A DNA stretch of 64,000 nt from Arenicola marina (taxonomy: Eukaryota > Annelida > Polychaeta > Arenicolidae). Positions within the stretch are counted from its first letter, which is position 1. Every line of letters begins with the position of its first letter. The translations under genes were made by a program, and so were the position numbers. This document shows, in pieces, positions 1 through 64,000 of the stretch. The stretch is taken from positions 13,634,254-13,698,253 of the forward strand of contig OZ025260.1 in NCBI GenBank assembly GCA_964019135.1. Direction: 5' to 3'. Below the pieces are notes generated by a model that saw only the letters and a program-made list of their open reading frames with translations, was not told the origin of the DNA and made no database searches.

Positions 1-35
1 GAGATCGATAACTTGATCAAACATTTGTGTTTCAG

Positions 36-248
36 GCGCATGACGGCTTGGCTCCACGTCCGTATTCCAGAAGCAGTCGGTCAACACTGGAGTACCAGCC
101 AGGGAGGGAGAGAGGCTGGCGGCGGCAGCAGCAGCGCCCTCTAGAGGGCACGCCACTCACGTATCATCCGGGTATCAGCGCCATCGGGAGCCTGTGGCGA
201 CAGGCAGAACTGTTTCTGGAGGCACCAGGCCAAGCATATCATGATTGA
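36..248 (+). CDS. possible terminal exon of an upstream gene (partial)
   Basis: A pyrimidine-rich acceptor (ttgtgtttcag) ends at base 35 and is followed by 70 open codons and a TGA at 246-248. An AATAAA lies at 422-427, so the layout resembles a last coding exon with a 3' UTR of about 180 bases. The peptide starts AHDGLAPRPYSRSSRS and ends LEAPGQAYHD; it is rich in Arg, Gln and Ser and shows no domain I recognise. The frame enters the exon in phase 0. The start of the gene would lie left of the window. A chance open frame is a real alternative, because the segment also contains a CTCF-like GCGCCCTCTAGAGGGC palindrome and CAG repeats. Confidence 0.35.
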   Translation, partial: AHDGLAPRPYSRSSRSTLEYQPGRERGWRRQQQRPLEGTPLTYHPGISAIGSLWRQAELFLEAPGQAYHD

Positions 249-421
249 TGATGAATGTGAACGATCTATGCTGTGCTGTGTCTGAGAAACGCTTTGTCTG
301 AAAAACAGATACATTGGACAAATTGTACTCAAATAAGCAAAATAATTTTAAACGAGAAATGAACGAAATTTGTCTTTTAGGCCGTCGTCGTGCACATTAA
401 TGCTAAAAAAAAATATTACCA

Positions 422-427
422 AATAAA
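422..427 (+). promoter_or_regulatory. candidate polyadenylation signal
   Basis: AATAAA in an A/T-rich stretch about 170 bases after the TGA of the possible terminal exon at 36-248. It supports that exon only weakly because the surrounding DNA is A/T-rich. Confidence 0.3.
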
Positions 428-2580
428 TATGTAGATCTGTATGTTTCAGAGGAAGTAGTATATTGTTGCTTTATGTAGAACATATTACTCTCTGTAGGCC
501 TATGTCATATTGTGACATTCGGAATGGTCAAGATAAAGAGGAGCAAAGTCTCTGGGAGTAACCTACATTCTTCAAGAAGATGTACATGGGATCTCTCTCC
601 TGCAAAAACGCAGGTTTATACAGGTGCGGTTCACAACTGTCTATTAGCCACAAACGTATTTTGAATAAATTAATGAAATTGCAACTGACAGAAGCAGCGT
701 AATCATGGCTCATCAGTATTATATGAAGTAAGGAGCTATATTACATAAATTATTAAAATAAAAACTTGGCTTGGGTATTAACTTAATATTAATATCAAAA
801 AATGTATTATTTATGGCGGCCATACACATAGTGACATAGGAATTTGACAGTATTTTCAGTGAATATTCTAGACAGCTGCAAGGTTCTTTTGAGTCATCTC
901 ACATATTGCACGCAGTATCATAAAATTCGTATCCGAATTACGCAAAAACCACTGGCTAGGCGCTTACGTACCGCACATAATATTTATGTGGGACGGAGCT
1001 CAACCCCCTCTGCCGGCAGATTGGTAGCGCAATAACTCTCCCCAACTCGACGGGAGTTGTGCCACCATCTAGCGAAGAGTATGGCGGAAACAGGAAGCAA
1101 CTACACAGACCTGCAGTCGCCATTATGGCCGTCCACTTGAGAGGGTGTAGAGCGCACAGATTATCCCCAGCCGGTAGTTAAGCCCACTTGTGTGCGGAAC
1201 GTCTCACCATCCAGTGATTCCCTCAAAACCAATCGATCGATGATAATCGATACCTGACTAGAACTAAGGGGACCTGCCAATAGTACTCACTCCGATACGG
1301 ATATGAGGCATGTGTGGGTTGCATCCTGGGCATTGACCGCCAGACGGCGTGTGTGTCCCGCTTACCTATCGACGCAGCGCCACCTGTAGTGGAGAATGGG
1401 GCACATAATGTAGCACGTGACGTGGTGAAATTGATCTAATTAAGGCTCGATTACGGATGGAAATAAAGAAAAAACGGCGCCAAAAAAGAAATGTTTACCG
1501 TTAGGAGCCTACATCAAATTAAATAAAAATAATTTTTCTGATTAATTGTCGATTTAACATCTTATTAAACACACAGCAAACTTGTTTCACATACAAGTGG
1601 TTGCATTTTATATTCAAGTAGGGAGACATTCGAGATCTCTCAGTGGAAGTAAGTAGAGGTCGGTAGAAGTAGTGTGACACCTGGCTATAGTGACCGCCTT
1701 ATAAATACACCCAGCCCCCTCCGTTTACACGGTACCGCAGCCTCTCAGCTACCGGGGGTCTAAAGGCTGGGTCTGTTTGTCAAACCATTAATCACCAGCG
1801 AGCTTAGCCGCCCCAGGCCTTGCATCCGCCTCCCCCCCCCCCCCCCACCCCCACCCCCACCCTTTTCTCCCACCCATCGCAACCTGTGCTTACCTGCACC
1901 CCTGTCTCCGTCTTTATACCGCAGTCCAGTGCTGGTGACGCACATTGCGCGGCTTAATTAATTCCTGCCCTCCCGTGTTTGTCCTTTCTGGAAGGGCTAT
2001 AAATAGCGCCATATCTGTTTCCCACCTATGCCCCCTTTTACAATCCCCTTCCCTCACCCCGGGTCCATGCCCTCCCCCCTTCCCTCACTCCACTCCGGGT
2101 CCATCCCCTCCCCCCCCCCCCCGACCCCTCAAACCCCACTGTCCAGCGCGCCCCGTCCGATCGGCAAGTCGTCGCCTTGCCTTTTTCTCCAAACTCCCAA
2201 CGGGCAACTGTCCACGCTTGAGTGGCATATCGCAAGGGGTGGATGGATGCCTTGCCTCACCTCGCCTTGCCTCGCCGAAAAGCCGGTCGATACCATTTGT
2301 GCTTGCCCAGACTTAATGAAATTTTCTGATTGATAGCGTTTTCTTCTTGGACGTCTGTGGGGTTAAGGTGAAGCTGAAAGGTGAAGTTTTGATGCATAAT
2401 ATTTAATATATTTTCCAACAAGTGCAACACACAAAAATCTCACCAACACAATAATTGACCTTCGTGCCGGCCTAATTTAATAGGACCGGATTTCTGAACC
2501 GTGTGCACGTTTTTTTTTAATTGTGGGAACGGATTAGCGCCAATGGGAACAATAAAAGAAACCATGTCCCCTCCGGGCTC
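428..2580. other. non-coding stretch, no gene seen
   Basis: No exon-like open frame with good splice sites was found on either strand. Only short low-complexity tracts stand out: a C run and CCCCCA repeats near 1830-1862, and C-rich sequence near 2045-2125. A GCCACCATCTAGCG at about 1060 resembles one half of a CTCF site. Confidence 0.5.
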
Positions 2581-2805
2581 AGTACATTTACAATCAGTAC
2601 ATTTACAATCAGTACATTTACAATCAGTACATTTACAATCAGTACACTAACAAACAGTACATGTACAATCAGTACATTTACAATCAGTACATTTACAATC
2701 AGTACACTTACAATCAGTACACTTACAATCAGTACACTTACAATCAACACATTTACAATCAGTACATTTACAATCAGTACATTTACAATCGATAAATTTA
2801 CAATT
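2581..2805. repeat. 15-bp minisatellite (about 15 units)
   Basis: Tandem copies of AGTACATTTACAATC with a few point variants (agtacactaacaaac, agtacatgtacaatc, caacacatttacaat). Because 15 is a multiple of three and the unit lacks in-frame stops, long open frames appear on both strands (for example a Cys-Lys-Thr-Asp repeat on the minus strand). These are periodicity artefacts, not genes. Confidence 0.95.
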
Positions 2806-2809
2806 TATT

Positions 2810-4160
2810 GATGACAGCACGAAAATAACGTAACCCAAACACCAAAAACAACAGAGGTGGGGGCCAATCCGCCCACACAACATAATTGTTTATTTTAAAC
2901 AGCGGCGGAGGGGCGTGCCTGGAATTTTGACCATCGTTCGAAAGGTGTGGAAAGGGGTGCGTAATCGGTAATGGGACGCAAAGCCCTCTTTAGACCCTCA
3001 ATTTTGTATGTGGGGTTTCCTTTTGCACCCATGGCTGCGTCATGAGGGATCGGGGGCTTCATGGACATTTTCCTATTTGTGAGTTAAAAGGTCCCTTTTA
3101 GGTCCCTTGATAGAATTTTGTATTTTGGCGGCTGCTAGATAGGCGCCATGGGTCTTCATATAATATACTGTTTACCACAAATATAGGTGGCTCTGATGCT
3201 AGCGGTTCTTACCTTAATCAGTCTCCTGCGTCGAGCATTCTTCTTCTTTTTTTCTTTTTTTTTTCTATAATGTACCAAATGAAATGTTTGCTTTGACGAA
3301 ATAAATGAGATAGAATCTGAATCTGAATCTTCACTAGGACGAAGGTCACCACCTTGAGGCCGGTCAACTGCCGAACAGACCCAGCTGACATCGGCAGTGC
3401 GGGATGTTTAATTCCGACCAGCCTCATCTGACACAGATAGCAGGGTGAGGGGGGAGGGGCGGTGTACTGCTTATAAGACGTGGACGTGATCTCTGCCATT
3501 CTGTCTTTTAAGGGGGTGACACCTCCTAGCTCGTATGATGCGGACTGTGGTGGTCATATGTTTTTGGAGGGGAGGGAATACCGTTTCCGATTGCCGCGAT
3601 TGGCATCCAGGAATTCTTGGAGATTTGCGATTAGCTGTTGGCAATTTTTTTAGATCGTATTCGCCACGATCCGTTATAGCAATCTGTGAATTTCTCGATA
3701 TTCGCGACATCACTTTTAAGTTTTTTTTTTTTCGCGTCCGGTCTTGAACAGTCATCTCTTAGGAATTCGATATTGCGTACGTTGCCGTTTCCATGACCCC
3801 GGGCGAGAGTAAGATCTTTGAGTAGCACCCCCCCCCCCCCCCCCAGTTGTCTCTGAGCGTCTTCATGATGCTAATACAGGGGAAGGCCTTGCTATTTCAA
3901 AGCAGGACAAATGCGAGTGCAGCCCGTGCATAGGCGGATCGAGACTCAGATATATTACTACGCGGGTCACATCGTGTGCGAACAAGACTATATATCTTAA
4001 TATACAGCGAAGTGTATCCGTATTAAATCCACATGTAAGAGAAATCTAGAACTTCGCCTACATTTATTAAATATAAATTGGGCCTTGGCCAAAGTTAATT
4101 GCTCTTTTAGTGTCTTGTCTTCTTTCTATCCGGTGGTGCAAATAGAACATTGTGTTCGTG
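2810..4160. other. non-coding stretch with a possible LINE 3' tail
   Basis: No gene is recognised. At 3266-3330 a short stretch ends in repeated gaatct (TAGAATCTGAATCTGAATCT) after an AATAAA-like sequence. This looks like the 3' end of a CR1/L2-type LINE or a dependent SINE; no reverse transcriptase remains. A C run lies at 3829-3844. Confidence 0.4.
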
Positions 4161-4162
4161 CA

Positions 4163-7100
4163 CACTCTACCGACTCAGTCATTAGGCGGTTCATGGAGCT
4201 CTATCTTTAGACGTTACCACTCTACCGACTCAGTCATTAGGCGGTTCATGGAGCTCTATCTTTAGACGTTACCATTCTACCGACTCAGTCATTAGGTGGT
4301 TTATAGAGCTCTATCCTCAGACGTTACCACTCTGCCGACTCAGTCATTAGGGGATTTATAGAGCTCTATCCTTAGACGTTACCACTCTACCGACTCAGTC
4401 ATTAGGTGGTTTATGGAGCTTATCCTTAGACGTTACCACTCTACCGACTCAGTCATTAGGCGGTTAATAGAGCTCTATCCTTAGACGTTACCACTCTACC
4501 GACTCAGTCATTAGGCGGTTCATAGAGCTCTATCCTTAGACGTTACCACTCTACCGACTCCGTCATTAGACGGTTCATAGAGCTCTATCCTAAGACGTTA
4601 CCACTTTACCGACTTAGTCATTAGGCGGTTCACATAGCTCTATCCTTAGACGTTACGACTATACCGACTCAGTCATTAGGTGGTTCATAGAGCTCTATCC
4701 TTAGACGTTACCACTCTACCGACTCAGTCGATAGGCGGTCCATAGAGCTCTATCTTTAGACGTTACGACTATACCGACTCAGTCATTAGGTGGTTCACAT
4801 AGCTCTATCCTTAGACGTTACCACTCTACCGACTCAGTCATTAGGCGGTTTATAGAGCTCTATCCTTAGACGTTACCACTCTATCGACTCAGGCATTAGA
4901 CGGTTTATATAGCTCTATCCTAAGACGTTACCACTCTACCGACTCAGTCATTAGGCGGTTCATAGAGCTCTATCCTTAGACGTTACGACTATACCGACTC
5001 AGTCATTAGGCGGTCCATAGAGCTCTATCCTTAGACGTTACCACTCTACCGACTCAGTCATTAGGCGGTTCATAGAGCTCTATCCTTAGACGTTACCACT
5101 CTACCGACTCAGTCATTAGACGGTTTATATAGCTCTATCTTTAGACGTTACGACTATACCGACTCAGTCATTAGGTGGTTCATAGAGCTCTATCCTTAGA
5201 CGTTACCACTCTACCCAATCAGTCATTAGGTGGTTTATGGAGCTCTATCCTAAGACGTTACCACTCTACCGACTCAGTCATTAGGCGGTTCATAGAGCTC
5301 TATCCTAAGACGTTACCACTCTACCGACTCAGTCATTAGGCGGTTCATAGAGCTCTATCCTTAGACGTTACCACTCTACCGACTCAGTCATTAGGTGGTT
5401 CATAGAGCTTTATCCTAAGACGTTACCACTCTACCGACTCAGTCATTAGGTGGTTCATAGAGCTCTATCCTAAGACGTTACCACTCTACCGACTCAGTCA
5501 TTAGGTGGTTCATAGAGCTCTATCCTTAGACGTTACGACTATACCGACTCAGTCATTAGGTGGTTCATAGAGCTCTATCCTAAGACGTTACCACTCTACC
5601 GACTCAGTCATTAGGCGGTTCATAGAGCTCTATCCTTAGACGTTACCACTCTACCGACTTAGTCATTAGGCGGTTCATAGAGCTCTATCCTTAGACGTTA
5701 CCACTCTACCGACTCAGTCATTAGACGGTTTATATAGCTCTATCCTAAGACGTTACCACTCTACCGACTCAGTCATTAGGCGGTTCATAGAGCTCTATCC
5801 TTAGACGTTACGACTATACCGACTCAGTCATTAGGCGGTTCACATAGCTCTATCTTTAGACGTTACCACTCTACCGACTCAGTCATTAGGCGGTTTATAG
5901 AGCTCTATCCTTAGACGTTACCACTCTACTGACTCAGTCATTAGACGGTTTATATAGCTCTATCCTAAGACGTTACCACTCTACCGACTCAGTCATTAGG
6001 CGGTTCATATAGCTCTATCCTTAGACGTTACGACTATACCGACTCAGTCATTAGGCGGTCCATAGAGCTCTATCCTTAGACGTTACCACTCTACCGACTC
6101 AGTCATTAGGCGGTTTATAGAGCTCTATCCTTAGACGTTACCACTCTACCGACTCAGTCATTAGACGGTTTATATAGCTCTATCCTAAGACGTTACCACT
6201 CTACCGACTCAGTCATTAGGCGGTCCATAGAGCTCTATCCTTAGACGTTACCACTCTACCGACTCAGTTATTAGGCGGCTCATGGAGCTCTATCCTTAGA
6301 CGTTACCACAATACCGACTCAGTCATTAGGTGGTTTATGGAGCTCTATCCTAAGACGTTACCACTATACCGACTCAGTCATTAGGTGGTTTATGGAGCTT
6401 TATCCTTAGACGTTACCACTCTACCGACTCAGTCATTAGGCGGTTAATAGAGCTCTATCCTTAGACGTTACCACTCTACCGACTCAGTCATTAGACGGTT
6501 CATAGAGCTCTATCCTAAGACGTTACCACTCTACCGACTTAGTCATTAGGCGGTTCACATAGCTCTATCCTTAGACGTTACCACTCTACCGACTCAGTCA
6601 TTAGGCGGTTCATAGATCTCTATCCTTGGACGTTACCACTCTACCGACTCAGTCATTAGACGGTTTATATAGCTCTATCCTTAGACGTTACCACTCTACC
6701 GATTCAGTCATTAGGTGTTTCATAGAGCTCTATCCTAAGACGTTACCACTCTACCGACTCAGTCATTAGGCGGTTCATAGAGCTCTATCCTTAGACGTTA
6801 CGACTATACCGACTCAGTCATTAGGTGGTTCATAGAGCTCTATCCTTAGACGTTACCACTCTACCGACTCAGTCATTAGGCGGTTCACATAGCTCTATCC
6901 ATAGACGTTTTCACTCTACCGACTCAGTCATTAGGCGGTTCATAGAGCTCTATCCTAAGACGTTAATACTTTACCGACTCAGTAATTTGGCGGTTCATAG
7001 AGCTCTATCCTTAGATGTTACTATTCTACCAACTCAGTCATTAGGCGGTTCATAGAGCTCTATCCTAAGGTGTTAATACTCTACCGGCTCCGTCATTAGG

Positions 7101-8237
7101 CGGTTCATAGAGCTCTATCCTAAGACGTTAATACTTTACCGACTCAGTAATTAGGCGGTTCATAGAGCTCTATCCTTAGACGTTACCACTCTACCGACTC
7201 AGTCATTAGGCGGTTCATAGAGCTCTATCCTTAGACGTAACTATTCTACCAATTCAGTCATGAGGCGGTTCATAGAGCTCTATCCTTATACGTTACCACT
7301 ATACCGACTCAGTCATTAGGCGGTCCATAGAGCTCTGTCCTTAGACGTTACCACTCTACCGACTCAGTCATTAGGCGGTTCATAGAGCTCTATCCTTAGA
7401 CGTTACCACTCTACCGACTTAGTCATTAGGCGGTCCATAGAGCTCTGTCCTTAGACGTTACCACTCTACCGACTCAGTCATTAGACGGTTCACATAGCTC
7501 TATCCTTAGACGTTACCACTCTACCGACTTAGTCATTTGGCGGTTCATAGAGCTCTATCCTTAGACGTTACCACTCTACCGACTCAGTCATTAGACGGTT
7601 TACATAGCTCTATCCTTAGACGTTACCACTCTACCGACTTAGTCATTAGGCGGTTCATAGAGCTCTATCCTTAGACGTTACCACTCTACCGACTCAGTCA
7701 TTAGACGGTTCACATAGCTCTATCCTTAGACGTTACCACTCTACCGACTCAGTCATTAGGCGGTTCATAGAGCTCTATCTTTAGACGTTACCACTCTACC
7801 GACTCAGTCATTAGGTGGTTCATAGAGCTCTATCTTTAGACGTTACCACTCTGCCGACTCAGTCATTAGGCGGTTCATAGAGCTCTATCTTTAGACGTTA
7901 CCACTCTACCGACTCAGTCATTAGGCGGTTCATAGAGCTCTATCCTTAGACGTTACCACTCTACCGACTTAGTCATTAGGCGGTTCATAGAGCTCTATCC
8001 TAAGACGTTACCCCTCTACCGACTCAGTCATTAGGCGGTTCATAGAGCTCTATCCTTAGACGTTACCACTCTACCGACTCAGTCATTAGGCTGTTCATAG
8101 AGCTCTATCCTCAGACGTTACCACTCTACCGACTCAGTCATCAGGCGGTTCATAGAGCTCTATCCTCAGACGTTACCACTCTACCGACTTAGTCATTAGG
8201 CGGTTCATAGAGCTCTATCTGTAGACGTTGCCATTCT
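4163..8237. repeat. 55-bp satellite array (about 74 units)
   Basis: Units of 55 bp run head to tail without spacers; each contains CCGACTCAGTCATTAGG, GAGCTCTATCC and TTAGACGTTACC. Divergence between units is mostly a few points, such as cggttcatag, tggtttatgg, cggtttatat and gactatacc variants. The same series of five variant units occurs at 4881-5140 and again from 5926, exactly 1045 bp (19 units) apart, so part of the array grew by multi-unit duplication. Units near 6900-7130 are more diverged. No gene is seen inside. The lack of distinct spacers rules out a CRISPR array. Confidence 0.96.
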
Positions 8238-8443
8238 GTCATTTGTCACATCGCAGTGGTTCTATGGTTGTTTGTTTTAAACCAAATAAATACCATGCAG
8301 TACGTCTTTGGAGAAGGGTATTTTCGTTTAATTCTTGAATAACAAAAGTAACTTGTTTCCAAGCCGCAGAAAATTTCAATGTTACATATTACCTTATGTC
8401 ATTCGCTCGTTAACTTTAGGACTGACACTCATACATACACGTT

Positions 8444-8721
8444 CAGGGGCGGATCCATGAATTTAAAAAAGGCAGGGGGGGTCCAAAGTTGCGACCGAGG
8501 GAGAGGGGGGGGGGGTGGGCTCTGACAAAGATTGCGACTGGGGGATCCACCAATTTTTGGACGACCGAGGGGGGGGGGTCCACGCTGCCTCAAATAGCGT
8601 TCTTCCTCAGAAAGGAGGGGGGGGGGGCACGCCCCAGATAGCCTAAATGTGAAAGCCTGAAAAGGGTGGGGGGGGGCCGACCCCCTGGATCCCCCCTCAA
8701 CCCCCCTCCTGGATTCGCCCT
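8444..8721. mobile_element. hAT-type MITE with 8-bp target site duplication
   Basis: The element begins CAGGGGCGGATCCATGA and ends TCCTGGATTCGCCCT, imperfect terminal inverted repeats. It is flanked by the identical 8-mer TACACGTT (8436-8443 and 8722-8729). CAGGG-type ends and 8-bp duplications are typical of the hAT superfamily. The interior is G-rich with runs of up to nine G and partial internal symmetry, and no transposase frame. It is a short non-autonomous copy. Confidence 0.8.
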
Positions 8722-8729
8722 TACACGTT

Positions 8730-9801
8730 TAATATAAATAAAGAGTGAGGAGTAGAAGTGAAGTAAAGGAAGTGTAGTTAAGATATGTTTTCTTTTGTGA
8801 TTTTGAGTGAGGGAGTTCAATTTAAAGGAAGATCATATGGAGTTAATCATTGAGGTTAGTACAGCCATGCAGTGTGCATAGCTGAGCGTAAAACGTACGG
8901 TACGTCAGTGTTACACGGGTCATGCATGTTACATGTAAAAAGGGCGCCGGCAGATTGGGAACAATATTTATCATATCTGTACAGCCCTTCGTCAATACCA
9001 CATATGGCTGGAGATGGTACGTTATATTTCTACTAGCTACTGGTTTATTTCTATATCATGCCAATTGGATCCAAGATATTTTAATATTTAGGCTGAATAA
9101 GTGACCATGCATTTAACTCTGTAAAATCGACAAATTAAAGCTGTTCATACAGTAATTGTTTAATTCATGTACTTTCACTATGCTTTCTGAGTACATTATA
9201 GTTAGATACATACATATGTGCCGCCCAAATGATCCCTGTTTTAGCCTTTATTTTCTCAATCATCGGAGCAGAAACCTACAATTTCTCACGATGTGCCCAT
9301 TTGAAACTGAAGTTTTATCAAACTTGCCGCTGTTATCTATATACTCCAGTTGATATCGAAAATGTTTAAATAACATTTCAGCTCTTGACTATATATTCCA
9401 GTTGCTATCAAAAGTGTTATCAAATAATAAAGTTCTATATGCATTGCCATGACTGTCATTGTCTATTTCGGATGCCTTATTTAACCAAAATGTCTCTGAA
9501 AGACCACAACTATTCTATCCCTCTCTATACGTATACGCGCTCTATAAAGCCCTGGCGGCACACCCCTGTACTAAAGTTGTGCTACCCCCCCCCCACCCCA
9601 CCTCCCGCCCCCCCGGGGAAAATATTGCTGTATGACTAATTTTAAGTGATATAAGATTGCACATAGGAAGTAAACATTAACAGTTAACAATGAATTGTCA
9701 CATTTAACCATCAAATTACATTTATTATATGTTTCTGGTTTTCTGGCGGAGAGGAACAGCCATATGCAGCAAGGTGCGAGGTTGGGCCGGTCCCACAACG
9801 T
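8730..9801. other. non-coding stretch, no gene seen
   Basis: A/T-rich sequence with no convincing exon. A C-rich block (cccccccaccccacctcccg) lies at about 9586-9620. Phrases such as catatgtgccgcccaaatga near 9212 recur near 11414, so 9200-9620 and 11400-11850 are probably two diverged copies of one unnamed interspersed repeat; both end near a 'ggcggcacacccc' phrase followed by C-rich sequence. Confidence 0.45.
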
Positions 9802-10300
9802 CCCAGATAGCATGCTAACGTTAAGTTAACGTTAGATTGTGGTTTGCATGGTTGATACATGGTTGCCGGTTAACTACTGACAACGTCCCCGCTATGTTAA
9901 CTTAACGTTTGCAAGAAACGGTTGTATGATGAGGACCTAGAATGAATTTTGCCTTTAAATTTATTTGAACCAGTTGATACAGGTCTAATACAAAACAGGC
10001 TTTGTCAGCGCACTGGTTAGCGCGAGTGCCTTGTAATGTCGCGACCGGGGTTCAATCCCCAACCAATCTGGGGCCAGCCTTTCGGGAAATACGCAGTGAC
10101 AAAGGGTGTACAGCGGCAGGAAGACTGACTTTTGCCGATCGCTACCGTTTGATATTCGTTCGAAAATGGTTTACAAACGTTAATTTAACGTTAAATCAAT
10201 GAGCAAAATTTAGTTAAAATAACGTTAGCATATAACGTTAATCAAACGTATCTGCTAACGTTCGTCTAACGTTAAATAACCGATGGCATGCTATCTGGGG
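9802..10300. mobile_element. MITE with CCCAGATAGCATG ends and AACGTT-rich subterminal DNA
   Basis: The left end reads CCCAGATAGCATGC and the right end GCATGCTATCTGGGG, exact inverted repeats over about 14 bp. Both subterminal regions are packed with the palindrome AACGTT (more than ten copies), the kind of motif that could serve as repeated transposase binding sites. No transposase is encoded. The flanks (ACGT on the left, GTAC on the right) allow at most a very short target duplication, so I do not assign a superfamily. A tRNA-like block lies inside at about 10005-10072. Confidence 0.75.
10005..10072 (+). mobile_element. tRNA-derived SINE head inside a MITE
   Basis: CACTGGTTAGCGCGAGTGCC resembles a pol III A box, and about 35 bases later GGGGTTCAATCCCC matches the B box and T-arm of tRNA. 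The spacing is that of a tRNA-related SINE promoter. No complete cloverleaf or 3' CCA stem is evident, so it is called a SINE remnant, not a tRNA gene. It lies between the inverted repeats of the surrounding MITE. Confidence 0.55.
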
Positions 10301-10680
10301 TACCTACTGCCTTATAGTTCGTACATGTACCTCTCTGACCACGCTCGTAAACGGATCCCCGCTGATCAGCACGCCCCGGTCGTTTTCATTGGATCTAAAA
10401 CGAACTTACATATATTTTCTTATGGCAAAGTGTTCCAGTGTTAAATCTAGTGACGTCCAGACGATAGACGATGTCGGGCAGAGCGATATTCCCATCGTTG
10501 CTGCCTCGAGTCGCTGACCCACTGTGGTTTAATCCCGACCGGCCATGTGATGACGAGAATGAACTCACCAAGCTAGAAGAGGAGCACCAAGATTGGGTAC
10601 AATGAATTCATCATTTTGAAAATGAAGTTTGGGCGATAATAGGGTTGTTTCGATTTGTATATATTTATGTACTGAAACCT

Positions 10681-11121
10681 CCACGGGCACTCGGTTCGTG
10701 AGATGGAAGTCCTACGGCCTGTGTATACCCTATATATAACTCTGAGGCTCAAACCAAAACACCATGTAAGACTAAAATAGCCTTTAATATTTTGGTGTTT
10801 TGGTTTGAGCCTCAGAGCTTCCTCTTGTTATATATAGGGTATACACAGGCCGTAGGACTTCCATCTCACGAACCGAGTGCCCGTGGAAACCTCAATCGTG
10901 GGTGCGTGCACGGCCACGGCACGGGCACTCGGTTCGTGAGATGGAAGTCCCTATACCCTATGTATAACAAGAGGGTAAGCAAGCTCTGAGGCTCAAACCA
11001 GAACACCAAAATATTAAAGGCTTATTTTAGTCTTACATGGAGTTTTGGTTTGAGCCTCAGAGTTATATATAGGGTATACACAGGCTGTAGGACTTCCATC
11101 TCACGAACCGAGTGCCTGTGG
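10681..11121. repeat. nested foldback: two hairpins forming one large palindrome
   Basis: Four arms of about 85-95 bp alternate in orientation. Arm 1 (10681-10763) starts CCACGGGCACTCGGTTCG, arm 2 (10795-10886) is its reverse complement, arm 3 (about 10917-11009) repeats arm 1, and arm 4 (about 11039-11121) repeats arm 2. The hairpin loops (10764-10794 and about 11010-11038) are themselves reverse complements, so the whole block is also a palindrome centred near 10901. Extra 'cttcctcttg' / 'caagaggg' segments occur only in the inner two arms. It may be a foldback transposon or a long-hairpin small-RNA source; no protein is encoded. Confidence 0.85.
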
Positions 11122-12382
11122 ATGCGTGGGGGGCCGTAAATACCGTGGCAATGCAGTTTCCTCGCCCCATTCAATACCTGACCATCTTACCCATGCAATC
11201 GTCTTCTAACAGACATTAAACTTGTTGCTTAAACCCTTTTTACCGCAGATTTACACAATTTTTATTTTAGCCATCCACCAACCTAGATCAGCAGCTCAAT
11301 TTATATTTGTTATGAAATTATGATAAGTTATCCCTATCAGAAATTGAATGCATAACTGTATAATGAAAAGGCAGCCCCCGGGGGTGGCGCTACATGTAGT
11401 TGGCTATATACACATGTGCCGCCCAAATGACCCCTTTTTTCGCTTGTTTTCTCTCTTTCCTCGGAACAGAAACAGGCTTGTTCTCTCAATGATTTAACAT
11501 CGCCTATCTGAGACTAAAAATTTCTCCCCATCCCCAAAGAACAGAAATGGTCCATATGAAATGGCTTGCATAACAAATATACTACTGACCAGAAATGCTT
11601 ACAATGTTTATAAAAACCTTATCCATACGTACACTACTGTATATGCTGTAATAATAAACCTCTATATACGTTGCATATCTTTCAGCGCCTAATTTGGATG
11701 CCATTTTTTCACCAAAATACTCTTTCGAGGACTAAAAAATCTGCCCTTTTCTCTCACTCTCCATGTGCCATACATGACCTGGGCGGCACACCCCCACCAC
11801 TGTTACAATATAGTGCCCCCCCTGGGAGGCATCCTCTCTATACCCACTGCATAATCCAGTATTCATATAGACTTATAGTATATAAATAGGCCAACATCTG
11901 AATTCTTGAAATCTATCCTACCAATTTCTTTCCCAGCTCATCCAATGTTTTATGTTTTGTTGATATAATACTGTTAATCTTCAACACTGATGTCTTGATA
12001 CATGCTTTTATTCCTTCTGACTAATCTACTTTACTTCACAAAAACTGTCTAAGTAATAAATTATTTTAATATTTGATAGTTTATATTCTGATATAAGCTT
12101 ATGTAAAAAATAGTCTGTGCTAAAGCAGCCAATTTGTTTCATGGCGCCAGTCACTGTTAGCCCGGCTTGACTCCTTACTTTGGCAATCAATGGCCATGAA
12201 ATAAGCAAAGAAAGGGAGAATATACTGGTTACAATATCTACTGTCTCTCTTTGTCTCAATGGCTCTATATGCTGCCTTTTAGGTTTCTTAATAGCCAATG
12301 TAATGGATAACTCTGAAGGCAGAAATTTCTACTCTTATTTTCAGGTACCTATGCCATACCATTATTTTACCTTCTGTTACAG
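11122..12382. other. non-coding stretch, no gene seen
   Basis: No exon is recognised before the acceptor at 12382. The part around 11400-11850 resembles the repeat at 9200-9620. The rest is A/T-rich unique-looking sequence and is probably intron or intergenic DNA of the gene whose exons follow. Confidence 0.4.
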
Positions 12383-12442
12383 CTGAAAGCTATTGCAGAG
12401 CAAGACAGTGATGTAACTCCTGTAGGAAAATCAGCTGCTGAG
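12383..12442 (+). CDS. candidate internal exon of an acidic-protein gene
   Basis: A 60-base open segment lies between the acceptor cttctgttacag and a perfect donor GAG|GTAAGT, in phase 0 at both ends. It encodes LKAIAEQDSDVTPVGKSAAE. Together with the exon at 14496-14621, also phase 0, it would give a continuous frame running into a very acidic region. I do not recognise the protein. The small size and clean splice sites make a real exon more likely than chance, but the remaining exons were not identified. Confidence 0.55.
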
Positions 12443-12597
12443 GTAAGTGTTCATAATTATGTAATGTGTAGCTAAATATATAAGGCTAGTTTCATTCAAA
12501 AACATGTTTATGCATATTTATGAGGTATTATCTATTTTTCACCAGATATGAATTGAGACTAAGATTTAGAAAACTTGTATTTTATGAGAAGTGATTC

Positions 12598-14404
12598 TTC
12601 CCTCCCAGCCCCGCCGAACGTCCCTCCCAGCCCTGCCGAAATTCCCTCCCAGGCCTGCCGAACTTGCCTCCCAGCACTGTTGAACTATCTTCCCAGCCAT
12701 GCCGAATATTCCTCCCTCTCCTGCTGAACTTCCGTCCCAGCACTGCCAAACTTCCCTCCCAGCCCTACCGAACTTCGCTCCCAGCCCTGCCGAACTTTCC
12801 TCCCAGCCATGACGAACTTCCCTCCCAGCCCTGCCAAACTTCCCTCCCAGGCCTGCCGAACTTCCCTTCGAGCTCTGCCGAACTTCTTAGCCCTGTCAAA
12901 CTTACCTCCCAGCCCTGTCGAACGTCCCTCCAGCCCTGTCGAACTTCCCTTCCAACCCTGTCGAACTTCCCTCCCAGCCATGCCGAACTTCCGTCCCAGC
13001 CCTGTCGAACGTCCCTCCCAGCCCTGTCGAACTTCCCTCCCAGCCCTGTCGAACTTCCCTCCCAGCCCTGTCGAACTTCCCTCCCAGCCATGCCAAACTT
13101 TCCTCCCAGCCATGCCGAACTTCCGTCCTAGCCCTGCCAAACTTCCCTCCCAGCCCTGCCGAATTTCCGTCCCAGCCCTGCCGAATTTCCGTCCCAGCCC
13201 TGCCAAACTTCCCTCCCAGCCCTGCCGAATTTCCGTCCCAGCCCTGCCGAATTTCCGTCCCAGCCCTGCCAAACTTCTCTCCCAGCCCTGCCGAATTTCC
13301 GTCCCAGCCCTGCCGAATTTTCGTCCCAGCCCTGCCGAATTTCCCTCCCTGTCCTGCCGAACTTCCCTCCCAGCCCTGCCGAACTTCCCTCCCGGCCTTG
13401 CCGAACTTCCCTCCTAATCCTGCCGAACTTACCTCCCAGCCCTGCCGAACTTCCCTTCGAGCTCTGCCGAACTTCCCTTCCAGCCCTGTCGAATTTCCCT
13501 CCCTGTCCTGCCGAACTTCCCTTCCGGCCCTGTCGAACTTCCCTCCCTGTCCTGCCGAACTTCCCTTGCAGCCCTGCCGAACTTCCCTCCCAACACTGTT
13601 AAACTTCCCTCCCAGCCCTGCCGAACTTCCCTTCGAGCTCTGCCTAACTTCCCTTGCAGCCCTGCCGAACTTCCCTCCCTGCCCTGCCGAACTTCCCTCG
13701 CAGCCCTGCCGAACTTCCCTCTCAGCCCTGCCGAACTTCCCTCCCTTCCCTGCCGAACTTCCCTCGCAGCCCTGCCGAACTTCCCTCCCAGCCATGCCGA
13801 ACTTTCTTTCCAGCCCTGCCGAACTTCCCTCCCTTCCCTGCCGAACTTCCCTCTCAGCCCTGCCGAACTTCCCTTGCAGCCCTGCCGAACTTCCCTCCCA
13901 GCCATGCCGAACTTTCTTTCCAGCCCTGCCGAACTTCCCTCTCAGCCCTGCCGAACTTCCCTTGCAGCCCTGCCGAACTTCCCTCCCTGCCCTGCCGAAC
14001 TTCCCTCTTAGCCCTGCCGAACTTCCCTCCCTGCCCTGCCGAACTTCCCTCGCAGCCCTGCCGAACTTCCCTCTCAGCCCTGCCGAACTTCCCTCCCTTC
14101 CCTGCCGAACTTCCCTCGCAGCCCTGCCGAACTTCCCTCCCTGCCCTGCCGAACTTCCCTCTTAGCCCTGCCGAACTTCCCTCCCTGCCCTGCCGAACTT
14201 CCCTCTTAGCCCTGCCGAACTTCCCTCCCTGCCCTGCCGAACTTCCCTCGCAGCCCTGCCGAACTTCCCTCTCAGCCCTGCCGAACTTCCCTCCCTTCCC
14301 TGCCGAACTTCCCTCGCAGCCCTGCCGAACTTCCCTCCCAGCCATGCCGAACTTCCCTCCCAGCCCTGTTAAACTTCCCACCCAGTCCTGCCGAACTTCC
14401 CATT
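12598..14404. repeat. 22-bp minisatellite (about 82 units) inside an intron
   Basis: The unit is close to CCCTGCCGAACTTCCCTCCCAG and runs without spacers for 1.8 kb. Unit variants (ccctgtcgaac, ccatgccgaac, ctgccaaactt) are clustered, so neighbouring units were copied together. All three frames are open on both strands for long distances because the unit lacks stops and 22 is not a multiple of three, giving 22-residue repeats such as ALPNFPPSPAELPSQPCRTS. That pattern argues against a gene. The array lies wholly between the two acidic-gene exons. Confidence 0.95.
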
Positions 14405-14495
14405 CACACCATTATGACGGGTGTTTACAGGAAATATCTTCACGCGGTGGTGGGTTTCCCTCAGTGAAATAACTTATACTTGTTGTACTTTACAG

Positions 14496-14621
14496 ACACC
14501 CGGTGATGAGGATGAAGAGGAAGATGATGACGACGCTGACGTAGATGACGAGACAGATACCAATGATGATGATGATGATATGGGAACTGATATGATAGAT
14601 GATCGCGATTCTCCTGATGAC
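14496..14621 (+). CDS. candidate internal exon encoding an acidic tract
   Basis: The acceptor tgttgtactttacag is followed by 42 codons and the donor GAC|GTAAGG, phase 0 at both ends, so it joins in frame to the exon at 12383-12442. The product starts TPGDEDEEEDDDDADVDD and continues with DTNDDDDDMGTDMIDDRD; about 60 percent of residues are Asp or Glu. Such tracts are common in nuclear and chromatin-associated proteins and chaperone-type proteins but are not diagnostic. The next exon was not identified: the intronless SDR gene follows 580 bases later on the same strand, so this gene either continues past it or ends in sequence I could not recognise. Confidence 0.6.
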
Positions 14622-14932
14622 GTAAGGAAGAGCTATATGGTGTCTTTATCTAATGGCGGCGACTTAATAACAATTGAATGTGTGCGATACATGTACTTTT
14701 CTTTCTTTAGTTTTTATTGTACATATATCTGTATCACCTTTAATATACATATGTTTTCGTAAGTATCATTCAATACAAGTAATATATTTTAGTTTATCTG
14801 AATCATAATCATCTTCTTCTGAATGCCGTAAAATTATTTGGCCTCATTTTTATCTTCGCTTTCGTCAAGCGCGTTCTATTGTTTGTCGTTGCAGGCGGAG
14901 CTTGACGTCAACGACGTAAACGCCGCCTCTCC

Positions 14933-15165
14933 TGTTTGGGCCCTCTAACGGTATTACCTGGTATTCTGCGCCCTCTAGCGGTAGCATTTGCCGGTTTGGG
15001 CCCTCTAGCGGTGGTACCTGGTAATCTGCGCCCTCTAGCGGTAGCATTTGCCGGTTTGGGCCCTCTAGCGGTGGTACCTGGTAGTCTGCGCCTTCTAGCG
15101 GTAGCGTTTGCCGGTTTGGGTCCGCTGGCGGTGGCGTTGCTGTGCTGCGCCGTCTAGCGGTGGTG
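14933..15165. promoter_or_regulatory. 30-bp array of CTCF-like motifs (8 sites)
   Basis: GCGCCCTCTAGCGGT-type cores recur about every 30 bp at 14941, 14967, 14997, 15027, 15057, 15087, 15117 and 15147; alternating flanks (gtagcatttgccggtttg, gtggtacctggtaatct) give a 60-bp double unit. On the minus strand the core reads CCGCTAGAGGGCGC, close to the animal CTCF consensus CCRCNAGRGGGCGC. All sites point the same way. The array ends about 35 bases before the ATG of the SDR gene, so it covers the likely promoter. Binding is inferred from the motif only. Confidence 0.7.
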
Positions 15166-15199
15166 TATGCCAATGACACTCTGACGTGTTCGTGGCGCC

Positions 15200-16483
15200 A
15201 TGAAGTCTATCCTGGTGCTTGGCGGAAGTGGATTCATTGGGGCGCACACCGTGCGTCGCCTGTGCCAAGATGGCGGCGAGGCGGCCATCTTCCTGCTCAA
15301 CAGGGGGCGCAGCTGGGCGTGGGACACGCGCCGTGACGTACTTCCAGAAGTTCGGGCCTGTATCCGGTGGGACCGGAAGCGCCCCCTAGCGGAATGCGAG
15401 GCCCTGGCGGCCGTGCTGCGCGAGGTGACCGTCTTCGACGCCGTCATCGACTTCAGCGGATACGACTCCGCGGCCGTGGGACTCAGCCTCGACCTCCTCC
15501 ACGACAAGTGCCGTCTGTATATCTTCATCAGCACGGATTCCGTCTACGAGGTATGCGAGGGTGGACAGCATCCGGGGTCCAGTCGCGAAACGGACGCCAT
15601 TTTGCCGGCAAACCGAGCGCGCAGGAAGGAACTCAAACGGAGAGACAGTTATGGCTATAAGAAACTGAAGTGCGAGGAGTTGCTACGTCAACGGCGAGAA
15701 GAACGCCGTAGTCTTGGAAGCGAAATGGTGTTTGATTACGTCATTTTGCGTCTTGCTGACGTCATAGGACCGCGGGACTCCACAGACCGATGGTGGCAGT
15801 GTCAGTTGTTGTTGAAGGCCGCGCATGCTTGCTGTCTACCGGTCTTCCTCCCTGGCAAGGTGAAGGACGTGGATATCAGTTTGGTTTATGTGGAAGATGT
15901 GGCCGAGCTTATCTCGCGCTTGGTAACCATGGACCGGGACTCCCTGGCAACTGTTGTCAATGAAGCCTTTAATCTCTGTCACACAGAAGTTTGTTCTGTC
16001 GGCGAGCTCTTCACACAGATAGGTCTCGCGATGAAACCCCCGCAGTCTCGTTGTCATAACGCGCCCCCGGGAGACCCGGGGAGTGATCAGAACTCCCTCG
16101 CCACGCCTGCGCTCACCCCTACGTCTCATCATAACGTCTTCCCTCCAATAGATACAAATCCCCACGGTTCATGCCCTCCTATGCCATCGCTCATTTATAC
16201 ATCTCGTCATAATGTGCCCCAAATGTACCCGTCGGTGGAGCGGGGGCCGGTGGACCCGCGCAAGGCGAGGTCCTTGCTCGGCTGGCGGCCCACCCCTCTG
16301 ACCCAGGCCGTGGCAGAGACCGTAGCGTTCTACGAGACCGTGCACAGAGATGAGGGGAGTTTTCAGGCCGAGAAGGAGGACATTTATGGGTCGATGGAAG
16401 AAGACCTGCAGGACTTATACTCGGCCACCGACTTCGCGGCGTTACAACGCCAACTTCGGCATATTCTGAGGCTTAGCGAGTGA
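15200..16483 (+). CDS. intronless extended-SDR (NAD-dependent epimerase/dehydratase-like)
   Basis: The 427-residue protein opens directly with a Rossmann strand and the NAD(P)-binding motif GGSGFIG (residues 8-14). It continues with VIDFSGYDS, the strand IFISTDSVYE (about 109-118, giving the catalytic Ser/Thr), and the YGYKK active-site YxxxK (Tyr151, Lys155). VILRLADVIGPRD, a substrate-side DISLVYVEDVAELIS, and a C-terminal LLGWRPTPL motif follow; these are the landmarks of extended SDRs of the NAD-epimerase type, including CSP41-like proteins. A Pro/His-rich insert at about 285-335 (asn-ser-thr-pro stretches) is unusual. ATG at 15200 is preferred because the Rossmann motif follows at once and the context is gcgccATGa. 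The substrate cannot be told. No intron is seen, unlike the neighbours, which suggests a retrocopy or a transferred gene. Confidence 0.85.
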   Translation: MKSILVLGGSGFIGAHTVRRLCQDGGEAAIFLLNRGRSWAWDTRRDVLPEVRACIRWDRKRPLAECEALAAVLREVTVFDAVIDFSGYDSAAVGLSLDLLHDKCRLYIFISTDSVYEVCEGGQHPGSSRETDAILPANRARRKELKRRDSYGYKKLKCEELLRQRREERRSLGSEMVFDYVILRLADVIGPRDSTDRWWQCQLLLKAAHACCLPVFLPGKVKDVDISLVYVEDVAELISRLVTMDRDSLATVVNEAFNLCHTEVCSVGELFTQIGLAMKPPQSRCHNAPPGDPGSDQNSLATPALTPTSHHNVFPPIDTNPHGSCPPMPSLIYTSRHNVPQMYPSVERGPVDPRKARSLLGWRPTPLTQAVAETVAFYETVHRDEGSFQAEKEDIYGSMEEDLQDLYSATDFAALQRQLRHILRLSE

Positions 16484-19400
16484 GCCGGTGTGGCATGCGG
16501 AAGTGTCCCCCCATGCGCAGCTGTCCCCTTTATATAAAATACATGATATTGAGACCCTCTCCGTTCCATGTGTTCGTACGGTGCCATTATGACAGATATA
16601 GGCGTGACATCTCCGCATGGGGGACAATCCCGCATACCACACTGGAAATGTGTATTGCCTGCCGGTTACATCGGTAAAATGAATTTTAGTAACAATTTGT
16701 TTTGACGCTGAAGAGTTGGACTATGGCATTTAACTCTCAACGGTGAAATGTAGCGGAGATAATGTGTCTCTATGGTAGTGTGTGGATAGCTGTAGAATTG
16801 GTCGCGGTATGTTTTAGGTATACTGGTTATAAATAATGCGAGTCTTGTCATTCATGTGGCCTATTTCACGTACATAGTTTAGCGCGCTACGGGGCTTAGT
16901 CGAATAAAATCGCCCATCATTTATATGGTATCTTTAGCCGACTAAACCCCGTGGTCAGCTAAACTGGCGAACTGGAAATCCACTGGTCATAACGTCTGCC
17001 GATTCACGCTTGTTATTTTTCTTGTTATGTTCGTGATAGAAATGTGTGACCCCGCTGGTAAACGCGGCGGCGTGTGTGTTGAAGAAGGAAACCGATCGGT
17101 CATATTTCACACAAACCAGTACCTTTATTTGTTTCACTTTAAATGCATGGAGGCTCGCTTCATAGAAAAATAAATACATTTCATTATGTACAGAATATAT
17201 ACTCATTCAAACCGTCTCTTTAATATCGCGGGCGCAGAACGCCTTACATATTGGCCGGCTTTCAAGCTTCAAACCCCAGTCTATTGGGTCATCACTTTGG
17301 TTTCAAGTAGTAACTGGTCTGTATACATTTTATTCTTGCACAACACGATTTATAAAACGTTGTAGTGTGTGTTTTTCAACATCGCGTTCGGTACTATGAA
17401 TTTATCCGCACAAACACTCTCCCTATAACTCTTTTTGCAGTAACCTTGAAAACAATATTTACGAGAGCCATACCCGCCCCTCTGGTCTCTATCCCCATGT
17501 CACACCACCGGTCTGTAGGCTCCATGGCCACTTGGAAACCGTTTCTGAGGCGAGCTTTTACAAGTTTCCCCTTTCCCTTCCTCCATACCCACACACACGC
17601 GCACAAACTCACCTCACTCCCCGTTATCATGCCTTAAATGTTACCGTATTCCATTTAAATCATTACAAAAGTGGCTATCCAACTGAATAACGTTCATACT
17701 GCACGACAAACTCATCAATTGACATTGAAATATACACTGTATACCACAATACTAAGACCGGTAACATTAGTGTTTAAGACTCCAGATTTGCCCTCTCCCA
17801 ATATCCCACCCACCCTCTTAATTCCCGCATAAGACAAACGTATATATGAGAGAAGTCTCATCTAACCGGTTAAAACCAGATGCCTCCTTTGCATATCACC
17901 AATCTGGAATGACGTATCCTAGTAACCGACAATAAAACAAATATAAAATTATAATCACTTCCCCAGACATTGCAGCCAGTCGATATTTATATCGAATTTC
18001 AGTGCCAGGTTATTTATAAACATTGCACAATTAGTTTCTACATAATACTGCAACCTGTTATACGTTAAGATAATGCCCGAAACGGCACCTCGTGCGGTCA
18101 AGAGAAAGCAATTCTATTGCTTCACGTCGTGCCAGAGAGATAATATCTTTGAAATCCGCCCCAGATCTCATTGAATTTCAATGAAAAAGCAAAGAATCCT
18201 GGCACAGCAGTTACAAGTAAGTCACAGCTATAAAGAACGAATCTTCCACCATCCGTTCGTCGGTCCGTTGTGGAATGAATGTGACGCAATCTGTTGTTAG
18301 TCATTTTAAACCGAATTTTGTCCTTGAAAGGCTGTATTCGTGTCCTCCTTACTTCTTGGTGAAGGTCTTTGTACACCAACTAGACAAATAACGGATCAGA
18401 AGTTTCTCCGCCTACTGGTTGTATCGGGTGGTCGAGGATGTACTTCGCATCGGCCTGATGGCGAACCATACTTCAATGCGCATGTCTCTGATTAACTTCC
18501 GGTTACAGGCAGTGAATAGCTGAACACAGTTACAACCGAGTTGTTGGTAGACGACAGAGACACGGAGCTCTACTTACAGCTAATGGTTTTTAAAAAGCAC
18601 GAAAACCCTTGACTTGGAACGACTTACACCAGAACTCCTAGAAATGATTGATCACCACCAGCGTAAAGCTCAACGTTGTGGTAAAGGAAACTATAGGAAC
18701 TGTGAGTAATTAAACGAAATACTAAAGGCATTAGAATTTAAACAGCTTGTGTATGGATATAATGACATTAATCCCAATATTTACCATGCATAAGTTGCTC
18801 TTAGTGTGTGAACCAGGTAGTTCCCCCGTGATGAATGCATAATCTTAGGCAGACTTAAAGGCCAGCTTCTTGGTAAATTAATTCGTTACATTACATAAGT
18901 ACCCAAAGAACACTCACTATTACAGCAGTCAGGGTGGTTGTGCACAACATATAGTATAGTAAGTGTGGCACGTCACCAAATCAGACAGGTGAAGGCTGTA
19001 TCCTAATATTCAGATCAATTGGTATCTTTGAGAAATGAGGTAACCAGTACGCATTTGACATAGTGAGTTTATGATATCTGGAATAGCATTTTACCCTACG
19101 ATATTTTCCAATGGAGTTTTTACCAACAGAAATAGCAAGACAGCCAATGTCATGCGTACAGCGCGCCAGGTCTTCAAACGGGAACGAAAATTGACGTCAC
19201 AACGCGTCTCTGTCTACTCCGTAACGCATATGGTTTACCGCATGCTACGGGATAATGTCAAATACTATTTAATAGTGCTCTCTAATAAATTTAACGGATA
19301 TTTCTAATTTTCCTTTGGACCCAATAGCTGGACTTCAACTCTATGCATTTTAAGGAGAGGTACTTCGCAATTGGTTTCTAGAAGCTATCTGAGCACACGT

Positions 19401-20806
19401 ATCGTATTTATCAGTTACTGACCATTGATCTACTCACACAGAAACTCTATACATACAATGTAGACAACTACTGTTATAGCTAAGGCCGATTTTTATACTA
19501 TCGGCACGATTCGTGTTTAAGTGGCCTCTTTTTGTATATTTACACAGTATATACAAACAGGAAACGAAAAAACGGGTGTCAAGTGAGTAACATTTGCATG
19601 GTTGTGGAATAATGACAAGATAATAATCAATGATCTCGAAACCCGGGGCGCAAAGACCACGAGGTTCTGCCACTGTTTACTAGATTCTCTCTTTCTCTCT
19701 CCCTCTCACACATGTTTTCTCTCTCGTTTTTTTTTTCGCGTGCGGGACGACCATTAATATCCCTGGCACACAATGGGCTGACGCGCATCCCCTAACTTAG
19801 GACTAAATCAGCAGCTCAGCAACCTTATAATTAGTACGTCAGTTCGCCCATAGCTGCATCTTGTCTCGCCTGAAGTAGACGAAGAGCGATCCCACCAGGG
19901 TAGCGTCCGTGGGTGTACATGTAGCCTTCGTCATTTGTGCTTTCTTTGTCGGCGCCAATAAGGCCACAATCGCACCCGATCTGAGTCCAGTCGTGTCGGC
20001 GTGCGCGTAGTGCTCTCGCGGCACTGGCTCCGAGCGCGCCGGTTGCGGACGGTGACGCTATGACACGTTATCATAACGCACCCCATATCAGCAGCTGGCC
20101 ACGTCGTCCCGGGGCTGACGGACAGTCTTTGGACTTTCTAGGGGCGGGCTTTACCAGCGGACCTGCATACTTATCTCGACACATACACAGAGGCAGATTA
20201 TCCGAGTCAGGAAGCTATATCCGCTTGACGCAACAATAGAGGAACTCCAAATGACCGTTTCGGTAAAAATAGAAGAGACTCGAAACATGAAATGTCTAAT
20301 TCCACATATAAGGAGTGAAATACGTAACACTTCCGACATTATCTACTTCATTAGCAATGACTAGGTGTGCATCACAGCGTAAATATCGCTGAGGTGCCAG
20401 CCAAAGTAAGTAAGTCTTCAACTTGTCAACTGATCGTCTATCGCCACCGATAGTGTTTGTGGGACTTTGCGACTTAACTTGTAGGAACAATCTGGATAAA
20501 TTTGGCACGAAGACGTTAAGAAGTCTAGCGGCGTTCGGTGTTCTTCTTTTCTTGTCCATTCTGGGCTCCACCATGAGTCACGTGTGTCACTTTGCGACGT
20601 ACTTTGCTTGGCGATGAGATTGCTACCGTTGCGCGGCCTGCAGGATCAGAGGTATCGGGGTCAGGTGCCACGATAGACGCCACAAATGCGTCCGGATCAG
20701 CTTTCCGGATCAGCTGTCGGCGCTACCTACAGCGACGTGATGTCGTCGCGTGGGCGGGCGAGCGGGCGGGCGGGCGGTGGTTGGTGGTGATCCGGAATCC
20801 AACATT
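16484..20806. other. intergenic DNA between the SDR and FGF-like genes
   Basis: The two genes converge here. No convincing exon was found in 4.3 kb on either strand. Small features are a hairpin at 16878-16963, CT and CA simple repeats (for example 17588-17605 and 19688-19720), and otherwise unique-looking sequence. The 3' UTR of the FGF-like gene (minus strand) and the SDR gene must lie in the flanks of this interval. Confidence 0.5.
16878..16963. mobile_element. 86-bp hairpin, possible tiny MITE
   Basis: The left arm TTTAGCGCGCTACGGGGCTT and the right arm ending CCCCGTGGTCAGCTAAA pair imperfectly over about 25 bp, with TTAGTCG / CGACTAA continuing the stem. The loop contains AATAAA (16903-16908), which could act as the poly(A) signal of the SDR gene 420 bases upstream. 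No clear target duplication is visible, so mobile origin is a guess. Confidence 0.5.
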
Positions 20807-21484
20807 TCAGGATACCGTGTCTGACTCCACCTCGTCGGTTGCCAACTCAAGTCTATTCAGGAGGGAGGGGCTCCGCGGTGTCCCGCGGCGACTGCCCCCT
20901 CGATCTCTCCGACGATCTTCTCGCCGACTTCCCCGCCGACTGCCACCTAGATTAAAGAACAAGTTATTCTGTTCCTGTTTCTTTGGACGAGAAGGCTTGT
21001 CGGGACATCGTGCCAGCAAATAATGTTGGCATTTCTTTCTCCTTCTTTTTTTCTTGTCGGTTTTTTTGCCTCTGTCTTTCTTGGATCGACGAGACCCTTT
21101 ATTGGAGTCTGTTTTGTCTTTGTTCTTCTTGTTGTTATTTGTCTGCTCGGAACCACCGTCAGGCTCCTCATCCTCCACCGTTCGAGGGGGATCAGACGTT
21201 CCCTTGAACCCAATGGTGCCCCATGGCTCAGGTGATTTAGGCTTTTCCACCTTTAACTTCTGGAAGAGCATGACGGCGACCAGCGTGTCATTTACCGTGT
21301 GATAGTGGATGGCCAGGTTGCTTTTTCCTCTCCTGGTCTTTTGCATACTTAAGTACCACTCGATGCTTCTGTTTCTGCTGCAGGCTTCTCGCTTCTTCTT
21401 TCGTTGGCAGCCATAGTACTTGTGATGCCTAAACATCCAGTCACCCTCGTTGTCAGGGACTTCTACCCAACTGCAACGTTCTTG
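20807..21484 (-). CDS. FGF-like gene, exon 3 (core C-terminal half and basic tail)
   Basis: The minus-strand acceptor gttttcag precedes CAAGAACGTTGCAG, entering in phase 0 as the preceding exon requires. The exon encodes QERCSWVEVPDNEGDWMF, then a RHHKYYGC stretch and SIEWYLSMQKTRRGKSN; these match the FGF signatures C-F-x-E...NxYxxYxS..KY and WYxALNKxGxxxxG. HYHTVNDTLVAVMLFQKL takes the place of the usual final strand. After about residue 310 a tail of about 140 residues is dominated by Lys and Arg (KKRRRKK, SRRGSRREDRRRDRGG), ending LELATDEVESDTVS. The tail could bind heparan sulfate or act as a nuclear signal. The stop is at 20807-20809. The joined product is about 452 residues, twice a typical FGF. 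Confidence 0.8.
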   Translation of the reverse strand, partial: QERCSWVEVPDNEGDWMFRHHKYYGCQRKKKREACSRNRSIEWYLSMQKTRRGKSNLAIHYHTVNDTLVAVMLFQKLKVEKPKSPEPWGTIGFKGTSDPPRTVEDEEPDGGSEQTNNNKKNKDKTDSNKGSRRSKKDRGKKTDKKKRRRKKCQHYLLARCPDKPSRPKKQEQNNLFFNLGGSRRGSRREDRRRDRGGSRRGTPRSPSLLNRLELATDEVESDTVS

Positions 21485-22111
21485 CTGAAAACAAAGTGAA
21501 AAAGCAATGCATTTTGTGTAGAGCTATACTGTTTACATAGAACACTAAGGCAAGTCGGCGGCGTACGTATTTGAACCATATTTGTTCGATAAAAAGATCC
21601 CCGACGTCTATTTCCGTTTGGGAAGGAGATCGCTGATGACCTCTGTTCAGAAACTAGTCTGACAGAGGCCACCTGATCGCCTCACCAAAATTCTCACCCA
21701 TCTAGCACGGTATTTAGGCAAAGTGGGTTGCGATGGGTGGAGTGGATGGACGTCTCCTTGCCTGTTCCAGCCATTAGGTGGCTTTGAATTCCGCAGTATA
21801 CCTTTATTTATAGAATCGTATCATCATACATGGCAGAAGTATTCGCGCCATTGGATAGATCACTGACCGGTAATTGCATACGGTAATACCATGAAACCGA
21901 AGCGAACTATTTACAATACAAGTAAACGGAAATACGCAACATAGTACTCCCCCCCCCCCCCATCCCCCTACCCCCAATATATTATGTGTTCCGCCGCCAA
22001 GATGAACTAAGCTACTGTACCAGGGGAAACAAACCGCACATTATTTATTGCATACCGTTGACGCACAGCTTGCGCTTAGCATCCGAGCTAATTACTACCA
22101 CTAGCACCCAC
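21485..22111 (-). other. FGF-like gene, intron 2
   Basis: 627 bases from donor AAG|GTGGGT to acceptor ttttcag, read on the minus strand. It contains a C run at about 21950-21961 and no other feature. The intron falls just after the GRIYGMP turn, close to where the second conserved FGF intron lies (after the GRLYAS segment in vertebrate FGFs). Confidence 0.75.
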
Positions 22112-22308
22112 CTTCGTCTTCGATGATTTGTTGAATTTATCTACAGGCATGCCATAGATCCGGCCCCGGGAGTCCGCACACAGGAAAACGTGAGCCGCGA
22201 CGAACTGGATCACAATGGGTATGACAAGCTTCTGCTCCTTGTCCTTTTGGTTCATAATCAATGGACCAATCTCAGTAGAGTTAGCAGCTACTTTAAATAT
22301 AACGCGAC
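22112..22308 (-). CDS. FGF-like gene, exon 2 (beta-trefoil core)
   Basis: A 197-base exon with minus-strand acceptor ccgttgcag and donor AAG|GTGGGT. It enters in phase 1 and leaves in phase 0, matching both neighbours. It encodes RVIFKVAANSTEIGPLIMNQ, then QFVAAHVFLCADSRGRIYGM. The second segment aligns with the FGF core 'VAIKGVxSNRYLAMNKKGRLYAS', including the final Arg-Ile/Leu-Tyr turn. It is longer than the usual FGF middle exon of about 104 bases, the extra part being at its start. Family assignment rests on this motif, the intron position and the next exon. Confidence 0.8.
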
Positions 22309-23643
22309 CTGCAACGGAACAAAGACACTGAATAATGCATTCAGGAAATATACCAATAGTTCATGACATGATAACATAGTAAATGTAGGCATTGTGAGCG
22401 AGTCAGGAGTCATGGGAACTTAGCTGGCCAAGAAATTTAAGTTCATATTAAATGCCTAGGCTTTTTTGATTAAAAAAAAGTTAATTTCATTTAAGTGGAC
22501 AAGTAATAGGTAAACATTCGATATCAGTCTCATGCCTCAAACCCAAGCTAGCGAAAGGTCTAGATTGTTCTCAGAAACCATATATTAAAAAGCAGAGAAT
22601 GCTGGTAAAGGGATCACCACGAGATGAATTCAACTGTATTTTGTTTTGTTCTATAGGTGTCAGTACTGGAAACCATGTACTATATTGAACGGGAACGGCT
22701 TCGATTGAATGCTGGTGTGGTACAACGACTTGGCGTAATTAGTGAGGCGCGAAATAAGTGGTGGCTTGTCCAAGGCTACCAAGCAAATCGGACATACTCT
22801 CCATGTTAGGTCTGCCAGCATTATATAGATACGGTCAAGCTATGTAACAAAAAACGGTTGTCAATAATGGAATAACGGTTGTTTGTTGGTTGGTTGAACA
22901 TCTATAAGTAAGGATTTCAAATCCAAACGCATCATTATTAAAATCAAGATGATCTACCAAGTTCAAATGGTTGCATGAAGTGCGCATGCGTGTTGTGAGC
23001 CAGGGAAGCGGGTAGCGAATGGGCAACAAACAGAAAGCAGAAGGGAGAAAGAAAGAAATTAGGTTACCTTGGTGTGCTGTAGTGGGTGACAAAAGTTCCC
23101 CTTTGGCAATTACCACACCTTAAAAAGGCCCAAATTATGTCTCGTTGATGGCAAATTGCAGATTTAGGCTTCGGGTTTATATCATAGAAGTGTGGATGAA
23201 CATTCCTTAATTACTTTACCTTTCGCAGAACTTTAAAACATTTTGTATTGATTTATTTTATTTTCCCCCCAAAACGGAGAAAAATCAATGATGATAAGGT
23301 GCGTTTCCTTACATATCAAACCAAGTGCTTACACAGGTGGCTTATAATTGCATCGATCAAATATAGACTAGATCTAACGTGCTCTCTGTGCCATCCAACC
23401 GAACGTCTAATCTCTGACCAAGACACCAATCTATGGCAGTGCGACAATAGACCAACGAACAGTATGGAGTAGGAATAGGTCACTTTAGTTCCAGTCACGC
23501 CACGCTTGGCTTACTCTCATAGCAATCGTCCAGCGATTATCGTTTCTACAAAGCAGCAAGCAACAAGCGATATATATATATTATATACATATATACTACT
23601 GGTGCTTTGCTGTACTAGCATGAATTCATACGCTTGTACTCAC
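22309..23643 (-). other. FGF-like gene, intron 1
   Basis: 1335 bases between donor A|GTGAGT and acceptor gttgcag on the minus strand. A TATA simple repeat lies at about 23572-23596. No other gene is seen. Confidence 0.7.
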
Positions 23644-24127
23644 TATTATTACCGTCGTCCGCAGTCTCTGTGAAGCGAGCGGGTTTGTGGTTTCTGTCCA
23701 CAACGACGAATAATTTACTTGCGCCGCCAATCAAGTAGAAGTTTCCCTGCGTATCCTCCACGCTGCGGCGTTTGTGGTGGTTGTCAGGGTCATCCCCTAA
23801 CATTTCGGCGTGCTTCTCATCCTGACTCAACCTTCCTAGCGGCGAAGAGTACGACGCTAAGCCAGATATACCTCGGCCGTGGCGGCCACCAACACCCCCA
23901 CCCCCACCGTCGCCAGCGCCGGTTTTGGCAGCGTCGGCCCGACCACCTTGCGGCCGCGATCGCCGTGGCAACGGGGCCTGGAGGGGGAAGTTCGACAGGG
24001 TGTCTGCGGCCCGATTGCGGCCGTGGCGGATCCTCGGGTTGCTGAGGCTATATTGGACAGTGCTTGTCGGGGCCATGGTGAGAAACAAAAGGATGCTCAG
24101 TGTGGTCACGGTGACAGCAGCAGACAT
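23644..24127 (-). CDS. FGF-like gene, exon 1 (signal peptide, propeptide, start of core)
   Basis: The exon starts with ATG at 24127 (minus strand) and ends at donor AATAATA|GTGAGT in phase 1. Residues 1-25 (MSAAVTVTTLSILLFLTMAP...) form a hydrophobic signal peptide for secretion. Residues 30-115 are low-complexity, Gly- and Arg-rich. HHKRR at 117-121 is a dibasic/furin-type site immediately before the FGF core, which begins DTQGNFYLIGGASKLFVVVD and ends in exon 3. Release of the core by cleavage is inferred. The gene is transcribed away from the MICU2/3-type gene 8.4 kb to the right. By position it is a candidate FGF9/16/20 orthologue; by sequence it is divergent, so no symbol is given. Confidence 0.8.
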
Positions 24128-25012
24128 GACTGCAAGGACAAAACAGATAAAGCAATGTTATTAGTACATATAAACTCACGTACTGAACCAGTAAAATTGG
24201 TGCAAAGGCATTTTTTTTTTGTACAACGTCTTTTTCGGGGTTAACGTACTTGGTCTAAACCACTGATAGCGTCACTGCGGCGTACTTGTTACGCATATAT
24301 TTATAACAATAACATCTATAGTACATAATATTAACACAAATTCAATTCAACACTTGGTGAAGCGACGATGAAGCCTGGTGAAGCTATACTATACGGCTTG
24401 GTGAAGCCGTATTGTGTCTGTTAAATAACTGGCGTATTCTTATCACGGAGACATTACTCACACTTAAAACAACACATAACAACACTTTCCCAACTACCCG
24501 TCCTGGCTCGCGTACCAATTAGTCTGAATAAAACATTAACATAATGTGTAAAAGTAAACAATCGATTACATCCATGACATAGATTACTTTCGAATTCACC
24601 TCTCCAGGAAGAGATCATATGTAGGACCGAGTCCTTCGACCCTTTAAAACTGCAAAGGGCTTGGGAAAACAAGGTTTTAACGCTTCCCGTCCATCCAACG
24701 CAAAGGACAATAGGCATTCCCAACTTCCTGTTACGTCGCAATAATACTTTTGGTTGGCAGACCCGTAAGAGCCAGCCCCCCCCCCCCCCCCCTTCCCATC
24801 AGTATCTGTGACTATCTTTGTATGTAAGCCGTCAAGTGGCTCTTGTTTACACAGAGAGTCATATTCCTGGGCATCTTGTAACGACATATGTTATCAGCTC
24901 CGCTCTTTTCATATTTTGTCCAAACGGGTAACGTCATCTCGGAAAACCAAAACCAAAGCCGTTCTCCGTCCATCGAGTTACCACTTCGATTAGGGCAACA
25001 AGATTGCCGATC
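24128..25012. other. upstream region of the FGF-like gene
   Basis: Contains the presumed 5' UTR and promoter of the FGF-like gene on the minus strand. A C run lies at 24777-24792, and a short repeated phrase 'ggtgaagc' occurs at 24356-24408. No second gene is seen. Confidence 0.45.
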
Positions 25013-28000
25013 TTTGCTACCACTTGGACCAGGGAGGCTGCCAGACAGCAGATGGCGCTACCACTTGGACCAGGGAGGCTGCCAGACAGCCGATGGCGCC
25101 CCCAATTTGGACCAGGGAGGCTGCCAGACAGCCGATAACGCTACCACTTGGACCAGGGAGGCTGCCAGACAGCCGATAACGCTACCACTTGGACCAGGGA
25201 GGCTGCCAGACAGCCGATAACGCTACCACTTGGACCAGGGAGGCAGCCAGACAGCCGGTCTTCGCTACCACTTGGACCAGGGAGGCTGCCAGACAGCCGA
25301 TGGCGCTACCACTTGGACCAGGAGGGCTCTCAGACAGCCGATGGCGCTACCACTTGGACCAGGGAGGCTCCCAGACAGCCGATCGCGCCACCATGCACTT
25401 GGACCAGGGAGGCTGCCAGACAGCCGATGGCGCTACCACTTGGACCAGGAAGGCTCCCAGACAGCCTATCGCGCCACCATGCACTTGGACCAGGGAGGCT
25501 GCCAGACAGCCGATGGCGCTACCACTTGGACCAGGAAGGCTCTCATACAGCCGATGGCGCTACCACTTGGACCAGGGAGGCTCCCAGACAGCCAATCGCG
25601 CCACCATGCACTTGGACCAGGGAGGCTGCCAGACAGCCGATGGCGCTACCACTTGGACCAGGAAGGCTCTCAGACAGCCGATGGCGCTACCACTTGGACC
25701 AGGGAGGCTGCCAGACAGCAAATGGCGCTACCACTTGGACCAGGGAGGCTCCCAGACAGCCGATGGCGCCCCCAATTTGGACCAGGGAGGCTGCCAGACA
25801 GCCGATAACGCTACCACTTGGACCAGGGAGGCTGCCAGACAGCCGATAACGCTACCACTTGGATCAGGGAGGCAGCCAGACAGCCGATCGCGCTACCACT
25901 TGGACCAGGGAGGCTGCCAGACAGCCGATCTTCGCTACCACTTGGACCAGGGAGGCTGCCAGACAGCCGATGGCGCTACCACTTGGACCAGGAAGGCTCT
26001 CAGACAGCCGATGGCGCTACCACTTGGACCAGGGAGGCTGCCAGACAGCCGATGGCGCTACCACTTGGACCAGGAAGGCTCCCAGACAGCCGATGGCGCT
26101 ACCACTTGGACCAGGGAGGCTCCCAGACAGCCGATCGCGCTACCACTTGGACCAGAGAGGCTCCCAGACAGCCAATCTTCGCTACCACTTGGACCAGGGA
26201 GGCTCCCAGACGGCCGATCGCGCTACCACTTGGACCAGGGAGGCTGCCAGACAGCCGATCGCGCTACCACTTGGACCAGGGAGGCTCCCAGACAGCCGAT
26301 CTTCACTACCACTAGGACCAGGGAGGCTGCCAGACAGCCGATCTTCGCTACCACTTGGACCAGGGGGGCTCCCAGACAGCCGATCTTCGATACCACTTGG
26401 ACCAGGGAGGCTCCTAGACAGCCGATCTTCGCTACCACTTGGACCAGGGAGGCTCTCAAACAGCCGATCTTCGATACCACTTGGACCAGGGAGGCGCGCA
26501 TACGGCCGATGGCGCTACCACTTGGACCAGGAAGGCTCCCAGACAGCCGATCTTCGATACCACTTGGACCAGGGAGGCGCGCATACGGCCGATGGCGCTA
26601 CCACTTGGACCAGGGAGGCTCCCAGACAGCCGATCGCGCTACCACTTGGACCAGGGGGGCTGCCAGACAGCCGATGGCGCTACCACTTGGACCAGGGAGG
26701 CTGCCAGACAGCCAATCTTCGCTACCACTTGGACCAAGGAGGCTGCCAGACAGCCGATGGCGCTACCACTTGGACCAGGGAGGCTGCCAGACAGCCGATG
26801 GCGCTACCACTTGGACCAGGAAGGCTCCCAGACAGCCGATGGCGCTACCACTTGGACCAGGGAGGCTCTCAGACAGCCGATGGCGCTACCACTTGGACCA
26901 GGGAGGCTGCCAGACAGCCAATCTTCGCTACCACTTGGACCAGGGAGGCTGCCAGACAGCCGATGGCGCTACCACTTGGACCAGGGAGGCTGCCAGACAG
27001 CCAATCTTCGCTACCACTTGGACCAAGGAGGCTGCCAGACAGCCGATGGCGCTACCACTTGGACCAGGGAGGCTGCCAGACAGCCAATCTTCGCTACCAC
27101 TTGGACCAGGGAGGCTGCCAGACAGCCGATGGCGCTACCACTTGGACCAGGAAGGCTCCCAGACAGCCGATGGCGCTACCACTTGGACCAGGGAGGCTCT
27201 CAGACAGCCGATGGCGCTACCACTTGGACCAGGGAGGCTGCCAGACAGCCAATCTTCGCTACCACTTGGACCAGGGAGGCTGCCAGACAGCCGATGGCGC
27301 TACCACTTGGACCAGGGAGGCTCTCAGACAGCCGATGGCGCTACCACTTGGACCAGAGAGGCTCCCAGACAGCCGATCGCGCTACCACTAGGATCAGGGA
27401 GGCTCCCAGACAGCCGATGGCGCTACCACTTGGACCAGGGAGGCTGCCAGACAGCCGATGGCGCTACCACTTGGACCAGGAAGGCTCCCAGACAGCCGAT
27501 GGCGCTACCAGTGGACCAGGGAGGCTCTCAGACAGCCGATGGCGCTACCACTTGGACCAGGGAGGCTGCCAGACAGCCAATCTTCGCTACCACTTGGACC
27601 AGGGAGGCTGCCAGACAGCCGATGGCGCTACCACTTGGACCAGGGAGGCTGCCAGACAGCCAATCTTCGCTACCACTTGGACCAGGGAAGCTGCCAGACA
27701 GCCGATGGCGCTACCACTTGGACCAGGAAGGCTCCCAGACAGCCGATGGCGCTACCACTTGGACCAGGGAGGCTCTCAGACAGCCGATGGCGCTACCACT
27801 TGGACCAGGGAGGCTGCCAGACAGCCAATCTTCGCTACCACTTGGACCAGGGAGGCTGCCAGACAGCCGATGGCGCTACCACTTGGACCAGGGAGGCTCT
27901 CAGACAGCCGATGGCGCTACCACTTGGACCAGGGAGGCTGCCAGACAGCCGATCGCGCTACCACTAGGATCAGGGAGGCTGCCAGACAGCCGATCGCGCT

Positions 28001-28075
28001 ACCACTTGGATCAGGGAGGCCCCCAGACAGCCGATCTTCGCTACCACTAGGACCAGGGAGGCTGCCAGACACCCT
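25013..28075. repeat. 41-bp minisatellite (about 75 units)
   Basis: Units of 41 bp carry CCACTTGGACCAGGGAGGCT, then GCCAGACAGCCGATGGCGCTA, with alternatives gatcttcgcta, gataacgcta and gatcgcgcta at the end. Variants are arranged in recurring blocks (for example the series 'ggctgcc..aatcttcg / ggctgcc..gatggcg / ggctccc..gatggcg / ggctctc..gatggcg' around 26700-27300 and again 27540-27900), showing duplication of several units at once. The unit has no plus-strand stop in any frame, so open frames of up to 953 codons arise; with a period of 41 all three frames yield the same peptide cyclically. It lies between the FGF-like and MICU2/3-type genes. Confidence 0.95.
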
Positions 28076-31000
28076 ACGCTTACGGTCACTGAGGCTTCCT
28101 TGCGACCACTGAGATTTCCTACCACTACAGCCACAGAGGTGCATCAATCTCAATTAGTAACATTTAAAATCTACTACTAAATTTATGATGCAACTTAATT
28201 CCATGATCCAAAAGGCCCTAACGCAAAATCGACAAATTAAAAATATTGCAAATACATCTATCTGTATAGTCAGAGGAGAGATAGTATGTCTCATCATGCA
28301 TTCATGATTGTATAGCCACAGACCGGTGGACCGAGCAGAGCGTGACACAGCGAGCCGACCCGCCATCAGGTTGCAAGGTTTGCAGGTGGCACGTATTGCC
28401 TTGATAAATTAGCAAAAAAAGAAAAAAAGAAAAAGGAGAAGAAGAAGCTGGTATAACAAGACCTGGGCACATTAAGCGGCCAGGCGTTAAACTGAACCCA
28501 TCTCTCACCATAGGCTGCGTAAAGAAGGATGTAACGAGCCGACGACACAGGCAGGTAGGTAGGTAGGTCGCTTATGCTTCTGGTTGTACTCACGAGGGTA
28601 TACCGGGCTTGAGTAGCAGCGCAAGGGGGGGGGGGGTAGTTAGGTATGTAGGCAGGTCTAGATCGTGGTGGGGGGAGGGGCGAGGGAGGGGGGACTCTGA
28701 AGGAGGAGGGGTTGATTGTTAGGTGTGTGTGTGGGGCGGGGCGGGGGCGGTGTAAGAGGGATGAGACATGGAGAATAGAAGGGGGGGGGGAGCTGGAGCA
28801 GACGATCCTGCCCCCACCCGCAACCAGCGCCCCCCCCCCCCCCCCCACAACCCCTAGACCAATCTAGGCGCCTTAAGCGTATGTTATAGTTCACTTTTGA
28901 GCGGGCCGCTTGTCATGGAACACAGCTACTCCCTGCCCCGCTCCCCCGCCCGGGCCAACCTACAGCAGCGGCATACCTCGTTTACGCCATCGTGCATACC
29001 CGTATAAATAACTTACAGCCAACAGGTCTGCGACTTCATATATCACAATTTGCGGATTTATATACCGCAGAGCCAACCTGTCTACATAATCCTGCCAATG
29101 GCACTCAATAGGCATATATATATATTTTAATATAAATATGGAGATATTTTTTTATTGCCTGCCAAAACCATTTCTGCGGCCTGTTATCTCCAGTTATGAA
29201 CACATAATAACATAAGTCATCTCGCGCAACACGCCAAAGACACCCACCTCACATCTCGACTCTAGGTAGAGAGACCACTGCCTCGGGATGGTTGGGTGCA
29301 ATCTGTACACCCAACTTTTCAGGTATCCGTGCAATCATCGTAACTCCTCATTGCTAATTTAAAATCTTTACTACAACAACAGTCAATAGATTGACACCAA
29401 CGCACACAGAACGTTTGTTCAGTATATCCTCTATGGCCGTTGGCATCGACGCGAACACGATTTTAATAATCCAACTTTTTGCTGTAGGCAGCTGCAGATC
29501 CCACACCCATCAGAGGTATATATATATATATTTTATCTGGTGCAGATCAGAGACTTCAGACAATGCGAGGTGCAATCCAGAAAAGGTTAGAGTGAAGGCG
29601 GAACTCCGATAGCCCAAGGTTGTGGAGAGCTCAGGAGTAGGTGGTAGGTCCGAGTCCGAAGTCCCACCTAATTGGCCGCTGATCAACTAGTGAGCGTACA
29701 ACCTGATACGGATTGCCTGTACTTCGATCGTCTAACTTAACTCTCAGTTATTGCACCTCATAATCCAGGACGTTCGAGTGGCCGTGAACTGAGTAAGTTC
29801 CCTCCATGCTTGGTCCAGGTGTCGGCATTTCGCAAGGCGAGTGACTCGTCTGAGGAGGGGAGCCGGGAGGGGAGTTGAAGGGAGGGAAGGAGGGATGGTG
29901 GCAGCGGCGAGGCAACAGGTGTGAGGAGAGGGAGATGAATTGGGTGGCGCAGACGGACGGAGGGGTAGGAAGGCACCGTCTGCGAGCGTTTCCACGTACG
30001 CAGCGTCGCTTTCGGCGGAGACGTCCGAATGCGTGCGGTCTGACGACCCCCCGGCAGCGGTGGGTCGGTCGGTCGCTAGTCAGTCCTGAACGGCCAGGTA
30101 GGTCGGTGGGTAGGTATGCGACAGTTACTACCACCACTGCCGGCTGACTGACTGACTGGCTGGCTGGCTGGCTATTTGTATGAATGGCCGGGCCGAGAAC
30201 CACCCAAGATCCGTCACTCAAGCAATTGAATGCTTGGGACGAGTTCTATATATCTTATCTGGCTCGCTCCACAGTTTGTAGTTCACCCTCTTCGGTTATT
30301 GCGTCCGAGAGAGCGGTTAAAAACTCGTCCTATGGGACCCCAGGCCGTCGTGACCTGGCTTCAGGACGAACGAGATGCGACGTGTATAAAAAGTGTACTA
30401 CACGTATAGTCAGTCAGTCACCAGTTCTAATCCGGTCTATTTCGCCTACGTCAGCAGAAGATGGTCCGATGTAGCGATCGGTGTGCGTTGGTGGGGGTGG
30501 ATGGGGAGCGAGCGGACATACCCTCCGCCTGCGCCGCCGCCTCCTCCTCTACCTACCGCGACACGGAGATGGAGCGCAGGGTTCAGCGGTCCGTGGGTGG
30601 GTGGGCAGGCGAGAGGGGGTGGGCGGAGGGGGGAAGATGATTGTACTCAGCATGGATCACAGGTGTCATAGAGACGCCTCGGCATCCAATCACGTATCTG
30701 CACAATATCTAGGCGTGCAGAAGAGCCGTCGAGGACCGCATGCGGCGGTCTACGGTAACACCAATCCGTGGTATATCGCTTATTAGTACGAGTGGAAACA
30801 GTCTTCTGGATCTGCCAGCAGACGCTTTCTTGTCTGGCGAAATTACTCGCCGATAAACCTGGATTCTCGGAGATCAGTGGTACCGGCGGTAGGCGGCTCT
30901 TATGGTATATGCGCCAGTATTCCTCAATCTGTGGAACCAGACTGGATGAAGTCTATCCACCTTCTGAGAAGAAAACCGGCAAGTCTGTAATCCGTTCTGT

Positions 31001-32470
31001 ATTGTATGCTCCTAATGCACGTCACACATGTATATATACATATAAATATGTATATATATAGAGAGATGTATTCAGTATTGAAGACGAACTGCTTTCTGGA
31101 TCTATGCAATGCGCGTCCAGCGAGGAGTAACACCTTTAAAAGGCAGAAATCAATTTAGCGAAAGCGCTGAGCCGGTTTCCTCCCGGTCGTATGCCTACGT
31201 GAAATTGGTTGGAATCACAGCAACGCGCGCGCTGTAGAAGTCGCAACTCGCCGTTTGCGACGTTGGCTGGCAAGTAAATTATAAAGCTGAAAGCCCGGCA
31301 GCGAAACAAATGATGACGGGAAGCTCCTTCCCTCCTTTGCATTGACTGAGTGAATATCCAGCCAGGTCTAGGGCAGCTGTGAAAACCAGCAAACCCAAGG
31401 TAGTTAAAGTCGGGTGTGGAGGTGCTGCGCCCGCGTCTGCCTCAACTGGCGTTCCGATCAACGAGTGACGGGTGGAGGGCCCCCTCCGCGTTGGTGAGAG
31501 GTTCAGTCGAGCCTGCCCCCCTCGCTAGCGAGCCCAGACCCAGGGCTGGCTGGCTGCTTGCTTGTTTGCACCGTCCAATAACGAAAGCGAAGCATCTGCG
31601 GCTCGCGGGCCGGGGTGGGCGGGCCGTGGGCCGGCGACCCGCGACCTACCACCACCCCTCGGCAACCGGCGGGGAGCTCGTATCGAGAGAGAGAGAGATT
31701 TCCATCTCGAGTCTATAGTATTGGGGAGATGGGTCATACGCGCACGCTTCACGTGCAATCTCCTTCACTGGTACACCGCTGGTACATGAATCACTTTTAT
31801 CAACCAAACGAGACAAAAAAAAAACAAAAAAAACAAACAGCGGGAGTGATCTGCCGGTGCGAGTTAATAAAAGATTGCACGTTTGTTTATTATCAATATA
31901 ATCTTTCGAGCGCCATTTTGACCCTATTTGGCCCCATGTATGTAGACGATAAATTATATTTTAAAAACAGCCTTCCAGTTCCACGTACCTCTTCATCAGG
32001 CTCTGTTCTCACGGAGTTTTCAGTCTTAGGTATTACGACAGGCCGATCACGCATCGTTCGAAGAATCGGGTTTTGGGGTCTTAATTAGCCTGGCCACAGA
32101 AAGGACCGATAGGAATTATACTGATTGTTTTTTATCGTGTGTGCTCTCATAGGCTATAGGCCTACTCCAAATTTTTTTGATTGATGATTCACTGATTCCA
32201 GGGTCATATCATTGCGCTCAATCTACTAGCCTGGCTGACTTAAGAAAATTCACCTGGAACAAATTCCTCAGCGTAGGGGCCTAATGGATGTTCGTGTATT
32301 TTTTGTCTCGAAGATACAAGGGGTGAGCTCTTTATATCTTTGCAAAACTTATGCGTCATATTGAGTCCTACGCGACATATATATGTGTAGTTGTTATATA
32401 GACTTATGTTTATAACGCGGGCAAGTCCAGACACAACGCCAACCAAGGGAACCAGCACAGCGAGAAACTT
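28076..32470. other. intergenic DNA upstream of the MICU2/3-type gene
   Basis: No convincing exon was found. Notable low-complexity tracts are a G-rich block at 28624-28800, a C run at 28830-28845, tetranucleotide GGTA/GGTC repeats (28552-28568, 30060-30115) and tggc repeats at 30157-30174. Long open frames on the minus strand near 29750-30220 and 28366-28848 are composed of simple sequence and lack splice or family support. Confidence 0.45.
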
Positions 32471-32506
32471 TGTGCGCAGGCGCATTTGCGGCGACCAAAA
32501 TCCAAG
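32471..32506 (+). promoter_or_regulatory. NRF1-like and YY1-like motifs at the MICU2/3-type start
   Basis: TGTGCGCAGGCGCAT (32471-32485) contains TGCGCAGGCGCA, a strong match to the nuclear respiratory factor 1 palindrome. At 32503-32513 CAAGATGGCAGCG overlaps the start codon and matches the YY1 motif AAGATGGC. The two lie within 40 bases of each other at the 5' end of a gene for a mitochondrial protein, where both factors are well known in animals. The transcription start is not known, so the NRF1-like site could be in the promoter or the 5' UTR. Confidence 0.6.
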
Positions 32507-32707
32507 ATGGCAGCGGCCTTCAGACGAGGTCTGCAGCGGGGACTGGCCCTAAATTATATGTATTATCGCCCCATTTCCACGAAATCAGCTTCATTTGGGA
32601 GATTTTCTGTGAGAAATCTGTTTGTTGGAGCAGGAGGCACGGCCATAGCATGCTATCTAATCAAACGCTACTCGAATTTGTCGTTTGAACCGTGTGTTTA
32701 TGCCAAG
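32507..32707 (+). CDS. MICU2/MICU3-type gene, exon 1 (mitochondrial targeting segment)
   Basis: 67 codons from ATG at 32507 to donor AAG|GTAGGT, phase 0. The start MAAAFRRGLQRGLALNYM and following RPISTKSASFGRFSVRN contain no acidic residue and several Arg/Lys, typical of a mitochondrial import signal. FVGAGGTAIACYLIKRYSN is a short hydrophobic segment as in MICU2/3 N-termini, which sit in the intermembrane space. MICU2/3 proteins pair with MICU1 and gate the mitochondrial calcium uniporter by EF-hand calcium sensing. Assignment comes mainly from the downstream exons on the same strand. The 16-kb interval to the next recognised exon should contain several exons that I did not find. Confidence 0.7.
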
Positions 32708-33091
32708 GTAGGTTTTTGTACGATGTAAACAAACCGCCCCAAACTTCGTTCATCTACATTTTGTGACAACCTTCTCTGTAATTATGTGTCTGTGCGAACC
32801 CTAGGATTTGATCTTTTATTGTCATGTTGTTTACTTCTGCAAGAGTCCACCTCAATTTACGTGTTGACACGTTTAACATCTGCTCAGACTGCTGTCAAAC
32901 ATGTTGACTGAGTGACAGATCTACAAAAAGTGACAGGTTTCGGCCATATCAAGTGAAGGACCATACGGGCCACGCCCACATCAACACTGGGTGGTATTCG
33001 AATCCTAAGTGAACTGTGAAGATATATATTAATTGCATTGCTTTAAAAGAGACACATATTATAAATAGATCTAACCTTCATCAATAGATTG

Positions 33092-34064
33092 CAGGGGCGG
33101 ATCTAGGAATTTGCCAAGGGGGTGGGGGGTTGCTCTCTAAAAAACTTCTGACCTAGGGGTGTGCTCTCTGAAAAACTTCTGCTGGGGGGTGGGGGGAGGG
33201 CAGGGTGTGCTTGGAGAAGCCGACTTGAACAGTGTATGTTCAGGTTCCCAAGGAAGGTGTTGCTCTCTCTCTCTGAAAACTTGCGACTGGGGGGGGAGGT
33301 AGCCCTGATACATGGCTGCTCATACGCGCTGGTACCCGATGCGCGAGAGAGCCATGAAGTGCACCCCACATGAGGCCAGGAATTGGTGGGGGTGTTTGTG
33401 CATCTTGTAGGCTTTTGCCCTTATCAATAAATCGTCTACCTTCCAAAGCGATAAAAGGTAATTCCACAATTGTTGAACTTTTCTTTCGTTGTCTTATATT
33501 CGCTGGGGGGATTTAAAAAAGTGTCATTACTGCCATAAACAACACATTTTTCTCGACACTCGCTCCGCCATTTTGGCTTATCTTCCGTTGCGAGATTCTC
33601 AAAGTGACGGAGCGAGTATGCGTAAACTTGCTATTTAGTGCATGTATAAAAGGCTGACATTGAATGTGAAGCCACGAAAGAAAAGTTTAACACTTGTGGA
33701 AGTACTTTCCATCACTTTTGGTGGTAGGCTATTTAGTGATAAGGGCAAATAGCTACATGATGCACACGCACCCCCACCAATTCCTGGTCTCATGCGGGTT
33801 GTACTTCATGACTCTCCCGCGCGTCGGGTACCAGCGCGTATGAGAGTCATGTATCAGGGCTAGGGGGGGAGGCTGCTCTGAAGACTCTTGTGACTGGGGG
33901 GGTGGGGGCTTGTACTTGGAGAACCCGACTTTAACAGTGTATATTCAGTTTTCCAAGGGGGGGTTGCTCTCTGAAAACTTGGGACTTTAACATGTATGTT
34001 AACATGTATATTGTATGTTCTGGTTCCCAACCCCCCTAACCCCCACCCCCTAGATCCGCCACTG
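33092..34064. mobile_element. CAGGGGCGGATCTAGG element containing a long inverted repeat
   Basis: The ends CAGGGGCGGATCTAGG and CTAGATCCGCCACTG are inverted, and GATTG flanks both sides (33087-33091 and 34065-34069). The outer parts on the two sides also share direct similarity (aacagtgtatgttcag / aacagtgtatattcag; ttgctctctgaaaac). Inside, about 33300-33500 and 33640-33870 are inverted copies (ccaggaattggtggggg against cccccaccaattcctgg; gaacttttctttcg against cgaaagaaaagttt), closing on a centre near 33580 with ctcgctccg / cggagcgag. It is probably a non-autonomous hAT-related element built around a foldback. No transposase is present. It lies in intron 1 of the MICU2/3-type gene. Confidence 0.7.
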
Positions 34065-34085
34065 GATTGGAATATCTTACCTTAA

Positions 34086-34169
34086 CCTCTTCAGGCCGGG
34101 ACCCCGAAATTTCAGGGTTCAGATAGGCACTGTAATAATCCGGCCTTCAGGAATTCAGGCCTGAAGAGG
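34086..34169. mobile_element. 84-bp piggyBac-like MITE
   Basis: CCTCTTCAGGCC at the left and GGCCTGAAGAGG at the right are perfect inverted repeats, flanked on both sides by TTAA (34082-34085 and 34170-34173). TTAA duplication with ends starting CC is the signature of the piggyBac superfamily. The interior also holds an internal near-palindrome (gaaatttc, ggccttcaggaattcaggcc). Confidence 0.8.
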
Positions 34170-34173
34170 TTAA

Positions 34174-36466
34174 AGTCTAAAGTCAAGATATAAAAGACTG
34201 TAAAAGGCAGGTATAATTGCAGAATAAGGAATAACAGTTATTATCAAGTTTAATTTATCCACATGTAATACCAAAATACATATAGTTATGAGACCAGTGA
34301 TTGCGCAGTTACCAGTGATTGTTTACAAAGCAAAGGATGGTTGAAATAATATGCAGATTGCTTAAAATCATACAAAATATACTATAATGTTAGTGAGAGA
34401 TATAAATATACTTGTTTGGCAAAGTGATGAGTATATAGTAGATTAATAGGTACTGTATTTAGTTATTGCCAAGTGTTTTGCTAGACCTATCTAAGCAGCT
34501 GGTATATACCTTGAGTTCTACATATATAGAGGTTTATAATTATGCGAGATCAAGATACCATGTCCTTGTTTCAAACAGAGTGCAATCCCACAACGAAAAA
34601 TTAATTCTGTATCAAATAAGTGGCCATGATGGTTGCATGTTGCCTCTGACCTAAGCGAGAATGCATGCCAGGGCTCAATGTTAATGCTTGTCCACTTGTC
34701 CGGGAAAAGTGATTTTGCCTATTGGATAAGTAAACAATTCCCTGTACTAGTCAGACAGGACAATTGCTTGCCCGACAAGTGCAAAGTGTTCCAAACTTTT
34801 GAAACCTTCTTTTTATTAGCTTTTGCTTGTTCATTGGCAATTAACACTCTGCCTTGTATTGGATAATTTATGAAAATTAATTAAAGTGTGATGAGATCAG
34901 GGTATTAGCCAGAATTTTTTTTTGCCAACCACAATGTGGCTGGTAAAGAAAAGTATTCATATAAACCTGTGAGTGCTTTCATTTTCTTCTAAACCTCCTG
35001 ACCAAAGGGCCCATTTTAGGCAGGTAAACAGGACCTGACTGTCTGCCAAAACTGAAACAGCCCAGCAGGTCTCTGGCTAATACCCGGAATGAGATTCAGC
35101 ATATTATATATACCTCCTGTCAGTGCCTTGTGTAACCTTCACTGTCAAATGTGTACTTTAATTAGACCCAGACAAGCTAGACATAATGATGCATAATCAA
35201 TTTGTATTACCATATCTCTAGTTTACTCACTAAGATGTATCTTCTTAACATTTAATGGTTAAATTGATTATAAATGAGTTGTATTATTATATCAGTAGTT
35301 CCCCTTGATTACATGTATATGGCAGGATATTATTAATCAAATATTCAGTATCTAAGCCGATCTGCAGGAGCAGGACTGATAGATTTTGCCTTTGCACTCC
35401 ATTTAATGTTATTAATTATGTTGTCTATTTGCTGGTATGATGATATTATTGTAAAATATACATATGCATGGAATGATGTGGATATGAATAAGTTTATTGT
35501 GCATCAAGGTTACCATGCCTGAAAGTATGTAACCACAATAGTCATCTGTGCAAGAAACATCCTTATATATCTGTATTATTAATAATTACATAAAATTGAT
35601 AGGTTACATTTACACTACAAAATGTCATATTCCATTGACAATTATATTAGATGTTGCGTTTCCATGAAACATTTGCTTTGAAAATGCAACATATATTCAT
35701 GTTCTCTTTATAGAACAGAGTATATAAGTCCTGTTTGAAGATGTATTCTTTTCAATGTGTTTTTAGCACAGCAGTGATTGAACATATATTCTTAGGTCTT
35801 GATTTTGAGCGGTTTAGATAATCAGCTGTATCGCCGCCCCCTAATCCCTTTGACAAGAGCTGTTGTCCAAATAGTCTGGGGGGTAGGGGAGGGTGGGGGC
35901 GTGGGGCGTGTGTACCTCAGGAGGTGTTGTTAAGTACTGTATCGTCCCCTGGCGCCTGGCCCGTACACTGTGACATCTCCACTCCCCTGCCGCTGGTGAT
36001 TTGTCCTCTGCCCCCTTGCTTATAGAGCTCGATAGACTGTCTCGCCAACTGTCGCGCCTGTTGCTCGGGTATTCATTACGTTTGTTCCCAGTCGATTAAG
36101 CGCTGTCATAACTTTTTTTCTGACCACCGTCTCGCTCTGATAAACCAACTGTTGCAGTAAATAGCGCCACAGTGGCGCCGACGGTAGCTTCTTCGGCTTC
36201 CGCACGTCTTTGATGTTAGTTTGATTGTCAATTGAAGGGATCAGTGCATTCCGATTTGGCACAACACGAAAACCAAATTATTGGCAAGTGGTAAAAGTTG
36301 CTATAGATGACAGACCGTTAGTGATTGACATTATTCTGATAACGTGGAACATCGCTTTGAGACATACCAATGTGTATATATCCATATTGTACATAATGCA
36401 TGAACTTACCACTTACCACATACCTAGTTTGCCTTTGTATGAAATTTGAACCTTAAATACCTATCT
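34174..36466. other. MICU2/3-type gene, intron 1 sequence
   Basis: A/T-rich intron sequence, searched for the missing EF-hand exons without success. A segment at about 34670-34810 (gcttgtccacttgtccggga ... attgcttgcccgacaagtgc) contains short inverted phrases and may be an interspersed repeat. A separate MITE lies at 34898-35087. The part 35870-36000 is G- and C-rich. Confidence 0.45.
34898..35087. mobile_element. 190-bp hAT-like MITE
   Basis: Ends CAGGGTATTAGCCAG and CTGGCTAATACCCGG are inverted repeats with one mismatch. The flanking octamers GATGAGAT (34890-34897) and AATGAGAT (35088-35095) differ at one base. CAGGG ends with 8-bp duplications point to hAT. No coding capacity. Confidence 0.7.
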
Positions 36467-36478
36467 ACTATGCATACG

Positions 36479-36722
36479 AGGGTCGCCCAGTGGGTTAGAG
36501 CGCTCGCCTTGAGTGCTCTGGCCACCTGAGAGCCTAACGGGACGTGGTTCGAGCCCCGCCGTGGCCATGTCTGTGTGGTCGCAGGATAAAGATCCCATGT
36601 CCTTCTTCGCAAAGAGTAGGGGGTTACCCCCGGGGACATGGCTCTACTCTCCCTTCTTTTTCCCATTGTCGGGATATGACCAGAATTGGTTAAAGCGTCC
36701 TGAATATAAAATGAACCAACCA
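36479..36722 (+). mobile_element. tRNA-derived SINE with perfect 12-bp target duplication
   Basis: The element opens AGGGTCGCCCAGTGGGTTAG, an A-box-like tRNA head, followed by a B box (GTGGTTCGAGCCCCG), then a body (aagatcccatgtccttcttc ... taaagcgtcc) and a tail of AACCAACC type. It is flanked by identical ACTATGCATACG at 36467-36478 and 36723-36734. The intact duplication suggests a recent insertion into intron 1 of the MICU2/3-type gene. Confidence 0.85.
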
Positions 36723-36857
36723 ACTATGCATACGTAGTATGGACAAGAGCGTAGATTATGCCGAAGGGTAACGGAGATGTCGTGATGAGCAGTAGTCCCA
36801 CCTCCAGCGGCTTAAACGCGCAAATGTGTTTTTGATTTAAGTGTGTTCTGTCAGGTC

Positions 36858-37060
36858 AGTCCAAGCGGCCGGTGCGTGGCTCGAATCCCACGTGTAGCCT
36901 ACACATGTGTGAACAATGTCAAGATCCAATGTCTTTCTCTGCAAACGGTAATGTGACCAATCTCTGAGACAGGACTCCCCTCTACCTCGACTCCTCCCAT
37001 TGTGATCTGATACACACAGCTTAAACCGTCCACACCAGCACAGGATTAGTAATTGTATCA
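36858..37060 (+). mobile_element. older copy of the same SINE family
   Basis: A B-box-like GTGGCTCGAATCCCACG is followed by 'aagatccaatgtctttctctgcaaa', corresponding to the body of the SINE at 36479, and 'ttaaaccgtcc' near 37020, corresponding to its 'ttaaagcgtcc'. Divergence is high and no target duplication was found. Confidence 0.55.
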
Positions 37061-38430
37061 AATATTCAGCTTGACGCAGAGCGCTATGTGAGTTATGCTG
37101 CAACAATGGTTCGCGCCCGCGTGGAAGAATGACTAACCAGTATGTAAGTGTCATATACGTGTAGAAATGTGTTGATCTCTACAGAATAAATTATCTCTGC
37201 CCTCATTAAGCCGCAATCCCCGCATTGCAGATTTTCCGGCTAATCCGATACCTGATTTGCTCGAATCACTGTCATAGTGGCGTAGTATATAGGTACGTAG
37301 TGAGGTAGGTAGGTGCTATGCTTGTACTTGGACGTTCGTGAACCTCCAGCCGCTGATTGAGTAGACGTCGGAAAAAAAAATGAGCCCTGGCAACTTTTGG
37401 TGTTGTTTGTACACTAGGCGCCGGGATTCATCCCTGATAGGATCGGACGCGTCTTGACCCCCCCCCCTCCCCCCTCTCGCCCCTCCCCCCCGCCTTGCCT
37501 CTCCGCCTCCACCCCCCGCCCCCGCCGCCGCTCCACACTACCCCCTCGACTCGCCGCCGACTACCGCGGGGGCTGGGTACCACCACCTCGCTGGTCGTTT
37601 GTACTGGCATTTATTGGCCGCGAAATAAGAAATACTCGGCGTACAAAATCAGGTCTGGGCGGCGTATGATGGACTGAGCATGGTGGTCGTCCCAGGCGAC
37701 CGGTACGCCAAGAGCATACCGGCATTGCGAAACCATGGCAACCAACGACGCGTGATACATGAAGCCGTAATTAAGCTCCTCATCACGTGACACGGTCAAG
37801 GGTTGATCTTTCGTGTGGGCTCATGGGGCCTTTTTGAGCACAGCTCACGTATTGCTTACGCCTCGCAGGTGTGTGAGCATGCGTCCCGCTGTGTGTTTTA
37901 AAGGTCCGCGACTACACCAGTCGATTATCGGCTAACTTGGAAGGTTGATCAAGAACCAAGACCCACTGATTTTTGGGTGTTCACATTATTTTCTATGACA
38001 CGTGGATACCTGCCAAAATAAAATGCGCTGACATTGCGTTCAATCGGTGACATATCTGGCTAATGATTGTTGGGTAAATCACACGCCTTCGCCACAGTGA
38101 GTGATACGTCTGCTTATGCAGTAACAGTAAAAAAAAATGCAATTTCGGCGACGTTCGGTAGTTCTGTCGGCCATACCTCACTGGCCCGTGGTTTACACCT
38201 TTAGACTAACACGCCCACACGCACACACACACACGGCAAAAGTATTGCGTGGAAGCGATCGACTTTTCAAGCCATCCTTGTGTGGGCTTGTATCGTCATT
38301 GAATACATACAGTCCCTCTCGCAAAAACATCCCCCACCCACACCCATACACACACCCACACCCACGATCACACCCAGCGACCCAGCCCCGCGCCGCCTGC
38401 CCCCCGGGAGCTCTCACGATACGAGGTCTC
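37061..38430. other. MICU2/3-type intron 1 sequence, no exon seen
   Basis: A C-rich pyrimidine block lies at 37455-37560 and CA/CCCA simple repeats at 38205-38375. No open segment with a MICU-like sequence was found on the plus strand. Confidence 0.4.
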
Positions 38431-39795
38431 GAGGCCGTGCTGTGCGTGTGTTGCCATGAGGCCGTGCTGTGTGTGTGGTGCCATGAGGCCGTGCTGTGCG
38501 TGTGGTGCCATGAGGCCGTGCTGTGTGTGTGGTGCCATGGTGCTGTGCGTGTGGTGCCATGAGGCCGTGCTGTGCGTGTGTTGCCATGAGGCCGTGCTGT
38601 GCGTGTGTTGCCATGAGGCCGTGCTGTGCGTGTAGTGCCATGAGGCCGTGCTGTGCGTGTGTTGCCATGAGGCCGTGCTGTGCGTGTGTTGCCATGAGGC
38701 CGTGCTGTGTGTGTGGTGCCATGAGGCCGTGCTGTGCGTGTGGTGCCATGAGGCCGTGCTGTGCGTGTGGTGCCATGAGGCCGTGCTGTGCGTGTGTTGC
38801 CATGAGGCCGTGCTGTGTGTGTGGTGCCATGAGGCCGTGCTGTGAGTGTGTTGCCATGAGGCCGTGCTGTGCGTGTGGTGCCATGAGGCCGTGCTGTGCG
38901 TATGGTGCCATGAGGTCGTGTGGTGCCATGAGGCCCTGCTGTGCGTGTGGTGCCATGAGGCCGTGCTGTCCGTGTGGTGCCATGAGGCCCTGTTGTGCGT
39001 GTGGTGCCATGAGGCCGTGTTGTGTGTGTGGTGCCATGAGGCCGTGTTGTGTGTGTGGTGCCATGAGGCCGTGTTGTGTGTGTGGTGCCATGAGGCCGTG
39101 TGGTGCCATGAGGCCGTGTTGTGTGTGTGGTGCCATGAGGGCGTGTGGTGCCATGAGGCCTTGCTGTGCGTGTGGTGCCATGAGGCCGTGCTGTCCGTGT
39201 GGTGCCATGAGGCCCTGTTGTGCGTGTGGTGCCATTAGGCCGTGTTGTGTGTGTGGTGCCATGAGGCCGTGTTGTGTGTGTGGTGCCATGAGGCCGTGTG
39301 GTGCCATGAGGCCGTGTTGTGTGTGTGGTGCCATGAGGCCGTGTTGTGTGTGTGGTGCCATGAGACCGTGTGGTGCCATGAGGCCGTGTTGTGTGTGTGG
39401 TGCCATGAGGCCGTGTGGTGCCATGAGGCCGTGTTGTGTGTGTGGTGCCATGAGGCCGTGTTGTGTGTGTGGTGCCATGAGGCCGTGCTGTGCGTGTTGT
39501 GCCACGAGGCCGTGTTGTGCGTGTGGTGCCATGAGGCCGTGTTGTGCGTGTGATGCCATGAGGCCGTGTTGTGTGTGTGGTGCCATGAGGCCGTGTTGTG
39601 CGTGTGATGCCATGATGCCGTGCGGTGCCATGAGCCCGTTCGCTGCCATGAGGCCGTGCGCTGCCATGAGGCCGTGTGGTGCCATGAGGCCGTGCGCTGC
39701 CATGCGGCCGTGCGCTATCATGAGGCCGTGTGGTGCCATGAGGCCGTGCGTTGCCATGAGGCCGTGCGTTGCCATGAGGCCGTGCGGTGCCATGC
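38430..39795. repeat. 27-bp minisatellite (about 50 units, some shortened)
   Basis: The main unit is GCCATGAGGCCGTGCTGTGC followed by GTGTGGT; shorter units skip the TGTGTGT part (gccatgaggccgtgtggt, 18 bp). Towards 39610-39790 the unit changes to gccatgaggccgtgcgct. Unit lengths of 27, 18 and 15 are all multiples of three, so the same frame stays open throughout on both strands (a Met-Arg-Pro-Cys-Cys-Ala-Cys-Gly-Ala repeat on plus, Met-Ala-Pro-His-Ala-Gln-His-Gly-Leu on minus). I found no splice or family support for translation. Confidence 0.93.
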
Positions 39796-41635
39796 CAGGG
39801 CCGCAGTCGGGCGTCTCGAGTGTCTTAAAGAGCAGACCTACCTTCTGTCCTTTTGTTCAAAGTGTTTATATGACCCATTTGATGCGCTGTGAACGGCGTG
39901 ATCTATTTATCTATATGTATATGTCCAACAAACAAAAAGACAGCAGATTACTTACCGCTGGTGGCCCACGTCCCGGCCGCTCTTCTTACGCCTTCAGCAA
40001 TAGGGTGGACCACATATATAGGTAGAACTTGAGGTCAAAAACTTACTGTCTGCCATAACAACTAATGTCTCTGTTAACATCAATGCTATTATTTATTCTA
40101 TATGCTATTCTATATCAGAGAAAAAATATATCAGAGAATGGAACCGGATCTAATACGCACGTAAAGGAATACCCCATAAAGACTGGTAGACTATATATTT
40201 TATCATAGTCCTTTATGTAGTGGTCAAATTTGTGAGAGTTTTGAATGGTGATTCTTTGGCCGACTTCGGCCGATTCCAATGGCTTCCAGAGTACACTCTT
40301 CATAGGTATTCAATATGTAGGAAAAACGTGTTTCAAAAAAATGCGTCTATTCTGCTCACGACCATGCATACAACCCATCCCACACACTTCAGACCAGCCT
40401 GCCGCCAATGCTCTCAAATCAACAAATCAGGCGTGACGTCGACAGGTTAGTGTAGTTTGAGCTTGGCGCCCCCTCCCCGCCCCCCGTCTGCGACAACTTC
40501 CCACCGCCAGAGCCATCCATATCTCACTTGAAACGCACCATGCCCCCCCCCCCCGCCCCCCCATCCACCCCCTCTTCCGCCGCCCTCCTCCGGTCGCCTC
40601 CTCCGCCCCACCCCTCCTCCGGCCCCCTCCTCCGCCTCCCCCCTCCTCTGCCCCCCCCCCCTCCGCCTCCCCCCTCCTCTGCCCCCCCCTCTTCCAGCCC
40701 CCTCCATCTGCCGCCCCCCCCCTCCTTCGACCCCCTCCTCCCCCGCCCCCCTAGATATAACCACCTCTGCCTTCTATTGATACGGACAGGGGTGTTCGAT
40801 TGATAAAAGTCCGAACTATGCGGTCGGGTCGCCTGCCTACGCCCGGTACACACAGGACCGCTTGGCCCCGCTCGGGCAAAACAGCCTCGATGGGTAGCGG
40901 CCAGCACTCCTCCACCCCCCCTGTCCCCTACCCCAACCCACGCGAAACCCTCACCTCTCACCCCCACCCCGCCCTTCCTATGTATGTGTGTCTCAACCAG
41001 GTGTGTGAATATTAAGGCAAAGTCGACCCAATTGCTTTCTCATTACATCATCCTTGTCTTGTGACAGAAGAAGTAGGTCAATATTTTTGGCATCGGAAGG
41101 AATATGTTATCCTCTGGAACTGCCTGTTGAGTGATCAATAAACCCGATCGAAGAATTGGCAGTTGGGGGAAGGCAGGGGAAATAGGGGACATACTCCAGC
41201 CAACAAGATCGTACAGTATATATGGTCTTTCGCGTAACGCGGTATAATAATGTCATAGCGTTTTATGCCATCTTTATGCACGCATGGTGAATGTAAACCG
41301 GGTCTAGGAACATTATAAAACAATGAGCTCCATGTTACGGGAACCGATCCCCGGAGTCAACACCGAGTATGATGGGTAATCAAACCTGGATCCGTGTGTC
41401 TGGAGCTCAAAGTGATACCAACTGAGATACGAAATCAATCCTACCAACAATGTGTTTCTGACTTGCCCAACTACGTCCCCAAAGTCCCGCCTCAGTACAA
41501 ATCTGAAAAGAAAAACAAAAATCTGTTAACGTGATTGGTAACACCTGTACCCACCTGACTCAGTTGACCTTGACCTTAATGTCGTCGGCGACTTGCGACG
41601 CTTGCGACGCAAGTTCACTCATCCCGTGTTTGTGG
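39796..41635. other. MICU2/3-type intron 1 sequence with a long pyrimidine tract
   Basis: From about 40465 to 40760 the plus strand is almost pure C/T (CCTCC, CCCCCC blocks), the longest such tract in the window. The rest is unremarkable. No exon was found. Confidence 0.5.
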
Positions 41636-42014
41636 TCGCGGTAAGGCACGAGGCTAATGTAATCTACGGGCATAATGTCGTAATCAACGGGACTAAGATC
41701 GTAATCCACTGGGATAATGTCGTAATCCACGGGGCTAAGATAATCAACGGGACTAAGATCGTAATCCACGGGGCTACTGTCGTAATCAACCTGCTAATGT
41801 CGTAATCCATTTGGTTAATATCGTAGTTCGCGAGGCTAATGTAATCCGTGTGGCTAATGCCGTAATCCATGGGCTCAGGTTGTAACCCGCTGGGATAATG
41901 TCGTAATCCATGGGCTAAGGTCGTAACCCGCTGGGATAATGTCGTAATCCGCGGGGCTATGATCGTAATCCTCTGGGCTAAGATCGTAATCCACGGGGCA
42001 AAGATTTACGGGGT
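41636..42014. repeat. 21-bp imperfect minisatellite running into the gap
   Basis: Degenerate units around GTAATCCACGGGGCTAAGAT (with 18- to 24-bp variants such as gtaatcaacgggactaagatc and gtaacccgctgggataatgtc) repeat about 17 times and end directly at the run of N. The array is probably longer than shown. Confidence 0.85.
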
Positions 42015-42214
42015 NNNNNNNNNNNNNNNNNNNNNNNNNNNNNNNNNNNNNNNNNNNNNNNNNNNNNNNNNNNNNNNNNNNNNNNNNNNNNNNNNNNNNN
42101 NNNNNNNNNNNNNNNNNNNNNNNNNNNNNNNNNNNNNNNNNNNNNNNNNNNNNNNNNNNNNNNNNNNNNNNNNNNNNNNNNNNNNNNNNNNNNNNNNNNN
42201 NNNNNNNNNNNNNN
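42015..42214. other. assembly gap of exactly 200 N
   Basis: The round length suggests a placeholder, so the true missing length is unknown. The gap abuts the 21-bp array on its left and non-repetitive sequence on its right. It may contain some of the unfound MICU2/3-type exons. Confidence 0.95.
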
Positions 42215-44897
42215 AAGAAAACACGGGTGTTAGAGCAAGGCCTACTGGGAATGGAGGGGAGAAGATGAAATTTACTGATCGTATCTGATTTGTATAGGTA
42301 GCTGCGACGAGAAAAGAGATGCGGAAAACGAGGTGTGTGAGGGCTATAACCTGGGAGGGGCGGGGGGGGGGGTAGTGGCGATGCAAGGGGGGGGGGGGGC
42401 GGGGGGCGAGGGCTGCCTGCCTTGCCTGCCTGCCTGCCTGCATGCCGCTACCTCCCTGGGCCGGCGTGTGGCTGGCTGACTGGCTAACCCATGGACCCCT
42501 CATTAATGTAGCACATCGCCGCTAGATGGAGCGTGGTTCGTTCGGTGAGGACGAGTCGCTGCATGCATGTATACTGCTAGGCGCGGCGTTTGCATGGCGC
42601 CGGGACCCGGGCGCCGGACTGCACAAAGTATCCCTCCGTGGGCTGACAGCTCGTGAAAGAAGCCGCGCTGGTTTGGTCGTCACGCCCCACTCGAATTACT
42701 TCTCCGTAACATACCACGCTTTTGAAAAAAAAAGACAGGCTCAAAATAGTTTTTTTCATTTTTTTCCTATCTTATGCAATTAAGAAATTGAATGGGTTCC
42801 ATCTTTACATGCCGCACTAGCTCCTCTATATCACCCATCCCCCACCCCCTCCCCCTCTGTCGCCCCCCCTCCCCCTCCCCCTTCCCCTCTGGACGGTCAG
42901 ATCCATAGAACTAGGTAAACAGCTTACTGTTTATCGTAGTTTGCGTTTACTAAGACAACGCGCTAAAGAATCAAAATTGCGGAGGAGTATATGTGTATAA
43001 AAAAACACCAGTGAAGTGTAAAGGCGAGGTGTGGTTTTGGCCTATAGTATCACAGTATAGTATCTCTATCTTCACACTTCCCATTTGTCGCGATGCGACC
43101 TACAGAGAGTAAAGCGTCCTACTTCAACCAACCAACCATTGTTATCACTCATCATGTGATTAACAAGGCACGAATGTACGCAAAAGGCGGCGCTGTTCTC
43201 TGTTGCTGCTTCCACTGAGGTGCTGAAATGTAATTTTTTTTCGATCGAAATCTACTCCTAATGAGTCTCTTTTGAAAATGGAATTCCCGGTCTTACCGTA
43301 AAAAGATATCATTTGAGCCTATCTCTTGAGGCGGAGGTGGAGGAATAGGTAACGCCCTGTGTCAAAGTGGTGGCACAAGTAGTCAGCCAGGATAATGTGA
43401 AGCGTCATAACGGCCCCATTGAAGATACCATGGCACTGATTTAGCCACCCGCCAGTATCAAGTATCAGTATAGTCAGTTAGTATCAAAACGCGCTCGAGA
43501 GGGGCGATCTCCCCTTTAGATTTGAGTCTGTGTCTGTGTCGTGGTTGGGGGGGGGGGGGAAGGGGGGGGCTGCGCTCTCCAGGTCGTCCGACCTTGCCTT
43601 TGGGCTAAACCTTTTTATTTTCACACAAACTGCGTTGTTACCGAAACCAATTTGAAATGAGGTTAAAGTCCTACACGCAACAACAGTCCATGCAAACCAA
43701 TGATGAGACAAACCACCCCGATCGGCGGGTTTCTCTGTATAGACCATGATTGTGGGAGTACCCCCCCCCCCTCCTCCCCTCCCAACACACCACACCACAC
43801 CCCACCCCACCCCAACCCCCGGAGTACTAAATGACTCCTGTGAACTTTAGGTGCTTTGCATTTTTTCATCGAGTGGATCCGTGTTAGGTCTAAACTAATT
43901 GGGTTTTATGTACCAAGAAAGACGTCCAGAAATAAAACAAAATATTTTTTTGGGGGTAATGTTAACAAATAGATCAAGCCGTGTGAATCCCGGTGGCGGT
44001 CCTTGCCTCATATTCGCCACTGTGAACGCGCTGACCCTTACCACCCACTAGGTTTGGAGGGATGGGTGTTTTGAGACGTAGGGTGGAGACGGTTGGGGTG
44101 GGCGCGAAGCGTTATTCAGTACCGGCGAAGTAAAAGGGAAACTAAGCGAGGAAAAACAAGCCAAAGGACCCTTGTTCCGTTGTGTAAATGAGGCCGCCTC
44201 TTTGCTAATGTGCTCCACAATGGACGACACCAGCAAATTCGGTTTTTTTTTTCTGACGTCGGGGGATAGCTTATCCTATAGTTGGCAATGCCATTGTCTG
44301 AAACAGTGTAAAGAGGTGTGCTTACACGGACCCGGTGAACCCTGTTTGTGTAGGCTCCGGGCCAGACTGGGAACAAGGTCGACCCCCCCCCCCCCCCACA
44401 TACTGATCCTCATCCTACCCCCCCCCCCACCCCCCCCCTCTCCACCCCCCCCACCTCCCTGTCGTGTCCGCGCTGGCTGGTTCTCCGGGGGTGTTGTGGA
44501 AGGTGTTGTACATCTCCCTACTTTCTGTCCTATGAAGTGCTGTATCCAGCAGCGTCAGCAGCTCGCCGGGCTAAGCGACCTGAAGCGATTGGGAGACACC
44601 CCCACTTCGCCCCCTCCTGCCGCCTCTCCCGCCTCCAGGGCCCCCCTTAGCTGTCGGCCAGTTAGTGGAGGGGAGACATCCCCCCCCCCCCTTGCCCTTC
44701 ACCCCCACCGCCACCACCCCCACCTAACGCCCGCCCTCTCACTCCCGCCCCGCGATAGTCGGTTTGTCAGGGTTCGAGTACGGGATACTAACAAATAGAG
44801 ATCTGGAAAAGGGTCCCTTGTTGACAGGATCGGTTTATTCACCGTTCGGTTTAGGAAGGTTTTCTGTATATACACTGGTAACTGATGGGGGCTGGTC
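42215..44897. other. MICU2/3-type intron 1 sequence, G- and C-rich tracts
   Basis: G-rich blocks at 42354-42412, C-rich blocks at 42830-42895, 43760-43822 and 44385-44460. At about 43075-43138 'cccatttgtcgcgatgcg...taaagcgtcctacttcaaccaaccaacc' is a 3' fragment of the SINE family found at 36479. No exon was found. Confidence 0.45.
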
Positions 44898-47800
44898 GGA
44901 TGTGACCACGTGTTGCTGAGACCACGTGTCGGCTGAGGCCACGTGTCGGCTGTGACCAGTGTGTCGGCTGAGGCCACGTGTCGGCTGTGACAACGTGTCG
45001 GCTGAGGCCAGTGTGTCGACTGTGTCCAGTGTGTCGGCTGTGACCAGTGTGTCGACTGTGACCAGTGTGTCGGCTGTGACCAGTGTGTCGACTGTGACCA
45101 GTGTGTCGGCTGTGACCAGTGTGTCGGCTGTGTCCAGTGTGTCGGCTGTGACCAGTGTGTCGACTGTGACCAGTGTGTCGGCTGTGACCAGTGTGTCGAC
45201 TGTGACCAGTGTGTAGGCTGTGACCAGTGTGTCGGCTGTGACCAGTGTGTCGGCTGTGACCACGTGTCGGCTGTGACCAGTGTGTCGGCTGAGGCCACGT
45301 GTCGGCTGAGGCCACTTGTCGGCTGAGACCACGTGTCGGCTGTGACCAGTGTGTCGGCTGTGACCAGTGTGTCGGCTGAGACCACGTGTCGGCTGTGACC
45401 AGTGTGTCGGCTGTGACCAGTGTGTCGGCTGTGACCAGTGTGTCGGCTGTGACCAGTGTGTCGGCTGAGACCACGTGTCGGCTGTGACCAGTGTGTCGGC
45501 TGTGACCAGTGTGTCGGCTGAGGCCACTTGTCGGCTGAGACCACGTGTCGGCTGTGACCAGTGTGTCGGCTGAGACCACGTGTCGGCTGTGACCAGTGTG
45601 TCGGCTGAGGCCACGTGTCGGCTGAGGCCACTTGTCGGCTGAGACCACGTGTCGGCTGTGACCAGTGTGTCGGCTGTGACCAGTGTGTCGGCTGAGACCA
45701 CGTGTCGGCTGTGACCAGTGTGTCGGCTGTGACCTGTGTGTCGGCTGTGACCAGTGTGTCGGCTGTGACCACGTGTCGGCTGTGACCAGTGTGTCGGCTG
45801 TGACCAGTGTGTCGGCTGTGACCAGTGTGTCGGCTGTGACCAGTGTGTCGGCTGTGACCTGTGTGTCGGCTGTGACCAGTGTGTCGGCTGTGACCAGTGT
45901 GTCGACTGTGACCAGTGTGTCAACTGAGGCCACTTCTCGGCTGAGACCACGTGTCGGCTAAGGCCACGTGTCGGCTGTGACCAGTGTGTCGGCTGAGGCC
46001 ACTTCTCGGCTGAGACCACGTGTCGGCTGAGGCCACGTGTCGGCTGAGGCCACTTCTCGGCTGAGACCACGTGTCGGCTGTGACCAGTGTGTCGGCTGTG
46101 ACCAGTGTGTCGGCTGTGACCAGTGTGTCGACTGTGACCAGTGTGTCGGCTGAGACCACGTGTCGGCTGTGACCAGTGTGTCGGCTGTGACCAGTGTGTC
46201 GGCTGAGACCACGTGTCGGCTGTGACCAGTGTGTCGGCTGTGACCAGTGTGTCGGCTGTGACCAGTGTGTCGGCTGAGACCACGTGTCGGCTGTGACCAG
46301 TGTGTCGGCTGAGACCAGTGTGTCGGCTGTGACCAGTGTGTCGGCTGTGACCAGTGTGTCGACTGTGACCAGTGTGTCGGCTGTGACCAGTGTGTCGGCT
46401 GTGACCAGTGTGTCGGCTGTGACCAGTGTGTCGGCTGTGACCAGTGTGTCGGCTGTGACCAGTGTGTCGGCTGTGACCAGTGTGTCGGCTGAGACCACGT
46501 GTCGGCTGTGACCAGTGTGTCGGCTGTGACCAGTGTGTCGACTGTGACCAGTGTGTCGACTGTGACCAGTGTGTCGACTGTGACCAGTGTGTCGGCTGTG
46601 ACCAGTGTGTCGGCTGTGACCAGTGTGTCGGCTGAGGCCAGTGTGTCGGCTGAGACCACGTGTCGGCTGTGACCAGTGTGTCGGCTGTGACCAGTGTGTC
46701 GGCTGTGACCAGTGTGTCGACTGTGACCAGTGTGTCGGCTGTGACCTGTGTGTCAGCTGTGACCTGTGTGTCGGCTGTGACCAGTGTGTCGGCTGTGACC
46801 AGTGTGTCGGCTGTGACCACGTGTCGGCTGTGACCAGTGTGTCGGCTGTGACCAGTGTGTCGACTGTGACCAGTGTGTCGGCTGTGACCAGTGTGTCAGC
46901 TGAGACCTGTGTGTCAGCTGTGACCTGTGTGTCAGCTGAGACCACGTGTCGGCTTTTACCACGTGTCGGCTTTTACCACGTGTCGACTGAGACCACGTGT
47001 CGGCTGAGACCACGTGTCGGCTGAGACCACGTGTCGGCTGAGACCAGTGTGTCGGCTGTGACCAGTGTGTCGGCTGTGACCAGTGTGTCGGCTGAGACCA
47101 CGTGTCGGCTGTGACCAGTGTGTCGGCTGTGACCAGTGTGTCGGCTGTGACCAGTGTGTCGGCTGTGACCAGTGTGTCGGCTGTGACCAGTGTGTCGGCT
47201 GTGACCAGTGTGTCGGCTGTGACCAGTGTGTCGGCTGTGACCAGTGTGTCGGCTGTGACCAGTGTGTCGGCTGAGGCCAGTGTGTCGGCTGTGACCAGTG
47301 TGTCGACTGTGACCAGTGTGTCGGCTGTGACCAGTGTGTCGGCTGAGACCACGTGTCGGCTGTGACCAGTGTGTCGGCTGTGACCTGTGTGTCGGCTGTG
47401 ACCAGTGTGTCGGCTGTGACCAGTGTGTCGGCTGTGACCAGTGTGTCGGCTGTGACCTGTGTGTCGGCTGTGACCAGTGTGTCGGCTGTGACCTGTGTGT
47501 CGGCTGTGACCAGTGTGTCGGCTGTGACCAGTGTGTCGACTGTGACCAGTGTGTCGGCTGTGACCAGTGTGTCGGCTGTGACCTGTGTGTCGGCTGTGAC
47601 CAGTGTGTCGGCTGTGACCAGTGTGTCGGCTGTGACCTGTGTGTCGGCTGTGACCAGTGTGTCGGCTGTGACCTGTGTGTCGGCTGTGACCAGTGTGTCG
47701 GCTGTGACCAGTGTGTCGGCTGTGACCAGTGTGTCGGCTGTGACCAGTGTGTCGGCTGTGACCTGTGTGTCGGCTGTGACCAGTGTGTCGGCTGTGACCT

Positions 47801-48047
47801 GTGTGTCGACTGTGACCAGTGTGTCGGCTGTGACCTGTGTGTCAGCTGAGACCACGTGTCGGTATTTACCACGTGTCGGCTTTTACCACGTGTCGACTGA
47901 GACCACGTGTCGGCTGAGACCACGTGTCGGCTGAGACCACGTGTCGGCTGTGACCACGTGTCGGCTGAAGCCACGTGTCGGCTGAGGTCACGTATTGGCT
48001 GAGGTCACGTGTCGCTTATGACCACGTGTTGGCTGAGGTCACGTGTG
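44898..48047. repeat. 18-bp minisatellite (about 175 units) with many CACGTG E-boxes
   Basis: Main unit GTGTCGGCTGTGACCAGT; variants change accagt to acctgt, ggctgtg to gactgtg, and, recurrently, to a 17-bp form gagaccacgtgtcggct that creates the palindrome CACGTG. About 40 CACGTG sites are scattered through the array and concentrated at both ends (44900-44970 and 46935-47010, 47850-48045). Unit sizes of 18 keep frames open over hundreds of codons on both strands; no gene is inferred. It lies in the intron before the exon at 49061. Confidence 0.95.
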
Positions 48048-49060
48048 TGTATATGAAGCATTATGTATGCCGCGTAACGTCATCTTCACTTTACTTTCAG
48101 GAATTCTGCTGTTGTAGCCTTCACTACATTTCCGTGACTTTTGTTCTGGAGTTGTCTTTGTTTCTTTACTCATTGATTTCCTATAATTTCAGATTTGTTT
48201 GTTTAAATTATGCTGCGTGTAAAATGAAAATGAAAAATCCGCCCAAAATAATGTCTTGGCTTTATCAGTTTGACGTGTGAAATAAATGTAACTTTTGATC
48301 AAATGCTAGGTCTGTAATAGTACCATTTGTTTCCCTATGAAACATGCTCGTATCCGCTAGTATTCGACAGATTGATCTTCTTATATCATGGCCGAGGCCA
48401 GTTCAACTGGTGCCTGAGGGAATAGACTTTATTATAATTAGTCGTTACCGAGGCAGAATACCGCTTTGTCGTAACCAGGCTTGGCTTTCCCTATGACAGG
48501 ACAGGATCAAGTTGTGCTTCGGCGAATCATCTCTTCTCTTAGTACCGCCACATAATCCCCTAGTAATCCCACCAATATCTGCCCCTCAACTGCCCCTCTT
48601 CAGATATGATTTTTAACACCCACAATGTGTCAACGACCGACCTGCATTGCGACGTAGCTCAGGGAACTATTCTGCTTCAACATTATCAAACCTGTTTTTC
48701 TTTTTCTTTTTAAACAATTTTTACTGTTCTAATTCTATTTGATATCCGAATAACGACTAATGTTATAAATGATGTTAACTCCTAAACAAACAACGTGATA
48801 TCCTAATCTGTGTTTTTTATCTCGCCATCCTGTCACATGACCATGATGAATAATGCTTCCCAATGTCCTGATGAAAACCTGGATCATTATAACGACTTCG
48901 GCGTTTTGTTTTCTCTCTTTCTCACCCCGTGCCCCCCGCCCCCCATCACCACTATTCCCTCGTGAAAATGTTGGTCATGTGATCCCTCTGTGACGTCACT
49001 GGTAACTATGTCTGACCAATTAATTAACTCACTCGCCCGCTCGGCCACGGCGCTCGACAG
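48048..49060. other. MICU2/3-type intron sequence before the linker exon
   Basis: Unique-looking A/T-rich sequence with no exon found. It ends in the acceptor ggcgctcgacag at 49060. Confidence 0.45.
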
Positions 49061-49165
49061 CTTATGGAGATTTACAATAGTAAGTTCGGGAAGCAAACCG
49101 TGCAGGAGACGGCTTCAGTGACACCCCCAGAGCCCAGCAACCTGTGGACCCTCATGGGACTGCCA
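49061..49165 (+). CDS. MICU2/3-type gene, exon at the end of EF-hand 1 and linker
   Basis: 105 bases between acceptor cgctcgacag and donor CCA|GTACGT, phase 0 at both ends. It encodes LMEIYNSKFGKQTVQETASV followed by TPPEPSNLWTLMGLP. LMEIYNSKFG corresponds to the helix leaving the first EF-hand in MICU2/3 (EF-x-x-LQEIFRKK in MICU3). The rest is the variable linker before the second conserved half. The calcium-binding loop itself would be in the preceding exon, which I did not find. Confidence 0.65.
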
Positions 49166-51144
49166 GTACGTGTTGGTTGGTGACGTCACAAGGGGAATCC
49201 CTTGAGGGAATCCCCCGCGACTACCCGGCTTCCTTCTCGTTACATGGCTTCGCGTCCGCCTTCTTTACGCCATTTATGACGCAATAACTGGCTGAAATTA
49301 ACTGAAAAATTTAAATTAACTCTTACTGTGAAATGATTCGATTTTATACTCATTTTATTGGAATGTGACTAATATAATACATTGATTTGGTGGATACTTT
49401 CTTTTAGTATTAAGAATCCAATGGCTGTACATGTAGGCCTATCAGTATAGCCGACATTGGCGCATCCGACCAGTGTATGTAAATTATGAGCCAAATTGGA
49501 CAAAAACTGAAACTGAATGAAGAATGAAGCCTTTTCCTGTGCGACCTGCTACCCGTTATCCCTGCGTTTTCGCGCCCCAGCCTGCCTGGCCATGCATGGC
49601 ATTGTGTGTGCCACTGCCACGCCCCCTGGCGAATGGGAATGCGTGAGACCTGCCTTGCACTAGACGCATGCCTCGAGCTTGTTGATGTCCTTCAGCCTCG
49701 ACCAGCTTCTGCGCTTCTCCCGATCATTGTAAATAACCTGGGAATACCGATAGACATTGTCGGGTTACTTAATACCATCAATATCCAATCTGTAGATATA
49801 AGGCTTTGCTTCCATGTTGTCTGGAGAGGCTGGAGTGATTGACTTTGTCCGGAAAGTTTTGAGCATACTTTTAAATCCGGGGTGAGAAGTAAGGAGGAAC
49901 CTTCCCAACTTTAGGGGACGCTGCACATATATATGTCGTCATGGGAACGTATTCTACATATCAAGTCACTGGAATTAATTCGTGTCTCGTAAATCCAATC
50001 AGCGCTAAGCTTACTGTTTCTCCATAATTCCTGGCGAATTACATCCGTTTGTTCGATGTTGTGGAGTCGTCTTCCATGCCAGCTTCCACGAGATGGATTA
50101 TTGTAGTAGGTGCTAGGTCTGAGTTATACGTGAGCTATGCTAAAACAACGGCTTGCGCTAACAGCGACCGATTTGTGAAGGCGTTGCCTTAACCGCATGG
50201 TTTGCCGTGCTATTGGGCATGTTAAGTTTGAGCGATTTCTGAAATGTCCCAAGTCGGCTAATGCGTCGGTTACCTGTAACATCGAACGCTTTTACGTGTT
50301 ACGAGAATGAAGGGTTGTTTATAAAGGTTAGACATTGATGGTATGGTATTCCATTGAGTGGCTGTAAGGTTTCCCCCCTGCTAATGTTAAAGGCATACTG
50401 TATGAGGCTTGTAGCTCTCTCTCGTAACTTTATGTGTCCCGTGCGCCTTGGGGCGGCCCCGGTGGCCCAGTGGGTAGTGAACTGCGCCATACCGAGTTCT
50501 GTTTGTAGGCCAGAGAGGTCGATACAACTGCACCAACATCTGTGTTGGCGCAGGTTAAAGTAAACAGCCTGTGACCCCCTTTCGCGTTGTAGTATTGGGC
50601 TTTGCGCCGACTCTTTTGTTCCTCCTCCCATGGGGGGAATATACGTTGGGGATATTTAATAAAGAAATATATCTTCCCCCAAAGTTTGGGTTTTTGTGAT
50701 AAATATGTAAATTGTCCTGTCGACTAACCTGCTTCTCTTTGTTACCGCTGGCTATACTTCCTCACTTGCTCCGTCACTCCGTTACTCCGCCAATACGTGC
50801 TTTGTCCTCTTTCCCATTCCACCTATTCTGTCTCGCTCTTTGCTAGTTAACAATACATGTATATAATTGAACATATGTTACAAATGTACATACTCGCCGC
50901 TACTTTAGGCTATGTTAAGTAGGGCAGTGCAAACGCGAAGAACCGTTGAATTGAATTGTGGGTCCATAGCGATATGTACCTTTGGTAGAGAAGTTAACCA
51001 AATCCAATCCAATTGTATTATTTAATGTGTATAGTTATGATAAACCCTTCGGGAAGAGTAAGCTTTATTAATGTGTGTCTTTTGCATGTACTTTTACACC
51101 GTTGCGATTTATTAATTTTTTTCGAGCACATTTCTTTGGGTGAT
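49166..51144. other. MICU2/3-type intron sequence, possible SINE remnant
   Basis: At 50452-50630 'ggccccggtggcccagtggg' followed by 'tagtgaactgcgcc' and a tail ending 'cctcccatggggggaatata' looks like a diverged tRNA-derived SINE. No exon was found in the rest. Confidence 0.4.
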
Positions 51145-51291
51145 TGTAATAATTGACCGATCTTCACAGTTGTATGACTGTTGTAGATATGGCTGTAATG
51201 ATTGACCGATCTTCACAGTTGTATGACTGTTGTAGATATGGCTGTAATGATTGACCGATCTTCACAGTTGTATGACTGTTGTAGATATGTC
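51145..51291. repeat. 49-bp tandem triplication
   Basis: Three nearly identical head-to-tail copies beginning TGTAATGATTGACCGATCTT. Almost no divergence, so it is recent. Confidence 0.9.
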
Positions 51292-51675
51292 CCACTTTGT
51301 TTAGCCTCGCAAACCATCGCCCCCTTTCGCGAGCGTTGAGTTTGTCCAGAGCATTGGTTGTATTTCTGGTTTTGAACTAGCACATTGAATCCGTTTCAAT
51401 AATCCACTGACGGTTGAACTGACACTCGTAAGGACATATATGCGTGTTCGCTAAATGGCATGTACTGTATTTTTTTTTCTTGGAATAAATTTGAATAACG
51501 CCTTCTGTGAATAATTAGGAGATGTGGAAGATCTACGAAAAGTGCATCAGGTGTGGTAAAATGTTCGTTTGAGCAGCGTGGCGGAATGAGTGCCTGACGG
51601 GGACAAAATGAAACCCGGGATAATACAATGCGAGTATCCGAATACTAATGGGGAGAGCTAGAAGGTGGACTAACG

Positions 51676-51808
51676 TGCGTAACATGAAGTAAAACTTAAT
51701 ATATATTCGTAACATGAAGTATAACTTAATATATGCGTAACGTGAAGTACAACTTAATATATGCGTAACAAGAAGTATGAACTAATATATTCGTAACCTG
51801 AAGTCAAT
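51676..51808. repeat. 30-bp tandem repeat, 4-5 diverging copies
   Basis: Copies of CGTAACATGAAGTATAACTT followed by AATATAT and a short spacer, increasingly diverged to the right. Confidence 0.75.
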
Positions 51809-52555
51809 TTATGTGGGTAAGGTTAAGGTGCTTTTTGCGGGTAATATGAAGGTATGTGGGGTAAAGCGAAGTAGTAACTACTTGTGTTTAGACGCATTAA
51901 GGTAAGAGTGCTGCATCATCGTTCTTTCTTCTAAGTCTTAAGTGAGAATAAGAGGTGGGATACAACGGTTGCACATACACACAACTTCTATTTGTGGCAT
52001 GTTGGTAAACAAGGTGAAGATGTCGTTTTCACTGGGCGATATTACCATGGCATCTCCTGCTTTATCGCTCATTTCTCGGTGCTGTAAAACTGATTCTGAT
52101 ATGCTTTCTGTATACTTTTCCCCTGTATGAATCCCCCGTTGATTACAACGTTCTTTACAAAAGATGGTTGGGATTATGTGTAAATTAGTTTGATTCCCAT
52201 ACTGCGGATGATATCTTATTTAGAAATGCACCAGGCAGTCGTGTACATGTAAGAACCTCATAACATGTGGGTGCTCTCTGCAGCAGTCTCGTGTTGCATG
52301 TTGTATGTACGCCGCTGTGACCAATCCTCCCGGGCCACGATTAAGTCAAGCCTGTACATACTGATTCAGATGATAAATTAAAAGAAAATGAAAGACGTGT
52401 GTTAGGCCGTTATGGTTATTACTAAGACCCCCCCCCCCACCCTCCCCCATCTCCTTTGCCGCAAACGGAAATTGCTATCGATTCTTTCTACTTAATGTCT
52501 TTTGTATTCTTCCCTGCCCTAGTTTACAATACTGGAACTTGTTTTTTGTTTACAG

Positions 52556-52609
52556 CTTGAACAAATAATAACGGGTGGTTCGCCCAGCCCGCGCAGTGAT
52601 GAGACACAC
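52556..52609 (+). CDS. MICU2/3-type gene, small linker exon (candidate)
   Basis: 54 bases between a good acceptor (gttttttgtttacag) and donor CAC|GTATGT, phase 0 at both ends, encoding LEQIITGGSPSPRSDETH. It fits in frame between the linker exon at 49061 and the exon at 55633. MICU3 has a longer, poorly conserved linker here than MICU2, so homology cannot be judged. It may be alternatively spliced because skipping it keeps the frame. Confidence 0.5.
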
Positions 52610-53627
52610 GTATGTCATATCGCCTAGCCGGACTATTGTCTTTCTCTCTCTCTCTCTCTCTCTATCTTTCCTCTATCAGTCACCCTCCGCCTCGCTATAC
52701 CCCCCCCCCCCCCTCCCCCCTTCCTTCCTGGGACAGGATCATTAGTACTAAACTATAAGACTTAGTTTGTTTTCTGGGCAGGAATAACCCCCACCGCACC
52801 AACTAATATATCCCCAGCTAGGTGGCTGTAGTGTTCTTTTCTGCTCTCTCTCTGCCTGCCGTCCAAACTGCTTTTTCTGTGTGCGTTGGTTTACATTGTG
52901 ACGTCATCGCCATGACACAATGTAGAACCGCTTCTGTTGCGATTGTCTCGCACTGTTCCCGGGTGTGATTCGCTCTGGTTTGAATAGCGTTGCCGCACTT
53001 TTATCGTCCCCCCGAGAATAGCAGTGTTGAGTCAACTAAATGTTAGAATAATCTGAGTTCAGACAGACTACTTTCTTGTCGTCAGCGTGATATTACGGTG
53101 TTTAGAATAGCATCGACATCCAGACTTTTAACTGACCACCATTCGATCGTGGAAGGGTTGTTGTTCTGTTTAGAATAGCAATGTAAGACTAACAGCTAAC
53201 CTTTTGTTGTTTAGATTGACGTCGGTACTCAAGATTTTAAAGTTTGATGTCGTGGAAGTGTCACTACGTCGTTAATGCAGATTAGAATCGTTAGCCAAAT
53301 TAACCGGGATTTCCTATTGTCGAAAGCGCCTTAGGGCTAAAATTGATCTATGTCGCAGTTGTCAAGACGTACACCTGTTGTATCTCGATTCAAGGGCGTT
53401 AGATAATTTTCGGTATCCTATCGTTTAATGTTTGGCGTAAAGGCCAATTCTGAGTGAATATTTAGTGGAAAGTCTCTCAATATCTGCCAGTTAATCATGA
53501 TCTCAGGAAGAGATGACAATAAGTGTATGTGGAGGTGACAAGACGTATATGTCGTCCGTGTGATTGGGGCAATGCACTTGTCGTAAGCCGAACACAGTCG
53601 CTCTTGACGTCCCTTACTTTCGTCCAT
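52610..53627. other. MICU2/3-type intron sequence
   Basis: A (TC)n microsatellite at 52641-52663 and a C run at 52700-52725. No exon was found. Confidence 0.45.
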
Positions 53628-53795
53628 GACATTCGTCCTTGACCATCGTCCTTGACCTTCGTCCCTGACCTTCGTCCCTGACCTTTGTCCCTGACCTTCG
53701 TCCCTGACCTTCATCCCTGACCTTTGTCCCTGACCTTCGTCCCTGACCTTCATCCCTGACCTTAGTTTATGACCTTCACCCTTGACCTTCACCCA
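53628..53795. repeat. 13-bp minisatellite (about 13 units)
   Basis: Units of GACCTTCGTCCCT with cat/ctt variants run head to tail in an intron of the MICU2/3-type gene. Confidence 0.9.
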
Positions 53796-54430
53796 TGTAA
53801 TACGCCCGTAATCTTCGCCCCTGACCTGGGCATCTGACCGTCCCTAATGTCAGTGTCTTTTCGTCCGTGACCTTCGTCCTGACGTGCGCCTATAACGCAC
53901 ACCCATAACTTTTGTACCTGTCATTCAATCACGACCTCCTCGTTCCTAAATCGTTCGTTCCTGACGTACACCATATTATAGGCCCCCACTGTTCCCAATC
54001 GACGCTCTCCTTAAGGACCGTGGACGGAATACCAACTTTAAGACACTCCCCATGCATCTGGACCGAGTAGGCATTCGATCGTAGGCCTCTCAGCCGTTAG
54101 TTCTTATGTACTCTGTACACCTTTGTACTCTGGAACATTTTAGTCATTTACTGTTTGTATCAGAACATTGATTTGGCTTTCGCTGCCCAATAATCCCCCT
54201 CGGATTGTACCTGCATTCTTAAGCAGCCTTAATTTCGCCTCCGCTATATTCTATGATCTCTCTGACTCTTCTTAACCTACGCCGCTGCAATGTATCTCAC
54301 TTAATCTGCTTTCCTATCTGTTGTAATAATGCGCCACTGTTATTGCCATGTCTATAGTCCAAGACGGGGATTCGTCGGCTGCCGTGTAACGTTCACCAGC
54401 TTCAGTCCGCTGCTTTATAAATATCCACCT

Positions 54431-54570
54431 CTGACATCATGATGCTTCATGATGACGAGATGATGCTTCATGATGACATCATGATGCTTCATGATGACGT
54501 CATGATGCTTCATGATGACGTCATGATGACGTCATGATGCTTCATGATGACGTTACATGACGTCATGATA
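54431..54570. repeat. 21-bp repeat carrying CRE palindromes
   Basis: Units of ATGATGCTTCATGATGACGTC repeat about six times. Four perfect TGACGTCA palindromes occur at 54495-54502, 54516-54523, 54527-54534 and 54558-54565, plus two TGACATCA variants at 54432 and about 54473. TGACGTCA is the cAMP-response element bound by CREB/ATF factors. The cluster lies inside an intron of the MICU2/3-type gene. Confidence 0.85.
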
Positions 54571-55632
54571 TTTTCGCCGGTCTAACATGTTGTGGTCCTT
54601 CTTTGGTGTCATTGTCAATATTTCTGCGGTGATTTAAACACGTGTTGATTGAACGCCTTATTATCGCCCACTGGCCCGATTATTATCACACTGAAAGTAA
54701 CGCTTAGGATATGTTTCGCATGTCTTGCACAGTTTCAATTCCTAATGATTTCCACTATCTGCCTTTATGCGTATGTTCCTTGCCTCTCGACTGCTCAAGC
54801 CTGATCACGTGTCTCATTCGAAGGGACCAATCGCGTGCGAGAAAGCTTCGGGGGTCAGATACTGGCAAACCGTTCTTGATACACCACCTGATTCGTAAGC
54901 GGGATACCTGGAATGCCCTTAATATAAGACTTAATAAAAAGAAAGTTGAATCTGCGAAACCGGTTACATATATGCTGGTGGAGAATCTGTGGTTGGACGG
55001 CTTTTAGTTTGCTCACGGAATGCATGGGTGATACGGGAATACACTACACCAATGGAGTCCAGTGGCATGGCTAATGTTAGACGTGGTTCTTACCGCTTGG
55101 AGACTTGGTTGCTTTGACATTATTGTTCTGGGTTATATTCTGAATGTGTTATTTACTTCAAATATTTTGCAACTTATTAATTAATGTCAAATTAGTACCT
55201 ACCTTCAATGCAAACTGTCTGTATATCAACTAAGCGTTTGTAAATTAACCTATATATTGTAACGGTGTTGGGTCTTAATTATACCTTGTTGCATCCCTTA
55301 TATTCTTTGATGTTCAGCATAATTTTCAAATAAGTGTATAATATTCTTTGTACTAATATTAGAGGGTTTGCCAAGCCCTGTATATATTGATGCATCACAC
55401 CTTGAATAATATCTGTATTGGACGCATCTTGGAGCATTATACAATTGTACGTATGGAATGAACTAGTATCTCTGCAGATGAAAGCATATAGTTAATATTA
55501 ATTAAACAATAAACAAAGTAGATGAACTGTGCAATTATATTCGGCAGATTGTATAATGACTTTCTGTCATTCAATATTTGTTGCCTTAGACATTTTTAGT
55601 TATTTTTGGACTGTCCTATTTTCGGTATTTAG
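54571..55632. other. MICU2/3-type intron sequence
   Basis: A/T-rich sequence without an exon, ending in the acceptor ttcggtatttag at 55632. Confidence 0.45.
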
Positions 55633-55730
55633 GACGCATCTGCGGGCGTCCCATTGACCAATACGACCTTGACCGTGCACTTCTTCGGACGTAAAGGCAC
55701 AGACGTCCTCAAGTACGAGGACTTCCACAG
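55633..55730 (+). CDS. MICU2/3-type gene, exon starting the second conserved half
   Basis: 98 bases between acceptor tatttag and donor CACAG|GTGAGC, entering in phase 0 and leaving in phase 2. It encodes ASAGVPLTNTTLTVHFFGRK followed by GTDVLKYEDFHR. The segment TTLTVHFFGRKG...L.YEDFxR is nearly the same as in MICU3 (TTLLVHFFGKKG...LNFEDFYR). This is the region following the linker, shared by MICU2 and MICU3 but not MICU1. The donor is the first unit of a 32-bp minisatellite. Confidence 0.9.
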
Positions 55731-56170
55731 GTGAGCCTGCCACTCCAATCAACTGTCTACAGGTGAGCCTGCCACTCCAATCAACTGTCTACAAGTGAGT
55801 CTACCACTCCAATCAACTGTCTACAGGTGAGTCTGCCACTCCAATCAACTGTCTACAGGTGAGCCTGCCACTCCAATCAACTGTCTGATGAGCATTCCTA
55901 GGCTACCTGTCAACTGTCAAGCTGTCAACTGTCTACAGAAGAGTCAACTGTCTACAGGTAAGCATTCCTAGTCTACCACTCCAATCAACTGTCTACAGGT
56001 GAGCCTGCCACTCCAATCAACTGTCTGATGAGCATTCCTAAGCTACCTGTCAAGCTGTCAACTGTCTACAGAAGAATCAACTGTCTACAGGTAAGCATTC
56101 CTAGTCTACCACTCCAATCAACTGTCTACAGGTGAGCCTGCCACTCCAATCAACTGTCTACGGGTGAGAC
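55727..56170. repeat. 32-bp minisatellite built on a splice donor
   Basis: The unit GTGAGCCTGCCACTCCAATC followed by AACTGTCTACAG starts at the donor of the exon ending at 55730. Each unit junction reads CTACAG|GTGAG or CTACAG|GTAAG, recreating both an acceptor-like AG and a donor. About eight such sites follow the real one. Two longer units with 'gatgagcattcctaggctacc' and 'cagaagagtcaactg' recur, showing multi-unit duplication. Confidence 0.92.
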
Positions 56171-57016
56171 TACGCACTATATCTATTATCAACTGTCTGT
56201 TCAATACGTGATAATGTGATACAGTCGGAAGGGTTGACTACCTATGATTGTCTGTCATCTCTAGCGTGGCTGGCACTCAACGTCTCCTTGCCCCGGTCCG
56301 CACCAGTAGTCCGCCATCCTCCCTTCGTCAACTGTCCACCACAGTTTCCTCCGCCACCGACCACCAAACCTAAGGACTCTCATAACGCACTCAACAGCGC
56401 CAATGGTTACCGCTTCCTCCAGTAGTAGTAGCTACCTCCAAGGATTCTGGGAGACCTTGCAACATTATCGTAGGATCGCCCCCCCCCTCCCCCCTCCCCC
56501 AACTCCCCGCCCTCGGAATTACCTTTTAGGAAGACCTTGACCCACCGAGACTAGAACTGGAATATCCGCGAGATTCCTGTAAGATACACGCGCTCCCCCT
56601 AGCCGCTGATAAAGGAACTACATATCGCTGGCGCCAAATACATGCCACATCCACCTTGTGTGGTCCCAGGGGGTGGGCAAGGGCGGGAATGAGAGGTGTG
56701 GGGATGGGGAGGGGGGGGGGGCTTCTCCACTCCATATTTCCGCCCCACCCACCCACCCACCCTCCGCTACCATGAAAGATGAGGTGGGGCACTGTTGATT
56801 TGTTCCCATGTACCTCAAACGGCTCTGTGCACACTTGTGGTTGTAAATATGATTTGTCCTCGACACACGCATCTACATGACTGTAATCCACTGCTCAATA
56901 TTGATAAAATGGTGCAGATTTGCATAAATCATTAAGAAGTTCAATGATGCCATTAATTCATACAGAGACAGTTTGAACTAGTTTGAGATAGTTTATAGTC
57001 ATATTTATCATGGAAC
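56171..57016. other. MICU2/3-type intron sequence
   Basis: C-rich block at 56478-56515, G run at 56711-56720. No exon was found. Confidence 0.45.
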
Positions 57017-60000
57017 AGTCATGCTCTCAGTGCATAGCCATGCATTCAGTGCAGTCCCATACACTCAGAGCAGAGCCATACACTCAGTGCAGAGCCATAC
57101 ATTCAGTGCAGTCTCATACACTCAGTGCATGGCCATACATTCAGTGCAGTCTCATACACTCAGTGCAGTCCCATACACTCAGTGCAGTCCCATACACTCC
57201 GTGCAGTCCCATACACTCAGTGCAGTCCCATACACTCAGTGCAGTCCCATACACTCAGTGCAGTCCCATACACTCAGTGCAGTCCCATACACTCAGTGCA
57301 GAGCCATACATTCAGTGCAGTCTCATACACTCAGTGCAATCCCATACACTCAGTGCAGTCCCATACACTCAGTGCAGAGCCATACACTCAGTGCAGTCTC
57401 ATACACTCAGTGCAGAGCTATACACTCAGTGCAGAGCCATACATTCAGTGCAGTCTCATACACTCAGTGCAGAGCCATACACTCAGTGCAGTCCCATACA
57501 CTCAGTGCAGTCCCATACACTCAGTGCAGTCCCATACACTCAGTGCAGTCCCATACACTCCGTGCAGTCCCATACACTCAGTGCAGAGCCATACATTCAG
57601 TGCAGTCCCATACACTCAGTGCAGTCTCATACACTCAGTGCAGTCCCATACACTCAGTGCAGTCCCATACACTCAGTGCAGTCTCATACACTCAGTGCAG
57701 AGCTATACACTCAGTGCAGAGCCATACACTCAGTGCAGTCCCATACACTCAGTGCAGAGCCATACACTCAGTGCATAGCCATACACTCAGTGCAGTGACA
57801 TACACTCAGTGCAGAGCCATACACTCAGCGCAGAGCCATACATTCAGTACAGAGCCATACACTCAGTGCAGTCCCACACACCCAGTGCAGTCCCATACAC
57901 TCAGTGCAGAGCCATACACTCAGTGCAGTCCCATACACTCAGTGCAGTCCCATACACTCAGTGCAGAGCCATACACTCAGTGCAGTGACATACACTCAGT
58001 GCAGAGCCATACACTCAGTGCAGAGCCATACATTCAGTACAGTCCCATACACTCAGTGCAGTCCCATACACTCAGTGCAGTCCCATACATTCAGTGCAGT
58101 CCCATACACTCAGTGCAGTCCCATACACTCAGTGCAGAGCCATACACTCAGTGCATAGCCATACACTCAGGGCAGTCCCATACACTCAGTGCAGTCTCAT
58201 ACACTCAGTGCAGAGCCATACACTCAGGGCAGTCCCATACACTCAGTGCAGCCCCATACACTCAGTGCAGTCCCATACACTCAGTGCAGTCCCATACACT
58301 CAGTGCAGCCCCATACACTCAGTGCAGTCCCATACACTCAGTGCAGAGCCATACACTCAGTGCAGTCCCATACACTCAGTGCAGCCCCATACACTCAGTG
58401 CAGTCCCATACACTCAGTGCAGTCCCATACACTCAGTGCAGCCCCATACACTCAGTGCAGTCCCATACACTCAGTGCAGAGCCATACACTCAGTGCAGTC
58501 CCATACACTCAGTGCAGAGCCATACACTCAGCGCAGAGCCATACATTCAGTACAGTCCCATACACACAGTGCAGTCCCATACACTCAGTGCAGTCCCATA
58601 CACTCAGTGCAGTCCCATACACTCAGTGCAGAGCCATACACTCAGTGCAGTCCCATACACTCAGTGCAGAGCCATACACTCAGTGCAGTCCCATACACTC
58701 AGTGCAGTCCCATACACTCAGTGCAGTCCCATACACTCAGTGCAGAGCCATACACTCAGTGCAGTGACATGCACTCAGTGCAGAGCCATACATTCAGTAC
58801 AGTCCCATACACTCAGTGCAGTCCCATACACTCTGGCAGTCCCATACACTCAGTGCAGTCTCATACACTCAGTGCAGAGCTATACACTCAGTGCAGAGCC
58901 ATACACTCAGTGCAGTCCCATACACTCAGTGCAGAGTCATACACTCAGTACAGAGCCATACACTCAGTGCAGTCCCATACACTCAGTGCAGTGACATACA
59001 TTCAGTACAGTCCCATACACTCAGTGCAGTCCCATACACTCAGTGCAGTCCCATACACTCAGTGCAGTCCCATGCACTCAGTGCAGTCCCATACACTCAG
59101 TGCAGTCCCATACACTCAGTACAGTCCCATACACTCAGTGCAGTCCCATACACTCAGTGCAGTCCCATACACTCAGTGCAGTCCCATACACTCAGTGCAG
59201 TCCCATACACTCAGTGCAGAGCCATACACTCAGTGCAGTCCCATACACTCAGTGCAGTCCCATACACTCAGTGCAGTCCCATACACTCAGTGCAGTCCCA
59301 TACACTCAGTGCAGTCCCATACACTCAGTGCAGTCCCATACACTCAGTGCAGAGCCATACACTCAGTGCAGTCCCATACACTCAGTGCAGTCCCATACAC
59401 TCAGTGCAGTCCCATACACTCTGTGCAGTCCCATACACTCAGTGCAGAGCCATACACTCAGTGCAGTCCCATACACTCAGTGCAGTCCCATACACTCAGT
59501 GCAGTCCCATACACTCTGTGCAGTCCCATACACTCAGTGCAGTTCCATACACTCAGTGCAGAGCCATACACTCAGTGCAGTCCCATACACTCAGTGCAGA
59601 GCCATACACTCAGTGCAGTCCCATACACTCAGTGCAGTCCCATACACTCAGTGCAGTCCCATACACTCAGTGCAGCCCCATACACTCAGTGCAGTCCCAT
59701 ACACTCAGTGCAGAGCCATACACTCAGTGCAGTCCCATACACTCAGTGCAGAGTCATACACTCAGTACAGAGCCATACACTCAGTGCATAGCCATACACT
59801 CAGTGCAGAGCCATACACTCAGTGCCGAGCCATACACTCAGTGCAGTCCCATACACTCAGTGCAGTCCCATACATTCAGTGCAGTCCCATACACTCAGTG
59901 CAGTCCCATACACTCAGTGCAGTCCCATACATTCAGTGCAGTCCCATACACTCAGTGCAGTCCCATACACTCAGTGCAGTCCCATACACTCAGTGCAGTC

Positions 60001-62268
60001 CCATACACTCAGTGCAGTCCCATACACTCAGTGCAGTCCCATACATTCAGTACAGTCCCATACACTCAGTGCAGTCCCATACACTCAGTGCAGTCCCATA
60101 CACTCAGTGCAGTCCCATGCACTCAGTGCAGTCCCATACACTCAGTGCAGTCCCATACATTCAGTACAGTCCCATACACTCAGTGCAGTCCCATACACTC
60201 AGTGCAGTCCCATACACTCAGTGCAGTCCCATACACTCAGTGCAGAGCCATACACTCAGTGCAGTCCCATACACTCAGTGCAGTCCCATACACTCAGTGC
60301 AGTCCCATACACTCAGTGCAGTCCCATACACTCAGTGCAGTCCCATACACTCAGTGCAGAGCCATACACTCAGTGCAGTCCCATACACTCAGTGCAGTCC
60401 CATACACTCAGTGCAGTCCCATACACTCTGTGCAGTCCCATACACTCAGTGCAGTCCCATACACTCAGTGCAGAGCCATACACTCAGTGCAGTCCCATAC
60501 ACTCAGTGCAGAGCCATACACTCAGTGCAGTTCCATACACTCAGTGCAGTCCCATACACTCTGTGCAGTCCCATAGACTCAGTGCAGTCCCATACACTCA
60601 GTGCAGTCCCATACATTCAGTACAGTCCCATACACTCAGTGCAGCCCCATACACTCAGTGCAGTCCCATACACTCAGTGCAGTCCCATACACTCAGTGCA
60701 GAGCCATACACTCAGTGCAGAGCCATACACTCAGTCCAGTCCCATACACTCAGTGCAGAGCCATACACTCAGTGCAGAGCCATACACTCAGTGCAGAGCC
60801 ATACACTCAGTGCAGTCCCATACACTCAGTGCAGAGCCATACACTCAGTGCAGTCCCATACACTCAGTGCAGAGCCATACACTCAGTGCAGAGCCATACA
60901 TTCAGTACAGTCCCATACACTCAGTGCAGTCCCATACACTCAGTGCAGTCCCATACACTCAGTGCAGTCCCATGCACTCAGTGCTGAGCCATACACTCAG
61001 TGCAGAGCCATACACTCAGTGCAGTCCCATACACTCAGTGCAGCCATACACTCAGTGCAGAGCCATACACTCAGTGCAGAGCCATACACTCAGTGCAGTC
61101 CCATACACTCAGTGCAGAGCCATACACTCAGTGCAGAGCCATACACTCAGTGCAGCCCCATACACTCAGTGCAGTGACATACACTCAGTGCAGAGCCATA
61201 CACTCAGTGCAGTCCCATACACTCAGTGCAGAGCCATACACTCAGTGCAGAGCCATACACTCAGTGCAGAGCCATACACTCAGTGCAGTCCCATACACTC
61301 AGTGCAGAGCCATACACTCAGTGCAGAGCCATACACTCAGTGCAGTCCCATACACTCAGTGCAGAGCCATACACTCAGTGCAGTCCCATACACTCAGTGC
61401 AGTCCCATACACTCAGTGCAGAGCCATACACTCAGTGCAGTCCCATACACTCAGTGCAGTCCCATACACTTAGTGCACTCAGTGCAGTCCCATACACTCA
61501 GTGCAGTCCCATACACTCAGTGCAGTCCCATGCACTCAGTGCTGAGCCATACACTCAGTGCAGAGCCATACACTCAGTGCAGTCCCATACACTCAGTGCA
61601 GAGCCATACACTCAGTGCAGAGCCATACACTCAGTGCAGAGCCATACACTCAGTGCAGTCCCATACACTCAGTGCAGAGCCATACACTCAGTGCAGAGCC
61701 ATACACTCAGTGCAGCCCCATACACTCAGTGCAGTGACACACACTCAGTGCTGAGCCATACACTCAGTGCAGAGCCATACACTCAGTGCAGTCCCATACA
61801 CTCAGTGCAGAGCCATACACTCAGTGCAGAGCCATACACTCAGTGCAGAGCCATACACTCAGTGCAGTCCCATACACTCAGTGCAGAGCCATACACTCAG
61901 TGCAGAGCCATACACTCAGTGCAGCCCCATACACTCAGTGCAGTGACATACACTCAGTGCAGAGCCATACACTCAGTGCAGTCCCATACACTCAGTGCAG
62001 AGCCATACACTCAGTGCAGAGCCATACACTCAGTGCAGAGCCATACACTCAGTGCAGTCCCATACACTCAGTGCAGAGCCATACACTCAGTGCAGAGCCA
62101 TACACTCAGTGCAGTCCCATACACTCAGTGCAGAGCCATACACTCAGTGCAGTCCCATACACTCAGTGCAGTCCCATACACTCAGTGCAGAGCCATACAC
62201 TCAGTGCAGTCCCATACACTCAGTGCAGTCCCATACACTCAGTGCACTCAGTGCAGTCCCATACACTC
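57017..62268. repeat. 19-bp minisatellite (about 276 units, 5.25 kb)
   Basis: Units alternate mainly between CAGTCCCATACACTCAGTG and CAGAGCCATACACTCAGTG, with rarer cagtctcatacattcagtg, cagtgacatac and cagccccatac forms. The order of forms is repeated over several hundred bases near 60960-62260, showing recent block duplications. All plus-strand frames lack stops, so open frames up to 903 codons appear; with period 19 each frame gives the same 19-residue cycle. It fills most of the intron between the exons at 55633 and 62719. Confidence 0.96.
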
Positions 62269-62718
62269 AGCGGAGATGGTTCCAGTTCATTAGGGGGTCT
62301 GTAAATCATAATGCGCTATTGTGGTGTTGCTGGCACGTCTGATCTGAATGTAGACAGCGCACTTCATCCCAACAAGTCAAAGGGTTACATTTCATGTATA
62401 TATAGTAGGACTTTACATCTAAGTCTTGTAGCCTGTAATCCTAATCAAGTATTGAGATGGAATATAAGCCTGTCCATATATTTGTCTTCTACTTTTCACC
62501 AAGCGAGCTTTCGACAACGTTTTAATGAAAAGTCAATGGGGACTGAAGTCATAACGTCATCGTATCATTATTTATTGAACCTACACAGTGACACGACTAA
62601 ACCCGACGTAACTATTACGATATTTACGAAAGAAAACCCACCTATTCCTATAGAAAAAAAATTCTCCCGACTATCACCTCCATCCACTCTAACAATTTTC
62701 ACCCCCACCCTCCCCCAG
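62269..62718. other. MICU2/3-type intron sequence
   Basis: Unique-looking sequence ending in the strong polypyrimidine acceptor ccaccctcccccag at 62718. Confidence 0.5.
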
Positions 62719-62896
62719 GTTCATGGACAACCTGCAGACTGAGGTTCTGGAGCTGGAGTTTAACGAGTTCTCCAAGGGCATGGCCACCATTTCGGAGGTG
62801 GAGTTCGCTCAGATCTTGCTGCGCTACACGATCCTGTCTGGTGAAGAGAATGAGGAGTACCTGCAGCGGCTCAGGACCAAGGTCCAGGACATCAAG
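62719..62896 (+). CDS. MICU2/3-type gene, exon encoding FMDNLQTEVLE region
   Basis: 178 bases from acceptor cctcccccag to donor AAG|GTACGT; enters in phase 2, leaves in phase 0. The product RFMDNLQTEVLELEFNEFSK continues GMATISEVEFAQILLRYT and ends RTKVQDIK. FMDNLQTEVLE-x-EF and the ISE-x-x-FA-x-ILLRYT motif are almost the same as in MICU3 and less like MICU2, and distinct from MICU1. This part forms the helical lobe between the two EF-hands. Confidence 0.95.
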
Positions 62897-63216
62897 GTAC
62901 GTGAGGACCACTGGCGGAACAAAACACCAGGCCAGCTCACACAATGTGTGCACAAAGGTGGCACGAAACACCATACATTTTCATATCATATCAGATATAT
63001 AAGGTGTCGGGTTAGAGGTCACATTGAAGGTCAATGGGACAAATTCAATGTATCGTGATGTTTGGATCTGACAATAGCTAAATAGAGCAATTACTAATAT
63101 GAGACAACTTGTGGCAGCAAGAGGGGTTACAGCAACATCTCACTGCTGTAAACAAATTATTTATTGATGTGCCAATTTGACCGGAGTTGTAATTATGATT
63201 TATTATTCCGTTTCAG
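62897..63216. other. MICU2/3-type intron, 320 bases
   Basis: Between donor AAG|GTACGT and acceptor tattccgtttcag. Nothing else is seen. Confidence 0.8.
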
Positions 63217-63325
63217 GGTATCAGCTTCAAGGAATTCAAGGACTTTTGCCAGTTTCTCAACAACCTTGATGACTTTGCCTTGGCTATGAGGCTTTTCGCC
63301 TACGCCAAACATGATATTTCCCAAG
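63217..63325 (+). CDS. MICU2/3-type gene, exon encoding GISFKEFKDFCQFLNN
   Basis: 109 bases from acceptor ccgtttcag to donor CAAG|GTAAAA; enters in phase 0, leaves in phase 1. It encodes GISFKEFKDFCQFLNNLDDF and ALAMRLFAYAKHDISQ. The match GI-T/S-F-x-EF-x-x-FxQFLNNL-x-DFA-x-A is specific to the MICU2/3 branch. It precedes the C-terminal EF-hand. Confidence 0.95.
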
Positions 63326-63658
63326 GTAAAATAATATAACTGATTTATGACATATGACGTATACCGGTAGCATTTTCGAGGGAGACTTGGAGCCAAATTT
63401 GTTCTTCGCTTTCCTAGCATTTGGAGGAGACCCAACATTTTTCTAACATGTGAAAATCCTGTTGAAGAAAGCCAATGTGGGAGGGGGTTTGGGGGGTTGG
63501 GAGGGGGGTTGGGAGGGGGGCTAGGGAAGAACATTAAACTCACTGTAGTACTTAAAGAAACACTTCCGGGTTACATTTCTTTTGTTATTGCCCCCTCACC
63601 CCCCTCGCCGCCACCTCTTTACCGACATCCTGGATCAGTGCTTGCTGGCGTGTTTCAG
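63326..63658. other. MICU2/3-type intron, 333 bases
   Basis: Between donor G|GTAAAA and acceptor ggcgtgtttcag. A G-rich block (ggggggttgggagggg) lies at 63480-63525. Confidence 0.8.
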
Positions 63659-63816
63659 AGGAGTTCAACCAGGCCGTAAAGGCGTGCACTGGGTACGGCC
63701 TCAGCGAGCACCTCGTCGATGTCGTCTTCAAGCTGTTTGACGTCGACGGCGACAAACATCTCAGTCAGGACGAGTTCATCTCAGTCATGAAGGACAGGCT
63801 GCATCGAGGATTCAGG
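63659..63816 (+). CDS. MICU2/3-type gene, exon with canonical C-terminal EF-hand (end uncertain)
   Basis: Acceptor gcgtgtttcag, entering in phase 1 so the first codon is GAG. It encodes EEFNQAVKACTGYGLSEHLV, then FKLFDVDGDKHLSQDEF. This is a complete EF-hand: the loop D-V-D-G-D-K-H-L-S-Q-D-E has Asp at positions 1, 3 and 5 and Glu at 12. SVMKDRLHRGFR follows, as in MICU3. Homology ends at base 63816, where a GC donor (AGG|GCACGT) is possible; otherwise a GT three to four bases later is used, or the frame, which stays open to the window edge, continues. The last few residues of the protein are beyond the window or in the open extension. Confidence 0.85.
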
Positions 63817-63863
63817 GCACGTATTCCACCCGCATATAGAATATCCTTTAAACCGCCAGACAT

Positions 63864-64000
63864 AGGCTACCGTAGAACCGCCGTTGCGTGTCCATGCGGT
63901 GTGCAGTTGCAGGCCCCGGGAGGCCGGCCGTCTGGCTACCGTAGAACCGCCGTTGCGTGTCCATGCGGTGTGCAGTTGCAGGCCCCCGGAAGCCGGCCGT
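63864..64000. repeat. 69-bp tandem duplication at the window edge
   Basis: Two copies of a G/C-rich 69-bp unit starting GGCTACCGTAGAACCGCCGT (63864 and 63933), differing at about three positions and cut off by the window end. Because 69 is a multiple of three, the frame of the preceding EF-hand exon stays open through both copies. It may extend as a longer array. Confidence 0.85.

Follow-up and report, generated by a model that had tools for sequence, protein, structure and literature searches.

Background

MICU2/3 is a regulator of mitochondrial calcium uptake, and we know of no functional link between it and FGF. The human FGF9/MICU2 and FGF20/MICU3 pairs, to which an initial annotation had likened the locus described here, are presumably oriented head to head. 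In tetrapods, FGF9-EFHA1 (MICU2) and FGF20-EFHA2 (MICU3) form blocks that also include a ZDHHC gene and in which the MICU-type gene lies upstream of the FGF, and the genes of this cluster are found on different chromosomes in teleosts (PMC3636272).

Among annelids, one FGF was found in Capitella by an earlier survey (PMC3420111), and the sole Capitella FGF reported was assigned to FGF8/17/18 (PMC8224027). Helobdella and Dimorphilus were described as having no FGF ligand (PMC7854359). Nereids have a second FGF of orphan status, represented by Avi-fgfA (GenBank, within MZ234756-MZ234759) and its Platynereis counterpart (PMC8224027), and synteny was named in a 2021 paper as the means of placing this nereid FGFA.

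We analysed a stretch of 64,000 nucleotides, referred to as the window, in which an FGF-like gene and a MICU2/3 gene are neighbours. It resembles the tetrapod blocks in having a MICU2/3-type gene upstream of the FGF (PMC3636272), which upholds this part of the likeness drawn in the initial annotation, whereas the annelid window has one pair, a far more divergent FGF, and start codons 8.4 kb apart. The window FGF shares with Avi-fgfA that it is an annelid gene, fast evolving, and left unplaced by the tree (PMC8224027). Two published Avi-fgfA primers had no match in the window at three or fewer mismatches, which says nothing on orthology. The FGF9/16/20 genes of lophophorates and Lottia are likewise spiralian FGFs outside FGF8/17/18, but their placement came from trees or best hits and that of the window FGF from its neighbourhood (PMC8180254, PMC8224027, and PMC3420111). 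In Lottia, the FGF20-like gene lies on JGI scaffold sca_16 (PMC3420111), and MICU3 lies on a contig of 3,760,045 bases.

No report of an invertebrate FGF-MICU2/3 pairing was found in the open-licence literature, judged mostly from listings, and CG4662 was unmentioned among the literature matches listed for a Drosophila bnl/MICU3 linkage. The pairing has already been published for tetrapods. Among invertebrates, we observed it in this one only.

Structure of the FGF-like gene

The minus strand carries an FGF-like gene with three coding exons between 24127 and 20807, in agreement with the initial annotation (three exons, 20.8-24.1 kb), and its reading frame closes with either donor of exon 2.

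23644-24127, minus strand, FGF-like coding exon 1, phase-1 donor GTGAGT
22112-22308, minus strand, FGF-like coding exon 2, long donor AAG/GTGGGT, with an alternative short donor (exon end 22145)
20807-21484, minus strand, FGF-like coding exon 3, stop codon included

Exon 1 encodes a hydrophobic, signal-peptide-like N-terminus, a low-complexity pro-region, a dibasic KRR, and the first core strands. Core strands with G-R-I-Y-G follow in exon 2, and exon 3 encodes the remaining core and a tail of 148 amino acids (28% K+R). FGF genes have three coding exons, with phase-1 and phase-0 introns at the usual core positions; here, the first intron is in phase 1, the second is in phase 0, and the splice sites are consensus-like. 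Because the ATG sits 2 bases past an acceptor-like CCTTGCAG, the gene may have a 5' noncoding exon, in which case the true intergenic distance would be smaller.

Structure of the MICU2/3 gene

The following features were located on the other side of the pair.

24128-32506, no strand, stretch between the two start codons, 8379 bases
32507-32707, plus strand, MICU2/3 exon 1, ending in VYAK before donor GTAGGT
42015-42214, no strand, assembly gap of 200 N; a minisatellite lies close to the left edge
55633-55730, plus strand, MICU2/3 exon (..LTNTTLTVHFFGRKGTDVLKYEDFHR), E=1.6e-11
62719-62896, plus strand, MICU2/3 exon (FMDNLQTEVLELEF...), E=2.9e-28
63217-63325, plus strand, MICU2/3 exon (GISFKEFKDFCQFLNNLDDF...), E=3.5e-18
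63659 to about 63815 (right edge not fixed), plus strand, MICU2/3 exon encoding the C-terminal EF-hand (DVDGDKHLSQDEF), E=2e-26

Exon 1 encodes an arginine-rich N-terminus followed by a hydrophobic stretch. When 1142 six-frame ORFs were ranked with an HMM built from the N-termini of 23 invertebrate MICU3 sequences, the ORF of this exon (32402-32725, ATG at 32507) came first at E=0.002, with the next at 0.31; the exon was not reported at E<=5 by the full-length MICU HMM. Judged by similarity, the four C-terminal exons (55.6-63.8 kb) certainly belong to a MICU2/3 gene. The matches to human MICU3 (E=3.5e-59) and MICU2 (1.9e-48) were stronger than the best to MICU1 (2.7e-27), so that the gene is nearer to MICU3/MICU2 than to MICU1. 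It is related to the MICU2 as well as to the MICU3 of vertebrates.

The gene, described in the initial annotation as running from 32.5 kb onward, is not continuous from there. For the middle of MICU, which would follow exon 1 and precede the exon at 55.6 kb and which includes EF-hand 1, the window gave no convincing match by tblastn, ungapped scoring, motif search, or HMM. The C-terminal EF-hand is present, as in human MICU3 (6agi) and invertebrate MICU3, and the N-terminal one is absent from the visible sequence; the window gene differs from MICU3 in having no visible MICU sequence for this middle part. The only connection from exon 1 to the C-terminal exons runs through the N gap (42015-42214), inside which the middle exons probably lie. 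A minisatellite fills 81% of one MICU intron.

Among the 120 of 1645 database matches listed, the best were Capitella teleta and a EukProt transcript, both at 71% identity, and Lottia at 63%. Identity was 71.3% to Capitella over 174 residues and 58.5% to human MICU3 over 171. A tree of 28 MICU rows placed the window sequence in a set of seven rows with Capitella and Helobdella (support 100/99), a grouping that shows the annelid affinity of the MICU sequence. A deuterostome origin of the locus is ruled out by the same grouping.

Arrangement of the pair

The FGF-like gene (minus) and MICU exon 1 (plus) stand head to head, and their location on one gap-free stretch is well supported. The distance from ATG to ATG is 8380 bases, matching the 8.4 kb given earlier. 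A 41-bp minisatellite (25016-28071) occupies 3056 of the 8379 intergenic bases (36%). Ten chosen intergenic ORFs had no Pfam match at E<=0.1, consistent with the earlier statement that no other recognised gene lies between the two; ten chosen ORFs to the left of the FGF gave one sub-threshold match only (Duc1, E=0.093). No Rfam family reached the gathering cut-off, and the tRNA count was zero.

Age and maintenance of the pair

The reading that we favour, and hold to be likely, is that this is an annelid FGF and MICU2/3 locus in which the FGF is probably an FGF9/16/20 orthologue and the pair is older than the protostome-deuterostome split. On this reading, an FGF ligand gene that evolves fast would stand head to head with a MICU2/3 gene in an annelid. 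Since MICU places the locus in annelids, the pair, if homologous to the tetrapod pairs, probably predates that split. The initial annotation had proposed one ancestral pair before the vertebrate genome duplications: the FGF beside MICU2/3 was found, but the frame was wrong, as the locus is annelid by MICU and the implied age is greater.

Given an ancient pair, the two genes may have stayed together merely because no rearrangement broke them apart, with no shared or embedded regulation, a reading that is compatible with an ancient locus and that we put close to an even prospect. It agrees with the share of minisatellite in the intergenic DNA and in one MICU intron, with a distance of 8.4 kb that is presumably too great for one promoter, and with the dispersal of the cluster in teleosts (PMC3636272). 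The survival of the pairing in two duplicated tetrapod blocks (PMC3636272), on the other hand, is less likely by chance retention alone.

Alternatively, the long linkage might be explained by FGF enhancers situated in the intergenic DNA or in introns of MICU, which would itself be a bystander. That embedded enhancers keep an ancient pair linked is a hypothesis we regard as possible but short of an even prospect, and our estimate was lowered slightly because the tetrapod cluster is scattered in teleosts.

It is conceivable, though unlikely, that the block was kept in annelids even as the FGF sequence decayed almost beyond recognition, and therefore that Helobdella and Dimorphilus, reported to have no FGF, may still carry one beside MICU2/3.

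Subfamily placement of the FGF

The window FGF is filed under FGF9/16/20 by position only, and its sequence gives no subfamily. In a tree of 12 FGF rows, the gene was given no clear position and had an end branch of 7.8; in AU tests of the same 12-row set, p was 0.046 against grouping with FGF9/16/20 and 0.152 for grouping with FGF8. A phylogeny with deuterostome FGFs only would be the wrong test, because the genome is annelid by MICU. The pre-core stretch GILRRRQLYCRTGFHL of vertebrate FGF9, FGF16, and FGF20, which marks the vertebrate members, was absent by eye from the window protein, and this is why the filing relies on position. The positional trait, a MICU2/3 gene upstream, was found here; the pairing is broken in teleosts, so the trait is not universal. 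The initial claim that the pair identifies the divergent FGF as FGF9/16/20 is accordingly retained by position and has no sequence support.

Could the gene belong to another line, for instance as an FGF8/17/18 copy that has diverged or as an FGF specific to its lineage, and have been brought beside MICU2/3 by chance rearrangement? The unplaced position in the tree, the AU test that rejected FGF9/16/20 marginally and not FGF8, the pairwise z values (FGF9 0.9, FGF16 1.55, FGF20 -0.17; FGF4 best), and the FGF8/17/18 assignment of the only Capitella FGF reported (PMC8224027) would all fit. The tree and the AU tests carry little weight, however, because of the branch length of 7.8, and we estimate that an FGF would be the divergent 5' neighbour of MICU2/3 by chance in about 1 in 10^4 cases, on the assumption that some 25,000 genes include 2-5 FGFs. 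We thus regard an FGF of another line as improbable. Orthology with FGF9/16/20, recognised by position, is probable, given that in tetrapods one MICU2/3 (EFHA) gene lies upstream of FGF9 and another upstream of FGF20.

Identity of the minus-strand gene

From Pfam alone, the FGF identity would be weak. FGF was the top family of 24736 models for three core pieces (E=0.024-0.035), with scores of 14.5-15.1 bits that fall short of the 24-bit cut-off, and the whole protein matched no family at E<=1. With an HMM of 11 FGFs, exon 2 ranked first of 1142 window ORFs (E=0.1), narrowly ahead of the next (0.17), and exon 3 alone did not stand out in this ranking. Local probability in hhalign was low for the core (21-28%; P 0.0006-0.0011).

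Shuffled sequences, the FGF4 match, and the intron phases lend support. The observed FGF score was reached by none of 2000 shuffles for the short core and by one of 2000 for the long core. Among 11 FGFs compared, the best match of the protein was FGF4 (BLASTP E=2e-5, single comparison), in an alignment that spans the exon 2/3 join.

It is quite improbable that the minus-strand exons are no FGF and represent chance open frames or some other secreted protein. Such a reading would suit the Pfam score below the cut-off and the lack of a core homologue at E<=10 among 147 database candidates and among PDB sequences. The whole protein had five PDB matches, of which two were engineered TPR proteins (E=6.6e-5 and 0.058), three were low-complexity matches, and none was an FGF; structure models from single exons were uninformative as to a beta-trefoil fold (mean pLDDT 45.6 and 59.7). 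Against it stand the shuffle results, the FGF4 match across an intron, the top Pfam rank of FGF for the core pieces, and FGF-like intron phases with consensus-like splice sites. As an FGF, the protein would be secreted, judging from its hydrophobic N-terminus and the dibasic site before the core, and is predicted to bind heparan sulfate and an FGF receptor.

Continuity of the assembly

A wrong contig join at the N gap, by which the MICU C-terminal exons would not be FGF neighbours, is very improbable: it would account for the 200-N gap with its minisatellite and for the unmatched middle of MICU, but a MICU-type exon 1 shares with the FGF the stretch to the left of the gap, and the C-terminal exons to the right match in strand and order.

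Implications

The neighbourhood offers a naming route for worm FGFs that sequence comparison leaves unplaced. If FGF9/16/20 adjoins MICU2/3 across Bilateria, MICU2/3 would be a landmark with which to find and name such genes, reported FGF losses could be rechecked beside it, and an ancient candidate regulatory block would become testable in several phyla.

Gene structure of the probable FGF–MICU pair

The initial annotation proposed a head-to-head pair of an FGF-like gene and a MICU2/3-type gene with start codons 8.4 kb apart; the distance measures 8.38 kb. The pair is considered real with moderate to good confidence. The MICU gene is incomplete within the window.

24127-23644, 22308-22112, and 21484-20807, minus strand: exons of the FGF-like gene, joining into one open frame
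32507, plus strand: start of MICU-type exon 1, which ends in VYAK before a GTAGGT donor
55.6-63.8 kb, plus strand: four further exons with MICU matches
42015-42214: assembly gap of 200 N; a minisatellite (41659-42003) lies close by on the left

The FGF-like frame encodes 452 aa when exon 2 ends at 22112 (long donor) and 441 aa when it ends at 22145 (short donor, the weaker of the two), and is interrupted by phase-1 and phase-0 introns with consensus-like splice sites. The protein has a hydrophobic N-terminus; its pro-region is glycine-rich and basic and contains a KRR site. The FGF-like core is followed by a tail of 148 residues (K+R = 28%). An acceptor-like CCTTGCAG was observed 2 bases 5' of the start codon (24120-24145, minus strand), and from it a 5' noncoding exon upstream is possible.

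For the whole FGF-like protein, no Pfam family was retrieved at E ≤ 1; for three core pieces, FGF was the first family at E = 0.024–0.035, below the cut-off. No protein matched the core in the database search. An HMM built from 11 FGFs (eight human and three from the database) ranked the exon 2 ORF first among 1142 window ORFs by a narrow lead (E = 0.1 vs. 0.17 for the next). The core scored 10.7 bits with the short donor and 8.9 bits with the long donor, which were reached by 0 and 1 of 2000 shuffles, respectively, and the reversed core scored 0.8 bits with either donor. FGF4 was the top pairwise match among the 11 FGFs compared (BLASTP E = 2e-5 for that single comparison), and the alignment spanned the exon 2/3 join. 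Taken alone, the sequence evidence for FGF identity is modest; with the neighboring gene counted in, the minus-strand gene is very probably an FGF.

The joined C-terminal MICU exons matched human MICU3 (E = 3.5e-59), MICU2 (1.9e-48), and, at best, MICU1 (2.7e-27). Because MICU N-termini vary, an N-terminal HMM was built for exon 1 from 23 of 105 N-termini cut from 120 database proteins (15 molluscs, 1 nemertean, 7 arthropods, and 0 annelids). The ORF containing exon 1 (32402-32725) ranked first among 1142 six-frame ORFs of at least 30 aa at E = 0.002, followed by 0.31. Counting against exon 1, a full-length HMM of 16 MICU3 proteins, searched against 3010 ORFs of at least 12 aa at E ≤ 5, reported the four C-terminal ORFs only and not exon 1. 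No convincing match was found in the visible window for the MICU residues between exon 1 and the 55.6-kb exon, including EF-hand 1; these would fall in the N gap. The linkage of the FGF-like gene to exon 1 is independent of this gap.

Other features of the window

Sixteen stretches of tandem arrays covered 20,764 of 64,000 bases (32.4%), and the repeat units of the six largest differed.

4163-8237: tandem array, 55-bp unit
12597-14401: tandem array, 22-bp unit
25016-28071: tandem array, 41-bp unit
38431-39794: tandem array, 27-bp unit
44895-47967: tandem array, 18-bp unit
57026-62246: tandem array, 19-bp unit
15200-16480, plus strand: intact single ORF (427 aa), NAD-dependent epimerase family

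The epimerase ORF matched Pfam Epimerase (E = 7e-14), and its top PDB match was UDP-glucose 4-epimerase 2 (E = 3.9e-5). Two short repeat pairs were observed outside the tandem arrays: 10682-10887/10920-11122 (77% over 217) and 9199-9275/11397-11473 (81% over 77).

Phylogenetic affinity

Among the best 120 of 1645 MICU matches, Capitella teleta and a EukProt transcript came first with 71% each, followed by Lottia with 63%. A 28-row tree (the window, human MICU3, one MICU2 row, and 25 of the best 120 database proteins) placed the window in a seven-row set with Capitella, Helobdella, the EukProt transcript, and three further rows (support of 100/99); annelid Owenia, molluscs, arthropods, and the human rows fell outside. 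Thus, the window is most likely annelid. The checks proposed initially were framed on deuterostomes; the phylum was misjudged, and therefore so was the implied age of the pair.

The FGF9/16/20 identity also claimed agrees with a tetrapod-like position beside MICU2/3. In the 12-row FGF tree, the window branch reached 7.8 changes per column, and the AU test gave p = 0.046 against window + FGF9/16/20 and p = 0.152 for window + FGF8; therefore, the sequence gives no subfamily decision and leans slightly against FGF9/16/20. In tetrapods, EFHA (MICU2/3) and ZDHHC genes are described upstream of FGF in both the FGF9 and FGF20 blocks (PMC3636272). A random FGF would be the divergent 5' neighbor of MICU2/3 with a chance of about 1 in 10^4 under assumed gene numbers. 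The FGF9/16/20 label is positional.

Possible persistence and use of the pair

To our knowledge, no functional link exists between FGF and MICU2/3 products. If the pair is ancient, FGF regulatory DNA in or beyond the neighbor gene would be one explanation. Minisatellite accounts for 3056 bases of the 8379-base stretch separating the start codons and, within one MICU intron, for 5649 of 6985 bases, and thus the room for regulatory elements is limited. A fair competing view, favored by this limited space and by the breakage of the cluster in teleosts, where its genes are reported on different chromosomes (PMC3636272), is that the pair has been retained by inertia.

One survey lists one FGF for Capitella and two for Lottia, one of which best matches an FGF20-like protein and is located on JGI sca_16 (PMC3420111). 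Lottia MICU3 (P0123) sits on a 3,760,045-base contig. Two brachiopods and one phoronid are each reported with one FGF9/16/20 and one FGF8/17/18 (PMC8180254), and Helobdella and Dimorphilus are described as without FGF ligand (PMC7854359). We found no report of an FGF–MICU pair outside vertebrates among the open-licence literature listings searched. Nereid FGFA is given as unplaced by its authors, who name synteny as the way forward (PMC8224027). The value of the pair is that of a testable landmark.
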